NCBI GenBank assembly: GCA_963965975.1
Contig: OZ014413.1
Location: forward strand, 746,501-810,500
Length of the DNA stretch: 64,000 nucleotides
Source: Xestospongia bergquistia
Lineage: Eukaryota > Porifera > Demospongiae > Haplosclerida > Petrosiidae
Reading direction: 5' to 3'
The notes below the pieces were generated by a model. The model ran no database searches. It worked only from the letters and a program-made list of their open reading frames with translations, and had not been told where the DNA came from. How positions within the stretch are numbered: position 1 is the stretch's first letter; every line of letters begins with the position of its first letter. Made by a program: the position numbers and the translations under genes. Positions 1 through 64,000 of the stretch are shown piece after piece.

Positions 1-175
1 CCCTCAGCTGAGTTAATTTGGAGGGATCTAGTTTTAGAGGATCAGAAGACATGATTAATGGAAATTGGAATATCTTCTAGATGCTTCTGACACGTGCTTG
101 CAGAAATGGGTGTGATGGAGGTGGGGCTGTGGTGCAAACGCCCACATACTTAATTGCTGTCCTTGAGGGCTAATA

Positions 176-3100
176 ATGAGGTTGTCTTTCTTCTGTTGTT
201 ATTCTTGGGTATCTGCTGTGGGATTAGAAATTCATGCACAGATATCTTCTCAGACTAAGATATTCTCTGAAAGTACAACAAGAACTAATGATGCATCTCC
301 TAATAGTTGTGTGTCACTGTTTGATATAGCAATACCAGGAACATTACCAGTATGGATGTATAGTTGAATGGATGATGGATTGATGGATGGATGGATAGAC
401 AGATTAAATTCAATAGACAATATACAAATGATGTACTATGATAGTATCTAGTGTATGAAAATTAATGATGAACAAATTAATTAATTAATGGTAATTATAA
501 TTAATATATATATTATAATACATTTTAGGTTCTCAACATATCTTGTGTTAAAGCTGGTGTATTAACAGCATTAGCTCTTAATGCAAGCATCAATATTCGC
601 TCATACTTTGATCGTAAACATTACTTCTATCCAGATTTACCAGTAAGTCAAGTCATACTAGTTTGACAACTTGAGTTCTCTTGATAGGCTGGTTATCAAA
701 TAACTCAGAAACGAGTTCCACTTGCCGTGGGAGGTTCCCTTGATGTACCACATAATGATAGTCTAATGACTGTTAAGTTGAGACAGCTTCATTTAGAGCA
801 AGACAGTGGAAAAATTGTATTTGGAGAGAAGAAAGAAGGCCAGAGAGAGACATTAGTGGATTATAATAGAGCAGGTAAGTTCTTAGAACTTAAATATTTC
901 TTAGAATACTTAAATAGACCTTGAACCCAATCCTAAATGTAACTATATGTATTATTAACCCTTTAGTACATAATGTACATTGACATTACATTAGGTATAG
1001 GTCTATATGTATTATTAACCCTTTAGTACATAATGTACATTGACATTACATTAGGTATAGGTCTAATGGAACTATATGTATTATTAACCCTCTATTATAT
1101 AATGTACATTGATATTACATTAGGTATAGGTCTAATGGAGCTATATGTATTATTAACCCTCTAGTACATAATGTACATTGATATCGCATTAGGTATAGGT
1201 CTAATAGAGCTATATGTATTATTAACCCTTTAGTACATAATGTACATTGATATTACATTAGGTATAGGTTTAATGGAGCTATATGTATTATTAACCCTCT
1301 AGTACATAATGTACATTGATATCACATTAGGTATAGGTTTAATGGAGATATATGTATTATTAACCCTTTAGTACATTGATATCACATTAGGTGTAGGTCT
1401 AATGGAGATAGTTACTGAACCTGATATGAGAAATGGTGCAGAAGCTGCAGCTTTTGTTCGAGAACTCCGTCTGTTGCTACGGCAACTAGGTACATGTGAT
1501 GGGAACATGCAAGGTAGTAAACTAATTAATTATTTATAAGTTATATTCATTAATTAGATGGTTCATTAAGAATTGATGCTAATATATCAGTAACATCTGA
1601 TGATAGATCTGTAACAGGTGCTAGAACTGAAGTAAAAAATATCAGTGGATTAAAATTCCTTACTAAAGCTATAGGTCTGTTTATTAAATTATATTAATAC
1701 TAATTAATGAACTAAACTGTTAATCCATCCATCTATATCATTCATTCATTTCTTTTAAAATATATGTCACTAAAGATTATGATATTTTGCGACATATTAA
1801 AGTGTTAGAGAATGGAGGACAAATTGAAGAAGAGACTCGAAGTTTTGATGAAAGGAAAAGGTATTATTATATCTCATTTCTTGTTGTTATTGTGTGTTAT
1901 AGTGTGACCACACCTACCAGAGGAAAGTCTCTTCGTCAAGATTATCGTTTTATGGCTGAACATGATCTACCTCCATTAATTTTGTATTCTAAGGAACACC
2001 CACCTCCTAATGGAGACGGCCTGATAATTAACATTGATGATGTTGTTAATGAGTTACCAGAACTACCATCACAATTAAGATCACGTCTTTCAAATATGTA
2101 CAGTAAGTGAGAGATAATGATGTCATCTTTGACCAATCATATTATAGGTCTGAATTTAGAACAGATCCAAACATTATTGGTAAGTATATAAACGTTAAGT
2201 AATTAAAGTAAATATAAAAGAGAGAGAGATATTGAGCTATTCACATAATATTATCTATTATATATATTGATACTTGTTAGAACATAGAAATCTTGAGTGT
2301 TCATTTATAAATATTATCATTGGTTTGTTTTAATATTATTTTAATGCCATAGAATGTAGAAGGTGCTATCAAGTTTTTTGAAGATGTTATTAAAAGGTAT
2401 AACATATTATAGTACCAGGAGTCCATAACCTTACTGAGGTGGAGGGGGCTATGAGAGTACTTCTTTAACTTGTCTGATGACTTGTTAGGGAAAACTGTAT
2501 ACTCCTTCCTCCTCATTAGTGAGGCTATATTAGCTTATGATATAGCAAAGAGATATTATAAGATGTAAACACTACATATATTAGCTGGTTAAATCAATAT
2601 GACTTTATTAGTATATCAATGATTATAGTGACTTAGTATATCTACTGATGGACTGATTCTCCTTAGATCTCCTGGAGTACCAGTAAAGACCATATATTCA
2701 TGGATAACATCAGAACTATATGGTGTATTAGAGGCTAAGAAAGTAGGTGTGGTCTCTAGTCCAGTCTCAACTGATCAGTTAGCGTCACTGACATCATTGG
2801 TACATGATAGGATGATAACTGGACCATTAGCAAAACAAGTGGGTGTGGTTTATAGAAATTAATTTAATCTGCTATTTAGATCCTAAAGTTGATGGCTGAT
2901 GGGGACATACGACTAGCCACACCCATTATAAATGAGTTAGGACTTGTTGATATTACTGAAGATGAACTCAATAAATTATGTATTGAAGTAATAGAGGAAC
3001 ATCCTGAACAAGTAAATGGCCAATCTATTTTCCTATAATATGATTTTGCTACATTACAGTACAATATTATAATATTGTATTTGTTATAGTTATCTTGTTG

Positions 3101-3249
3101 TTCTACAGGTATCTCTCTATGTATCTGGTAAATATCAAGTAATTGGGTATTTAATTGGAGAAGTTATGAAGAGAACACAACACAAAGGAGATCCTAAAAC
3201 AATTAAACATTTATTAATTAATAAAATTGAAAGAGCAACAAGTCAATAA
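176..3249 (+). CDS. GATB: Mitochondrial glutamyl-tRNA(Gln) amidotransferase subunit B (GatB/PET112)
   Basis: Subunit B of the GatCAB transamidase, which converts Glu-tRNA(Gln) to Gln-tRNA(Gln) in mitochondria. Twelve exons read in order: 176-349, 529-642, 688-874, 1391-1513, 1558-1674, 1776-1860, 1903-2102, 2148-2179, 2353-2396, 2667-2838, 2880-3011, 3109-3249. Family landmarks are GLEIHAQI near the start, [13 protein letters not shown] in exon 2, [10 protein letters not shown] in exon 3 and EIVTEPDMR followed by [13 protein letters not shown] in exon 4. Exons 10-12 encode the YqeY-like helical tail that contacts tRNA. The ATG at 176 is the first after an in-frame stop at 164-166, but it leaves only about 14 residues before GLEIH. 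A mitochondrial presequence may therefore lie in an upstream exon outside the window. The frame is open throughout, so this is probably the functional copy. Its 3' exons were copied several times downstream. Confidence 0.88.
942..1390 (+). repeat. 69-bp minisatellite in GATB intron 3
   Basis: Seven tandem units. The marker ATTATTAACC recurs at 951, 1011, 1080, 1149, 1218, 1287 and 1356. The period is 69 bp apart from one 60-bp step, and the last unit is shortened. Each unit contains CATTAGGTATAGGTCTAATG, which copies the 3' splice site and first codons of GATB exon 4 at 1391. The array therefore arose by duplication of an intron-exon border. Confidence 0.9.
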
Positions 3250-3594
3250 CAATATATTAATATGTAATTATTAATCAATTATTTGTAATTAATTAAATAA
3301 ATTTACTTATCAACTCACTTATAAATCACAATATCAAAACAGGCTAATAAGTATTTATTAATTATTATCATTAAATTAATAATAATTAATTAATTATTAA
3401 ATAATTAATTAATTATTCATTAATAAGTACAACTGTTTTGTGAGCACATATCGTAAACAGACTCAATTATAGCTTCACACAGGGGAATGGGCTGACTATG
3501 TGACACTAACTCCATTAACTATAATATTCTAGTCTGCATGAAATTGTTAATGAAATGGTTTTCTCAACTGTATTACATAGTAATATGAGAATTT
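3250..3594. other. AT-rich intergenic stretch after GATB
   Basis: About 340 bp rich in TTAATTAA runs directly after the GATB stop. I see no gene. Similar sequence follows the GatB fragment ending at 45207, so it was carried along with at least one duplicated piece. Confidence 0.5.
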
Positions 3595-4028
3595 CTAAAC
3601 TCTTACTAAATTGTCATACATGCGAGATAGTTTGTTAGTCACAGCAAAATCACTTCTAACATTATCTAAGTCCACAGTATTCAGTTGTAATTGTATACCT
3701 AACTTGTACCAATGAGCAGTTCTACATACTTCATAAAGTTGAGGGACTTCATCCAACAATTGTTCTCAATAACTTTAAATTAAGTTTATAGTCAATAACT
3801 TAATCCATTGGTGTCTCTCCAGCCTGTATATTGTATACATAAACATCACACTCATCACACTCTAATCACTATAATGGTTTAAGAATGAACCTCCCTGTTG
3901 TCATTTTCAAATGAAAACCAACACATCTCATTAATGTTATAACTTTTTTTAAATGATAACTTTTGCCAAATAATTTTAAAATAGTTTCATTATCAATGGC
4001 TTGATCCATTGGTGTCTCTCCAGCCTAT
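3595..4028 (-). pseudogene. Ankyrin and death-domain exon remnants downstream of gene 1
   Basis: The minus strand shows an ankyrin-like exon at about 3962-4027 (starts AGETPMDQAIDNETI). A second copy at about 3775-3823 has a stop after AGETPMD. Next comes a stretch at about 3600-3770 (LLDEVPQLYEVCRTAHWYKL onward) that matches the death domain of gene 5 (WYQMGILLKLNV). All lie beyond the gene 1 stop. They look like the lost 3' end of an ankyrin plus death-domain protein, or exons used in an alternative transcript. Confidence 0.5.
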
Positions 4029-4086
4029 ATAATATATATCACATTCTAATCACTACATATTAATAATAACTCACAATATTTTAATG

Positions 4087-5724
4087 TTAACGTCGATCTG
4101 CTCCATGATTTAATAAAACTTGAACAACATCAGAATAACCTCTATTATTTGCATAATGAAGTGGAGTCATACCATTCTATATAATACAACACAATAGCTT
4201 GAAGTGTAAAATGCAGTTAATCTTACATCATCTACAGCATTAGGATTAGCATTATTTTTTAGTAGTATCTTAACTACTTCAATACGTCCTGGTGTGTAAG
4301 GACTATCAACAGCATGATGGATAAAGGTCTTCCCATCCTAGTGTGTCATATCAACAATAGTTAACAGTTATCTTACTTACTTCCTCTATAACATTGATAT
4401 CTGCTCCATACTTTATCATCGTTCTAACAACATCAGAATGACCTTTAACAACTGCACAATTAATAGCACTCCATCCATCCTGTGTAGAAATCAATTTAGT
4501 ATTAACTCAAGGTAATTTTAAATGTCACCACGTTTGTAGTGAAAAATTGTATACAATAGTGATATGATATAGTCATAAGCATACTTTATCTTTAACATTA
4601 ACACTAAATCCATTCTTCACAAGAACCTCTACAAGATTAGCATATCCACATTGAGCTGCTACATGAAGTATCGTCCATCCTTCCTAAATATAAACACACA
4701 TCACTAAGTGTTCTCCCTTAAACAAGATAGTTACCTCATCCATAATGCTAAGATCAACACCATATTTTATTAATTTTTGTATAACATCATTCTGACCTTC
4801 CTTAACAGCATGTCTCAAGGCATCCCAACCCTCCTGAAATTATATATATGATATTAATTAATAATATCAAATGTAGACATATAGTACTTTGTATACTTCT
4901 TTCTCTCTGATCAATTTCTCTATTTCTTCTTGTTTCTCTACTAATACTTTATCAGTAGCTATAGAACATAACCATATATGGTATGTACTACTAACAGTAC
5001 TATAGCTCACCTTCTTTCTCTCTGGTCAATTTCTCAATCTCTTCTTGTTTCTCTACTAATGCTTTATCAGTAGCTATAGAACATAACCATATATGGTATG
5101 TACTGCTAACATCACTATAGCTTACCTTCTTTCTCTTTGGTTAACTTCTCTATCTCTAAGGTCTTTAGTTTATTCATTCTGTCCAATAGTTCCAGTTTTT
5201 CTATTTACATTAGGTACATAGTAATATCTCTATTAATGTACATGTACCTGATAAAGTGTTAGTTGATGATTGATCTTGTTGTTGTTCACTATCCATACTA
5301 GTAGTAACTAAAGTATATAACAATTGTAGTCATAAAAATATTGGAACAGAACTAGCTACTAATATAAATGCTTTACTAAATATTAATAATAAATTAATTT
5401 TAGTTCTCTATTTATATACATACATTTATAAAGTAACTTTCTTAATTATTGTTACACAAATTGAAATTATAATTGATACATTATGTATGTATATACTAGA
5501 CATAGTACTAGAAATAAGTATATATTAGTATTGTTTTATGTTTTAATTGTATATAATTAATAACAATTAATAATGGAATAACAAAATTAATCATGTATGG
5601 TTGTTTGGTTGCTTATTAAAAGAGTGAGTTTTGTTGTATATAGTAATATACTAGCTTACAAACGATATATGTAATAAGACATCATATTAATCTTAAATTG
5701 TCAGTCCTATAATTGTTTTGGAAC

Positions 5725-5765
<41 letters not shown>

Positions 5766-5771
5766 CATACA

Positions 5772-5859
<88 letters not shown>

Positions 5860-5869
5860 TGTATGTATG

Positions 5870-5926
<57 letters not shown>

Positions 5927-8900
5927 GCCTTTGTGTGCCCATTTCCTTCGTTTTATTTTATTGTTGTATGCAATAATTGAAAGCAACAAATGAAATTAAA
6001 CTGTATCCTGTAATAGTTGATGCCTATAGCAGCTAATGGACTTCATTAATCCTAAGTGCAAGTGCTATGAAAATGGGCATTTCTTACTATATAGCTTGCT
6101 TTTCTACCTATATACATATATCTAACATTCTATAGCTAGTCTTCCATAGATACTGCTGCTAAATATTCAATATTTATAGCTCTAGTCAGTGTTTCATTGT
6201 AAAGTCAGTGTCATGTAATAAAACAATTGTAGGATGACTTTTTCAATTAAAAACTTGTTAATGAGAGTTTAATGTGAAATACCCCTACCATTTTGAATTA
6301 GGTGTGACTCATCAAAACTTTTCATTTCTTCTATTTCTGACTGTTCCTTTGGTAATAAGGGGTGGGTCTCTATTTGCTATATCAATAAATAACGTATTGA
6401 TCAGTAAAAGTAAAGTAATTAAACCTACTTTATCAGTCACAACTTCAGAAGATATCTCAGGTTCTCTAATAGTGTCCTCAATCTGTGACACTATAGGTAT
6501 CCCTTACATTGAGCAAATACAAATGACAAATGATTGATTTATTAATTAACTGGATTATGATTTATGCAAAAGAGACAAGGTAATATTAATTATTGTTTTG
6601 TGTTATTGAAAGTGTAATAATTAAACCTAAATCTAATTAACTAACAAACTTATATTGAAACTAAAGTTTGTCACACTACAGATGTTTTGCTCTTACAAAT
6701 TATGGAATCACAGGTCAATTAGCTATTAAGCAAAGATATCAAAGAAATATCATTTTTACATGGTAGAAGCTAGTTGTATATATCAGTGTGATTTATCTCA
6801 TACTTGCAAGTGGCATTTGAATGTAACTACTGAAGTATGCTTTAAATTATACCTATGATTCTATACAGATTCAATGCATAGTAATAGTAGCCTCTTCAAA
6901 TAATCTTAATATGGTTTTTAGTTCCAGTTTAAATGCTGAGTACATTGTACAATGTCATATACTCACTTGGTATCTTTGATAGTTTTTCATCATATTCATA
7001 TTCTAAATCACTCTTTCTTTTTCTATGTGATCTAGAAATGTCAATGTCATGTGCTGGCTTCTTAACTATATGCTGAATGGTATCAGTGAGTTTGTGCTTT
7101 CCCTTTGGTAGTGAGGGATCGGTCTCTATCTCCTGTATCAATAAATAATATGTTGATCAGTAAATGTAAAGTAATTAAACCTACTTCATGAGTTGAAACT
7201 TCAGAAGATATCTCAGGTTCTCTAATAGTGTCTCCAATCTGTGGTAATACAGGTATCCCTACATTAAGTAAATGCAAGTGACAAATGATTGAATCATTAA
7301 TAAACTTGATTATGCAGGATATGGTAATATTAATTAATGTTTTGTGTTATTTAAAGTATAATAAATTAAACCACACATTCTAATTAACTATTACAATAAT
7401 GGTCAATAGATAGATTATATACTATTTATATCTTTTGGTAATAAGACAAGAAATAAAATAACATTAAACTGAGCACACTGGCTACAAATAGCAATGAAAA
7501 AAGATATTAACTAGTGTTTTAATTACAAGCACTATAATAATGAATGAGTAATGTTATTTTAAGCTTTGGTTTTAATCATTCTAATCAGCACAAAGACAAT
7601 AAACATAGCAAGTCATCTTGATCAAAAATTTGACCACACTTAAATAGTAAGTCTTAGTATATAATTGGTCATTTTAGGGGCTTTTCTGGTAATTATTCAA
7701 AATTTAGTCAAACGATTTGTGTATTATAAAACAATTAGACTAAATGTACCTTTTGTTTCTTTAAGGGGAGATTCTAACTCAAAGATTTTTTGAACTTTCA
7801 AATCCAGCTCTCTTTTATAGTCACTGAGTGAGTCTGTGAACTGACTTTTTATTTCCTGAAAAAGTATGATTCACACAAATATTGGAACAAATCTACTTCA
7901 TCTCTTTGTTTTGTCTTTTCAATTTCCAGCAATGAAGTATCTTCTTTTTCCAGCTGCATCAACTTGATAAGTAGAGATGTTTCTGCATTTTCAGAATAAG
8001 CTCTAACAAATACAGAAAGATAGTTTTGAGTTTTTGAAGTAATGTTATAGCTACTTACAGCACAGTAACTAGATCAGCATTGACTTCATAACAATTTTTT
8101 GACTTTTTCCACTCAATAAATGTAAAAAGCTGAGATTTAGGGGAACTTTCATTTAATACAACTGTTGGAAGACTAAATATTAATTTAATAGATCCAATGT
8201 TGTAATCTTCAAAATGTAAGATGGTCCCATCTTCTAAGCCTGACAATTTAGCAAGGTTACGTTGAACTGCTTTTATTTCATTTCCAGATATGGAGAGATC
8301 TGTAGGGACTTTAAAAAGTAGATTGGTACATTGAAATTGACACTGTGAACTACATGGTATCTCAAAAATAGAGCGCTTTAGATAAGGTGTGAGATGATCT
8401 TCTTCATACGTCTTCAAATATGTCTTTTCATCTTCATTTCCTAAAATCTCAACTACAACTTTAAATGACTCATAATTGAACCATGTGCAGTGCTTAGATA
8501 ACTCATCAAGCACATCAGCAATACTGTCATCTTTATGAAAATTAGGTTGATATGAATTGTCATAACTACGAACAAAAGGCTTAACTAACTTTGGATCAAC
8601 CTCACGTTTTCTAAAAGATTTTATAAGTTGGACAACAAAGATTGCATAGGCTTTACGTACATCTTGATTCTCATCCATTAACTGGTTTTTCACTGCTTCC
8701 TTCTCACTGTCTGTTAAATCTTTCCAGTTACGGTAACGACCTTTTGCTTTCTCTGGAGCAAGATGTAATTCCCTTGTCTGTGGCTCTGAAACAGTTTTCT
8801 TTGAAAGATATCTTAAAATGGATTCAACAACAACAGTCTCTTCCATCTTCAAAAAGGCATTTAAAAGTTCCACAGAGGTAGCAGCACTACCATTTTTTGC

Positions 8901-9566
8901 TTTCCATTCCCATAGCACAGCAACCGTTCTTTCTACATTATCTCGTTTATCTTGTATAATACCCTCCATTGTTTTACTTGATAAGTTCAGACAACGACCA
9001 ACTTCGGTGTAGTCAATCAATTGTAAGTGCTGAGAGACCTGTATCAAGAGACTGTCATCACATTCTTTATCCAATTCTTCATATTGTAGATCATATGGAC
9101 TCAAAAAATTTAATAAATCTGAAATTAGTAAAATGACATTTAATGATAAGCTGCATGACAAAATTACAAAACATCTCATAGAGATAAATATTTTTATATA
9201 TCATAATCACATACCTGCTAATGTAGATAGTTTTACATCAAGTTCTCTACCAACAATTGCCACTGGTCCACCAATGTCTTCAAGGATTTGTGTAAGTTTT
9301 TTACAATGCTTCAGTATATCCTCAGCACTCTTCATCAACCCCAACCCTACTTTAAAATCATTAGTTATGTCAGAAAAACATTTGTTATACTGATCATGAC
9401 TACATCGTACAGTGGCTCTCATAACAGGATCGCTTATCAAACCAGCTGTAACTGCTCTCTCAGCAAATGTGTTTATAGCTACTTCTAGTGCTGAACTAAG
9501 GTCAGCGTAACAGGAAGTAAAAATATAGACAACAACTCTTCTGTAAGTTTTTAAGAAGTCAGCCAT
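4087..9566 (-). CDS. Modular gene 1: module A, death domain, coiled coil, ankyrin repeats
   Basis: Predicted intracellular adaptor or receptor. Exons in transcription order: 9215-9566 (module A, starts [10 protein letters not shown], ends with the family signature [13 protein letters not shown]), 8059-9118, 7897-8002, 7750-7855, 7185-7258, 6967-7132, 6429-6502, 6289-6376, 5251-5306, 5126-5201, 5011-5073, 4897-4958, then ankyrin exons 4735-4833, 4585-4683, 4381-4479, 4227-4337 and 4087-4176. The 1060-bp exon holds a death domain ([20 protein letters not shown]), helical module C ([17 protein letters not shown]) and alpha/beta module D. Two 21-residue coil cassettes precede the repeats. Three ankyrin exons are exactly 99 bp, one repeat each. 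The last ends GADRR then TAA, apparently after a 4-bp insertion. The linker exon pair at 7185-7258 and 6967-7132 is repeated at 6429-6502 and 6289-6376. Ligand and function are unknown. Confidence 0.65.
5726..5919. repeat. Compound microsatellite (TA)n-(CATA)n-(TA)n-(TATG)n-(TA)n
   Basis: About 194 bp of pure TA, then CATA repeats at 5760-5800, TA at 5801-5831, TATG repeats at 5832-5873 and TA to 5919. The two tetranucleotide blocks are reverse complements, so the whole can fold on itself. It lies in an intron of gene 1 (between 5306 and 6289). Open frames of Ile-Tyr and His-Thr-Tyr across it are artefacts. Confidence 0.95.
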
Positions 9567-9817
9567 TCCAAAAAGGGGTGAGGTTATTAATACAAAAATC
9601 ACATGAGTTCCCACCCTGCTATAATGTATGCAAAACACGTGGCAAATATACTATCCTATGTATAATAGAAAATGATGTTATAAATACAAATCTTCTACCA
9701 AATAAACATTATAATTATATAATATTATTAAAGTCTATGTCATAATTAAAAGTACATTGATTGTAATAATATCAAATCAAACATAATATATCTTTATTGG
9801 TTTTTAAAATAGTCTAA
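9567..9817. other. Upstream region of gene 1
   Basis: About 250 bp between the gene 1 start and the NSDHL fragment. AT-rich and similar to the region upstream of gene 6 (51384-51660), showing that the two genes and their flanking NSDHL exon were duplicated together. It must hold the gene 1 promoter. I recognise no clear motif. Confidence 0.4.
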
Positions 9818-10375
9818 TGATCAACATAGTCCTTCCTCATATGACACAACAGGTTGATATCCAAAGTCATCTTTAGCTCTTTGACAATTATAATAATGAT
9901 ATGTACCAACTAATCTAACTCTCATTGGTGTAAACAATGGTTTAATTGTTACTAGAGGACTTAATAACCACAGTACCCATTGTAATATAATAGCTAGTAT
10001 TAATATTAGTTTATAAGGGAGATGTTTTGAGGGAGGAGGATAATGAAGACCAATTACTACTTGAGTAATATAATCTGCAAACTTCACTGGTTCATCATTA
10101 GTTATATTGTATGCCTGTAGTAGGAGAAGGAAGGTGTGGTTAAGTAATGGTATCCTACATATGACAGTAATATGTACATATTACTATAATTATCGAACAT
10201 TGATTATATACCCAAATAAGGACTGTCCATTAGGTACAGTGGTATAAGAGTAACTGTATACCCACTTAATGCATAATTACAGTGACATATGATATATTGG
10301 TAGTTAAGTACCTTTCCATAGACTTTAGAGTCATTATGTAAGTGTTCACCAGATAATACATGTCCATGAGTAATA
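9818..10375 (-). pseudogene. NSDHL fragment, copy N1 (last two exons only)
   Basis: Retains the last exon (9821-10114: [17 protein letters not shown], a hydrophobic segment [16 protein letters not shown], then TPMRVRLVGTYHYYN) and the penultimate exon (about 10313-10372). No upstream exon follows. At 10376 the sequence changes to a death-domain gene remnant. Against copy N3, CGA has become TGA just after EEGLC, removing the last 9 residues. It is a truncated, non-functional piece of a sterol-4-alpha-carboxylate 3-dehydrogenase gene. It preserves the empty site (CCTACAT at 10154-10160) for the 1268-bp element found in N3. Confidence 0.8.
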
Positions 10376-10392
10376 TATGAATTTCAAACAAT

Positions 10393-11230
10393 GTTATAGT
10401 TACTTACAGCACAGTAACTAGATCAACATTAATTTCATAACAACTTTTTGACTTTTTCCACTCCATAAATGTAATAAGCTGAGGTTTAGGGAACATTCAT
10501 TTAATACAACTGTTGGAAGACTAAATACTAGCTCAATAGACCCAATGTTGTATTCTTTAAAACATAACATCACTGCATTTTCTAAGCCCAATAATTTTGC
10601 AGTTAAGTTATGTTGAACTACTTTCACCTCACTTTCAGATATATAGAGATCTGTAGGGACTTCAAAAAGGAGACTGCTGTGTTGAGATTAACAGTATGAA
10701 CTACACAATATCTCAAAAATAGAGTGTTTTAGATGTGGTGTGATATGATCCTTTTTGATATGTTTTCAAGTAAATTTTTTATCTTCATTCCAAAACAAAA
10801 CTTTCCACATACAGTGCCTAGATAACTCATCTAGCTAGCATATCAGCAATACTGACATCTTCACCAAAATTAGGTTGATGTGAATTGTCATAACTATGAA
10901 CAAAAGGTTTAACTAACTTTGGATAAACCTCATGTTTTCTAAATGGTTCTATAAGTTGGACAACAAAGATTGCACAGGTTTAATGACTCTCATCATTCTC
11001 ATCATTTACTGGTTACTCACTGCTCTTTCTCACTGTCTATTAAGTCTTCTCCATTAGAATAATGGCCTTTTGCTTTCTCTACTGCAATGTGAAGTATTCT
11101 TGTCAGTGGTCCTGGTGCAGCCTTCTTTGAAAGATACCTCAAAATGGATTCAGAAGCAACCCTCTCTACCATTCTACTGATGTTTTATTAGTTCCATAGA
11201 AATAGCAGCATTACTTAAATTTTCTATTTC
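10393..11230 (-). pseudogene. Decayed death-domain exon related to genes 1 and 6
   Basis: Minus-strand sequence resembles the large death-domain, module C and module D exon of genes 1 and 6. Module D is still readable ([20 protein letters not shown]), then a frameshift follows. Further up, several indels and stops break the frame, and the death domain near 11100-11200 is barely recognisable. It is fused directly to NSDHL fragment N1, so a deletion or rearrangement joined two truncated genes. Confidence 0.75.
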
Positions 11231-11288
11231 AGGTCAACTCTCAACTTGACCTCCACTTTATCGGAGATTTTGATGACAGTCTTGTTTC

Positions 11289-11716
11289 ACTCCTATTTTT
11301 ATTCAAGCTTTTACATTAACATTTTTAGCTGAATATTATGATCAATCTCAACTCACAACAATAGTACTATTAGCTCATGATCTATGTATATTGCAATAAG
11401 ATGGATAGATAGATTAAATGTACATGTTGGTTCTTTTGTGAAAAATATGTGGCATCATCTATTATTAGGATCCAGTAGGTGTAACATTAGAGGGTACACT
11501 GGGTCATGCCCTTTGTACTGCATTAGCTGTTTTAGGAGGGAAAATAATAGCTCAGAGAAATTCAGTGAGAATGGATAAGTCCCTATAATCAATATCATCA
11601 TTATGTCATGGTTTGTTCTATATTTAGTAACATTAATAGGAGGTGTGGTGTTTATTATATTTGCTGTCACTGCATTTTTACACGATCATAATTCAGAACA
11701 AGTATTAGTTTATTAA
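11289..11716 (+). pseudogene. TMEM165/GDT1-family C-terminal remnant
   Basis: Codons at 11289-11381 read TPIFIQAFTLTFLAEYYDQS, then LTTIVLLAHD. Codons at 11469-11560 read DPVGVTLEGTLGHALCTALA, then VLGGKIIAQ. A last piece near 11629-11716 reads LIGGVVFIIFAVTAFLH and ends in TAA. This matches the second UPF0016 repeat of TMEM165, a Golgi Mn/Ca-H exchanger. The family E-x-G-D-[KR]-[ST] motif appears as EYYDQS, so the Gly and the basic residue are lost. The N-terminal half is missing and I could not find good splice donors between the pieces. I read it as a decaying fragment captured between rearranged segments. Confidence 0.6.
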
Positions 11717-12387
11717 TTAATTAAACATAATTGTTATTAATGAAACATCAAAACTAAATAAAACTAACTTCATGATTTTTCTGTATGGTATGTCTAGGAA
11801 AATAAAATTACTGTTCATATTAAATTTTAATCTTAGATCCTAGTGTAACAACTTTCCTGTTAATTAAGGTAATATTTGAAAATGCTCACAAAGTTATTAG
11901 AAGTGAATAAGCATGCATGATATTAGCTGACATTTCCTAAAATATTTACCACTGTTATCCAAGGTGTATATACACATATGAGTGTACTCTTTGAGGTTTA
12001 GAAATTGTACATTTTTACATTGAACTGATTATAGATCAGCCAATGTCAATAATATGTTTATAAACTAAAGAAAGATAAATTGCAGCTTGTAACAATTATT
12101 AACTATATAAACTAAATGACTATAGCATTTTAGTAATATATCTGTAAAAAAATTTGTTATGTAAAATAATACTCAAGTTTCAAATGGATATGTACTGAGA
12201 TAAACTAAAAACATATCTACACACACAATAATACATTCAGGTAAGACATACAAAAATAAAGTGTCCCTTCCAAGATAATTTTGTAAAAGAATCAAAGGCC
12301 AAATATTAGGTTAATAAACAATAAACAAGTATAAAATATAATAAATGACTGATATTATAAATGACTAATAGTCAATTGTTACATGCA
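11717..12387. other. Intergenic stretch, no gene seen
   Basis: About 670 bp of AT-rich sequence between the TMEM165-like remnant (+) and the end of gene 2 (-). I see no coding or repeated structure. It should contain the 3' UTR of gene 2. Confidence 0.4.
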
Positions 12388-15300
12388 TTAAAATAGATGA
12401 TCACTAACAACTTGAAAACGAACTATCTTATTTATTTCTTGCACTTTTAGCAACTCTTGTTTCCCATCATTAGTGATGTTGTGACTGCTGATTAGCGATA
12501 GTTTCTTTAATGTCGTATTAATGGATAACATTTCACACATATGAGGTATATCTTCATCTGTGATGGTGCTATCATACCAAATCTTTAATTTCTTAAGTGT
12601 AGTGTTGTAATGTAGTGCTTTCATTATCTTCTCTAGACTGTTAGGAGGGAGAGGAGAGGATTTCAGACATAGATATTCTATTGACTTGGTATTATTGAGT
12701 ACATCACATAGCTTGGAGACACAATGATCATCAAGAGGAATGTGCCCAATATGAAGCTTCCCTACCGGACATTCATGATTGATCTTAGTTAGCAGTGCTT
12801 GTAAGCTCTCACGAGATGCTCTGTTTAACCAAATCTCCCACTGTTCCTGTTTATTTGAAATTATTTCACCCATTACTTCCTCACATTCTTTTACAGTAGG
12901 TGAGGTCAGTATAACATTCAGCATAACACTTGCTGAGTCTTCTATTCAATGATAAAAAAGTCAGTATAATAAAATGTATATTATGGTTCAAAATCTATTA
13001 TATAATATGTATAATATATAAATACATAAGTACACCAGAGTTACGTGTGTATATTCATGTATTAATGCTGCATGATTGAACATCACTAGTACAGTATTGT
13101 GGTAACATGCTAATGTGCTATATTTTGGTAATATGTACTTAAACAGTATTTGCAAACGAAATATTCAAATTGTTAGTGTTTGCTGGTGCTATATCCACTC
13201 TAGGATTTATGACTTTTTAATCTGTGTGTCTAGGATATGCCACCATTATTATTCCTAGTAATGATAAATGTGTACATTATCAAGAATCCTCTCTCCCTCT
13301 CTTTTACACATACAGATGGGTAACATTTTAAATGATAAAGGATAAATATAAGACTATAAAATATTCTTAAGGCATAAAAGTTTCAAAAGTACCTAAATGA
13401 ATGAGGTTGAACACATATATATGCACACACACACCAAACCTTCCTAATCTCTTTTTGTTTCTCTACTAATACTTTATCATTAGCTATAGAACATAACCAT
13501 ATATGGTATGTACTACTAACATTACTATAGCTTACCTTCTTTCTCTCTGGTCAACCTCTCAATCTCTTCTTTTTTCTCTACTAATACTTTATCATTAGCT
13601 ATAGAACATAACCATATATGGTATGTACTACTAACATTACTATAGCTTACCTTCTTTCTCTCTGCTCAACTTATCAATCTCTTCTTGTTTCTCTACTAAT
13701 ACTTTATCAGTAGCTATAGAACATAACCATATATGGTATGCTTGTACTACTAACAGTACTATAGTTTACCTTCTTTCTCTCTGGTTAACTTCTCTATCTC
13801 TAATGTCTTTGCCTTACTCATTTTGTCCAATAGTTTTATTTTCTCTATTTACATTAGGTACATAGTAATATCTCAATTAATGTACATGTACCTGATAAAG
13901 TGTCAGTTGATGATTGATCTTGTGGTTGTTCACTATCCATATTGATAGTAACTAAAGTATACAAAAATATTTGCTAGCTTCATCTAATAAAACAATTGTA
14001 GGATGACATTTTCAGTTGAAAACTTGTTTAATTAGAGTTTAATATGAAACATCCTTACCATTTTGAATTGAGTGTGACTCATCAAAGCTTTTGAGTTCTA
14101 TTTCTGACTGTTCCTTTGGTAATAAGGGCTGGGTATCCATTTGCTATATCAAAAAATAACATGTTGATCAGTAAATGTAAAGTAATTAAACCTACTTTAT
14201 CAGTCACAACTTCAGAAGATATCATAGGTTCTCTAATAGTGTCTCCAATCTGTGACACTATAGGTATCCCTACATTGAGCAAATAACTAATTTATTAATT
14301 AACTGGATTATGATTTATGCAAAAGAGACAAGGTAATATTAATTATTGTTTTGCACTATTTAAAGTGTAATAATTAGACCACAAATTCTAATTAACTAAT
14401 AATTGAAACTAAAGTTTGTTGTACTACACTGTGCTGTTTACGAAATCACTGGCCAATTAGCTATTAAGCAAAGATATGAAAGAAATATCAATTTTACATG
14501 GTATACAGGAAAAACACAAGGTTAAAACTACCCGCAATGGTTGTATCAACTACAATACAAATTGGTTATATTAACCTACATGTAATTGAAGTGACACTCC
14601 TGGGTAACTTTAACTAAAATGGGTTAATGTAACTAAGTTTGTTGAAGCTACCATGTTGACTGACTGTTACTATAACTAGATTAGGTAGTTTAACACCAAA
14701 ATAACAATGTAATCTAGTTATTAAAAGAAATTGGTAAAAGGGAGAAAAAACAATATTAGTTTACATAACATAGTGTTTTAGATAAATATAAGTCAAACCA
14801 TCTGTTAGTTTATGACCATGATAAACATTATAATGAAATAAATCAGATATTAATGACTGATGTGAAGAAACAGAAATGACATAGGAATAATAATGCACAT
14901 AAAATAAAATTTTGTCATTTAAATTGTTGTCCTCGTTACCGTACCAGAATCTCATCAAGTTGATGTAAGCCCAATATTGAGTTACCACAAAGCCAAAAAC
15001 TGGTCTAACTTAATATGTGAAAAGCTAACTAGAAGCCAAAATGTACTTTTTGTAGTTTATTGTCCAATAACTGAAATTATGAGGGAGAGATAGATACTGT
15101 TTCAACCTAACTAACTAGGTTAATTAAGTTGAAATAGTATATACTTGTAGCTTCAATTTAAGCCATGATTTGACTACTATAGCAAAGTGAGAGTAAAACC
15201 AATGTGGTTGTAGATGTAACTAGTTCGCATCATGCTTATTGAGTTACACTAGTATTGGCCTTGTAGCAACTTTGAATTGGGCTTAGATCATATTGATGTA

Positions 15301-17683
15301 ACTGTAGTCATGAAGACCTTAGTTAAAATGACAACATGCTTTTTTCAGTGTGGCTATCAAAATAAAGTATATTACATGATGAAACCAAAAAAAGAGGCAT
15401 GTCACCACCAATGATTTACATTAACAATATTAGTTATAACAACCTATTTTGTTAGTTATGATAACCACAACATATGTTATAATCAAACCTACTAAGTGTT
15501 ACAGTAACCACAGTGCATGAAGTTAAAGTAACAGCAATTGTTACATCAACTACTTATGTCAGATGTTACTTTAACTATAGGTGTGGGTTATAATCACCAA
15601 TAGTTGCTTTAACTATAATTTTCATTGGGTTATTTTAACCAAAGACATGGGTTACCTGAGTTGCAGGTGTTTTGACCCAAAAGTTTGGGTACTTTCTACC
15701 CATCACTTTTTACTGTGTAATTTCTTATTAAATGCCAAGTATATTATACATCATAATGCAGTTATTTACTTGGTATCTTCGATGGTTTTTCATCATCTTC
15801 CAATTCTAAATCACTCTTTCTTTTTGGATGTGATCTAAAAATTTCATTGTTGCATGCTGACATCTTAACTTCCATATTGCTAGATACTACAGCACATACA
15901 AGTGAGGAAATATTACATTGCACATATGAAATTATACTAATCTTCATGTATATTATATATATTATTTCTGTACTTCCTGAACATACCTTCCTCTTCTTTT
16001 GGTGTTGATATTTCCTCTCCTTCTCTCTCATATTTAGCAGGCCCAATTTCTTTACTTCTAGTATCTGATATTGTTAATTCAATACTATTAGTTGTATTCA
16101 AAGATACATTCAACTCACCTTTAACATAATCTACATCTATTTCCTTCCCTTGTTTACTGGAGTTCAGCCTCTTTCTAAGTAGAGCAACTTCCTTTTCAAG
16201 CTCTCTCACCTCCTATATATCAACATGCACACGCATATATCTAGCATTAATCATCTCTTACCTTGTCTCTTGTACGTTCATCCCAAACAGTACAATAGCC
16301 AATGCTTAATTTAATTAATCCAATTCCCCTCAGTAATTCAAGATTTTTCTCAGCTTTCATCAGTAGAATATCCATTACATGTCGTGGAGCATAGCAGGTT
16401 ATAATGATTGAGTTGCCTTTGAAGTATCTAACTTGGACCCTTTTAGCCATATCTTCAAAAGCCTTTTTTAACAAGACTTTAATGTCATTAAGCGAGTACT
16501 CTTCTCCTTTCCAATCTAGAACAAACTCAATAGTCTCACATTTAAGAGTAAGGCATGGATTTGTCATGATGTTTTTATCTTTACACACACTTAGTTTGAC
16601 CTCCTCACAGAATGTTTTGACTTCATTTTTGTAGGTTGTGATGTGAGCTGTGGCTTCTTTGATTTTGTAATGATTGACAATTACTTCCAAACAGGCAACA
16701 TTGATGATGGTACACTTTTCTCGCACTATCTCCATAACATTATCAAATGATTCAGCTGTTGATAATTGAGGTTTTAACTCTGGAAAGCATGTTCGAAGAA
16801 ATGTTTTAAACTCTTCTAATTTAGGCATGATAGCAGATTCAATAAGAGGTGCTACAGTAAAAATTAAAACTCCAAATTTTGCTCTTATGTGATCAAAACA
16901 TTCCTGATAAGTAGGTTGAAGATGGACCTCTGTTATGCAAGAAATTTCAATAAACAGACATACCATAAACACTTACCATACTCTTTGAGTATATCATTTC
17001 CTATACGTACTGTGTATTTAGATTGTAATAAGACAGTACCAAATGCTCTTAACATGTTTGGATCCTCATATACTCTATCAGACAGTGCTCTTAATGGATT
17101 ATCAGTTAGCAATCCTCCTGAGCTCTGTATCTCATCAAATGTCTCCTTAGAGATAACTCCCTCTGTATATAACATCTGTGTCACCTCCATAGGAAGAACA
17201 AGTTTTGAGAGTCTTGCAGAATATTTCTGGAGTACTTTACTGGAGTGGTCTTTTTGCTTCTGAACTGCTGTTATAATTAAATTTTGTAATAAAAATGTTT
17301 TCATTGCAACTCTTACTTTTTGTTACTTATTCTATGTAATTCTTACTTCACTTACCAGTTAAATTTGACAGTTTTTCTTCAATTTCTTTCCCAGTATCTC
17401 TCACTGGTCCACCAATGTCAAGAAGAATATCAATAAAACATTTATATCGTTGTTGTATCTCTAAAATACTACTACATGACTCCAAACCAGCTTTTAACTG
17501 TTCAAATATACTAGGAAACTCCATATTTAGTGAGGATATAAAGTGTGCTGCATATGCTTTGCCAGTAAAATCCTCCATGTTTCCCTTCAGTACATTGCGA
17601 ATTCTGTCATAGTGTAGGACGAAAACATCAATAACATCTCGTCTGTAGCTTGTAATATCGACGGTTTCAGCGTTGGAGGCCAT
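12388..17683 (-). CDS. Modular gene 2: module A, CARD-like, modules C and D, coiled coil, LRR
   Basis: Predicted intracellular receptor or adaptor. Exons: 17356-17683 (module A, MASNAETVDITSYRR...DIGGPV), 16977-17267 (CARD-like, LSKLVLPMEVTQMLYTEGVI), 16262-16929 (modules C and D, ending TVWDERTRDK), coil/linker exons 16119-16212, 15987-16064, 15770-15886, 14196-14269, 14059-14143, 13892-13951, 13770-13844, three 21-residue coil cassettes (13651-13713, 13536-13598 and about 13440-13483) and an LRR exon 12388-12941. The LRR exon has about three NLR-type repeats (INTTLKKLSLISSHNITNDG). Exon sizes and phases match genes 3, 4 and 7. The splice from the last cassette to the LRR exon is unclear because phases do not obviously agree. 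A 1.2-kb transposon fills the intron between 15770 and 14269. A palindromic promoter motif lies at 17731-17740. Confidence 0.65.
14504..15717. mobile_element. Non-autonomous CACAG-ended TIR element, copy 1
   Basis: About 1214 bp. The left end reads ACAGGAAAAACACAAGG and the right end is the complement of CACAGTAAAAAGTGATGG. The interior has no long open frame and is dense in GGTTA and TAACC motifs. A closely related full copy lies at 30172-31535. The same insertion, internally deleted to about 167 bp, sits at the matching intron position in gene 4 (29353-29519). The insertion therefore predates that gene duplication. The target duplication is not clear. Confidence 0.7.
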
Positions 17684-17730
17684 TGTACAAACAAAGAGCG
17701 TATAAGGGCGAGGTCCTGATAGCTATCAAC

Positions 17731-17740
17731 ATGCGCATGC
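17731..17740 (-). promoter_or_regulatory. Conserved ATGCGCATGC promoter motif, gene 2
   Basis: ATGCGCATGC lies about 50 bp upstream of the gene 2 ATG. The same block (ATCAACATGCGCATGCTCAG) is kept upstream of genes 3, 4 and 7. It resembles the NRF-1 consensus YGCGCAYGCGCR. Function is inferred from position and conservation only. Confidence 0.45.
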
Positions 17741-18272
17741 TCAGTAAGCCAATAATTAGGGTGGAGCTTATTTGTGGGTTTTTGGATATTTACATTAGTT
17801 GCCAAAAAATCCTCATTTAGAACTAAACAAGAAGCATTAATATCTTTGCTCACCTCTGCCAACTTATCTTGTTTCTCCTCCAGATATATTGAAAGTTTAT
17901 GAATTAATTCTTTAAATTATGACAACTGTTCATCTACAATTTTGCGTTTACTTTCAAATATCTCACAACATTCTCAATTAATTCTTCATGTTTTTACATT
18001 TATATATATATCAATTAGTAGGTTTTTATATGTACCTTTCTACATCACATCCTTTTAAAAAGAAAACATTTCTTTTACTAGTAAGATGACTAAAGAAATA
18101 TAGCAATAACATAAAACAGCTTTTTATTAATTATTTGACAACTATATATATATATATATATAATTCTTAAATTGTCAACTACGATGTTTTACATTAAGAA
18201 TACATGTATTATTATTATAGCAGCTAGCTAGCTATTCTATACCAGTTCAGTGTGTATGTATGCCTGTTGTTT
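17741..18272. other. Upstream spacer with short coil-like relic
   Basis: About 530 bp between gene 2 and the helicase remnant, repeated almost unchanged upstream of genes 3, 4 and 7. The minus strand at about 17850-17910 reads ELIHKLSIYLEEKQDKLAE before a possible GTGAGC donor. This may be a leftover coiled-coil exon. The rest holds short TA repeats and no recognisable gene. Confidence 0.4.
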
Positions 18273-19255
18273 TCATGTATAAACATTTGACTGAATGACT
18301 TTAATCATCATTTCCTTGTCTGATGGAGAGTAGCTTTGAGGGAAGTACACTGCTTTGTGTTTTAAACAACGTCTGAGATATTCTCTCCAACATCTTTCCT
18401 TACAACCTATAACTGAGCCCATTTCCTCTTCTGTTTTCAATAACTGTAGTGGATTGCCTACAGCAACTACTAGAGCTCTAGAATGAGAAATAACAGTATA
18501 GAAGACATTGGGATTACAAAGACTTTTAGTAGGGTGTTGACTTATATTCTCATCCAATAACTCGTAAGTGCTCAGAAACATTGCTTGATATTCAGGTCCT
18601 TTAGATAAAACTTTATAATGACATCCATATATACTACTTAGACAATTTAGTACCTTGTATGTTAAAGGAAGGAATGTATTCAGTAATTGGTAGAGCTCCT
18701 TCATGTGTCTTCATGTTTTGTCTGATAAGATTTAGCTATATTGTATAGTAAATATATATAAGCATTAAAGATACAATTGAATATAATGCTTTACCTACCT
18801 GACTTCTATCAGCAGAAACTACACATACATCTGTAATCTTAAAGGCACTCCATTCTTTAGGTCAGGTTCTGCAATAATAATTTAGTTGGTAGATCACTGC
18901 TTCTGAATCAATCTGCTCAGCCTTGATGCCTGTCTCTTTACATTTTATACCAGCCTTTTTGGCAAGGTCAGTGCAGTCAGAACAGTAAAAAACAAATGGA
19001 TAAGGAGCCTTTGGATATATGAGTACATTCATTGATAATTTTGAAGGAGTTATAGGATCATATCCAGGATAAAACAAATCAGTCTTGTAATCTCAGGGTG
19101 ACAGCAATAACTTTTAGTGAGACTATATTTGAAATGTAGGAATTGACCATTCATTTCATGATACTTTTCCCAAAGACGTTCCAATAGGGATACATTCAGA
19201 CCACCTTTTCTATCATCAGGTCCTTGTACTAGTACAGAGGGCCCAATCTAAAAAA
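18273..19255 (-). pseudogene. Upf1-like SF1 helicase C-terminal remnant (HELZ2/ZNFX1-like)
   Basis: Minus strand. About 19080-19250 reads GGLNVSLLERLWEKYHEMNG and, later, CCHPEIT, the Upf1-like region before helicase motif IV. About 18862-19077 continues with LFYPGYDPITPSKLS in a different frame, then an in-frame TGA after YYCRT, before PKEWSAFKITDVCVVSADRSQ. A last exon, 18273-18704, reads YTVISHSRALVVAVGNP and CWREYLRRCLKHKAV, the helicase motif VI region. The frameshift and stop mark it as a pseudogene, or as the tail of a gene whose N-terminus was lost. Subfamily is uncertain. Confidence 0.6.
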
Positions 19256-20446
19256 ATGATAATAAAATTAATATTGACAAATAAAGAATGAACGTATTAT
19301 TAATGAATGAATACTCTTGAATATGTTTTTAAAATATACTTTCAGAGTAATGTATTGCATATTATTTCAGTGACTCTGTCGTGTTTTGTTGTAAGGTCTG
19401 GCATTCTCTTTAAAAGTAGTTCTGTTCTGAGTTGTTTAAGAAGGAGAAATGGCAAAGATGTGATTTCAACTGTTTATTTTCCTCTTTTGTTTTCTTTAGT
19501 TAAAAATGATAATGTGTAAAACAATTAATGAACATTGTTTATAATATACTACACACAAGAAATCATGAATACTATGTATAAATACCCAAGATCATTGACA
19601 ATATTAATGACAATATGATAATATTGATGGTCTAAACTCTTAACACATTAGAAATTATAAATAAATGTAAGCACTCATGATCATTGACAATATTGATGAT
19701 CTCATTGAACAGTTGTTATGTGCAATTATTATCTAGGGATGATGCTCTTGCCATTTATAGTCTATATATACCTTGTTGGTGCTTTAGTGATAGTACTAAT
19801 CAAGTACTCAAGTATGTCACACACTATATTATAAACTTTAAAAGTTGAACAAACTGGTAAGTTTGCTAACATGTCACATACTAGCTATATGATCACTTAC
19901 TGTAGGAAAGGAACATGTACTGAATATAACTTTTATCAGATATTAACAATAATGTTGAATCAAGTACTCAGGTATGTCACATGATCACTTGTTATATAAT
20001 TGTCTCTCTCTCTCTCCTATCATTGTTGTCTCTGTAGTAATCCTCATGTTCAAATACAACATCAAGAACTGTTAACTATATATCAATGGATTTGTCTTAA
20101 TAGACCATACACATTACAGGTAATAATCACTAGTTATATTACTAGTTATTATATGTATAGAAGGTCAACAATAGAATGACTGCTTTGTATGAACTATGAA
20201 TATCAATATAATCTTGATAAAGGCACTGATTGTTCTTAGTCTTGTGATCTGATGATGTGGTATAGGAAGTAGAGTTATAGCTCAAGTCATACTTGATTGA
20301 TGGAACATGTCTGTGTCAATAAAATTGTTATAATACTAATAAGCATAAGAAAAACTATAACAAAACAATATAATATATAATAGGAAAAGTTAGTTATTGT
20401 GATAGACATTATTTTATGCTGACTGTTATGTGAAATTCTCTTTTAC
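19256..20446. other. Spacer with possible small plus-strand exons
   Basis: About 1.2 kb without a recognised gene. Two short plus-strand stretches have exon-like borders: about 19740-19812 (DDALAIYSLYIPCWCFSDST) and about 20039-20120 (NPHVQIQHQELLTIYQWICL, ending CAG|GTAATA). I cannot assign a family, and they may be relics. Imperfect repeats of ATGTCACAT and ATGATCACTT are scattered between them. Confidence 0.3.
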
Positions 20447-23400
20447 TCAAGTAGTATGTGTTATTTTCATTATCCTAACATGAAGAGTATCATCATCACT
20501 AACATACTGAGTATTACGCAATTTATCAAACTCCAAAAACTTGTGAGATAAAAAGTTTGGATATCCGTATCCTTGAGACTGTCTTCTTAACAAGAACCTA
20601 GTCAGTCCCGTTACAGGAGCCCCATACTCTTCTTTTGGGTCAGTCTTCTCGTTAAATTCTACAAGTCGTTCAGCATGGTTCTTGTTCTCCCTCCAGTTAA
20701 TAATTTGAACAAGAATATCACCACGAAATGGAAAGGTTAGTTTGTCATCATTTTCACCTTTCATGAGATGAACAAAAATAGAGATGTACTTGTTTTTGCA
20801 TTTACTGCGGCCTTTGGGATAGACCAGAAGTGACAATTTGTAACCATTCTCATGGGAATAAAATGGCTCACTGGTGCATTCTTTATTAGATTGTTGACGC
20901 TTTGAGAAGTTATTGATTTTAAAGTCAAGAACAGGCAAGGGATCACTTGATGTTGAAGGTACTATAGATGGTGATGAATGAACGATTACTTGTTTAATAC
21001 AAATTATAATGCTGTCATCTTCTAGAAAGTCAGATGTATTGGTCTGAAGTTTATCTTGACTAATAAAGAGAGCTTTACCTTCACCTACTCTACTTGCTAG
21101 ACCAGCTTTAACTGGAATACCATTAATAACTCGACTACAAGCTTGTACATTAGAGGAATCATCAAACACTATATTCTGTTCATAGTGATCATGATCATCT
21201 CTACGATTAATGAGCTGAACTTTTACTTCTCCTCGAAATGGCCATGACAAGAGGTCATCATTTTTACCTGCCATTAGATGGATATAGAGACTCAGATGTG
21301 TTCCTTGTCCCTCATCTTCACCATTAGCTGCTATACGAACATACATTTGATAGCCATTAGAATGAGAGAGAAAACTAGGACTATACCACTCTTCACCACT
21401 ATTCTTGTAACTGTTAAAATTAGACATAACAGTTTGAACTGGTGGACTTTCTAATACTTTCCGATTGTAACGTAGTAATGGTACATTAGCATCTGTTTAT
21501 GTAATTAAAAAATAACATGGTTTATGGTTTATGGTAAATTGAGTACAAACAAATATCATTTAATGTAAAATATCCTTACCATTACTGTGAGTACTTTGTG
21601 ACTGATCAAATGTTTTGAGTTCTTCTATTTCTAAATCACACTTTTTCTCTGAATGTTCCATTGGTAGTGAAGGATGGGTTTCCATCTGTTATATCAAAAA
21701 ATAAAATGCTAATCAGTAAATGTGATGTAATTAAACCTACTTCATGAGTCACAACTTCAGAAGATATTGTAAGTTCTCTAACAGTGTCTCCAATCTGTGA
21801 TATTATAGGTATCCCTACATTGAGCAAATGCAAATGACAAATGATTGAATTATTAATAACTTGATTATGATTTATAAAAAAAGAGATATGGTGATATTAA
21901 TTAAAGTTTTGTGATATTTAAAATGTAATAATTAAACCATAAATTTTAATTAACTAGTGTAATAGATGGATCATGTACTATTTATATCTTTTGCAATAAG
22001 ATATAATATATAATTAGATCATAATTTATATTGTATTTACCAGACAAAGACTCTTCAGTTGATGGTAGATCATCTTTGTCCATACTACTAGATACTATAG
22101 CACATACAAGATAGGAAATATACATATATTGAATTATACTAATCTTCCTGTAAATTATATACATTATTTCTGTGCTCCTTCAATATACCTTCCTCTTCTT
22201 TTGGTGTAGACTTTAACTTCTCTTCCTTTCCTTCTCTCTCATATTTAGCAGGACCAATTTCTTTATGACTAGTATCTGACATTGTTAATTCGATGTTATT
22301 ACTTACATCTTATATTTAAAGATACATTGAACTCACCTTTAACACAATCTACATCTTTTTCCTTCCCTTGTTTACAGGAGTTAAGCTTCTTCTTGAGTAG
22401 AGCAACTTCCATTTCAAGCTCTCTCACCTCCTATATATCAATGTACATACACATATATCTAGCATTATTCATCTCTTACCTTATCTCTTGTACGTTCATC
22501 CCAAACAGTACAATAGCCAATACTTAATTTAATTAATCCAATTCCTCTCAGTTGATCAAGATTCTTCTTAGCTTTCATCATTAGAATGTCCATTACATGT
22601 TGTGGAGCATAGCAGGTTATAATGATAGAGTTGCCTTCTTTGAAGTATCTAACTTGGACTCTTTTAGCCATATCTTCAAAAGCCTTTTTTAACAAGACTT
22701 CTATGTCATTAAGTGAGTACTCTTCTCCTTCCCACTCTAGAACAAACTCAATAGTCTCACATTTAAGAATAATGGATGGATTTGTTGTGATGTTTTCATT
22801 TTTACACACACTTAGTTTGACCTCCTCACAGAATGCTTCAACTTCATTTTTGTAGGTTGTAATGTGAGTAATGGCTTCTTCGATTTTGTAATGATTAATA
22901 ATAACTTTCAAGCAGGCAACATTGATCATGGTACACTTTTCTCGAACTATCTTCATAACATCGTCAAATGATTCAGCTGTTGATAATTGAGGTTTTAGCT
23001 CTGGAAAGCATGTTTGAAGAAATGTTTTAAACTCTTTCAATCTAGGCATGACGGCAGATTCAATAAGAGGTGTTATAGTAACAATTAGTATTCCAAATTT
23101 TGCTCTTATGTCATCAAAACATTCGTGATAAGTAGGTTGAAGATGGAACTCTGTTATATAAGAGATTACAATAAACAGACATGCTATAAACACTTACCAT
23201 ACTCTCTGAGTATATCTTGTCCTACACGTACAGTGTCTTTTGATTGTAATAAAACAGTACCAAATTCTCTTAATTGGTTAGGATCTTCAGTTACTGAATT
23301 GGACAGTGCTCTCAATGGACCTTCAGTTAACAAACCTCCTGAGTTCTTGACTTCATTAAATGTCTCATTGGAGATGATTTCCTCTGTATGCAATGTCTGA

Positions 23401-23801
23401 ACTATCTTCACAGGAAGAACAAGTTTTGAAAGCCTTGGAGAGTATTTCTGGAGTATTTCACTGGAGTGATTACCAGTTAATTTTACTAATTCTTCTTTAA
23501 TTTTTCCCCCAGTATCTCCCACTGGTCCACCAATGTCAAGAAGAATATCAATAAAACATTGATATCGTTGTTGTATCTCTAAAATACTCCTACACGACTC
23601 AAAACCAGTTTTGAACTGATCAAATATACTAGCAAATTCCATAGTTTGTGAAGATATAAAGTGTGCTGAAAATGCTCTGCTAGCAAAATCCTCCACGTCT
23701 CCCTTCAGTAAAGACCGAATTCTGCTATAGTGTGAGACGAAAACATCAACAACAGCTCGTCTGTAGCTTGTAATATCGACGGTTTCAGCGTTGGAAGCCA
23801 T
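20447..23801 (-). CDS. Modular gene 3: module A, CARD-like, modules C and D, linker, two MATH domains
   Basis: Exons: 23198-23801 (module A and CARD-like domain fused), 22480-23150 (modules C and D), 22337-22430, 22189-22275, 22041-22094, 21741-21814, 21580-21685 and 20447-21492. The last exon encodes two tandem MATH (TRAF-like) domains, each with W-Y/F-S-P/H and H-L-M-x-G-x-x-D-D motifs (SPSFLSHSNGYQMYVRI; LMAGKNDDLLSWPFRGEVKV; LMKGENDDKLTFPFRGDILV). MATH domains usually bind short peptides and mediate oligomerisation. The gene lacks the intron between module A and the CARD-like exon present in genes 2, 4 and 7, and has no 21-residue coil cassettes. All exon joints I could check agree in phase. 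Predicted cytoplasmic, with no signal peptide. Start chosen as MASNAE by homology to gene 2; an upstream in-frame Met would read through the promoter motif. Confidence 0.7.
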
Positions 23802-23838
23802 TGTACAAACAAAGGGCGAGGTCCTGATAGCTATCAAC

Positions 23839-23848
23839 ATGCGCATGC
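23839..23848 (-). promoter_or_regulatory. Conserved ATGCGCATGC promoter motif, gene 3
   Basis: Same block as upstream of genes 2, 4 and 7, about 40 bp before the predicted ATG at 23801. NRF-1-like by sequence; role inferred. Confidence 0.45.
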
Positions 23849-24278
23849 TCAGTAAGCCAATGATTAGGGTGGAGCTCATTTGTGGGTTTTTGGACATTTA
23901 GATTAGTTGCCAAAAAAATCTTTATTTAGAGCTAAACAAGAAGCATCAATATCTTTGCTCACCTCTACCAACTTATCTTCTTGTTTCTTCTCCATAAATA
24001 TTGAAAGCTTATGAATTAATTCTTTAAATTATGACAACTGTTCATCTACAATTTTGCGTTTACTTTCAAATATCTCACAACATTCTGAATTAATTCTTCA
24101 TGTTTTTACATTTATATATATATATTAGTTAGTAGGTTTTTATATGTACCTTTCTACATCACATCCTTTTAAAAAGAAAACATTTCATTTACTAGTAAGA
24201 TGACTAAAGAAATATAGCAATAACATAAAACATTATTATATATGACAGCTTTTTATTAATTATTTGACAACTATATAC

Positions 24279-24282
<4 letters not shown>

Positions 24283-24325
<43 letters not shown>
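24283..24325. repeat. (TA)n microsatellite
   Basis: About 43 bp of TA between gene 3 and the helicase remnant. Shorter versions lie at the matching positions near 18145, 33465 and 63575, so length differs among duplicated blocks. Confidence 0.9.
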
Positions 24326-24333
<8 letters not shown>

Positions 24334-24447
24334 TATAATTCTTAAATTGTCAACTATGATGTTTTACATTAAGAATACATATATTATTTTTATAGCAGCT
24401 AGCTAGCTATACTATACCAGTGCAGTGTGTATGTATCCCTGTTGTTT

Positions 24448-24697
24448 TTATGTATAAACATTTGATTGAATGACTTTTATCATCATTTCCTTGTCTAATA
24501 GAGAGTAGCTTTGAGGGAAGTACACTGTTTTGTGTTTTAAACAACATCTGAGATATTCTCTCCAACATCTTTCCTTACAACCTATAACTGGGCCCCTTTT
24601 CCTCTTGTGTTTTCAATAACTGTAGTGGATTGCCTACTGCAACTACAAGAGCTCTAGAATGAGAAATAACAGTATTAATAGAAGACATTGGGATAAC
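24448..24697 (-). pseudogene. Helicase C-terminal fragment, copy 2
   Basis: Matches the last helicase exon at 18273-18704 but stops within it, upstream of SRALVVAVGNP. At about 24698 the sequence switches to plus-strand GatB. The same switch occurs near 33835 and 63937. Confidence 0.8.
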
Positions 24698-24698
24698 A

Positions 24699-26085
24699 TT
24701 GATGATGTTGCTAATGAGTTACCAACTTACCAGAACTACCATCACAATTAATATCACGTCTTTCAAATATGTACAGTAAGTGAGAGATAATGACGTCATC
24801 TTCGACCAATCATTATTGTAGGTCTGAATTTAGAACAGATCCAAACATTATTGGTAAGTATATAAACATTAAGTAATTGAAGTGAATATAAAAGAAGAGA
24901 GAGTTATTGAACTATTTCACAAAGTATTATCTATTATATATATTGATACTTGTTAGAACATAGAAGACTTGAGTGTTCATTTATAAATATTGTCACTGGT
25001 TTGTTTTAATATTATTTTAATATCATAGAATGAAGAAGGTGCTGTGGAGTTTTTTGAAGATGTTATTAAAAGGTATAACATATTATAATGCCAGGAGCTG
25101 ATAATCCCACTGAGGTAGAGGTTAGGAGAGTACAATTTCAACTTGTCTGATGATTTGTTAGTGAAAACTGTATGCTCCTTCATCCTCATTAGTGAGGCTT
25201 ATTAGCTAATGATATAGCAAAGAAATATATTATAAGATGTAGAGACGGAATATACTGGCTAATTGAATCAATTAATAGTATATCATTGCTCATAGTGACT
25301 TAGTATATCTACTGATGGACTGATTTTCCTTAGATCTCCTGGAGTACCAGTAAAGACCATATACTCATGGATAACATCAGAACTATATGGTATATTAGAG
25401 GCTAAGAAAGTAGGTGTGGTCTCTAGTCCAGTCTCAACTGATCAGTTAGCGTCACTGACATCATTGATACATGACAGGATGATAACTGGACCATTAGCAA
25501 AACAGGTAGGTGTTGTTTATAGCAATTAATTTAATCTGCTATTTAGATCCTAAAGTTGATGGCTGATGGGGACATACGACTAGCCACACCCATTATAAAT
25601 GAGTTAGGACTTGTTGATATTACTGAAGATGAACTCATTACATTATGTATTGATGTAATAGAAAATAATCCACAACAGGTTAGTAATCTATTGTAACTTA
25701 AAACAAAAGATAATACAATAATGATACTTATCTCACCTTTTAAACCAAAACATTACATTAACTAAATGACCAATTTGTTTTCCTGTAATACGATTTTGCT
25801 ACATTGAAGTACAACATTATAATGCTGTATTTGTTATAGTTTTGCTACATCACAGTATAATATTGTTATCATATTACATTTATTTATTGTTCACTAGTAA
25901 TATTATAATGTTGTATTTGTTATAGTTATCTTGTTGTACTACAGGTATCTCTCTATGTATCTGGTAAATATCAAGTAATTGGGTATTTAATTGGAGAAGT
26001 TATAAAGAGAACACAACATAAAGGAGATCCTAAAACAATTAAACATTTATTAATTAGAGAAATTGACAGAGCAACAAGTCAATAA
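24699..26085 (+). pseudogene. GatB 3'-end fragment 1
   Basis: Starts inside GatB exon 7 (matching about 2030) and runs through exons 8-12 to the stop. It shares with fragments 2 and 5 an extra ACTTACC in exon 7, which breaks the frame. All three therefore descend from one truncated ancestor. Splice sites of exons 8-12 are mostly intact, and the final exon reads [19 protein letters not shown]. No 5' half, so it cannot make GatB. Confidence 0.85.
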
Positions 26086-27191
26086 CATGGAATTGTAGAT
26101 CATATATTTACGTTATAGCTTGTTTAAATTAGTTTAAAATACTTTTGTATAATAACTTTAATTTACACAAGTAACTTCTAATGTTATATCTGTAATAATA
26201 TAATATAATTTAATTATTGAATTGCTGTTAATTGTGTAGTAGTAGCACACTCATTATAGCTGCAAGGGCAATACCTAAACATAGAAACGTCAGTGATCTA
26301 TTCTATGTGTATGTTAATTCAGTCCCATACTGTCTCCACCCATTTTAGCAGCCCCTCCATGGGTCCACTAACACAAGAAGGAGGAAGGTGGCCTCATATA
26401 TTAGCTTTACTTGTTTGCCTTTAGCTTATCTTTTTAATATCACCCTATCTTTAATATCTTTGTCTTACTCATTCTAACCAATAGTTTCAGCTTATCTGTT
26501 GACAATACCTTATACCTCTAGTAATGTACATTACCTTAAAAATATGTCTGTTAATGATCAGTCTTGTTGCTGTTCTTTTCCATACTGTTATAAACTAAAC
26601 TGTAGTAATAGAAACATATTTCTATTAATAAAAGGTTTAATGAACTTTGTCAAGTAGTATTAAAGTCAATTGTTCATTGCACATAACTCGTATAAAACCC
26701 TCAATTTCACAACTGATATGTTTGATTGAATATTGAATATTGTACTATTTCAAACATATTTGAGCAGTACTAACAAACTTGATTGGCACTTGGTCCTTAG
26801 ACAATTTTTTTGTTGCTATTAATTAACAACTGACTGATGTATTGAATGAACTTATTTTTCTTTAAAAGGCAATGATTGTCATGAATATATTTTTGGACTG
26901 ACCTCATGTAGTGGTTTGTTGTTGCAATATCATCATGTGAAGTGTTGTCAATAATATTTATAATTATATTATTGGGTGCAAAATGTCAATACAGCATTTT
27001 ATTATTATATTTGAAGTAGTAATATTTGCTGAGGCTACTATAACTGTCATATACTAATGTTTAAATCACAACCAAAGATGACAATTTTTTTCTGAAGCAC
27101 AAAAATATTGTATACACAAATAACATGTTTAGCAGTAATTATCAACATAGCAGTAGCAGCTTTTAACACACAATACAAAATACTACACACA
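26086..27191. other. Spacer with coil-exon relics
   Basis: About 1.1 kb repeated at 35247-36807 and 57932-59074. Minus-strand relics near 26460-26600 resemble two linker exons of the modular family (KLLVRMSKTKIL and MEKNSNKTD) but have lost usable splice sites. The rest contains the 3' UTR of gene 4. A leftover of a further family member now overwritten by duplication. Confidence 0.45.
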
Positions 27192-30100
27192 CTAATATTC
27201 TGGATTAATAGTTGAAGTTAGTGCTAGCTGACGGTTTACTTCTGGAGGTGGATTTTCTCCAAATCCTTCACAGAGAATTTTTCCATAACTTGCAATTTCA
27301 AACATCTGTTTAGCATCCTCATCTTTGAAATCTTCTAGTTTATCTTCATCAATGAGTACATAATACCACTTTTTAATTAGTTGGACTAGCTCTGTTTTAT
27401 AAAACATACGATCTTCCCAGGTAATTGTACTTATAGAATCTAGTCCACATTTCTGATTAGCTGCATTGCCACAATTTAGTTGTCTAAAGTCACCCAATCT
27501 TGTTTTTTGTCTTGATGAGAGCACTGTATTGAAGTCTGTCACAACAACTTTCTTTCTTTCATCAAATTTAATAGCTTCAGTCACATAACACAATGCAATA
27601 GCCTCTTGATCAATATCACAGGAACTCCATACATTAAGTAAAATATTTCGACTTCTTGTATGATGGCCACAAGATGGTATTTTTAAGTTGTCTAATTGCT
27701 TGGCACACTCTTTAATCCAGTTGCCAGAGTAACTACAATCAGTGTTTATGGTGAGTCGTTTCCCTTGAAATTGAGCCATATATATACCATAGATCTCCTG
27801 AAAGGTGATGACACCATCTTTAAAACACCAGTTACCAGTGTTCTTCTCTCCATTACCAGTATAAAAGATGATAGCTAAATAACAGCAGTACATTATCTGT
27901 GTAATACATGTGTTATCCTCTCACCTTTATCTTGATTCCTTTTTTTGCATTCTTGAAGAAAGATTGTTATCTGTTCCAAGTAATAAAATTTGGAGTGTTG
28001 TGCTCCAAGGTGATCTAAATAAGATATAATACAATCACAATTTGTAGCCTTGTCATGTTTTTTCTTGATAAGGTCAATCTCGTCTGTCATCCATTGATCA
28101 TATCCTTTTAGATGAGGGGGTATTAACTTCTGTGCAACTGTAATGTCCTGAGATTTAGACACTTCTCCATATGAACCAATGATCATAAGGTCATAAGAAC
28201 CAGGAGGAAGATTTAGTGTATTTGACACTATGTTATAGCCAGATTTAGATTCATCTTTCACCTTACCAATGTGTGTGCCATCTCTATTGCCTGCCTTCTC
28301 TAAATTTAAGACAGATTGGACAATTGGACTACTAACATTACTATATAATTCACCTTCTTTCTCTCTCAATTGTAAAGTTAGAGTTGATATTTTCTCCTGA
28401 AATATCTCAATCTCTTTTTGTTTCTCTACTAACAGTTTATCAGTAGCTATAGAACATAACCATATATGGTATGTACTACTAACAGTATAATAGCTTACCT
28501 TCTTTCTCTCTGGTCAATCTCTCAATCTCTTCTTGTTTCTCTACTAATACTTTATCAGTAGCTATGGAACATAACCATATATGGTATGTACTACTAACAG
28601 TACTATAGCTTACCTTTTTTTTCTTTTGTCATCCTCTCAATCTCTAATGTCTTTGCTTTACTCATTGTATCCAATACTTTTATCTTCTCTATTTACATTA
28701 GGTACATAGTTATATCTAAATTAATGTACATGTACCTAATAAACTGTCAACTGATGATTGATCTTGTGATTGTTCACTATCCATATTGGTAGTAACTAAA
28801 GTATACAAAAATATTTGCTAGCTTCATCTAATAAAACAATTGTAGGATGACATTTTCAGTTAAAAACTTGTTTAATTAGAGTTTAATGTGAAACATCCTT
28901 ACCATTTTGAATTGAGTGTGACTCATTAAAACTTTTGAGTTCTATCTCTGACTGTTCCTTTGGTAATAAGGGCTGGGTTTCCATTTGCTATATCAAAAAA
29001 TAACATGTTGATCAGTAAATGTAAAGTAATTAAACCTACTTCATGAGTCACAACTTCAGAAGATATCATAGGTTCTATAATAGTGTCTCCAATCTGTGAC
29101 ACTATAGGTATCCCTACATTGAGCAAATACAAATGACAAATGATTAATTTATTAATTAACTGGATATGCAAAAGTGACAAGGTAATTAATATTAATTATT
29201 GTTTTGCACTATTTAAAGTATAATAATTAGACCACAAATTCTAATTAACTAACAAGCTTATGTTTGTTGTACTACAGCTGTTGTTGCTCTTATAGATTGT
29301 GAAATCACTGGCCAATCAGTTATTGAGTAAAGATATGAAATAAATATCAATTTTACATGGTATACAGCAAAAAACACAAGGTTAAAACTACCCGTAATGG
29401 TTGTATCAACTACAATACATGTAATTGAAGTGACACTCCTGGGTAACTTTAACTAAAATGGGTTAATGTAACTAAGTTGGTTGAAGCTACCATGTTGACT
29501 GACTGTTACTATAACTATACCAGTTTTACACCTTAGTATGATTTATCTCATACTTGCAAGTGATATTTGAACATAACTACTGAAGTATGTTCTAAACTAT
29601 ACTTAAGATTTTATACTGACTTAGTGCATAGTAATATTAGCCTCTCAAACAATCTTGGTAATGTTTTATTCTTAATTTCTTAGTAAATGCCAAGTATATT
29701 AAACAAAATAATGCAGTTATTTACTTGGTATCTTTGATGGTTTTTCATCATCTTCCAATTCAAAATCACTCTTTCTTTTTGGATGTGATCTAAAAATTTC
29801 ATTGTTGCATGCTGACATCTTAACTTCCATATTGCTAGATACTACAGCACATACAAGTGAGGAAATATTACATTATACATATGAAATTATGCTAATCTTC
29901 ATGTATATTATATATATTATTTCTGTACTTCTTGAACATACCTTCCTCTTCTTTTGGTGTTGATATTTCCTCTCCTTCTCTCTCATATTTAGCAGGCCCA
30001 ATTTCTTTACTTCTAGTAGCTGATATTGTTAATTCAATATTATTACTTGTATTCAAAGATACATTCAATTCACCTTTAACATCATCTACATCTATTTCCT

Positions 30101-32988
30101 TCCCTTGTTTACTGGAGTTCAGCCTCTTTCTCAGTAGAGCAACTTCCTTTTCAAGCTCTCTCACCTCCTATCACAGCAAAAAACACAAGGTTAAAACTAC
30201 CTGCAATGGTTGTATCAACTACAATACAAATTGGTTATATTAACTTACATGTAATTGAAGTGACACTCCTGGGTAACTTTAACTAAAATGGGTTAATGTA
30301 ACTAAGTTGGTTGAAGCTACCATGTTGACTGACTGTTACTATAACTAGGTTAGGTAGTTTAACACCAAAATAACAATGTAATGTAGTTATTAAAACAAAT
30401 TGGTAAAAGGGAGAAAAAACAATATTAGTTTACACAACATAGTGTTTTAGATAAATATAAGTCAAACCATCTGTTAGTTTATGACCATGATAAACATTAT
30501 AATGAAATAAATCAGATATTAATGACTGGTGTGAAGAAACAGAACTGACATAGGAATAATAATGCACTTAAAATAGAATTTTGTCATTTCAACCATTGTC
30601 CTTGTTACCAGAATCTCATCAAGTTGATGTAAGCCCAATATTGAGTTACCATAAAGCCAAAAACTGGTCTAACTTAATATGTGAAAAGCTAACTAGAAGC
30701 CAAAAGTAGTCTTTGTAGTTTATATCCAATAACTGAAATTATGAGGGAGAGGTGGATACTATTTCAACCTAACTAACTAGGTTAATTAAGTTGAAACAGT
30801 ATATGCTTATAGCTTCAATTGAAGCCATGATTCGACTACTATAGCAAGTGGGTGTAAAAGCAATGTGGTTGTATATGCAACACTGTAAAATTAATATGTC
30901 ATTTTAACAACTAATCTGTAGTTTACATAGATGGATTACTATGGAATTTAGAATTCTTGCATATTGGTCGATATATAATATGTTGTTATGTTGCACTGGT
31001 ACATACCAACAAATTATACAATGAGTAATTCACATAAATTTTTACAGTGAACTAGTTCACTTCATGCTTATTGAGTTACACTAGTATTGGCTTTGTAGTA
31101 ACTTTGAATTGGGCTTACATCATATTGATATAACTGTAGTTAAAATGACAACATGCTTTTTTCAGTGTGGCTATCAAAATAAAGTACATTACATGATGAA
31201 ACCAAAAAAAAGAAGCATGTCACTACCAATGATTTACATTAACAATATCAACCTATTTTGTTAGTTATGATAACTGCAACATATGTTAGAATCAAACCTA
31301 CTAAGTGTTACAGTAACCACAGTGCATGAAGTTAAAGTAACAGCAATTGTTACCTCAACTACTTATGTCAGATGTTACTTTAACTATAGGTGTGGGTTAT
31401 AATCACCAATACATTTGACAGTTGCTTTAACTATAATTTTCATTGGGTTATTTTAACCAAAGACATGGGTTACCTGAGTTGCAGGTGTTTTGACCCAAAA
31501 GTTTGGGTACTTTCTACCCATCACTTTTTACTGTGATATATATCAACATACACACGCATATATCTAGCATTAATCATCTCTTACCTTGTCTCTTGTACGT
31601 TCATCCCAAACAGTACAATAGCCAATGCTTAATTTAATTAATCCAATTCCCCTCAGTAATTCAAGATTTTTCTCAGCTTTCATCAGTAGAATATCCATTA
31701 TATGTCGTGGAGTATAGCAGGTTATAATGATTGAGTTGCCTTTGAAGTATCTAACTTGGACCCTTTTAGCCATATCTTCAAATGCCTTTTTTAACAAGAC
31801 TTCAATGTCATTAAGCGAGTACTCTTCTCCTTTCCAATCTAGAACAAACTCAATAGTCTCACATTTAAGAATAATGGATGGATTTGTTGTGATGTTTTCA
31901 TTTTTACACACACTTAGTTTGACCTCCTCACAGAATGTTTTGACTTCATTTTTGTAGGTTGTGATGTGAGCTGTGGCTTCTTCGATTTTGTAATGATTGA
32001 CAATTACTTCCAAACAGGCAACATTGATGATGGTACACTTTTCTCGCACTATCTCCATAACATCATCAAATGATTCAGCTGTTGATAATTGAGGTTTTAA
32101 CTCTGGAAAGCATGTTCGAAGAAATGTTTTAAACTCTTCTAATTTAGGCATGATAGCAGATTCAATAAGAGGTGTTACAGTAAAAATTAGAAGTCCAAAT
32201 TTTGCTCTTATGTGATCAAAATCGTACTGATAAGTAGGTTGAAGATGGACCTCTGTTATGCAAGAAATTTCAATAAACAGACATGCTATAAACACTTACC
32301 ATACTCTCTGAGTATATCATTTCCTATACGTACTGTGTATTTAGATTGTAATAAGACAGTACTAAACACTCTCAACATGTTTGGATCCTCATATACTCTA
32401 TCAGACAGTGCTCTTAATTGATTATCAGTTAGTAATCCTCCTGAGCTCTGTATCTCATCAAATGTCTCCTTAGAGATAACTCCCTCTGTATATAACATCT
32501 GTGTCACCTCCATAGGAAGAACAAGTTTTGAGAGTCTTGCAGAGTATTTCTGGAGTACTTTACTGGAGTGGTCTTTTTGCTTCTGAACTGCTGTTATAAT
32601 TAAATTTTGTAATAAAAATGTTTTCATTGCAACTCTTACTTTTTGTTACGTAAATCTTACTTCACTTACCAGTTAAATTTGACAGTTTTTCTTCAATTTC
32701 TTTCCCAGTATCTCCCACTGGTCCACCAATGTCAAGAAGAATATCAATAAAACATTTATATCGTTGTTGTATCTCTAAAATACTCCTACATGACTCAAAA
32801 CCAGTATTGAACTGTTCAAATATACTAGGAAATTCCATATTTAGTGAGGATATAAAGTGTGCTGCATATGCCTTGCTAACAAAATCCTCCATGTCTCCCT
32901 TCAGTACGTTGCGAATTCTGTCATAGTGTAGGACGAAAACATCAATAACATCTCGTCTGTAGCTTGTAATATCGACGGTTTCAGCCAT
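27192..32988 (-). CDS. Modular gene 4: module A, CARD-like, modules C and D, coiled coil, caspase-like
   Basis: Best resolved member. Exons: 32670-32988 (module A), 32300-32590 (CARD-like), 31585-32252 (modules C and D), 30074-30167, 29942-30019, 29725-29841, 29040-29113, 28903-28987, 28736-28795, about 28616-28690, one coil cassette (about 28505-28567), a longer coil exon (about 28360-28452), 27925-28299 and 27192-27874. Joints are phase 1 except the ends of the 668- and 74-bp exons (phase 0). The last two exons give a caspase/metacaspase-like domain: IIFYTGNGEKNTGNWCFKDG then INTDCSYSGNW. The His expected in YxGHG is Asn, and the Cys expected in D-x-C-x-S-G is Ser, so it is probably an inactive protease fold. 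A 1364-bp transposon lies in intron 3, 4 bp before the coil exon, and supplies its polypyrimidine tract. No signal peptide. Confidence 0.7.
29353..29519. mobile_element. Internally deleted CACAG-ended element in gene 4 intron
   Basis: Left end and about 150 bp match 14504 onward, with the same flank (TTTTACATGGTATACAG). The right end is missing and the sequence jumps to ordinary intron. It is the gene 4 version of the insertion still complete in gene 2. Confidence 0.7.
30172..31535. mobile_element. Non-autonomous CACAG-ended TIR element, copy 2
   Basis: 1364 bp bounded by CACAGCAAAAAACAC and the complement of CACAGTAAAAAGTGATGG. Genes 2, 3 and 7 show the uninterrupted intron (CCTCCTATATATCAA) at this place, so this insertion is independent of the copy at 14504. 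The extra length relative to that copy comes mainly from a nested MITE at 30881-31049. No transposase frame. The target duplication falls in TATATA and is ambiguous. Confidence 0.8.
30881..31049. mobile_element. 169-bp MITE nested in the CACAG element
   Basis: Ends are CACTGTAAAATTAATATG and the complement of CACTGTAAAAATTTATGTG, a terminal inverted repeat of about 18 bp. The matching stretch of the copy at 14504 lacks it (GTAACTAG), which defines the empty site. An AA dinucleotide may be the target duplication. Superfamily not assigned. Confidence 0.75.
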
Positions 32989-33031
32989 TGTACAAAGGGC
33001 GTATAAGGGCGAGGTCCTGATAGCTATCAAC

Positions 33032-33041
33032 ATGCGCATGC
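33032..33041 (-). promoter_or_regulatory. Conserved ATGCGCATGC promoter motif, gene 4
   Basis: About 45 bp upstream of the gene 4 ATG (32988), in the same surrounding block as genes 2, 3 and 7. NRF-1-like by sequence; role inferred. Confidence 0.45.
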
Positions 33042-33591
33042 TCAGTAAGCCAATAATTAGGGTGGAGCTTATTTGTGGGTTTTTGGATATTTACATTAGT
33101 TGCCAAAAAAATCTTTATTTGAAGCTAAACAAGAAGCATCAATATCTTTGCTCACCTCTGCCAACTTATCTTCTTGTTTCTCCTCCAGATATATTGAAAG
33201 TTTATGAATTAATTCTTTAAATTATGACAACTGTTCATCTACAATTTTGCGTTTACTTTCAAATATCTCACAACATTCTCAATTAATTCTTCATGTTTTT
33301 ACATTTATATATATATCAATTAGTAGGTTTTTATATGTACCTTTTTACATCACATCCTTTTAAAAAGAAAACATTTCTTTTACTAGTAATATAAGATGAC
33401 TAAAGAAATATAGCAATAACATAAAACAGCTTTTTATTAATTATTTGACAACTATATGTGTGTATATATATATATATATAATTCTTAAATTGTCAACTAT
33501 GATGTTTTACATTAAGAATACATGTATTATTATTATAGCAGCTAAGCTAGCTACACTATACCAGTGCAGTGTGTATGTATCCCTGTTGTTT

Positions 33592-33835
33592 TCATGTATA
33601 AACATTTGATTGAATGACTTTTATCATCATTTCCTTGTCTGATGGAGAGTAGCTTTGAGGGAAGTACACTGCTTTGTGTTTTAAACAACATCTGAGATAT
33701 TCTCTCCAACATCTTTCCTTACAACCTATAACTGGGCCCATTTCCTCTTCTGTTTTCAATAACTGTAGTGGATTGCCTACAGCAACTACAAGAGCTCTAG
33801 AATGAGAAATAACAGTATTAATAGAAGACATTGGG
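33592..33835 (-). pseudogene. Helicase C-terminal fragment, copy 3
   Basis: Same fragment as 24448-24697, reading ISHSRALVVAVGNPLQLL to VIQSNVYT, cut at the same point and joined to plus-strand GatB at about 33836. Confidence 0.8.
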
Positions 33836-35246
33836 ATAACATTGATGATGTTGCTAATGAGTTACCAACTTACCAGAACTACCATCACAATTAAGATCAC
33901 GTCTTTCAAATATGTACAGTAAGTGGGAGATAATGATGTCATCTTTGACCAATCATATTATAGGTCTGAATTAGAACAGATCCAAACATTATTGGTAAGT
34001 ATATAAACATTAAGTAATTAAAGTGAATATAAAAGAGAGAGAGTTATTGAACTATTTCACAAAGTATTATCTATTATGTATATTGATACTTGCTAAAGCA
34101 TAGAAATCTTGAATGTTCATTTATTAATATTATCATTGGTTTGTTTTAATATTATCTTAATACCATAGAATATAGAAGGTGCTATCGAGTTTTTTGAAGA
34201 TGTTATTAAAAGGTATAACATATTATAGTACATGTATCAGGAGTCCATAACCTTACTGAGGTGGAGGGGGCTATGAGAGTACTTCTTTAACTTGTCTGAT
34301 GACTTGTTAGTGAAAACTGTATACTCCTTCCTCCTCATTAGTGAGGCTATATTAGCTTATGATATAGCAAAGAGATATTATAAGATGTAAACACTACATA
34401 TATTAGCTGGTTAAATCAATATGACTTTATTAGTATATCATTGTTCATAGTGACTTAGTATATCTACTGATGGACTGATTCTCCTTAGATCTCCTAGAGT
34501 ACCAGTGAAGACCATATGTTCATGGATAACATCAGAACTATATGGTATATTAGAGGCTAAGAAAGTAGGTGTGGTCTCTAGTCCAGTCTCAACTGAGCAG
34601 TTAGCATCACTGATATCATTGGTACATGACAGGATGATAACTGGACCATTAGCAAAACAAGTGGCTGTGGTTTATAGCAATTAATTTAATCTGCTATTTA
34701 GATCCTAAAGTTGATGGCTGATGGGGACATACGACTAGCCACACCCATTATAAATGAGTTAAGACTTGTTGATATTACTGAAGATGAACTCATTACATTA
34801 TGTATTGAAGTAATAGAAAATAATCCACAACAGGTTAGTAATCTATTGATGACTTAAGCAAAAGATAATATGATAATGATATTTATCTCACCTTTTAAAC
34901 CAAAACATTACATTAACTAAATGACCAATTTGTTTTCCTATACCGGTAATGTGATTTTACTACATTGAAGTACAATATTATAATGCTGTATTTGTTATAG
35001 TTTTGCTACATCACAGTATAATATTGTTATCATATTACATTTATTTATTGTTCACTAGTAATATTATAATGTTGTATTTGTTATAGTTATCTTGTTGTAC
35101 TACAGGTATCTCTCTATGTATCTGGTAAATATCAAGTAATTGGGTATTTAATTGGAGAAGTTATGAAGAGAACACAACACAAAGGAGATCCTAAAACAAT
35201 TAAACATTTATTAATTAGAGAAATTGACAGAGCAACAAGTCAATAA
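33836..35246 (+). pseudogene. GatB 3'-end fragment 2
   Basis: Covers the end of exon 7 (with the shared ACTTACC insertion) through exon 12, ending REIDRATSQ then TAA. Splice sites are largely kept. Intron 11 is longer than in the complete gene and shares extra sequence with fragment 1. Confidence 0.85.
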
Positions 35247-36807
35247 GATGTAATTGTAGGTCATATATTTACGTTATAGCTTGTTTAAATTAGGTTAAAA
35301 TACTTTTGTATAATAACTTTAATTTACACAAGTAACTTCTAATGTTATATCTGTAATAATATAATATAATTTAATTATTTTCTGTTAATTGTGTAATAGT
35401 GGCACACTCATTATAACTGCAAGGGCAATACCTAAGCAGAAACATCACTGATCTACTCTATGTGTATGTTAATTCAGTCTCATACTGTCTCTGCCCATTT
35501 TAGCAGCTCCTCCATGGGTCCACTAACACAAGAAGGAGGAAGGTGGCCTCATATATTAGCTTTACTCGTTCACCTTTAGCTTATCTTTTTAATATCACCC
35601 TATCTTTAATATCTTTGTCTTACTCATTCTAACCAATAGTTTCAGCTTATCTGTTGACAATACCTTATACCTCTAGTAATGTACATTACCTTAAAAATAT
35701 GTCTGTTAATGATCAGTCTTGTTGCTGTTCTTTTCCATACTGTTATAAACTAAACTGTAGTAATAGAAACATATTTCTATTAATAAAAGGTTTAATGAAC
35801 TTTGTCAAGTAGTATTAAAGTCAATTGTTCATTGCACATAACTCGTATAAAACCCTCAATTTCACAACTGATATGTTTGATTGAATATTGAATATTGTAC
35901 TATTTCAAACATATTTGAGCAGTACTAACAAACTTGATTGGCATTTAGCAGCTCCTCCATGGGTCCACTAACACAAGAAGGAGGAAGGTGGCCTCATATA
36001 TTAGCTTTACTCGTTCACCTTTAGCTTGTCTTCTTTATTTCTGGTTACTCTTCCTTATCTCTAATATCTTTGTCTTACTCATTCCATCCAATAGTTTCAG
36101 CTTATCTGTTGACAATACCTTATACCTCTAGTAATGTACATTACCTTAAAAATGTGTCTGTTAATGATCAGTCTTGTTGCTGTTCTTTTCCATACTGTTA
36201 TAAACTAAACTGTAGTAATAGAAACATATTTCTATTAATAAAAGGTTTAATGAACTTTCTCTAGTAGTAGTAAAGTCAATTGTTCATTGCTGTATAAAGC
36301 CCTCAATTTCACAACTGATATGTTTGATTGAATATTGAATATTGTACTATTTTAAACATATTTGAACAGTACTAACAAACTTGATTGGCACTTGGTCCTT
36401 AGACAATTTTTTTGTTGCTATTAATTAACAACTGACTGATGTATTAAATGAACTTATTTTTCTTTAAAAGGCAATGATTGTCATGAATATATTTTTGGAC
36501 TGACCTCATGTAGTGGTTTGTTGTTGCAATATCATCATGTGAAGTGTTGTCAATAATATTTATAGTTATATTATTGTCAATAATATAACTAAAAATGTCA
36601 ATACAGCATTTTATTATTATATTTGAAGTAGTAATATTTGCTGAGGCTACTATTACTGTCACATACTAATGTATAAATCACAAAGATGACAATTTTTTTC
36701 TGAAGCACAAAAATATTGTATACACAAAAAAACATGTTTAGCATTAATTATCAACATAGCAGCAAATGAAGTAGCAGTTTTTAACACAATACAAAATACT
36801 ACACATA
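35247..36807. repeat. Spacer with internal tandem duplication of about 446 bp
   Basis: Same spacer as 26086-27191, but a segment beginning TTTAGCAGCTCCTCCATGGG at 35498 is repeated from 35944 to about 36400. Both copies carry the decayed coil-exon relics on the minus strand. The other two spacers have a single copy. No intact gene. Confidence 0.75.
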
Positions 36808-39800
36808 CTAATATTCTGGATCAACAGTTGGCATAAATTTGAAATCAAGCTGACGGTTTACTTCTGGAGGTGGTTTTTCTCCAAATCCTTCATAGAGAAT
36901 TTTACCATAATTTGTGACTTTAAACATTTGTGTGCCACCAGCCTCAGCTTTGAAAGCTTCTAGTTTATCTTCATCAATGAGGACATAATACCACTTTTTA
37001 ACTAGCTTGACTAATTCTGGTTTGTGAAACATACGATCTTCCCAGGTAATTGTACTTATATCATCTAGTCCACATTTCTGATCATCTGCATTGCCACAAT
37101 TAAGTTGTCTAAAGTCACCCAATCTTGTTTTTTGTCCTGATGAAAGCACTGTATGGAAGTCTGTCACAACAACTTCCTTTCTTTCATCATATTTAATAGC
37201 TTCAGTCACATAACACAATGCAGTAGCCTCTTGATCAATATCACAGGAACTCCATACATTAAGTAAAATATTTAGACTTCTTGTATAATGGCCACAAGAT
37301 GGTATCTTTAAGTTGTCTAATTGCTTGGCACAATCTTTAATCCAGTTGCCAGAGTAACTACAATCACTGTTTATGGTGAGTCGTTTCCCTTGAAATTGAG
37401 CCATATATATACCATAGATCTCCTGAAAGGTGATGACACCATCTTTAAAACACCAGTTACCAGTGTTCTTCTCTCCATTACCAGTATAAAAGATGATAAC
37501 TAAATAAGAGCAAGACATTATCTGTGTAATACATGAGTTATCCTCTCACCTTTATCTTGATTCCTTTTTTTGCATTCTTGAAGAAAGATTGTTATCCGTT
37601 CCAAGTAACAGGATTTGGAGTCTTGTGCTCCAAGGTGATCTAAATAGGATACAATACGGTGACAATTAGTTGCCTTAACATGTTTTTTCTCAATATAGGC
37701 AATCTCGTCTGTCATCCATTGATCAGATCCTTTTAGATGAGGGGGTATTAACTTCTGTACAACTATAATGGCCTGAGATTTAGACACTTCTCCATACGAA
37801 CCAATGATCAGAAGGTCATAAGAACCAGGAGGAAGATTTCGTGCATTTGACACTTTGTTATAGCCAGATTTAGAATCATCTTTCACCTTACCAACTAAAT
37901 TTAAGACAGATTGGACAATTGGACTACCAACAGTACTATATAATTCACCTTCTTTCTCTCTCAATTGTAAAGTTAGAGTTGATATTTTTTCCTGAAATAT
38001 CTCAATCTCTTTTTGTTTCTCTACTAATAGTTTATCAGTAGCTATAGAACATAACCATATATGGTATGTACTACTAAAAGTACTATAGCTTACCTTCTTT
38101 CTCTTTGGTTAACTTCTCAATCTCTTCTTGTTTCTCTACTAATACTTTATCAGTAGCTATAGAACATAACCATATAAATTATTTATATAATTCGCATCCT
38201 ATTATCACTAGAAAATCCACCTGCTGAACCACCAGGTCTAGGAATGTAGCAATCTCTACATAAGTAGCAAGTACTTCATGCAGTTTAATTCACAACACAA
38301 ATTTTTCACATCACACTACTACTTATATAGGATTGTTATATCCCTATTTTGTTTCAGTAGTTTTGGGGATTGTTATCCTTACATTTTCTAGTTGTTTAGC
38401 TAAATGGCTACAGTTTATAAGAAACTATTATTTCTTAAGTGATGAAGAAGCAATATAGCCTGCTTCCAAGTACTCTTAAATTACTTTTTTATAGAAAAGG
38501 AACAATTTTGCTGCTTAGCTTGTTGTCAGTTCTTCATTATAGTGACCAATTTTAAACACAATGAATGCTATAGAAAGACCATTTGAAGGCATCATGGCAT
38601 AATAAAGTGAATATGCATGGCAGCCATGTTTGAGCATACCCATCCCCTACATATAATAAGCACCAAGGTGTTTATAAGCACTGTAATGATTATACAGCAA
38701 AGCTGTATTTAATTATTATTACAGTGTGTTTCTAATATATGTACATGTATGTGTGAAATACATACCAATGTTGTTGTTGGTCATACCTTTACTTTCTTTG
38801 AGAGACAATTTCAATTCCTTAATCTCCTTTTGTTCCTCTTCGAGTTCACTCTTGCTAACTGAAAGTAACTCCTTTGTATCAGCTGCTATGTAATTAATTG
38901 ATTATTTTATTATAATTATAATAGTTTATACCTTCTTGTTGTCTGTCTTTAGATTTTAAGTCATCTAATTCTGCAGACATTTTTCTAATTACTTTGGATT
39001 GCATTTCTTTTTGAGTTTTCATTTCTCTTTCCTTCTCTTCAATCATCAATCTAAACTCCTAAAATATATCAGATAGTATATTCTAATGTCTAAAATATTG
39101 ACTCATTCCTTACCTCATCTCTTTTGTCCTTATCAAAAACAACACAGTGTCCAATAATTAGTTTAATTAATCCTCTTTTTTTCAAAGATTCAAGATTTTC
39201 TTGAGCTTTGGCAATAAGTAGAGTTGTTAAAAGGAATGGAAAGGTACATGTCACAGTTATTGAGTGCTCCTCTGCAATTACAATCACTTGAACAATCTTG
39301 GCTAATCTCTCAAAGGATACTGTTAATATATCTTTGACATCTCTTAATGCATCTTTTAATGCATAGTCATCTTTAAACTCCCAGGCCAAAACGAATTCAA
39401 TTGTTTCACATTTGAGAGGAGAGGGAGTTGATACCACTTCAAATGTTTCTTTTATGGCAAGGCGAGCAGAAATGTTGTTGCAAAACTCGTTTAGTTCACT
39501 TTTATAATCTTCAATATATTTCTTAGCCTCAAGAAGATTAAAACAATCCACAATGACCTCCAAGCAAGTGATGTCAATCAACGAACATTTCTCTCTCACA
39601 ATGTCTAGTACATCATCGATAGAGGAAGCATGTATTAGTTGAGACTTAAGATGAGGATTGTAATTTTGAAGGAAACGCTTTAACTTGTCTGCTGGTAGTT
39701 GAGCTGCTTTAAAGACATCTTGGACTTTTGTGAAAAAATTTGCAAACTCTGCTCTGATTGAATTGAATTCCTGACTGAATGCTTCGGGTATAATGTTATC

Positions 39801-40983
39801 AGGAGGATGAAATATTTGCTCTACATAAACAGTAAATATTCAATCAATTATTATTACACTTACTGTAATCATTAAAAATCAAACCAGCTACTTGTGCATT
39901 TTCAATAGTAGTAATACGTAACACATTAGCAAACACCTCCAGATTATGATAATTGTTGTGAACAGCATGACGTACAGCTTTTAACAAGACTGTTCTTCTT
40001 TCTGACTCAGATCGTTCAATAACTTCTACAGCTTTTAACGTTTCCTCTGATATTACTTTCTCTCCACAAAGCATTTGTGCCACATAGGAAGTATAGTAAA
40101 GAGATTGAGAGAGAGAACCATAGTGATAGCGTAATATATCACTTGTTTGATCTTCATGACTCATCTGATCATTGACGCTCCTTGTTAATGTCCTCTGAAG
40201 ACCTGTCTCTTTGTCATCTGGATATTTAAGAGCTAAATGAAGACAGAATGTTGAACTTGCTTATAATAAACTATTTGATCACTACTCACTATATTCACTG
40301 TAGATATTATCCCCTAATAATCTCATCTCCTCAAATTTGGACAGAGTTATAGCTAAAATTTTGAGCTTTTGATGATCTGAAGACACTGCTGTAGATATAG
40401 CATTCAAGAGACTCATCTTCTTATCATCTAAGGAGCTCTCTAATGTCTCTACTTCATCCAGGGTTATTTCTCTGATACATCTCTCACTATACAATAACTG
40501 AGATATTTGTACAGGATAGATTAGAGATTGTGACAGTGCAGTATAATAGTGTTGTAGAATATCACTAGCTTCATTAGGAGGTTGTTCTGGTTCTATATAG
40601 AAATATATATTAAGACATTTTATTAATTTATTTAATCAAATAATTTGGCTCATTGACTTACCAGTTTTGCTATGCAGTTCTCTCAATTTAGTTTCATAAT
40701 TCTGAGCAAGAGTGTTCTCCTCTATGGCATCCATCTTTAATGTCTCCACAATTTGTTGCCTTGTAGCTTGTGGATTTGTATCCAGCCATAGCTCATACAT
40801 CTTTAATACTTTGTCAGTGGTCTTTTTTGATTCTTCTTCAATTTCATTCAATTTCTTAACATTGAGTTTAAGCAGGATTCCCATCTGATACCATTTAGTA
40901 CTAATTGGTACAAGTTCACATAACTCTTCTAGAGTTGGTTTTTTGTTTAATATCTCTTCGTATAACACATCTGTAGCAGCCAT
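36808..40983 (-). CDS. Modular gene 5: death domain, two CARD-like domains, modules C and D, coiled coil, caspase-like
   Basis: Exons: 40662-40983 (death domain: ELVPISTKWYQMGILLKLNV, LWLDTNPQATRQQIVETLK), about 40293-40594 and 39864-40232 (two CARD-like domains, ILQHYYTALSQSLIYPVQIS and ILRYHYGSLSQSLYYTSYVA), 39114-39820 (modules C and D), coil exons about 38935-39060 and 38790-38886, one coil cassette (about 38095-38160), a longer coil exon (about 37940-38040), 37550-37894 and 36808-37499. Module A is absent, unlike its neighbours. The C-terminal caspase-like domain again has Asn for His (FYTGNGE) and Ser for Cys (SDCSYSGNW). About 600 bp at 38165-38760 is unique intron sequence. Start chosen as MAATDVLYEE (40983), since an upstream Met adds no domain. 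Death domain and CARDs suggest assembly of a signalling complex. Function is inferred. Confidence 0.65.
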
Positions 40984-41162
40984 ATTGTTGTTTACAGGTA
41001 AGTTAGTTGGATGTAGATTGGGTTCAAAAATCACACCACCTAGAAAAATTGAACCACCCAAATTAGTGTACAAGATTGTAATTCCAACGAATATATATAA
41101 AGATTATATTCATGAGGTGAAAGATACTCAGATAAGTAATTATAGACACAAAAAGAATAGCA

Positions 41163-43490
41163 AATCTTTATTAAATAGTCTAATGATTGACACAGTCCTT
41201 CCTCATACACTGTAAAAATTGATTGATTGATTTAATCAACCTAATTATGGTTATGTAAGCTGTATATAGCAAACAGTTTACAAAATGTTAGAACTAACAA
41301 TAACAGTGATATTTTCATTTGATAAATAATCAATTCTATATTAATCAAAACAGTATTATGCTTACTTTCAATTTACATCATGCAAATTATTATATTGATT
41401 AAATCAACTAATTAGTTTTTACTATGTATAACACAACATGTTGATATCCAAAGTCATCTTTAGCTCTCTGACAATTATAATAATGATATGTACCAGCTAA
41501 TCTAACTCATTGGTGTAAACAATGGTTTAATTGTAAACATTCCATTCTATAGGGCAGCAATATTGTGTTAATTTCAGTTTGCATGAAGCAATTTGGTATA
41601 TGCCATCTGTATAACCTTATTTTGGTTAAATTAACTAATTAGTTTTTTCAGTGATATAATTTAGCATATCTCAAATGTGATAACAGCAACATACAATTTT
41701 AATTTTGACATAAATATAACAAACAATATTTATTTATGAATGAATTTTTGATATTTATTTGAAAATTCTCCCACCTTCTTGTTTAGACCTTAACAGACAA
41801 ATTTTATTAGCCATTTTGCTTTGAAATCCTTTATTCAATTCTAGTAATATTCCTTGAATAATTATTAAGTAACTTATTTATATATCAACAGTCAAGTTAT
41901 AAATATTTGTGAATAACAATACAATTAGTCAATTTGTACCTTGCATTTCTTTAAGGGTAGATTCTAACTCAAAGATCTTTTACTCATTACTCAGGCATTA
42001 GGTATACCCACTTAATACATAGTGACAAATATTTTTTCAGTGACATGTACATTTATGTCTATCATTTAGTAGGTATTTATAAATACCTTTCCACAGACTT
42101 TAGAGTCAATATGTAAGTGTTCACCAGCTAACACATGTCCATGAGTAACATTCTCAACATAAGTGAAGTCAACTACGTTCTTTCCATCACTATAGTAAGT
42201 GACAGTACTATATTATATATCTATTAATATACTACTTACCCAATGATGAACTTTAGTTTGCCTGCTTTAGCTGCCTCAGCAATTGTAGGTATGTTCTGAA
42301 CATCACGAGGTCCAAATATGCCATAGGGTCTGATAGCTACTGTTAATAATATAGGACCCTTATTGATATCAGTATTATTAGCAGAAAGAACTAGCTAAAT
42401 TAGAGAGAAAGAGATATTAGTAAGAAATCAGATAGACCATCTGAATTATTAAAGGAGACAGACCAATTGCTGTATATAGTAATACCAGAAGTATTCTCTC
42501 AATTATTGAAAATATTAGATATATAGTAGCAATGTCCTATAGTTAACAATATTTGTATGTTCATACCTGTTCCTATAATATCTTAGTCTCTGTATAGTAG
42601 TCCATTGGAGGATCAGCATAAGGGAGATCTTCATTTCCATTCTTAATATCACTTCCATTATAAACTACACTAGCTGTACTTGTTAATACAAACCTCTATA
42701 TATCAATTATAAAGTTATAAAAGAGAGAAACTATTTATACTACCTGTACTCCAGCCTCTTTACAAGCCTCTAATAATGTTTGTGTACCTTCTACATTAAC
42801 TTTATAAAAGAGTTTTTTATTTTCACAAGATGCTGGAGGTGATGCATGATGAAAGACAATATCTACACCTTCTAATGCAGGAAGAAGGTCCTGTGCATGA
42901 AAGAGAGAAAACGTCAGTACACTGAACTCAGTGAATACAAAATATAAGCTAAGTCACAATGATGATATAATTCTAGAAGATATAGTTACTTTAAAGTGTT
43001 CTATATATAAGTACTTGTCTACTGTATTGTTTATTGTTATGATTTATATAACACAAAGTGCATTGAGTGAACACTATTAATACTGCACTCAAAGTACACA
43101 GCATTAGTTTCTAGCATTGCCCACACATTTGGAGACCTTGCCTTAGTACTTAATGAGTTTATTACTATGTACAAAGTATATGAGGTTAATACTACAAATA
43201 TAGAAATGCATTAACAGAAGATGGGACATGTATATATTTGGTGTTCAATGTTTAATACCTCTTTTGTACAGAGATCTCCAGTAAAGAACTGAACACGTTC
43301 ATCATCAAATGTAATACGTAAATCAAATACTTTCACTTGATATCCTCGTGAGAGAAGAGCCTCTACCATGTGTCGTCCCAGGAAGCCACATCCACCAACT
43401 ACAGTACAAACAGTCTTTGACTATAAGAAAGACTTTGATGTATTTATGAAATTACTAGTATTAACTAACCTTTCTAATTTGTGCAGCCAT
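41163..43490 (-). pseudogene. NSDHL pseudogene, copy N2
   Basis: Keeps the 5' exons: 43470-43490 (MAAQIRK), about 43259-43420 ([14 protein letters not shown] with the NAD glycine motif intact), 42744-42890, about 42570-42697, about 42240-42395 and about 42090-42185. CAG has become TAG just after the YYTETKIL active-site motif, giving a premature stop. The last exon is split by a 219-bp MITE at 41208 and breaks off near 41535. A short piece of a gene 1/6-type coil exon (41945-41980) is embedded in the remaining intron. It retains single, uninterrupted target sites (42743-42750 and 43113-43120) where copy N3 has hAT insertions. Confidence 0.8.
41208..41426. mobile_element. 219-bp MITE in the N2 last exon
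   Basis: Starts CACTGTAAAAATTGATTG and ends with the complement of CATAGTAAAAACTAATTAG, both carrying TTGATTTAATCAA just inside. It interrupts CCTCATATGACACAAC of the NSDHL last exon, flanked by TA or ATA. Further sequence to 41655 ends in a similar AGTTTTTTCAGTG and may be a second, truncated relative. Confidence 0.7.
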
Positions 43491-43653
43491 TACTAGAGTT
43501 GATAAAGTGTATGGTAGCTAATTCTTGTTGTATAGTGGTATGATGATGAGCTGATGAATGGAGTGACCTCTGAGAGCATGCAAGAACCAGCCACACCCCT
43601 AGAATAATATTCCACACCCATTAGCCTAAACTCGCACTATTTTCTCTTGAAGG
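43491..43653. promoter_or_regulatory. Divergent NSDHL-CLN5 promoter, copy 1
   Basis: 163 bp between the NSDHL ATG (minus) and the CLN5 ATG (plus). It contains CCACACCC and ACTCGCACTATTTTCTC. The same short head-to-head arrangement is repeated at 56128-56284, so it is probably an ancestral bidirectional promoter. No TATA box is obvious. Confidence 0.55.
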
Positions 43654-44477
43654 ATGGGTTGCTTTTTCCTTCTATCAATCTGTCTTGTTATCTTCTACTC
43701 CTCAGTATCTGATAGTACGACATGGCCTATAACACCGTCTATACATAATGTTAGACCGCGTGTTGATCCTTACTGTAATGGAGCTGTATATGCCTTTTGT
43801 CCCACAGGTATAATATATGTCATCAAATGATGTAATGATATAATAGGTGGACAAATGGTTAAGTTTATTCTTTCTTCTTTAGGTTATAAAGATAGTCACA
43901 TACCAAGTTTTGCAGATGATGATGTTATTGAGATTTCCTTCTCAAAGCTCCAGTCTGGGAGTTTAAGTTTGGGAATCTGTTATCAGAATTTGTAAGTCTA
44001 AAACTTAGCCATCATAGTGAAATTACTATCTCCTATAGAATATCATTCATGATGCTATTGGTTTCCGTAACAAAAGAACAGGTCTCAATTACACCACAGA
44101 ATGGTATGAACTCTACCAACTCTTAAATTGTACCTTTCCTCATATTGTTGCTAATCATACCTCACCAGTCTGGTGTAATCAAGGTGCTGTTTGTTTTTAT
44201 CCTGGTATAACAGACAACCACTGGAAAGTGAATGGCACACTGAAAAAAATTGGAGAAATAACAGGAGCACAATTTGCTAATCTCTCTATTTATATGAAAG
44301 CTTATAATCGCACCTTGCCATTTTATGAGTCATGGCGTGCTCGTAGTTCCCCAGATCCTGACGGCAAGCTATGGTTTACTCCATGTGACTGTGCTACATA
44401 TGTTCAAAACGTTTTTTGTCAAGCTAAGAAATTAGGTGCCAAATTCTATGATAACTACATTATTAATTACACATATA
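43654..44477 (+). pseudogene. CLN5 5' half, copy C1 (frameshifted)
   Basis: Exons 43654-43807 (signal peptide MGCFFLLSICLVIFYSS, then DPYCNGAVYAFCPTG), 43883-43991 and 44039 to about 44477 (WYELYQLLNCTFPH, WCNQGAVCFYPGI, HWKVNGTL). These are landmarks of the lysosomal glycoprotein CLN5. Exon 2 has lost one T against copy C2 (GAGATTTCC versus GAGATTTTTC), which shifts the frame. The third exon runs into GatB sequence after INYTY, and the C-terminal third of CLN5 is missing. Broken twice, so not functional. Confidence 0.82.
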
Positions 44478-45207
44478 TGACTTTATTAGTATATCATTGT
44501 TCATAGTGACTTAGTATATCTACTAATGGACTGATTGTCCTTAGATCTCCTGGAGTACCAGTGAAGACCATATACTCATGGATAACATCAGAACTATATG
44601 GTATATTAGAGGCTAAGAAAGTAGGTGTGGTCTCTATTCCAGTCTCAACTGAGCAGTTAGCATCACTGACATCATTGGTACATGACAGGATGATAACTGG
44701 ACCATTAGCAAAACAAGTGGGTGTGGTTTATAGCAATTAATTTAATCTGCTATTTAGATCCTAAAGTTGATGGCTGATGGGGACATATGACTAGCCACAC
44801 CCATTATAAATGAGTTAGGACTTGTTGATATTACTGAAGATGAACTCATTACATTATGTATTGAAGTGATAGAAAATAATCCACAACAGGTTAGTAATCT
44901 ATTGATAACTTAAAGCAAAATATAATACAATAATGATACTTATCTTACCTTTTAAACCAAAGCATTAACTAAATGACCAATCTATTTTTCCTATAATGTG
45001 ATTTTACTACATTACAGTACAATATTATAATGTTGTATATGTTATAGTTATCTTGTTGTTCTACAGGTATCTCTCTATGTATCTGGTAAACATCAAGTAA
45101 TTGGGTATTTAATTGGAGAAGTTATGAAGAGAACACAACACAAAGGAGATCCTAAAACAATTAAACGTTTATTAATTAGAGAAATTGACAGAGCAACAAA
45201 CCAATAA
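44478..45207 (+). pseudogene. GatB 3'-end fragment 3
   Basis: Begins in GatB intron 9 (matching about 2600) and carries exons 10-12 to the stop (REIDRATNQ). It is joined to the CLN5 third exon at about 44477. The same join occurs at 57111, so both descend from one fusion. Confidence 0.85.
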
Positions 45208-46176
45208 CAATACAATAATAATGTGTAATTAATGTTAATTACTGTAATCAACTATTTGTAATTAATTGAATAAGTTTCATTATTACTTATTGTTGAATCA
45301 CAATATATTAAAACAAGTTAAATTAATTAATAATTATAATAATAATCATTGGCAGGGCAAATACAGATTTCCCACTAAAGCCAGCTGAACATTCAGTGAG
45401 CCAGCTGAATTATTTACTTATTCATTGTATCTCTGCTTATACAACAACATACTGAGAATCCTTACACAAGAGATTCACTGAATGTATTTTAACTGATATT
45501 ATTTATTTTAATTTTCTTTTAAATTCTTAAATACATTTGTGTTAACTACTTATGTAGATATTCTTAGTACATTAGGATACTGTTATCATTGCCTTGTTTG
45601 TATATTTTTTGGCATTGTCATCTCTACGTTAATTTTATTTTCATTTTAAAAACATTTTATTACTTGCATATATTACATACTACTTAAACTATTTACTATG
45701 TACACAACTACAGTAAATCTAGAGTAGCTTTTTAGTGGCATAAAGATAGTTAACTAGAATAGTATACAATAATCTAAGGGAAGCTTCTGAAATTTCATAG
45801 ACACTTTATCCAGTGTTTTCCTTTGATGTAGACTTCAGATATTTATTTTATTCCTTCTTGAGTAACGCTGTTGGAATGTATATATAGCTCTTTCAATGTT
45901 GTATTATTATTGGATACAATTATGTCTATAATGTTTTTGTAAAACCACAAAGTATTGGAAGAGAAAGCACTAGCTAGCTCCCCTAAATTGTAAAATTTTA
46001 AATTTGATATAATGGCACCCTATAAGACTCCACAAGTACTAGTTACAAATAATTACTTTGTTTTAATTTTTTGAAGTCACTAGTCCATTTAAATAATTCA
46101 ATAACTATAGTTATTATATATATTGTAATAATCTGTAACTAATGAATAACAATACACAAAGATAAGTATATACTAC
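45208..46176. other. Spacer, no gene seen
   Basis: About 970 bp of AT-rich sequence between GatB fragment 3 and gene 6. The first 150 bp match the region after the complete GATB gene. The remainder is unique in the window and contains no frame I can support. It should include the gene 6 3' UTR. Confidence 0.4.
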
Positions 46177-49100
46177 TTAGTGTATTATTTCTACTCTTGT
46201 ATCTTTGGAAAGTTGCTCTTCTCCAGATTCAGTGATATTGGGACATTCCTTCAGAATTAACCGTTCTAATGTAGTATTAACAGCTAACATATCAGAGATG
46301 TGATGGAGAGTTTTGTCTGTGATGGAGTCATCGTTATCCAATGTTAATGTCTTAATTGAAGTATTGGTAGATAAGGCTTTCATTATCATCTCCAGACCAT
46401 TATGTGGGTGAGGACAAGAGACAAGACGTAGGTAGTTTATTCTATTCTTATTAGTGAGTACATGAGATAATTCAGAGACACAGTCAATATCAAGAGGAGA
46501 GTTCCAAATATCCAGTTTTTTCACTGGACATTTGTTTATGTTACAAAGCACAATTTGCAGACTTTCAGGAGATACTGAGTCAAGTATAATCATCCAATGT
46601 TCTCTTGAATGTTTCTGCTTTAATTGTCTCATCACTTCTTCACATCCCTCCGCAGTAGGTGATATGAGTTCAACAGTATAGCAATCCCAAGTAATCCCTA
46701 TTAGAGATAGTATATGCATGCATAAATATAGTGCACAGAGACATAATATACAATGAGAAATGACTCCAAGCAACAAAAGTACATGCTATAATTTTAATTT
46801 CATTAAACACTGGAACATTACATTGGGTATATGTTGCTTATTACTCAAACATGACAGTCAATATTTATATATATATTCTAAACACATGCAATATCCATCT
46901 TAGGTTCTCTATTAACTGCATATTTCTATCAATTTTGTCTCTTAGTTTTTTCTCTAGTACCACAATCTCTTTTTATTTGTCTTTATAGAGCATGACCATA
47001 CATGGTATGTACTACTAACAGTACTATAGCTCACCTCTGGTCAACTTCTCTATTTCTTCTTGTTTCTCTACTAATACTTTATCAATAGCTATAGAACATA
47101 ACCATATATGGTATGTACTACTAACAGTACTATAGCTCACCTTCTTTCTCTCTGGTCAACTTCTTAATCTCTTCTTGTTTCTCTGCTAATACTTTATCAA
47201 TAGCTATAGAACATAACCATATATGGTATGTACTACTAACAGTACTATAGCTCACCTTCTTTCTCTCTGGTCAACTTCTCAATCTCTTCTTGTTTCTCTA
47301 CTAATACTTTATCAGTAACTATAGAACATAACCATATATGGTATGTACTACTAACAGTACAATACATAATGAGAAATTATTCCAAGCAACAAAAGTACAT
47401 GCTACAATTTTAATTTCATTAAACGTTGCAACATTAGATTGAGTATATTTGGCTTATTACTCAATCTAGAGACAATTAAAAGAATTAAAAAATTAATGTA
47501 TAATGTTTTAAGTGGATGTAATTGGTTTTCTTTTCCACACACTTAAACAAATTCGTACAGTCATGAGTTTAAATTGTTTAATTTTAGAGCTGGGTGCATG
47601 GAAATATTCAAGTTACAGAATGGATTGCAATGTCAGCACATATAGTGCTGTTTTTTTACCTTTATGATCATCATCTTTACTTAGATGTGTCTCTTCCTCT
47701 TCACTTTGTATAATATCTGAACTACTTGTTGATGTATTCAGTTTAACAGTTGCTATCTCATCAAGTCTTTGATTTAACTCTGGAGTCAATGATGTTATTT
47801 TCTCCTGTAGTATCTCAATCTCATCTTGTTTCTCTACTAATACTTTATCAGTAACTATAGAACATAACCATATATGGTATGTACTACTAACAGCACTATA
47901 GCTTACCTTCTTTCTCTCTGGTCAACTTCTCAATCTCTTCTTGTTTCTCTACTAATACTTTATCAGTAGCTATAGAACATAACCATATATGGTATGTACT
48001 ACTAACAGCACTGTAGCTTACCTTCTTTCTCTCTGGTCAACTTCCCAATCTCTTCTTGTTTCTCTACTAATACTTTATCAGTGGCTATAGAACATAACCA
48101 TATATGGTATGTACTACTAACAGTACTATAGCTTACCTTCTTTCTCTCTTGTCAACTTTTCAATCTCTTCTTGTTTCTCTACTAATATTTTATCAGTAGC
48201 TGTAGAGCATAACCATATATGGTATGTACTACAAACAGTACTATAGCTTACCTTCTTTCTCTCTTGTCAACTTCTCAATCTCTTCTTGTTTCTCTACTAA
48301 TACTTTATCAGTAGCTATAGAACATAACCATATATGGTATGTACTACTAACAGTACTATAGCTTACCTTCTTTCTCTCTTGTCAACTTCTCAATCTCTTC
48401 TTGTTTCGAATTCTCTACTAATACTTTATCAGTAGCTATAGAACATAACCATATATGGTATGTACTACTAACAGTACTATAGCTTACCTTCTTTCTCTCT
48501 GGTTAACTTCTCTATCTCTAATGTCTTTGCCTTACTCATTTTCTCCAATAGTTTCAGTTTCTCTATTTACATTAGGTACATAGTTATATTTCAATTAATG
48601 TACATGTACCTGATAAAGTGTCAATTGATGTTTGGTCTTGTTGTTCACTGTACATATTAGTAGTAACTAAAGTATATAACAACTGTAGTCACAAAAATAT
48701 TGGAACAGAATTAACTATTAATATAAATTCTTCACTAAATAGTAATAAATTAATTTTAGTTCTCTATTTATATACATACATTTATATTGTAACTTTCTTA
48801 ATTATTAATATACAAATTGAAAGTTAATCGATACATTATGTACATATATACTGACACAATACAAGAAATAAGTATATATTAGTATTGTTTTATGTTTTAA
48901 CTGTATATATCAATAACAATGAATAATGGAATAACAAAATTAATTATGTATGGTTGTTTGATTGCTTATTAAAAGAGTGATTTTGTTGTATATAGTAATA
49001 TATTACCTTACAAACACTATATGTAATAAGACATCATATTAATCTTAAATTGAGATCATATTAAATGTTAAAATTGGTTAAACTCTCTTGAATGTACTAA

Positions 49101-51374
49101 ATTAAGTCAACTTATCCACATCAACAATCAAGTTATACATATTGTTGTCACAAGCTATATAGAGTATACCCAAACTTCATATTTATATTGAATTTAATTT
49201 CATTTTATTCTGTATTTACAATGTTGGAAGGTGTTGCTTGACATTACTGAATTTTGACTATGATTTCAGTAATGAAATGAAACAAATGAAATTAAACTAA
49301 CAGTTAATGCAGCAGCTAAGTTATTAATTTGTGCTTTTATCACTATTGAGCATTGAATAATGTTATTTAAGCTTTGGTTTTATTCATTCTAATCAACACA
49401 GAAACAATAAACATAGTAAATGATTTGATCAAAAGCTTGACCACACTGAAAGAGTATAAGTCTTAGTACACAATTGGTCATTATTGGCAATTACTCAAAA
49501 GTCAAATGATTTGTGTAATACAATACAATTAGACTATATATGCATTATGCACCTCTTCTTTCCTTAAAGGTAGATTCTGACTCAAAGATCTTTTGATCTT
49601 TCAAATCCAGCTGTCTTTTATAATCACTAAGTGAGTCTGTCAGATGACTTTTGACCTCCTGTAAAAAACAAGATTCACATGAATATTGGAACAAATTTAC
49701 CTCATCCCTTTGTTTTGTATTTTCACTTTCCAGCAAGGAAGTAGCCTCTTTAAGAAAAACCTTTTCCTGCATCAACTTGATAAGTATAGATGTTTCTGCA
49801 TTGTCAGAATATGATCTAACAAACATTGAAAGATAGATTTGAAGTTGAAGTAACGTTATAGCTACTTACAGCACAGTAGCTAGATCAGCATTAATTTCAT
49901 AACAATTTTTTGACTTATTCCATTCAATAAATGCAAAAAGCTGAGATTTAGGGGAACTTTCATTTAATATAACTGTTGGAAGGCTAAATACTAGCTCAAT
50001 AGATCCAATGTTGTAGTCTTCAAAGTGTAAAATGGATCCATCTTTTAAGCCCAACAATTTAGCAAGGTTACGCTGAACTGCTTTCACTTCATTTCCAGTT
50101 ATGCAGAGATCTGTAGGGACTTGAAAAAGGAGATTGGTACGTTGAGATTGACTATGCACATCACATGGTATCTCAAAAATAGAGAGTTTAAGATATGGTA
50201 TAAGATTATCTTCTTCATATGTCTTCAAATATGTTTTTTCATCTTCATTTCCTAAAATATCAACTACAACTTTAAATGACTCATAATTGAACCATGTGCA
50301 GTGCTTAGATAACTCATCAAGCACGTCAGCAATACTGTCACCTTTATCAAAGTCAGGTGGATGTTGATTACCATCTGTAATACCATAGCTACGAATAAGA
50401 GGCTTAACTAACCTTGGCTCAACCTGACGTTTTATAAATGATTGTATAAGTTGGACAACAAAAATTGCATATGCTTTACGTACATAATGATTCTCATCTA
50501 TTAACTGGTTTCTCACTGCTTCCTTCTCACTCTCTGTTAATTTGTCCCAATTTGGATATCGATCTTTTGCTTTTTCTGGAGCAAGATGGAGTGTCCTTGT
50601 CAATGGCTCTGATTTAGTTTTCCTTGAAAGATATCCCAAAATAGATTCAGCAATAAGTTTATCTTCCATTTTCAAAAAGGCATTTAAAAGTTCCACAGAG
50701 GTAGCAGCACTACCATTTTTTGCTTTCCATTCCCATAGCATGGCAACCTTTCTTTCTACATCATCAATACTCTCCAATGTTTTGCTTGGTAAGTTCAGAC
50801 AATGACTAACTTTGGTGTGATCAATCAATTGTAAGTGTTGAGAGACCTGTATTAAGAGACTGTCATCACATTCTTTATCCAATTCTTCATATTGTAGATC
50901 GTATGGACACAAAAAATTTGACAAATCTGAAATTAGTAAAATGACATTTAATGATAGGCTGGATGACAAAATTACAAAACATCTTATAGAGATGAATATT
51001 TATATATATCATAATCACATACCAGCTAATGTAGATAGCTTTGCATCAAGTTCTCTACCAACAATTGCCACTGGTCCACCAATGTCTTCAAGGATTTGTG
51101 TAAGTTTTCGACAATGGTTCGGTATATCCTCAACACTCTTCATCAACTCCAATCCTATTATCAAGTCATTAGTTATGTCAGAAAAACATTTGCTATATTG
51201 ATCATGACTACATCTTACAGCGGCTCTCATAACAGGAAAACTTATCAAACCAGCTGTAAGTGCCTTCTCCGCAAATTCGTTTTTAGCTTCTTCTAGTACC
51301 GATTTAAGGTAAACGTATTGGGATATAAAAACATAGACAACAGCTCTTTTGTAAGTTTCTAAGCAGCCGGCCAT
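46177..51374 (-). CDS. Modular gene 6: module A, death domain, modules C and D, expanded coiled coil, LRR
   Basis: Exons: 51023-51374 (module A, MAGCLETYKRA), 49870-50926 (death domain [20 protein letters not shown], modules C and D), 49701-49815, 49553-49658, 48610-48666, 48491-48567, coil cassettes 48367-48435, 48252-48314, 48137-48199, 48022-48084 and 47907-47969, a long coil exon 47660-47854, cassettes 47256-47318, 47143-47205 and 47035-47088, and the LRR exon 46177-46697. The LRR exon has NLR-type repeats (LSTNTSIKTLTLDNDDSITD; VNTTLERLILKECPNITESG). The N-terminal half is a close paralogue of gene 1, whereas the C-terminus resembles gene 2. It has the most coil cassettes in the family, eight in all. 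Phases agree from cassette to LRR exon (1 to 1). An octamer-like ATGCAAAT lies upstream at 51446-51453. Probably cytoplasmic. Confidence 0.7.
46745..47470. repeat. Local duplication flanking the coil cassettes
   Basis: A stretch at about 46745-46860 (AAGCAACAAAAGTACATGCT) recurs at about 47365-47470. The segment containing three cassettes was therefore duplicated as a block together with non-coding flank, adding to the single-cassette expansion. Confidence 0.7.
47035..48567 (-). repeat. 115-bp exon-intron cassette array of gene 6
   Basis: Five consecutive cassettes at 47907-48435 repeat with a period of exactly 115 bp: a 63-bp exon plus a 52-bp intron starting GTAAGCTATAGTACTGTTAG and ending TTCTATAG. 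Three more lie at 47035-47318. Each exon encodes a version of [20 protein letters not shown] plus one residue, with phase 1 at both ends. The exon at 48367-48435 carries an extra in-frame GAATTC (69 bp). Introns are nearly as similar to each other as exons, implying recent duplication or gene conversion. Confidence 0.92.
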
Positions 51375-51445
51375 TTCCAACAAGAAAGGTGAGGCTCATT
51401 TGTGCAAAATCGGGTGATGTAATCGAGCCCCACCCTGCTAAATGC

Positions 51446-51453
51446 ATGCAAAT
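51446..51453 (+). promoter_or_regulatory. Octamer-like ATGCAAAT upstream of gene 6
   Basis: ATGCAAAT matches the POU octamer and lies about 75 bp upstream of the gene 6 ATG. Gene 1 has the weaker ATGCAAAA at the matching place. Sequence match only. Confidence 0.25.
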
Positions 51454-51659
51454 ACATGATATAAAGATACAAAAATCACGTGAGATAACTCACTCCCACT
51501 CTGCTAAATACATGCGTAGTGTCTGCACAATATACAAAAGATGTTATAAATACAAACCTTCTACCAAATAAACATTATAATTATATAATATTACTAAAGT
51601 CTATGTCATAATTAAAGGTATATTGATTCTAATAATATTAAATTATACATAATATATCT

Positions 51660-53799
51660 TTATTGATTTTTAAAATAGTCCAATGATCGACACAGTCCTT
51701 CCTCATATGACACAACAGGTTGATATCCAAAGTCATCTTTAGCTCTCTGACAATTATAATAATGATATGTACCAGCTAATCTAACTCTCATTGGTGTAAA
51801 CAATGGTTTAATTGTTACTAGAGGACTCAGTAACCACAGTACCCATTGTAATATAATAGCTAGTATTAATATTAGTTTATAAGGGAGATATTTTGAGGGA
51901 GGAGGATAATGAAGACCAGTTACTACTTGAGTAATATAATCAGCAAACTTCACTGGTTCATCATTAGTTATATTATATGCCTATAGTAGGGAGAAGGAAG
52001 GTGTGGTTAAGTAATAGTATCTTACATCATAGATAGTGTAAACTACGTAACCGGGATTGGAAACGGATCACGTGATCCCATAGACCTGAATGAACATTTG
52101 AAAACGCACTCCGTGTCCAAAAAAATCAATTAATTTTTATTACCTTACATTGTAAACTAGACACACTCTTACCTGTATTGTATTACTCTACAAAGACATT
52201 AGTGTTATTTTTATTTATCAACACATTGACTATATATTCTTCTTTATATTCTATTATTAAAATAGTTAATAATACTGACATTCACTTTTAAATTAGTTAT
52301 TTTCCGATGAAAATGGCACTAAAAATACTTTTGTCGCTCTTTCTTCTTACAGCAATGTTACCACTAAAAGCCTTAGGACAAATTATTTAGAACAAATATA
52401 AACACATTGGTTTAGACTGTTTTTATGTTAGTAAAGTCGCGCTATTCTTATGGAAAACACTAAAACAACATAAGATATAGGTACAGTTTTGGGACTATAG
52501 CCATTGTTTTAAGTTATGTAGGCATAAATTACAACTTTTCATCTAAAGACGAAAGATTTCTGTGTTGGTTTAGCTTGTTATTATTTACTTTGGCAATCTC
52601 CTGTCATATTTATGTAAGATACAAAATACGTGTACATATTCAGTATTAAATAATTATCAATAATTAATTTCCTTCAGATGGGTAAGAGACTGTACTATAG
52701 AAAGCACAGATCAATTCCCAGGTCTTTAATTGTAGCTCTTCCAATGCAAAGTTAATTTATTATATTCATGCTCCTTTCTATTCCTTGTCTGCGCTAAAAG
52801 AGAGATTCCATTCCTTGGGATTATTGCCTAAATAATCAGATGACAGGTCATTTAATAGATTGCAAAAGTTGATACTATCTCCCTGGTTCAAGCCTAGAGC
52901 ACCATTTAAATAGGAGGTCTGCACTATCTAACACTTGTGTAGCAACTGATGTACCAATTTTAAAACTTTCATCTGAAAGAGCTCCTTGTATATAGTATAA
53001 TGTATATTATACTAGCAAAAAGACTTCTGTGTTTCTGTGACTGTGACCTAACATTATCAGTAAAATTAATTGTCAGATAAATAATAATTACTTCAAATAA
53101 GTATTTATTATAAAGTAACACTTAATTAAAGTACAAATTCCAAAATACTACATGCTTGTTTTAGAAGAAACAGGACCACTGTAAGCTATATATAGTTTAT
53201 ATGCTGTTTATGCTTGTCAGGTGGAGCCGGACGGGGAGTGTACCGGAAATGCGTGGGCGTTTCCAATCCCGGTTACGTAGTCTATACTATCTATGCTTAC
53301 ATGCAATAATAGTACATATATATCCCTATATCGAACATTACTGATATGTCCAAATAAGGACTGTCCCATTACTCAGGCCATTAGGTATAGTGATATAAGA
53401 ATAACTGTACACCCACTTAATACATAGTGACAAATATATTTCAGTGACATGTACATTTATGTCTATTAGTTAGTAGGTATTTATAAGTACCTTTCCACAG
53501 ACTTTAGAGTCAATATGTAAGTGTTCACCAGCTAATACATGTCCATGAGTAACATTATCAACATAAGTGAAGTCAACTATGTTCTTTCCATCACTATATA
53601 TAAGTGACAGTACTATATTATATATCTGTTAATATACTACTTACCCAATAATGAACTTTAGTTTGCCTGCTTTAGCTGCCTTAGCAATTGTAGGTATGTT
53701 CTGAACATCACGAGGTCCAAATATGCCATGGGGTCTGATAGCTACTGTTAATAATATAGGACCCTTATTGATATCAGTATTATTAGCTGAAAGAACCAG

Positions 53800-53839
<40 letters not shown>

Positions 53840-56127
53840 AGTAAGACATAAATAGAGCATCAGATTTATTAAAAAGAAAATATTAGAAAATATTTTCTTA
53901 TTCAAAATATTAGATATATACCAGCAATGTCCTATAGTTAACAATATTTGTATGTTCATACCTGTTCCTGTAGTATCTTAGTCTCTGTATAGTAGTCCAT
54001 TGGAGGATTAGCATAAGGGAGATCTTCATTTCCATTCTTAATATCACTTCCATTATAAACTACACTAGCTGTACTAGTTAATACAAACCTCTATATATCA
54101 ATTATAAAGTTATAAAAGAGAGAAACTATTAATATTACCTGTACTCAGACATGGGGCAAGCATTTACTGAAGTGCTTGAAGCACAACTTAAAGCATTCAT
54201 AAAAGAGCTTAAGCACAAGCACAAGCATTTATGCTTCTAAAAAATAAGTGCTTGAAGCACAAATTCAAGCACTTAAAAAATGCTTGAAGCACAAGCACAA
54301 GCATTTTTGACAAAAAATGTCCTTCAAATAAACAATTCTTTTATCTAAGTCAACTTTTAAAATACTTCTTGTTAGATCGTATAAACATTAGTTATAGAAT
54401 ATAGTATCTACCAGTCGGCATCTCTCTGGCCTAAAGATCTTGTTTGCCACACTAAACAGCTGCTCTACTACATAAAAAGATACAGGAACTCCCAACACAG
54501 TTGTAGTTATATTTGCTAATGATGGATAAACAGACTAATAGCAAAAGAGTGCTAAGTGCACAAAGAACTTGCAGCCTTTGTGCTTAAAAGTGCTTATAAA
54601 GTGCTTTAAAGCACTAATGCTATAAAGTGCTTAAGCACAAGCACAAGCATAAATGCTTATATATAATAAATGCTTGAAAGCACCTCCAAGCATTCCAAAA
54701 AATGTGCTTAAAGTGCTTTCAAGCACAAGCACTCAAGTGCTTGCCCCATGTCTGCCTGTACTCCAGCCTCTTTACAAGCCTCTAATAATGTTTGTGTACC
54801 TTCCACATTAACTTTATAAAAGAGTTTTTTATTTTCACAAGATGCTGGAGGTGATGCATGATGGAAGACAATATCTACACCATCCAATGCAGGAAGAAGG
54901 TCCTGTGCATGAAAGAGAAAGAAAATATCAGTACACTGAACTCAGTGAATACAAAATATAAGATATGTCACAATGATGATATAATTCTAGGAAAGTAAAG
55001 TTACTTTAAAGTGTTCTATATATAAGTACTTGTCTACTGTATTATTTATTGCTATGATTTATATAATACAAAATGGATTGAGTGAACGCTACAATACTGC
55101 ACTCAAAGTACACAGCATTAGTTACTAGCATTGCCAGACATGGGGCAAGCACTTGAGTGCTTGTGCTTGAAAGCACTTTAAGCACATTTTTTGGAATGCT
55201 TGGAGGTGCTTTCAAGCATTTATTATATATAAGCATTTATGCTTGTGCTTGTGCTTAAGCACTTTATAGCATTAGTGCTTTAAAGCACTTTATAAGCACT
55301 TTTAAGCACAAAGGCTGCAAGTTCTTTGTGCACTTAGCACTCTTTTGCTATTAGTCTGTTTATCCATCATTAGCAAATATAACTACAACTGTGTTGGGAG
55401 TTCCTGTATCTTTTTATGTAGTAGAGCAGCTGTTTAGTGTGGCAAACAAGATCTTTAGGCCAGAGAGATGCCGACTGGTAGATACTATATTCTATAACTA
55501 ATGTTTATACGATCTAACAAGAAGTATTTTAAAAGTTGACTTAGATAAAAGAATTGTTTATTTGAAGGACATTTTTTGTCAAAAATGCTTGTGCTTGTGC
55601 TTCAAGCATTTTTTAAGTGCTTGAATTTGTGCTTCAAGCACTTATTTTTTAGAAGCATAAATGCTTGTGCTTGTGCTTAAGCTCTTTTATGAATGCTTTA
55701 AGTTGTGCTTCAAGCACTTCAGTAAATGCTTGCCCCATGTCTGAGCATTGCCCACACATTTGGAGATCTTGCCTCAGTACTTAATGAGTTTTTTACTATA
55801 TACAAAGTATATGAGTTTGATACTAATTAATACAAATATATAAATACATTAACAACAGATAGACATGTATATACTTGGTGTTCAATGTTTAGTACCTCTT
55901 TTGTACAGAGATCTCCAGTAAAGAACTGAACACGTTCATCATCAAATGTAATACGTAAATCAAATACTTTCACTTGATATCCTCGTGAGAGAAGAGTCTC
56001 TACCATGTGTCGTCCCAGGAAGCCACATCCATCAACTACAGTACAGACAGTCTTAGACTATAAGAAAGAAAAGCTTTGACTTATGAAATCACTAGTATTA
56101 ACTAACCTTTCTAATTTGTGCAGCCAT
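51660..56127 (-). CDS. NSDHL: Sterol-4-alpha-carboxylate 3-dehydrogenase, decarboxylating, copy N3
   Basis: NSDHL-type short-chain dehydrogenase, which in sterol synthesis oxidises and decarboxylates C4-carboxysterols at the ER. Exons: 56107-56127, 55896-56057, about 54755-54902, 53962-54090, 53645-53799, 53491-53593, 51660-51980. Landmarks are [15 protein letters not shown], the catalytic YxxxK in [37 protein letters not shown] and a C-terminal hydrophobic segment. This is the only copy with all exons, but there are warning signs. The glycine motif reads VDGCGFLG instead of VGGCGFLG as in N2. A hAT element sits exactly on the exon 3 donor, so no GT follows the exon. Intron 6 holds a 1268-bp element and intron 2 a second hAT copy. 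It may be a recent pseudogene, or may be spliced through a GC donor. Confidence 0.72.
52028..53295. mobile_element. 1268-bp TIR element with 7-bp target duplication
   Basis: Terminal inverted repeats of about 38 bp begin CATAGATAGTGTAAACTACG and CATAGATAGTATAGACTACG, with two mismatches visible. CTTACAT flanks both sides (52021-52027 and 53296-53302). NSDHL copy N1 has the uninterrupted site. No transposase frame is visible. One short plus-strand frame (52307-52390) is hydrophobic. The superfamily is not evident from the termini. Confidence 0.85.
53804..53834. repeat. (AG)n microsatellite
   Basis: About 30 bp of GA repeats in NSDHL N3 intron 4, next to the exon 5 acceptor. Copy N2 has a short, non-expanded version near 42400. 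Confidence 0.9.
54146..54754 (-). mobile_element. 609-bp non-autonomous hAT element, copy 1
   Basis: Ends are CAGACATGGGGCAAGC and its complement, flanked by the 8-bp duplication CCTGTACT (54138-54145 and 54755-54762); NSDHL N2 has one CCTGTACT and no insert. The subterminal parts are packed with AAGCACAAGC/GCTTGTGCTT motifs, likely transposase binding sites. The middle, on the minus strand, still encodes the hAT C-terminal dimerisation segment ([20 protein letters not shown], then [18 protein letters not shown]). It is a deleted descendant of an autonomous hAT. It interrupts the NSDHL exon 3 donor. Confidence 0.9.
55135..55743 (+). mobile_element. 609-bp non-autonomous hAT element, copy 2 (inverted)
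   Basis: Same length and near-identical sequence as 54146-54754 but in opposite orientation, with target duplication AGCATTGC (55127-55134 and 55744-55751). NSDHL N2 has the single site at 43113-43120. It lies in NSDHL N3 intron 2. The relic of the hAT dimerisation domain reads on the plus strand here. The two copies, 380 bp apart and inverted, could pair as a large hairpin. Confidence 0.9.
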
Positions 56128-56284
56128 TGCTAGAGTTGATAGAGTGTATGGTAGTTAATTCTCTTGTTGTATAATGGTATGATGATGAGCTGATTAATGG
56201 AGTGATTTCTACAAGAACCAGCCACACCCCTAGAATAATATTCCACACCCATTAACCTAAACTCGCACTATTTTCTCTTGAAGG
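56128..56284. promoter_or_regulatory. Divergent NSDHL-CLN5 promoter, copy 2
   Basis: 157 bp between the two ATGs, closely similar to 43491-43653. Kept head-to-head arrangement suggests shared control. Specific factor sites are not identified. Confidence 0.55.
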
Positions 56285-57111
56285 ATGGGGTGCCTTTTCC
56301 TTCTATCAATCTGTCTTGTTATCTTCTACTCCTCAGTATCTGATAGTACGACATGGCCTATAACACCGTCTATACATGATGTTAGACCGCGTGTTGATCC
56401 TTACTGTAATGGAGCTGTATATGCCTTTTGTCCCACAGGTATATATGTCATCAAATGATGTATGTATAAAATGATATTATAGATGACAAATGGTTAAATT
56501 TTTCTTTCTTCTTTAGGTTATAAAGATAGTCACATACCAAGTTTTGCAGATGATGATGTTATTGAGATTTTTCTTCTCAAAGCTCCAGTCTGGGAGTTTA
56601 AGTTTGGGAATCTGTTATCAGAATTTGTAAGTCTAAAACATAGCCATCATAGTGAAATTACTATCTCCTATAGAATATCATTCATGATGCTATTGGGGTC
56701 CGTAACAAAAGAACAGGTCTCAATTACACCACAGAATGGTATGAACTCTACCAACTTTTAAATTGCACCTTTCCTCATATTGTTGCTAATCGTACCTCAC
56801 CAGTCTGGTGTAATCAAGGTGCTGTTTGTTTTTATCCTGGCATAACAGACGACCACTGGAAAGTGAATGGCATGCTGAAAAAAATTAGAGAAATAACAGG
56901 AGCACAATTTGCTAATCTCTCTATTTATATGAAAGCTTATAATCACACCTTGCCATTTTATGAGTCATGGCATGCTCGTAGTTCCCCTGATCCTGACGGC
57001 AAGCTGTGGTTTACTCCATGTGACTGTGCTACATATGTTCAAAACGTTTTTTGTCAAGCTAAGAAATTAGGTGCCAAATTCTATGATAACTACATTATTA
57101 ATTACACATAT
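56285..57111 (+). pseudogene. CLN5 5' half, copy C2 (frame intact, C-terminus lost)
   Basis: Exons 56285-56438 (signal peptide and DPYCNGAVYAFCPTG), 56517-56626 (DDDVIEIFLLKAPVWEFKFG) and 56674 to about 57111 (IIHDAIG, WYELYQLLNCTFPH, WCNQGAVCFYPGI, CATYVQNVFCQAKKLGAKFY, several NxT/S glycosylation sites). The frame is open, unlike C1. After INYTY the sequence enters GatB intron 9 and stops at 57140. The protein would lack roughly the last third of CLN5, a lysosomal glycoprotein. Could still be transcribed from the divergent promoter. Confidence 0.8.
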
Positions 57112-57931
57112 ATGACTTTAATAGTATATCATTGCTCATAGTGACTTAGTATATCTACTAATGGACTGATTTTCCTTAGATCTTCTGAAGTACTAGTGAA
57201 GACCATATACTCATGGATAACATCAGAACTATATGGTATATTAGAGGCTAAGAAAGTGGGTGTGGTCTCTAGTCCAGTCTCAACTGAACAGTTAGCATCA
57301 CTGATGTCATTGATACATGACAGGATGATAACTGGACCATTAGCAAAACAAGTGGGTGTGGTTTATAATAGTTAGTTTTATCTGGATTATTAAAGTAATG
57401 GGAAATGGTGACCCACGGCTAGCCACACCCATTTTAAATGAGTTAGGACTTGTTGATATTACTGAAGATGAACTCAATGCATTATATATTAAAGTCATAG
57501 AGGAGCATCCTGAATAGGTTAGTAATGTATGTGTGTCTTTGTATCCATTCAAGCAAAGCTATAGTTTTTCTTTCATAAAAGCAAAAGTTGTTATTAAAAG
57601 TATACACTATTGTTATTCTACTAATCAATTTGCTTCATCCTACAACATAATATTTTGTGCATTAAATCAGGGTCAACAAAATTAAGTTCATCACTTAATG
57701 TCATATACCCACATTTATACTCCACTAATGTATTATTTACGATGTAGATTATCTAGAGATATTTGTCTTCAATGTATATTTATCACTTAGATATCTCTCT
57801 ATGTATCTGGTAAATATCAAATAATTGGGTATTTAATTAGAGAAGTTATGAAGAGAACACAACACAAAGGAGATCCTAAAAGAATTAAACATTTATTGAT
57901 TAAAGAAATTGAAAGAGCAACAAGTCAATAA
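57112..57931 (+). pseudogene. GatB 3'-end fragment 4
   Basis: Exons 10-12 of GatB. Exon 11 ends GAATAG where the complete gene has GAACAA, giving a stop, and intron 11 has diverged strongly. The final exon still reads VSGKYQIIGYLIREV and ends TAA at 57931. Joined to CLN5 C2 at the same breakpoint as fragment 3. Confidence 0.85.
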
Positions 57932-59074
57932 CATGGAATTGTAGATCATATATTTACATTATAGCTTGTTTAAATTAGTTTAAGATACTTTTGTATAATA
58001 ACTTTAATTTACACAAGTAACTTCTAATGTTATATCTGTAATAATATAATATAATTTAATTATTGAAATGCTGTAAATTGTGAAGTAGTAACACACTATT
58101 TATAGCTGCAAGGGCAATACCTAAACATATAAACATCACTGATCTACTCTATGTGTATGTTAAGTCAGTCCTATACTGTCTCCACCCATTTTAGCAGCTC
58201 TTCCATGGGTCCACTACCACCAGAAGGAGGAAGGTGGCCTCATATATTAGCTTTACTCGTTCACCTTTAGCTTATCTTCTTTATTTCTGGTTAGCCTCCC
58301 TATCTCTATCTAATATCTTTGTCTTATTCATTCTATCCAATAGTTTCAGCTTATCTGTTGACAATACCTTATACCTCTAGTAATGTACATTACCTTAAAA
58401 ATGTGTCTGTTAATGATCAGTCTTGTTGCTGTTCTTTTCCATACTGTTATAAACTAAACTGTAGTAATAGAAACATATTTCTATTAATAAAAGGTTTAAT
58501 GAACTTTATCTAGTAGTATTAACATCAATTGTTCATTGCTCATAACTCGTATAAAGCCCTCAATTTCACAACTGATATGTTTGATTGAATATTGAATATT
58601 GTACTATTTCAAACATATTTGAACAGTACTAACAAACTTAATCGGCATTTGGTCCTTAGACAAATTTAGTTTTTTTTTGTTGCTATGGAAATCTAATCAT
58701 TAACAACTAATGATGCATTGAATGAACTTATTTTTCTTTATAAGGCAATGATTGTCATGAATATATTTTTGGACTGACCTCATGCAGTAGTTTGTTGTTG
58801 CAATATCATCATGTGAAGTGTTGTCAATAATATTCATAGTTATATTATTGGGTGCAAAATGTCAATACAGCATTTATTATTATATTTTGAAGTAGTAATA
58901 TTTGATGAAGCTACTATTACTGTCATATACTAATATTTAAATCACAACCAAAGATGACAATTTTTTCTGAAGCACAAAAATATTATATACACAAAAACAT
59001 GTTTAGCATTAATTATCAATATAGCAGCAAATGAAGTAGCAGCTTTTAACACACAATACAAAATACTACACACA
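57932..59074. other. Spacer with coil-exon relics, third copy
   Basis: Duplicate of 26086-27191 with a single copy of the 446-bp segment. Contains the gene 7 3' UTR and decayed minus-strand linker exons near 58320-58450. No intact gene. Confidence 0.5.
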
Positions 59075-62000
59075 CTAATATTCTGGATCAATAGTTGTGC
59101 ATAAATTTAAGTCAAGTGCTAGCTGATGGTTTACTTCTTCAGGTGGTTTTTCTCCAAATCCTTGATAGAGAATTTTACCATAACTTGTGACTTTAAACAT
59201 TTGTGTACCACCAGCCTCAGCTTTGAAATCTTCTAGTTTATCTTCATCAATGAGCACATAATACCACTTTTTAACTAGCTTGACTAGCTCTGGTTTGTGA
59301 AACATACGATCTTTCCAGGTAATTGTACTTATATCATCTAGTCCACATTTCTGATCATCTGCATTGCCACAATTAAGTTGTCTAAAGTCACCCAATCTTG
59401 TTTTTTGTCCTGATGAGAGCACTGTATGGAAGTCTGTCACAACTTTCTTTCTTTCATCATTGTTAATAGCTTCAGTCACATAACATAACGCAGTAGCCTC
59501 TTGATCCATATCACAGGAAGTCCATACATTAAGTAAAATATTTCGACTTCTTGTATGATGGCCACAAGATGGTATCTTTAAGTTGTCTAATTGCTTGGCA
59601 CAATCTTTGATCCAGTTGCCAGAGTAACTACAATCAGTGTTTATGGTGAGTCTTTTCCCTAGAAATTGAGCCATATATATACCAAAGATTTCCTGAAAGG
59701 TGATGACACCATCTTTAAAACACCAGTTACCAGTGTTCTTCTCTCCATTACCAGTATAAAAGATGATAGCTAAGTAAGAGCAACACATTATTTGAGTAAT
59801 ACATGTATTATCCTCTCACCTTTTTCTTGATTCCTTTTTTTGCATTCTTGAAGAAAGACTCTTATCTGTTCTAAGTAATAAGATTTGGAGTGTTGAGCTC
59901 CAAGGTGATCTAAATAAGATATAATACGATCACAATTAGTTGCCTCATCATGTTTTTTCTTGATAAGGTCAATCTCGTCTGTTATCCATTGATCAGATCC
60001 TTTTAGATGAGAGGGTATTAACTTCTGTGCAACTGCATTGGTCTGAGATTCAGACACTTCTCCATACGAACCAATGATCAAAAGGTCATAAGAACCAGGA
60101 GGAAGATTTCGTGCATTTGACACTTTGTTATAGCCAGATTTAGATTCATCTTTCACCTTACCAATGTGTGTGCCTTCTCTATAGTCATCCTTCTCTAAAG
60201 TTAAGACAGATTAAAGAGTTGCATTACTAACAGTACTATTTAACTTACCTTCTTTCATTCTCTGTTGTAAAGTTAGAGTTGGTATTTTCTCCTGCAGCAT
60301 CTCAATCTCTGTTTGTTTCTCTACTAATACTTTATCAGTAGCTATAGAACATAACAATATATGGTATGTGTTACTAACAGTAGTATAGCTCACCTTCTTT
60401 CTCTCTGGTCAACTTCTCAATCTCTTCTTGTTTCTCTACTAATACTTTATCAGTAGCTATAGAACATAACCATATATGGTATGTACTACTAACAGTACTA
60501 TAGCTCACCTTCTTTATGTCTTGTTAACTTCTCAATCTCTTCTTGTTTCTCTACTAATACTTTATCAGTAGCTATAGAACATAACCATATATGGTATGTA
60601 CTACTAACAGTACTATAGCTTACCTTCTTTCTCTCTGGTCAACTTCTCAATCTCTTCTTGTTTCTCTACAAATACTTTATCAGTAACTATAGAACATAAC
60701 CATATATGGTATGTACTACTAATAGTACTATAGCTCACCTTCTTTCTCTCTGGTCAACTTCTCAATCTCCTCTTTTTTCTCTACTAATACTTTATCAGTA
60801 GCTATAGAGCATAACCATATATGGTATGTACTACTAATAGTACTATAGCTCACCTTCTTTCTCTCTGGTCAACTTCTCAATCTCCTCTTTTTTCTCTACT
60901 AATACTTTATCAGTAGCTATAGAACATAATCATATATGGTATGTACTACTAACAGTGCTATAGCTCACCTTCTTTCTCCATTTGTTGTAAATTTAGTCTT
61001 GTTATCTTTTCTTGAAGTGTCTCTATTTCTTTTTTGTTCTCTACTAAAATTTTATCCGTAACTATAGAACATAACCATATATGGTATGTACTACTAACAG
61101 TACTATAGCTTACCTTCTTTATGTCTTGTTAACTTCTCTATCTCTAAGGTTTTTGTCTTATTCATTCTGTCCAATAGTTTTAGCTTCTCTGTACACAGTT
61201 AATATATAATTGTATTATAACTTATATTGTATTTACCTGACAAAGACTCTCCAGTTAATGGCAGGCCACGTCTGTCCATACTACTAGATACTATAGTATG
61301 TAGAAGAGAGGAAATATTACATTACACATATAGAATTATACTAATCTTCATGTAAATTATATATATTATTTCAGTACTCCTTCATTGTACCTTCCACTTC
61401 TTTTAGTGTATTCTTTTCCTCTCCTCTCTCATGTTGAACAGATTCTAATTCTTTATCACTAGTAGCTATTACTTTTAATATGATATTATTACTTATATTC
61501 AAAGACACATTCAACTAACCTTTAACATCATCTACGTCTTTTCCCTCTTCTTGTTTACTAGAGTTCAACTTTTTTTTGAGTAGAGCAACTTCCTTTTTAA
61601 GTTCTCTTACCTCCTATATATGAATACACAGTTACACACATATTATATAGCATTACTCATCTCCTCTTACCTTATCTCTTGTACGTTCATCCCAAACAGT
61701 ACAATAGCTGATACTTAATTTCATTACTCCAATTCCCCTCAGTAGGTCAAGATTCTTCTCTGCTTTCATCAGTAGAATATCCATTATATGTCGTGGAGCA
61801 TAGCAGGTTATAATGATTGAGTTGCCTTTGAAGTATCTAACTTGGACCCTTTTAGCCATATCTTCAAAAGCCTTTTTTAACAAGACTTCGATGTCATTAA
61901 GTGAGTACTCTTCTCCTTTCCAATCTAGAACAAACTCAATAGTCTCACGTTTAAGTATAAGGGATGGATTTGTCATGATGTTTTCATTTTTACACACGTT

Positions 62001-63092
62001 GAGTTTGACCCCCTCACAGAATGTTTCGACTTCATTTTTGTAGGTTGTGATGTGAGCTGTGGCTTCTTCAATTTTGTAATGATTGACAATAACTTCCAAA
62101 CAGGCAACATTGATCATGGTACACTTTTCTTGCACTATCTCCATAACATCATCAAATGATTCAGCTGTTGATAATTGAGGTTTTAACTCTGGAAAGCATG
62201 TTCGAAGAAATGTTTTAAACTCTTTTAATTTAGGCATGATAGCAGATTCAATAAGAGGTTTTATAGTAAGAATCAGTAGTCCAAATTTTGCTCTTATGTG
62301 ATCAAAACCATACTGATAAGTAGGTTGAAGATGGACCTCTGTTATGCAAAAGATTACAATAAACAGACATGCTATAAACACTTACCATACTCTCTGAGTA
62401 TATCATTTCCTACACGCACTGTGTCTTTAGATTGTAATAAGACAGTACCAAACACTCTTAACATGTTTGGATCTTGAGATACTGTACCAGACAGTGCTTT
62501 TAATGGATTATCAGTTAGCAATCCTTCTGAGCTCAGTATCTCATCAAATGTCTCCTTAGAGATAACTCCCTCTGTACATAACATTTGTGTCACCTCAATA
62601 GGAAGAACAAGTTTTGATAGCCTTGCAGAGTATTTCTGGAGTACTTTACTGGACTGCTCTTGTTGCTTATGAGCTGCTGTTATAATTAAATTTTGTAATA
62701 AAAATGTATTCATTCCGACTCTTACTTTTTGTTAATATTTTTATGTAATTCTTACTTCACTTACCAGTTAAATATGATAGTTTTTCTTCCAATTCTTTCC
62801 CAACAACTTCCACTGGTCCACCAATGTCCAGAAGAATATCAATAAAACATTTATATCGTTGTTGTATCTCTGAAATACTCCTACACGTCTCAAAACCAGT
62901 TCTGAATTGTTCAAATATAGTAGCAAATTCCATATTTAGTGAGGCTATAAAGTGTGCTGCAAATGCTCTGCCAGCAAAATCCTCAATGTTTCCCTTCAGT
63001 ACATTGCAAATTTTGTCATAGTATGAAACAAAAACATCAACAACAGCTCGTCTGTAGCTTGTAATATCGACGGTTTCAGCGTTCGAGGCCAT
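59075..63092 (-). CDS. Modular gene 7: module A, CARD-like, modules C and D, coiled coil, caspase-like
   Basis: Exons: 62765-63092 (module A, MASNAETVDITSYRRAVV), 62386-62676 (CARD-like), 61671-62338 (modules C and D), 61521-61613, about 61392-61464, 61238-61290, 61114-61188, a long coil exon (about 60969-61060), five coil cassettes (60854-60916, 60739-60801, 60624-60686, 60509-60571, 60394-60456), a long coil exon 60249-60341, then 59820-60194 and 59075-59769. Exon sizes match gene 4 (328 against 319 bp for exon 1; 291, 668 and 375 bp identical). The caspase-like domain has the same double change, FYTGNGE and TDCSYSGNW. The intron before 60194 must be spliced, because read-through meets a stop at about 60211. 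Upstream lies the ATGCGCATGC motif. Predicted cytoplasmic. Confidence 0.7.
60394..60916 (-). repeat. 115-bp exon-intron cassette array of gene 7
   Basis: Five 63-bp coil exons at an exact 115-bp period (starts 60394, 60509, 60624, 60739, 60854), each with the 52-bp intron seen in gene 6. Phase 1 at both ends, 21 residues each. Gene 7 has five copies where the closely related genes 4 and 5 have one each. Confidence 0.92.
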
Positions 63093-63139
63093 TGTACAAA
63101 CAAAGGGCGTACAAGGGCGAGGTCCTGATAGATATCAAC

Positions 63140-63149
63140 ATGCGCATGC
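63140..63149 (-). promoter_or_regulatory. Conserved ATGCGCATGC promoter motif, gene 7
   Basis: About 50 bp upstream of the gene 7 ATG; same conserved block as genes 2, 3 and 4. Confidence 0.45.
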
Positions 63150-63698
63150 TCAGTAAGCCAATGATTAGGGTGGAGCTCATTTGTGGGTTATTGTACATTT
63201 ACATTAGTTGCTGAAAAATCTTCATTTAGAGCTAAACAAGAAGCATTAATATCTTTGCTCACCTCTGCCAACTTATCTTCTTGTTTCTCTTCCATATATA
63301 TTGAAGGTTTATGAATTAATTCTTTAAATTATGTTCATCTACAATTTTGCGTTTACTTTCAAATATCTCACAACGTTCTCAATTAATTCTAAATGATTTT
63401 ACATTTATATATATATCAATTAGTAGTTTTTTATATGTACCTTTCTACATCACATCCTTTTAAAAAGAAAACATTTCATTTACTAGTAAGTTGACTAGTG
63501 AAATATAGCAAAAACATAAAACAATATTATATATTATTATGACAGCATTTTTATTAATTATTTGACAACTATATATATATATATAATTCTTAAATTGTCA
63601 ACTATGATGTTTTATATTAAGAATCCATGTATTATTATTATTATAGCAGCTAGCTAGCTATACTATACCAGTGCAGTGTGTATGTATGCCTGTTGTTT
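63150..63698. other. Upstream spacer of gene 7
   Basis: Duplicate of the spacer at 17741-18272, with the same coil-like relic and short TA repeats. No gene seen. Confidence 0.4.
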
Positions 63699-63937
63699 TC
63701 ATGTATAAACATTTGATTGAATGACTTTAATCATCATTTCCTTGTCTGATGGAGAGTAGCTTTGAGGGAAGTATACTGCTTTGTGTTTTAAACAACGTCT
63801 GAGATATTCTCTCCAACATCTTTCCTTACAACCTATAACTGGGCCCATTTCCTCTTCTGTTTTCAATAACTGTAGTGGATTGCCTACAGCAACTACAAGA
63901 GCTCTAGAATGAGAAATAACAGTATAGAAGACATTGG
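63699..63937 (-). pseudogene. Helicase C-terminal fragment, copy 4
   Basis: Matches 18273 onward and stops at the same helicase-GatB breakpoint as copies 2 and 3. Confidence 0.78.
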
Positions 63938-64000
63938 GATAACATTGATGATGTTGCTAATGAGTTACCAACTTACCAGAACTACCATCACAATTAAGAT
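63938..64000 (+). pseudogene. GatB 3'-end fragment 5 (cut by window end)
   Basis: First 63 bp of another GatB piece, starting in exon 7 with the shared ACTTACC insertion. The duplication series continues beyond the window. Confidence 0.75.

Follow-up and report, generated by a model that had tools for sequence, protein, structure and literature searches.

Introduction

The closest described system is the expansion of NCOA6-clade TRADD-N proteins in Amphimedon, for which the main text of Kaur et al. (2021, PMC8195603) gives 357 proteins with one to three Death-like domains, a TRADD-N domain and a variable C-terminus (ankyrin, LRR, MATH or caspase); the same text describes TRADD-N as binding MATH. 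In the LRR genes of Tetrahymena, as presented in the sections cited here (PMC6564038), tandem exons of exactly 90 bp share one intron phase and vary in copy number, and ectopic recombination was proposed. The brown-algal ROCO LRR genes carry one repeat per 72-bp exon in a single phase, and the part of the source drawn on here treats exon shuffling in these candidate immune receptors (PMC11378527).

In this work, we analysed a window of 64,000 nucleotides, that is, the whole stretch of DNA given above. The architecture class of its genes has already been published (PMC8195603). The main text of that paper contains no word starting with "exon" or "intron" and thus describes neither a 115-bp exon-intron array nor exchange junctions. 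In the literature, judged by titles and the start of abstracts, nothing closer was found, and we did not find the swapping mechanism in print.

Gene models and domain content

With a splice model of our own, in which stops were forbidden and introns of 35-1500 bp permitted, we obtained seven minus-strand genes of 867-1064 aa (Table 1). Since the model bars stops, its frames are open by construction; the long exons of the seven genes are open from stop to stop, and one G6 intron sits at the 1500-bp ceiling. The seven modular genes of an earlier note on this DNA, whose genes 7 to 1 are our G1-G7, were thereby confirmed. Its statement that nearly all joints are phase 1 holds for six of the seven cassette joints, the ankyrin joint being the exception, and for 60 of the 78 introns. 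The parts list comprises three N-module types (A, B and C) and five C-terminal cassettes (caspase-like, double MATH, two LRR types and ankyrin). We assign the C-terminal exons to the same genes as the N modules on the basis of compatible phases in the models and of matching architectures in the main text of PMC8195603. The window also shows segmental duplication, with repeated CLN5-like and 3-beta-HSD-like passenger genes and blocks of up to 3.4 kb at 92%.

Table 1 Positions of genes, TRADD-N candidate exons and exon-intron arrays in the window.
Feature	Position	Strand	Description	Basis
G1	63092-59075	-	type A N module, array, caspase-like cassette; 15 exons, 1033 aa	splice model, N/C block identities
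G2	51374-46177	-	type B N module (Death), array, LRR1 cassette; 14 exons, 987 aa	splice model, Pfam, PDB search
G3	40983-36808	-	type C N module (Death, first exon), one regular array unit, caspase-like cassette; 9 exons, 1064 aa	splice model, Pfam, block identities
G4	32988-27192	-	type A N module, one regular array unit, caspase-like cassette; 11 exons, 1036 aa	splice model, block identities
G5	23801-20447	-	type A N module, intron 1 missing; without array; two MATH domains; 8 exons, 911 aa	splice model, Pfam
G6	17683-12388	-	type A N module, array, LRR2 cassette; 12 exons, 867 aa	splice model, PDB search
G7	9566-3869	-	type B N module (Death), array, ankyrin repeats; 16 exons, 925 aa; cassette joint phase 0	splice model, Pfam
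G1 TRADD-N candidate exon	61671..62338	-	type A	exon alignment, invariant Ser
G4 TRADD-N candidate exon	31585..32252	-	type A	exon alignment
G5 TRADD-N candidate exon	22480..23150	-	type A	genome matches, exon alignment
G6 TRADD-N candidate exon	16262..16929	-	type A	exon alignment
G3 TRADD-N candidate exon	39114..39820	-	type C	exon alignment
G2 exon 2	49870..50926	-	Death and TRADD-N candidate (type B, IGS motif)	splice model, Pfam
G7 exon 2	8059..9118	-	Death and TRADD-N candidate (type B, IGS motif)	splice model, Pfam
G1 array	60249..61061	-	five regular 63-nt exons, 115-bp period, and flanking variants	
G2 array	47035..48435	-	seven regular units, two blocks	
G3 array	37950..38156	-	one regular unit and the cassette's own diverged terminal unit	
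G4 array	28352..28561	-	one regular unit and the cassette's diverged terminal unit; G6-like/G3-like switch point	
G6 array	13536..13713	-	two regular units	
G7 array	4897..5073	-	two regular units	

An N-terminal death fold had been proposed for all seven genes. Pfam Death lay above its cut-off of 22.6 bits in G7 exon 2 (2.5e-8, 34.4 bits), G2 exon 2 and G3 exon 1 (each 8e-6, 26.3 bits), so the proposal stands for types B and C. For type A, a CARD match in G4 exon 2 stayed below the cut-off (E 0.005, 17.2 versus 23.9 bits), G4 exon 1 had no Pfam match above chance, and the fused G5 exon had neither a Pfam domain nor that CARD match. The Pfam scan, which covered exons other than the coil and the small middle exons, returned no NACHT match.

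Between the N-terminal Death-like domains and the variable C-terminus lies a TRADD-N candidate in lineage expansion, its type A exon having at least 152 genome matches (150 of 526 candidates scored). We aligned 21 of the 152 matches with the G3 exon. Pfam NCOA6_TRADD-N (PF13820) touched three of these 22 copies (best E 0.037, none above cut-off), an unrelated FcoT-like thioesterase model touched four (best E 1e-4), and a PDB profile search gave nothing below E 0.4. The NCOA6-clade TRADD-N family is marked by an RRM/ACT-like fold and by a conserved Ser that follows a tiny residue in the turn joining strands 2 and 3. Here a Ser is invariant in all 22 A/C-type copies, preceded by Asn, Lys or His rather than a tiny residue, while the type B candidates of G2, G7 and G8, the eighth gene of the module matrix below, have Gly-Ser; strands were placed by eye in both cases. 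Whole-genome family searches with Pfam MATH and NCOA6_TRADD-N gave 0 matches, with equally silent controls; since hmmscan does find MATH in the window, this search mode is uninformative for the present genome.

The C-terminal labels of the earlier note fared unequally. Pfam supports the two MATH domains of G5 (1e-50) and the ankyrin repeats of G7 (9e-41). Neither LRR cassette has a Pfam LRR match; in the PDB, the first LRR-named chain is LRRC34 (5e-6 for LRR1, 1.7e-10 for LRR2), ribonuclease inhibitor and others come after it, and the top row (3.5e-9 and 4e-11) is named tubulin, perhaps a mislabelled chain of an LRRC34 complex. The caspase-like exons, singly or as a profile, found no credible match in Pfam, NCBIfam or PDB. 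Active caspases carry His (GHGE) and Cys at the catalytic positions. We aligned 18 of 37 caspase-like matches, leaving out L078, L079 and 17 matches without a locus. GHGE is replaced by GNGE in seven of the 18, including all three window copies, the other 11 having His, and DCSY puts Ser at the expected Cys position in every member. Because all three window copies thus have Asn and Ser at these sites, a role of this cassette as protease effector appears doubtful.

The 115-bp exon-intron array

The array unit of 115 bp joins an exon of 63 nt (21 aa; three heptads; phase 1-1) to a 52-bp intron. One to seven regular copies lie between the two halves in six of the seven window genes, and across genes the number ranges from 1 to 19. 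A stretch counted as a unit when it differed from one G1 unit at no more than 14 of 63 positions; the near-copies in G2 and the C3:833k gene form a separate count, and some loci contain no more than part of an array. Among 110 units at 25 loci, we found 0 in-frame stops, 110 AG acceptors and 104 GT donors, and introns were no more variable than exons (site variation 0.029 versus 0.033). Unit identity was 94.3% between and 95.5% within genes. Homogenisation is incomplete, as the array of the C3:11.27 Mb gene averages 74-79% to the others and the 434k intron 67-75%. A DNA hairpin within the unit was considered as a recombination motif and rejected, its folding z of about -1 being not clearly better than shuffles.

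Of 38 array clusters in the genome (146 Mb, 21 contigs), where match counts are lower bounds, 22 are preceded within 8 kb by a TRADD-N exon in the same orientation. Three of these cases are weak: at C3:844k the exon counted is a decayed type B relic, and C12:6404k and C3:1037k lie 5-6 kb off. The remaining 16, part of which were typed, have no such exon among the matches listed, and one of them, C3:942k, holds a partial TRADD-N exon in its flank. The gene at 844k has a type C TRADD-N exon.

Exchange between genes

In a module matrix of eight genes, the N blocks are A, B and C; the C blocks are caspase-like in G1, G3 and G4, LRR2 in G6 and G8, and single types in the others. The N and C groupings do not coincide, while array DNA is 87-96% identical among all seven array genes compared, even between G3 and G6, a pair without other DNA similarity. 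The type A N modules (G1, G4, G5, G6) share 87-96% DNA identity including introns, and also their 5' flank, and carry three cassettes, which bears out the earlier note's report of near-identical N-termini in its genes 2, 3, 4 and 7 with three different C-termini. Its second claim, one C-terminal type behind different N-termini, is right for its genes 4 and 5, whose caspase-like cassette is common also to gene 7 (89.6-92.5% DNA identity, on N types A and C). For its genes 2 and 6 it applies to the domain type only and not to a recent cassette, as DNA matches between LRR2 and LRR1 span 28-37% at 74% identity; the LRR2 partners of G6 are genes outside the window, at C3:857k and 843k.

The cassettes extend beyond their coding ends. 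Caspase-like and LRR2 cassettes share 3' flanks at 89-95% over 0.4-1.5 kb, with matches to array segments left out, and the caspase-like cassette brings its own array-derived, diverged terminal exon. At C3:475k, a relative of the G5 MATH cassette follows an array. The MATH exon is more diverged than its own 3' flank (86% versus 95-97%), for which a converted flank is the more likely reason; diversifying selection was rejected with dN/dS 0.36. Point estimates of dN/dS stay below 1 for every module pair except one, whose value (1.85, G4/G6 TRADD-N exon) rests on a dS of 0.018 and is not meaningful.

A complete four-gamete set was found: A with caspase-like (G1, G4), A with LRR2 (G6), C with caspase-like (G3) and C with LRR2 (the C3:843k gene). 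The last gene, a partial locus whose N module is covered from the TRADD-N exon onward, matches G3 at 84.9% in bases 1-1489 and G6 at 93.1% in bases 1480-3240, where it ends. Both parental stretches thus meet inside one array exon, the first regular one, at 1447-1510. G4 is likewise a mosaic, G6-like upstream of the array and G3-like downstream, and in both genes one parental stretch passes directly into the other within the array, leaving no unmatched DNA at the junction. In junction alignments of at most 900 nt, homology between genes with different cassettes ends 38-114 nt past the start of the last array exon in 17 of 17 pairs (153 in G6, where three pairs are aligned one unit off), and G3 joins the other gene at -20 from its own first array exon, inside an array intron, in six of six pairs. 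Such a stop at the array is partly expected where the array is the only shared element, and we therefore rely on the unbroken homology of the flanks. Further middle stretches upstream of the array are common to A and B genes, so that some N exchanges may have occurred there; in the 824k gene, an A-like TRADD-N (58%) is combined with a B-like middle.

At the level of DNA sequence, these comparisons demonstrate that the halves recombined between genes, that cassettes travel with 3' flanking DNA, and that readable mosaic junctions lie in or beside the 115-bp array. The combinatorial, expanding locus of the earlier note is thus strongly supported, and its overall interpretation partly so.

Discussion

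We consider it probable that these putative immune or cell-death adaptors exchange their effector ends by unequal (ectopic) crossing-over between the arrays of different genes, within an exon-intron minisatellite that is neutral for frame, phase and heptad register. A unit of 63 nt flanked by phase-1 introns encodes 21 residues, or three heptads, so a crossover between any two units of any two genes keeps frame, splice phase and coil register; array DNA is therefore a safe site for swapping effector ends, and coil length changes in steps of 21 residues. The proteins would belong to a large animal family of intracellular adaptors, probably of demosponges to judge by the match to the published Amphimedon architectures, in which Death-like domains at the N-terminus and a TRADD-N-type domain are followed by a coiled coil and then by a cassette that can be exchanged. 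The N modules may recruit the protein into death-fold/TRADD-N assemblies, the coil may oligomerise or space, and the cassette (LRR, ankyrin, MATH, caspase-like, and elsewhere ZU5-like) may bind or act. Together, as domain content and the argument in the main text of PMC8195603 suggest, the modules could form a repertoire for immunity or regulated cell death.

Ordinary exon shuffling through other introns, with the array a passenger linker homogenised later by gene conversion, seems unlikely to us. Phase-1 symmetric exons throughout would permit shuffling at many introns, A and B genes have other middle exons in common, and G5 bears its MATH cassette without an array. However, an exchange elsewhere does not fit well with the seamless parental stretches in the 843k gene and G4 or with the position at which G3 meets other genes, and longer introns close by, reaching 1.5 kb upstream in G4 and G6 and spanning 0.6-1.2 kb from the array to LRR2, would have offered recombination a bigger target. 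These long introns before LRR2 agree with separate genes that have their own promoters, the fusion being a modelling error, as do splice models that avoid stops by design; we judge this highly improbable in view of the phase-1 cassette joints, the array-derived terminal exon of the caspase-like cassette and the like fusions published for Amphimedon in the main text of PMC8195603.

It is also quite unlikely that the locus is a mere tandem cluster with old domain fusions, its mixed pattern arising from loss and whole-cassette gene conversion with no crossing-over. The shared cassette 3' flanks and the shared type A 5' flank look more crossover-like than short conversion tracts, although long tracts remain compatible with them; in favour of this reading, segmental duplication is plain in the window, and a comparable zebrafish NLR family was shaped by gene conversion according to the cited part of PMC4852459.

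Beyond crossing-over as such, we tentatively propose that the minisatellite evolved as a hinge for recombination. Its neutrality for frame, phase and heptads would have been maintained, and its copies homogenised among genes of more than one chromosome, to let immune-type N modules and effector cassettes recombine freely, while coil length varies from gene to gene and perhaps also among individuals or through alternative splicing. Crossing-over in the array would turn a published catalogue of domain architectures into a testable mechanism that locates the swapping of effector ends in the receptor-like proteins of an early-branching animal and explains why these proteins come through it intact. 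Tandem exon arrays are known diversifiers of LRR genes; here the array seems to be the joint for exchanging whole effector cassettes.

TRADD, an adaptor with a death fold and TRADD-N, and TRAF2, with a coiled coil and MATH, act in one pathway. Compared with this pair, G5 would combine the putative death-fold/TRADD-N side and MATH in one polypeptide. The window shares with the Amphimedon family of PMC8195603, as its main text presents it, the architecture class and the large expansion, and differs in that TRADD-N is here a candidate below the Pfam cut-off. In the cited parts of their sources, the zebrafish NLR-B30.2 genes (PMC4852459) have a single C-terminal domain type and no exon-intron minisatellite is described at the joint, and the brown-algal ROCO genes (PMC11378527), which likewise have one repeat per single-phase exon, keep one fixed LRR-ROC-COR architecture, effector exchange through the array being absent from the description. 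The Tetrahymena LRR genes, in the cited sections of PMC6564038, resemble the present array in tandem equal-length exons, a single intron phase and variable copy number, but there the array is the LRR domain itself in phase 2, whereas here it is a coiled-coil linker in phase 1 with both flanks swapped.

Gene models and domain content

The window corresponds to C3:746501-810500 in a eukaryotic genome of 146 Mb in 21 contigs. Stop-to-stop frames revealed long minus-strand exons that recur as a set across the window, and these are uninterrupted from stop to stop independently of any splice model. A simple exon-chaining model, in which 14 long frames supplied the codon usage and introns were GT-AG and 35-1500 bp long, yielded seven genes (G1-G7, numbered from high to low coordinates) of 8-16 exons and 867-1064 aa each; since the model was barred from crossing stops, its open products are no test in themselves. 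Many modelled introns measure ~45-100 bp, some up to 1-1.5 kb. An earlier note held that nearly all joints are phase 1, which is true of 60 of the 78 introns, the others being phase 0 (16) or phase 2 (2).

Pfam reported a significant Death domain in exon 2 of G2, exon 2 of G7 and exon 1 of G3. In genes with a type A N module (types A-C are delimited below), the only CARD match, in G4 exon 2, fell under the cut-off, and the fused G5 exon gave no death-fold match. The following exon has at least 152 genome matches (150 of 526 candidates scored). Its position, expansion and invariant Ser would fit TRADD-N; across 22 copies it did not reach the cut-off of the formal TRADD-N profile, and an unrelated thioesterase model scored somewhat above TRADD-N in 4 of them. 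In the available text, Kaur et al. (PMC8195603) describe 357 Amphimedon proteins that are built in this way and contain TRADD-N, with caspase among the C-terminal domains.

As for the exchangeable C-terminal parts (cassettes), the ankyrin repeats of G7 and the two MATH domains of G5 that had been proposed were recovered by Pfam, and the proposed LRRs by PDB matches: both LRR exons matched LRRC34, ribonuclease-inhibitor, tropomodulin and NLRP chains, and neither matched any Pfam model. The label "caspase-like", given in the earlier note to the exon that ends G1, G3 and G4, was supported by no tool and is kept here as a name. At the motif positions occupied in active caspases by HG and a Cys, the window exons read GNGE and DCSYSG; among 18 aligned family members the second residue of the first motif is Asn in 7 and His in 11, with DCSY invariant. 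A second cluster, at C8:1.49-1.62 Mb, holds 20 of the 37 listed genome matches to the caspase-like exon, with GHGE in 7/9 aligned members and the Ser of DCSY in 9/9. At C12:5.10-5.25 Mb, the MATH query repeatedly matched open frames in tandem, many of ~1000-1280 aa.

The 115-bp array unit

Between the N-terminal half and the cassette, Tandem Repeats Finder detected a 115-bp repeat at six places, two of them in G2 and one each in G1, G4, G6 and G7, and G3 has one regular unit. In the gene models each unit is a 63-nt exon plus a 52-bp intron, and as modelled it is neutral for reading frame and splice phase. Over 25 loci of the genome (1 to 19 regular units per array), 110 units contained no stops, 110 AG acceptors and 104 GT donors. 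Genome matches of the unit were grouped into 38 clusters, 27 of them at C3:0.21-1.1 Mb, 7 on the rest of C3, 2 on C12 and 2 on C6. The 21 residues per exon make three heptads, with Leu6, Ile13 and Leu16 in register, and, as judged from the sequence, probably form a coiled coil. The consensus intron contains a perfect palindrome, CCATATATGG, which we take to have CArG-box form; the homology of G3 to other arrays starts near it. A candidate ZU5-like cassette (L039:2454-2969; Pfam ZU5 E 0.004, under the cut-off) lies 3' of an 8-unit array at C3:1017k and, judged by eye, also follows arrays at C3 305k and 1081k; it is a putative additional C-terminal type.

Exchange of N-terminal halves and cassettes

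Eight genes, the seven above and G8 (starting at C3:857483), were compared pairwise as DNA, introns included, in five parts: N module, middle, array, cassette and 3' flank. Type A N modules are those of G1, G4, G5 and G6 (87-96% identity, introns included), type B those of G2, G7 and G8 (81-87%), and type C that of G3 alone. The caspase-like cassette is shared by G1, G3 and G4 (89.6-92.5%) and LRR2 by G6 and G8 (90%), while LRR1, MATH and ankyrin are each single among the eight. The two groupings cross, and 3' flanks accompany the cassettes. The earlier observation that near-identical N-termini carry three different C-termini is borne out by type A, with its caspase-like, MATH or LRR2 cassettes; that unlike N-termini share a C-terminal type stands for the caspase-like G3 and G4; G2 and G6 share the LRR domain type only, LRR1 and LRR2 being separate cassettes.

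The array is common to all seven array genes (87-96%), and between G3 and G6 it is the sole shared DNA in this comparison. From the last array exon, homology stops within 38-114 nt in the 17 different-cassette pairs (three of which, aligned one unit off, stop at 153 in G6), whereas it continues for 540-900 nt in the four same-cassette pairs, 900 nt being the alignment limit. On the other side, G3 meets each of six other genes 20 nt upstream of its first array exon. Where the array is the only shared element, a stop there is partly expected, and the weight of the case for exchange rests on mosaic genes.

G4 is G6-like upstream of the array, like all genes within it and G3-like downstream. A partial gene at C3:843k (L038) is its converse: bases up to 1489 are 84.9% identical to G3 and bases 1480-3240 are 93.1% identical to G6, with the first regular array exon at 1447-1510. 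Its TRADD-N exon, as far as covered, has 84% identity with the G3 exon and 40-43% with type A. All four combinations of N types A and C with the caspase-like and LRR2 cassettes are thus present, so that no exchange-free tree is possible. The gene at 824k joins a B-like middle, a TRADD-N exon A-like at 58% and a caspase-like cassette; that at 475k has an A-like N module (73-78% DNA identity), and a MATH cassette 86% identical to that of G5, followed by ~0.4 kb of 3' DNA that matches G5 at 95-97%. These alignments show that halves have been exchanged between genes, and the junctions in the readable mosaics fall within or adjoining the array. Crossing-over would be the process, and the coil register would explain why any unit can join freely to any other. 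The protein may act as a recruiting adaptor whose cassette sets the partner or action; domain content and the published family suggest an immune or cell-death role.

Homogenisation and selection

Mean DNA identity over ten genes (45 pairs) was 75% for TRADD-N exons, 91% for array exons and 85% for array introns, and the 52-bp introns were no more variable than the exons across 66 units drawn from 18 genes. A C12 gene and the gene at C3:11.27 Mb are 95% alike in TRADD-N exons and 78% in array exons, so the array has a history separate from TRADD-N. The divergent 11.27-Mb array and 434k array intron count against full homogenisation. Except in one module pair, point estimates of dN/dS ranged from 0.26 to 0.89, which suggests that these modules are being used.

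Other features of the window

Between the receptor-like genes lie CLN5-like and 3-beta-HSD-like exons, passengers of segmental duplication. One 3-beta-HSD-like exon is surrounded by a 611-bp inverted repeat of 100% identity, while its sister copy has no such arms; the repeat may stem from an insertion or transduplication of very recent date, or from the assembly. The first intron seen in the other type A genes is precisely missing from G5, where exons 1 and 2 form one continuous frame, as though a cDNA copy had been substituted. A type B N module decayed by in-frame stops lies between G6 and G7, and similar relics occur at C3:841k and 848k, in line with birth and death of modules. All four type A genes of the window are preceded by a scrap that we take to be helicase-like; the highest-lying one had no match in Pfam.

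Coordinates of additional features in the window
Feature	Window position	Strand	Remark
CLN5-like exon	44039-44506	+	Pfam E 1e-55
CLN5-like exon	56674-57141	+	Pfam E 1e-53
3-beta-HSD-like exon	54711-54941	-	within inverted repeat
3-beta-HSD-like exon, sister copy	42.0-43.4k	-
Inverted-repeat arms	54144-54754, 55135-55745
Fusion of G5 exons 1 and 2	23460-23480
Decayed type B N module	10382-11214
Helicase-like scrap	63702-63956		upstream of a type A gene
Helicase-like scrap	33595-33861		upstream of a type A gene
Helicase-like scrap	24451-24718		upstream of a type A gene
Helicase-like scrap	18276-18710		upstream of a type A gene

Comparison with known systems

The architecture of Death-like domain, TRADD-N and variable C-terminus is already known from the available part of PMC8195603, and in zebrafish NLRs, as far as the accessible text of PMC4852459 describes, two domains are differently affected by gene conversion. 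In the literature searched, we found no exon-intron minisatellite serving as a joint for swapping unlike effector cassettes. Equal-length exons in arrays with one phase are described, in the portions available, for the LRR genes of Tetrahymena (PMC6564038) and the ROCO genes of brown algae (PMC11378527).
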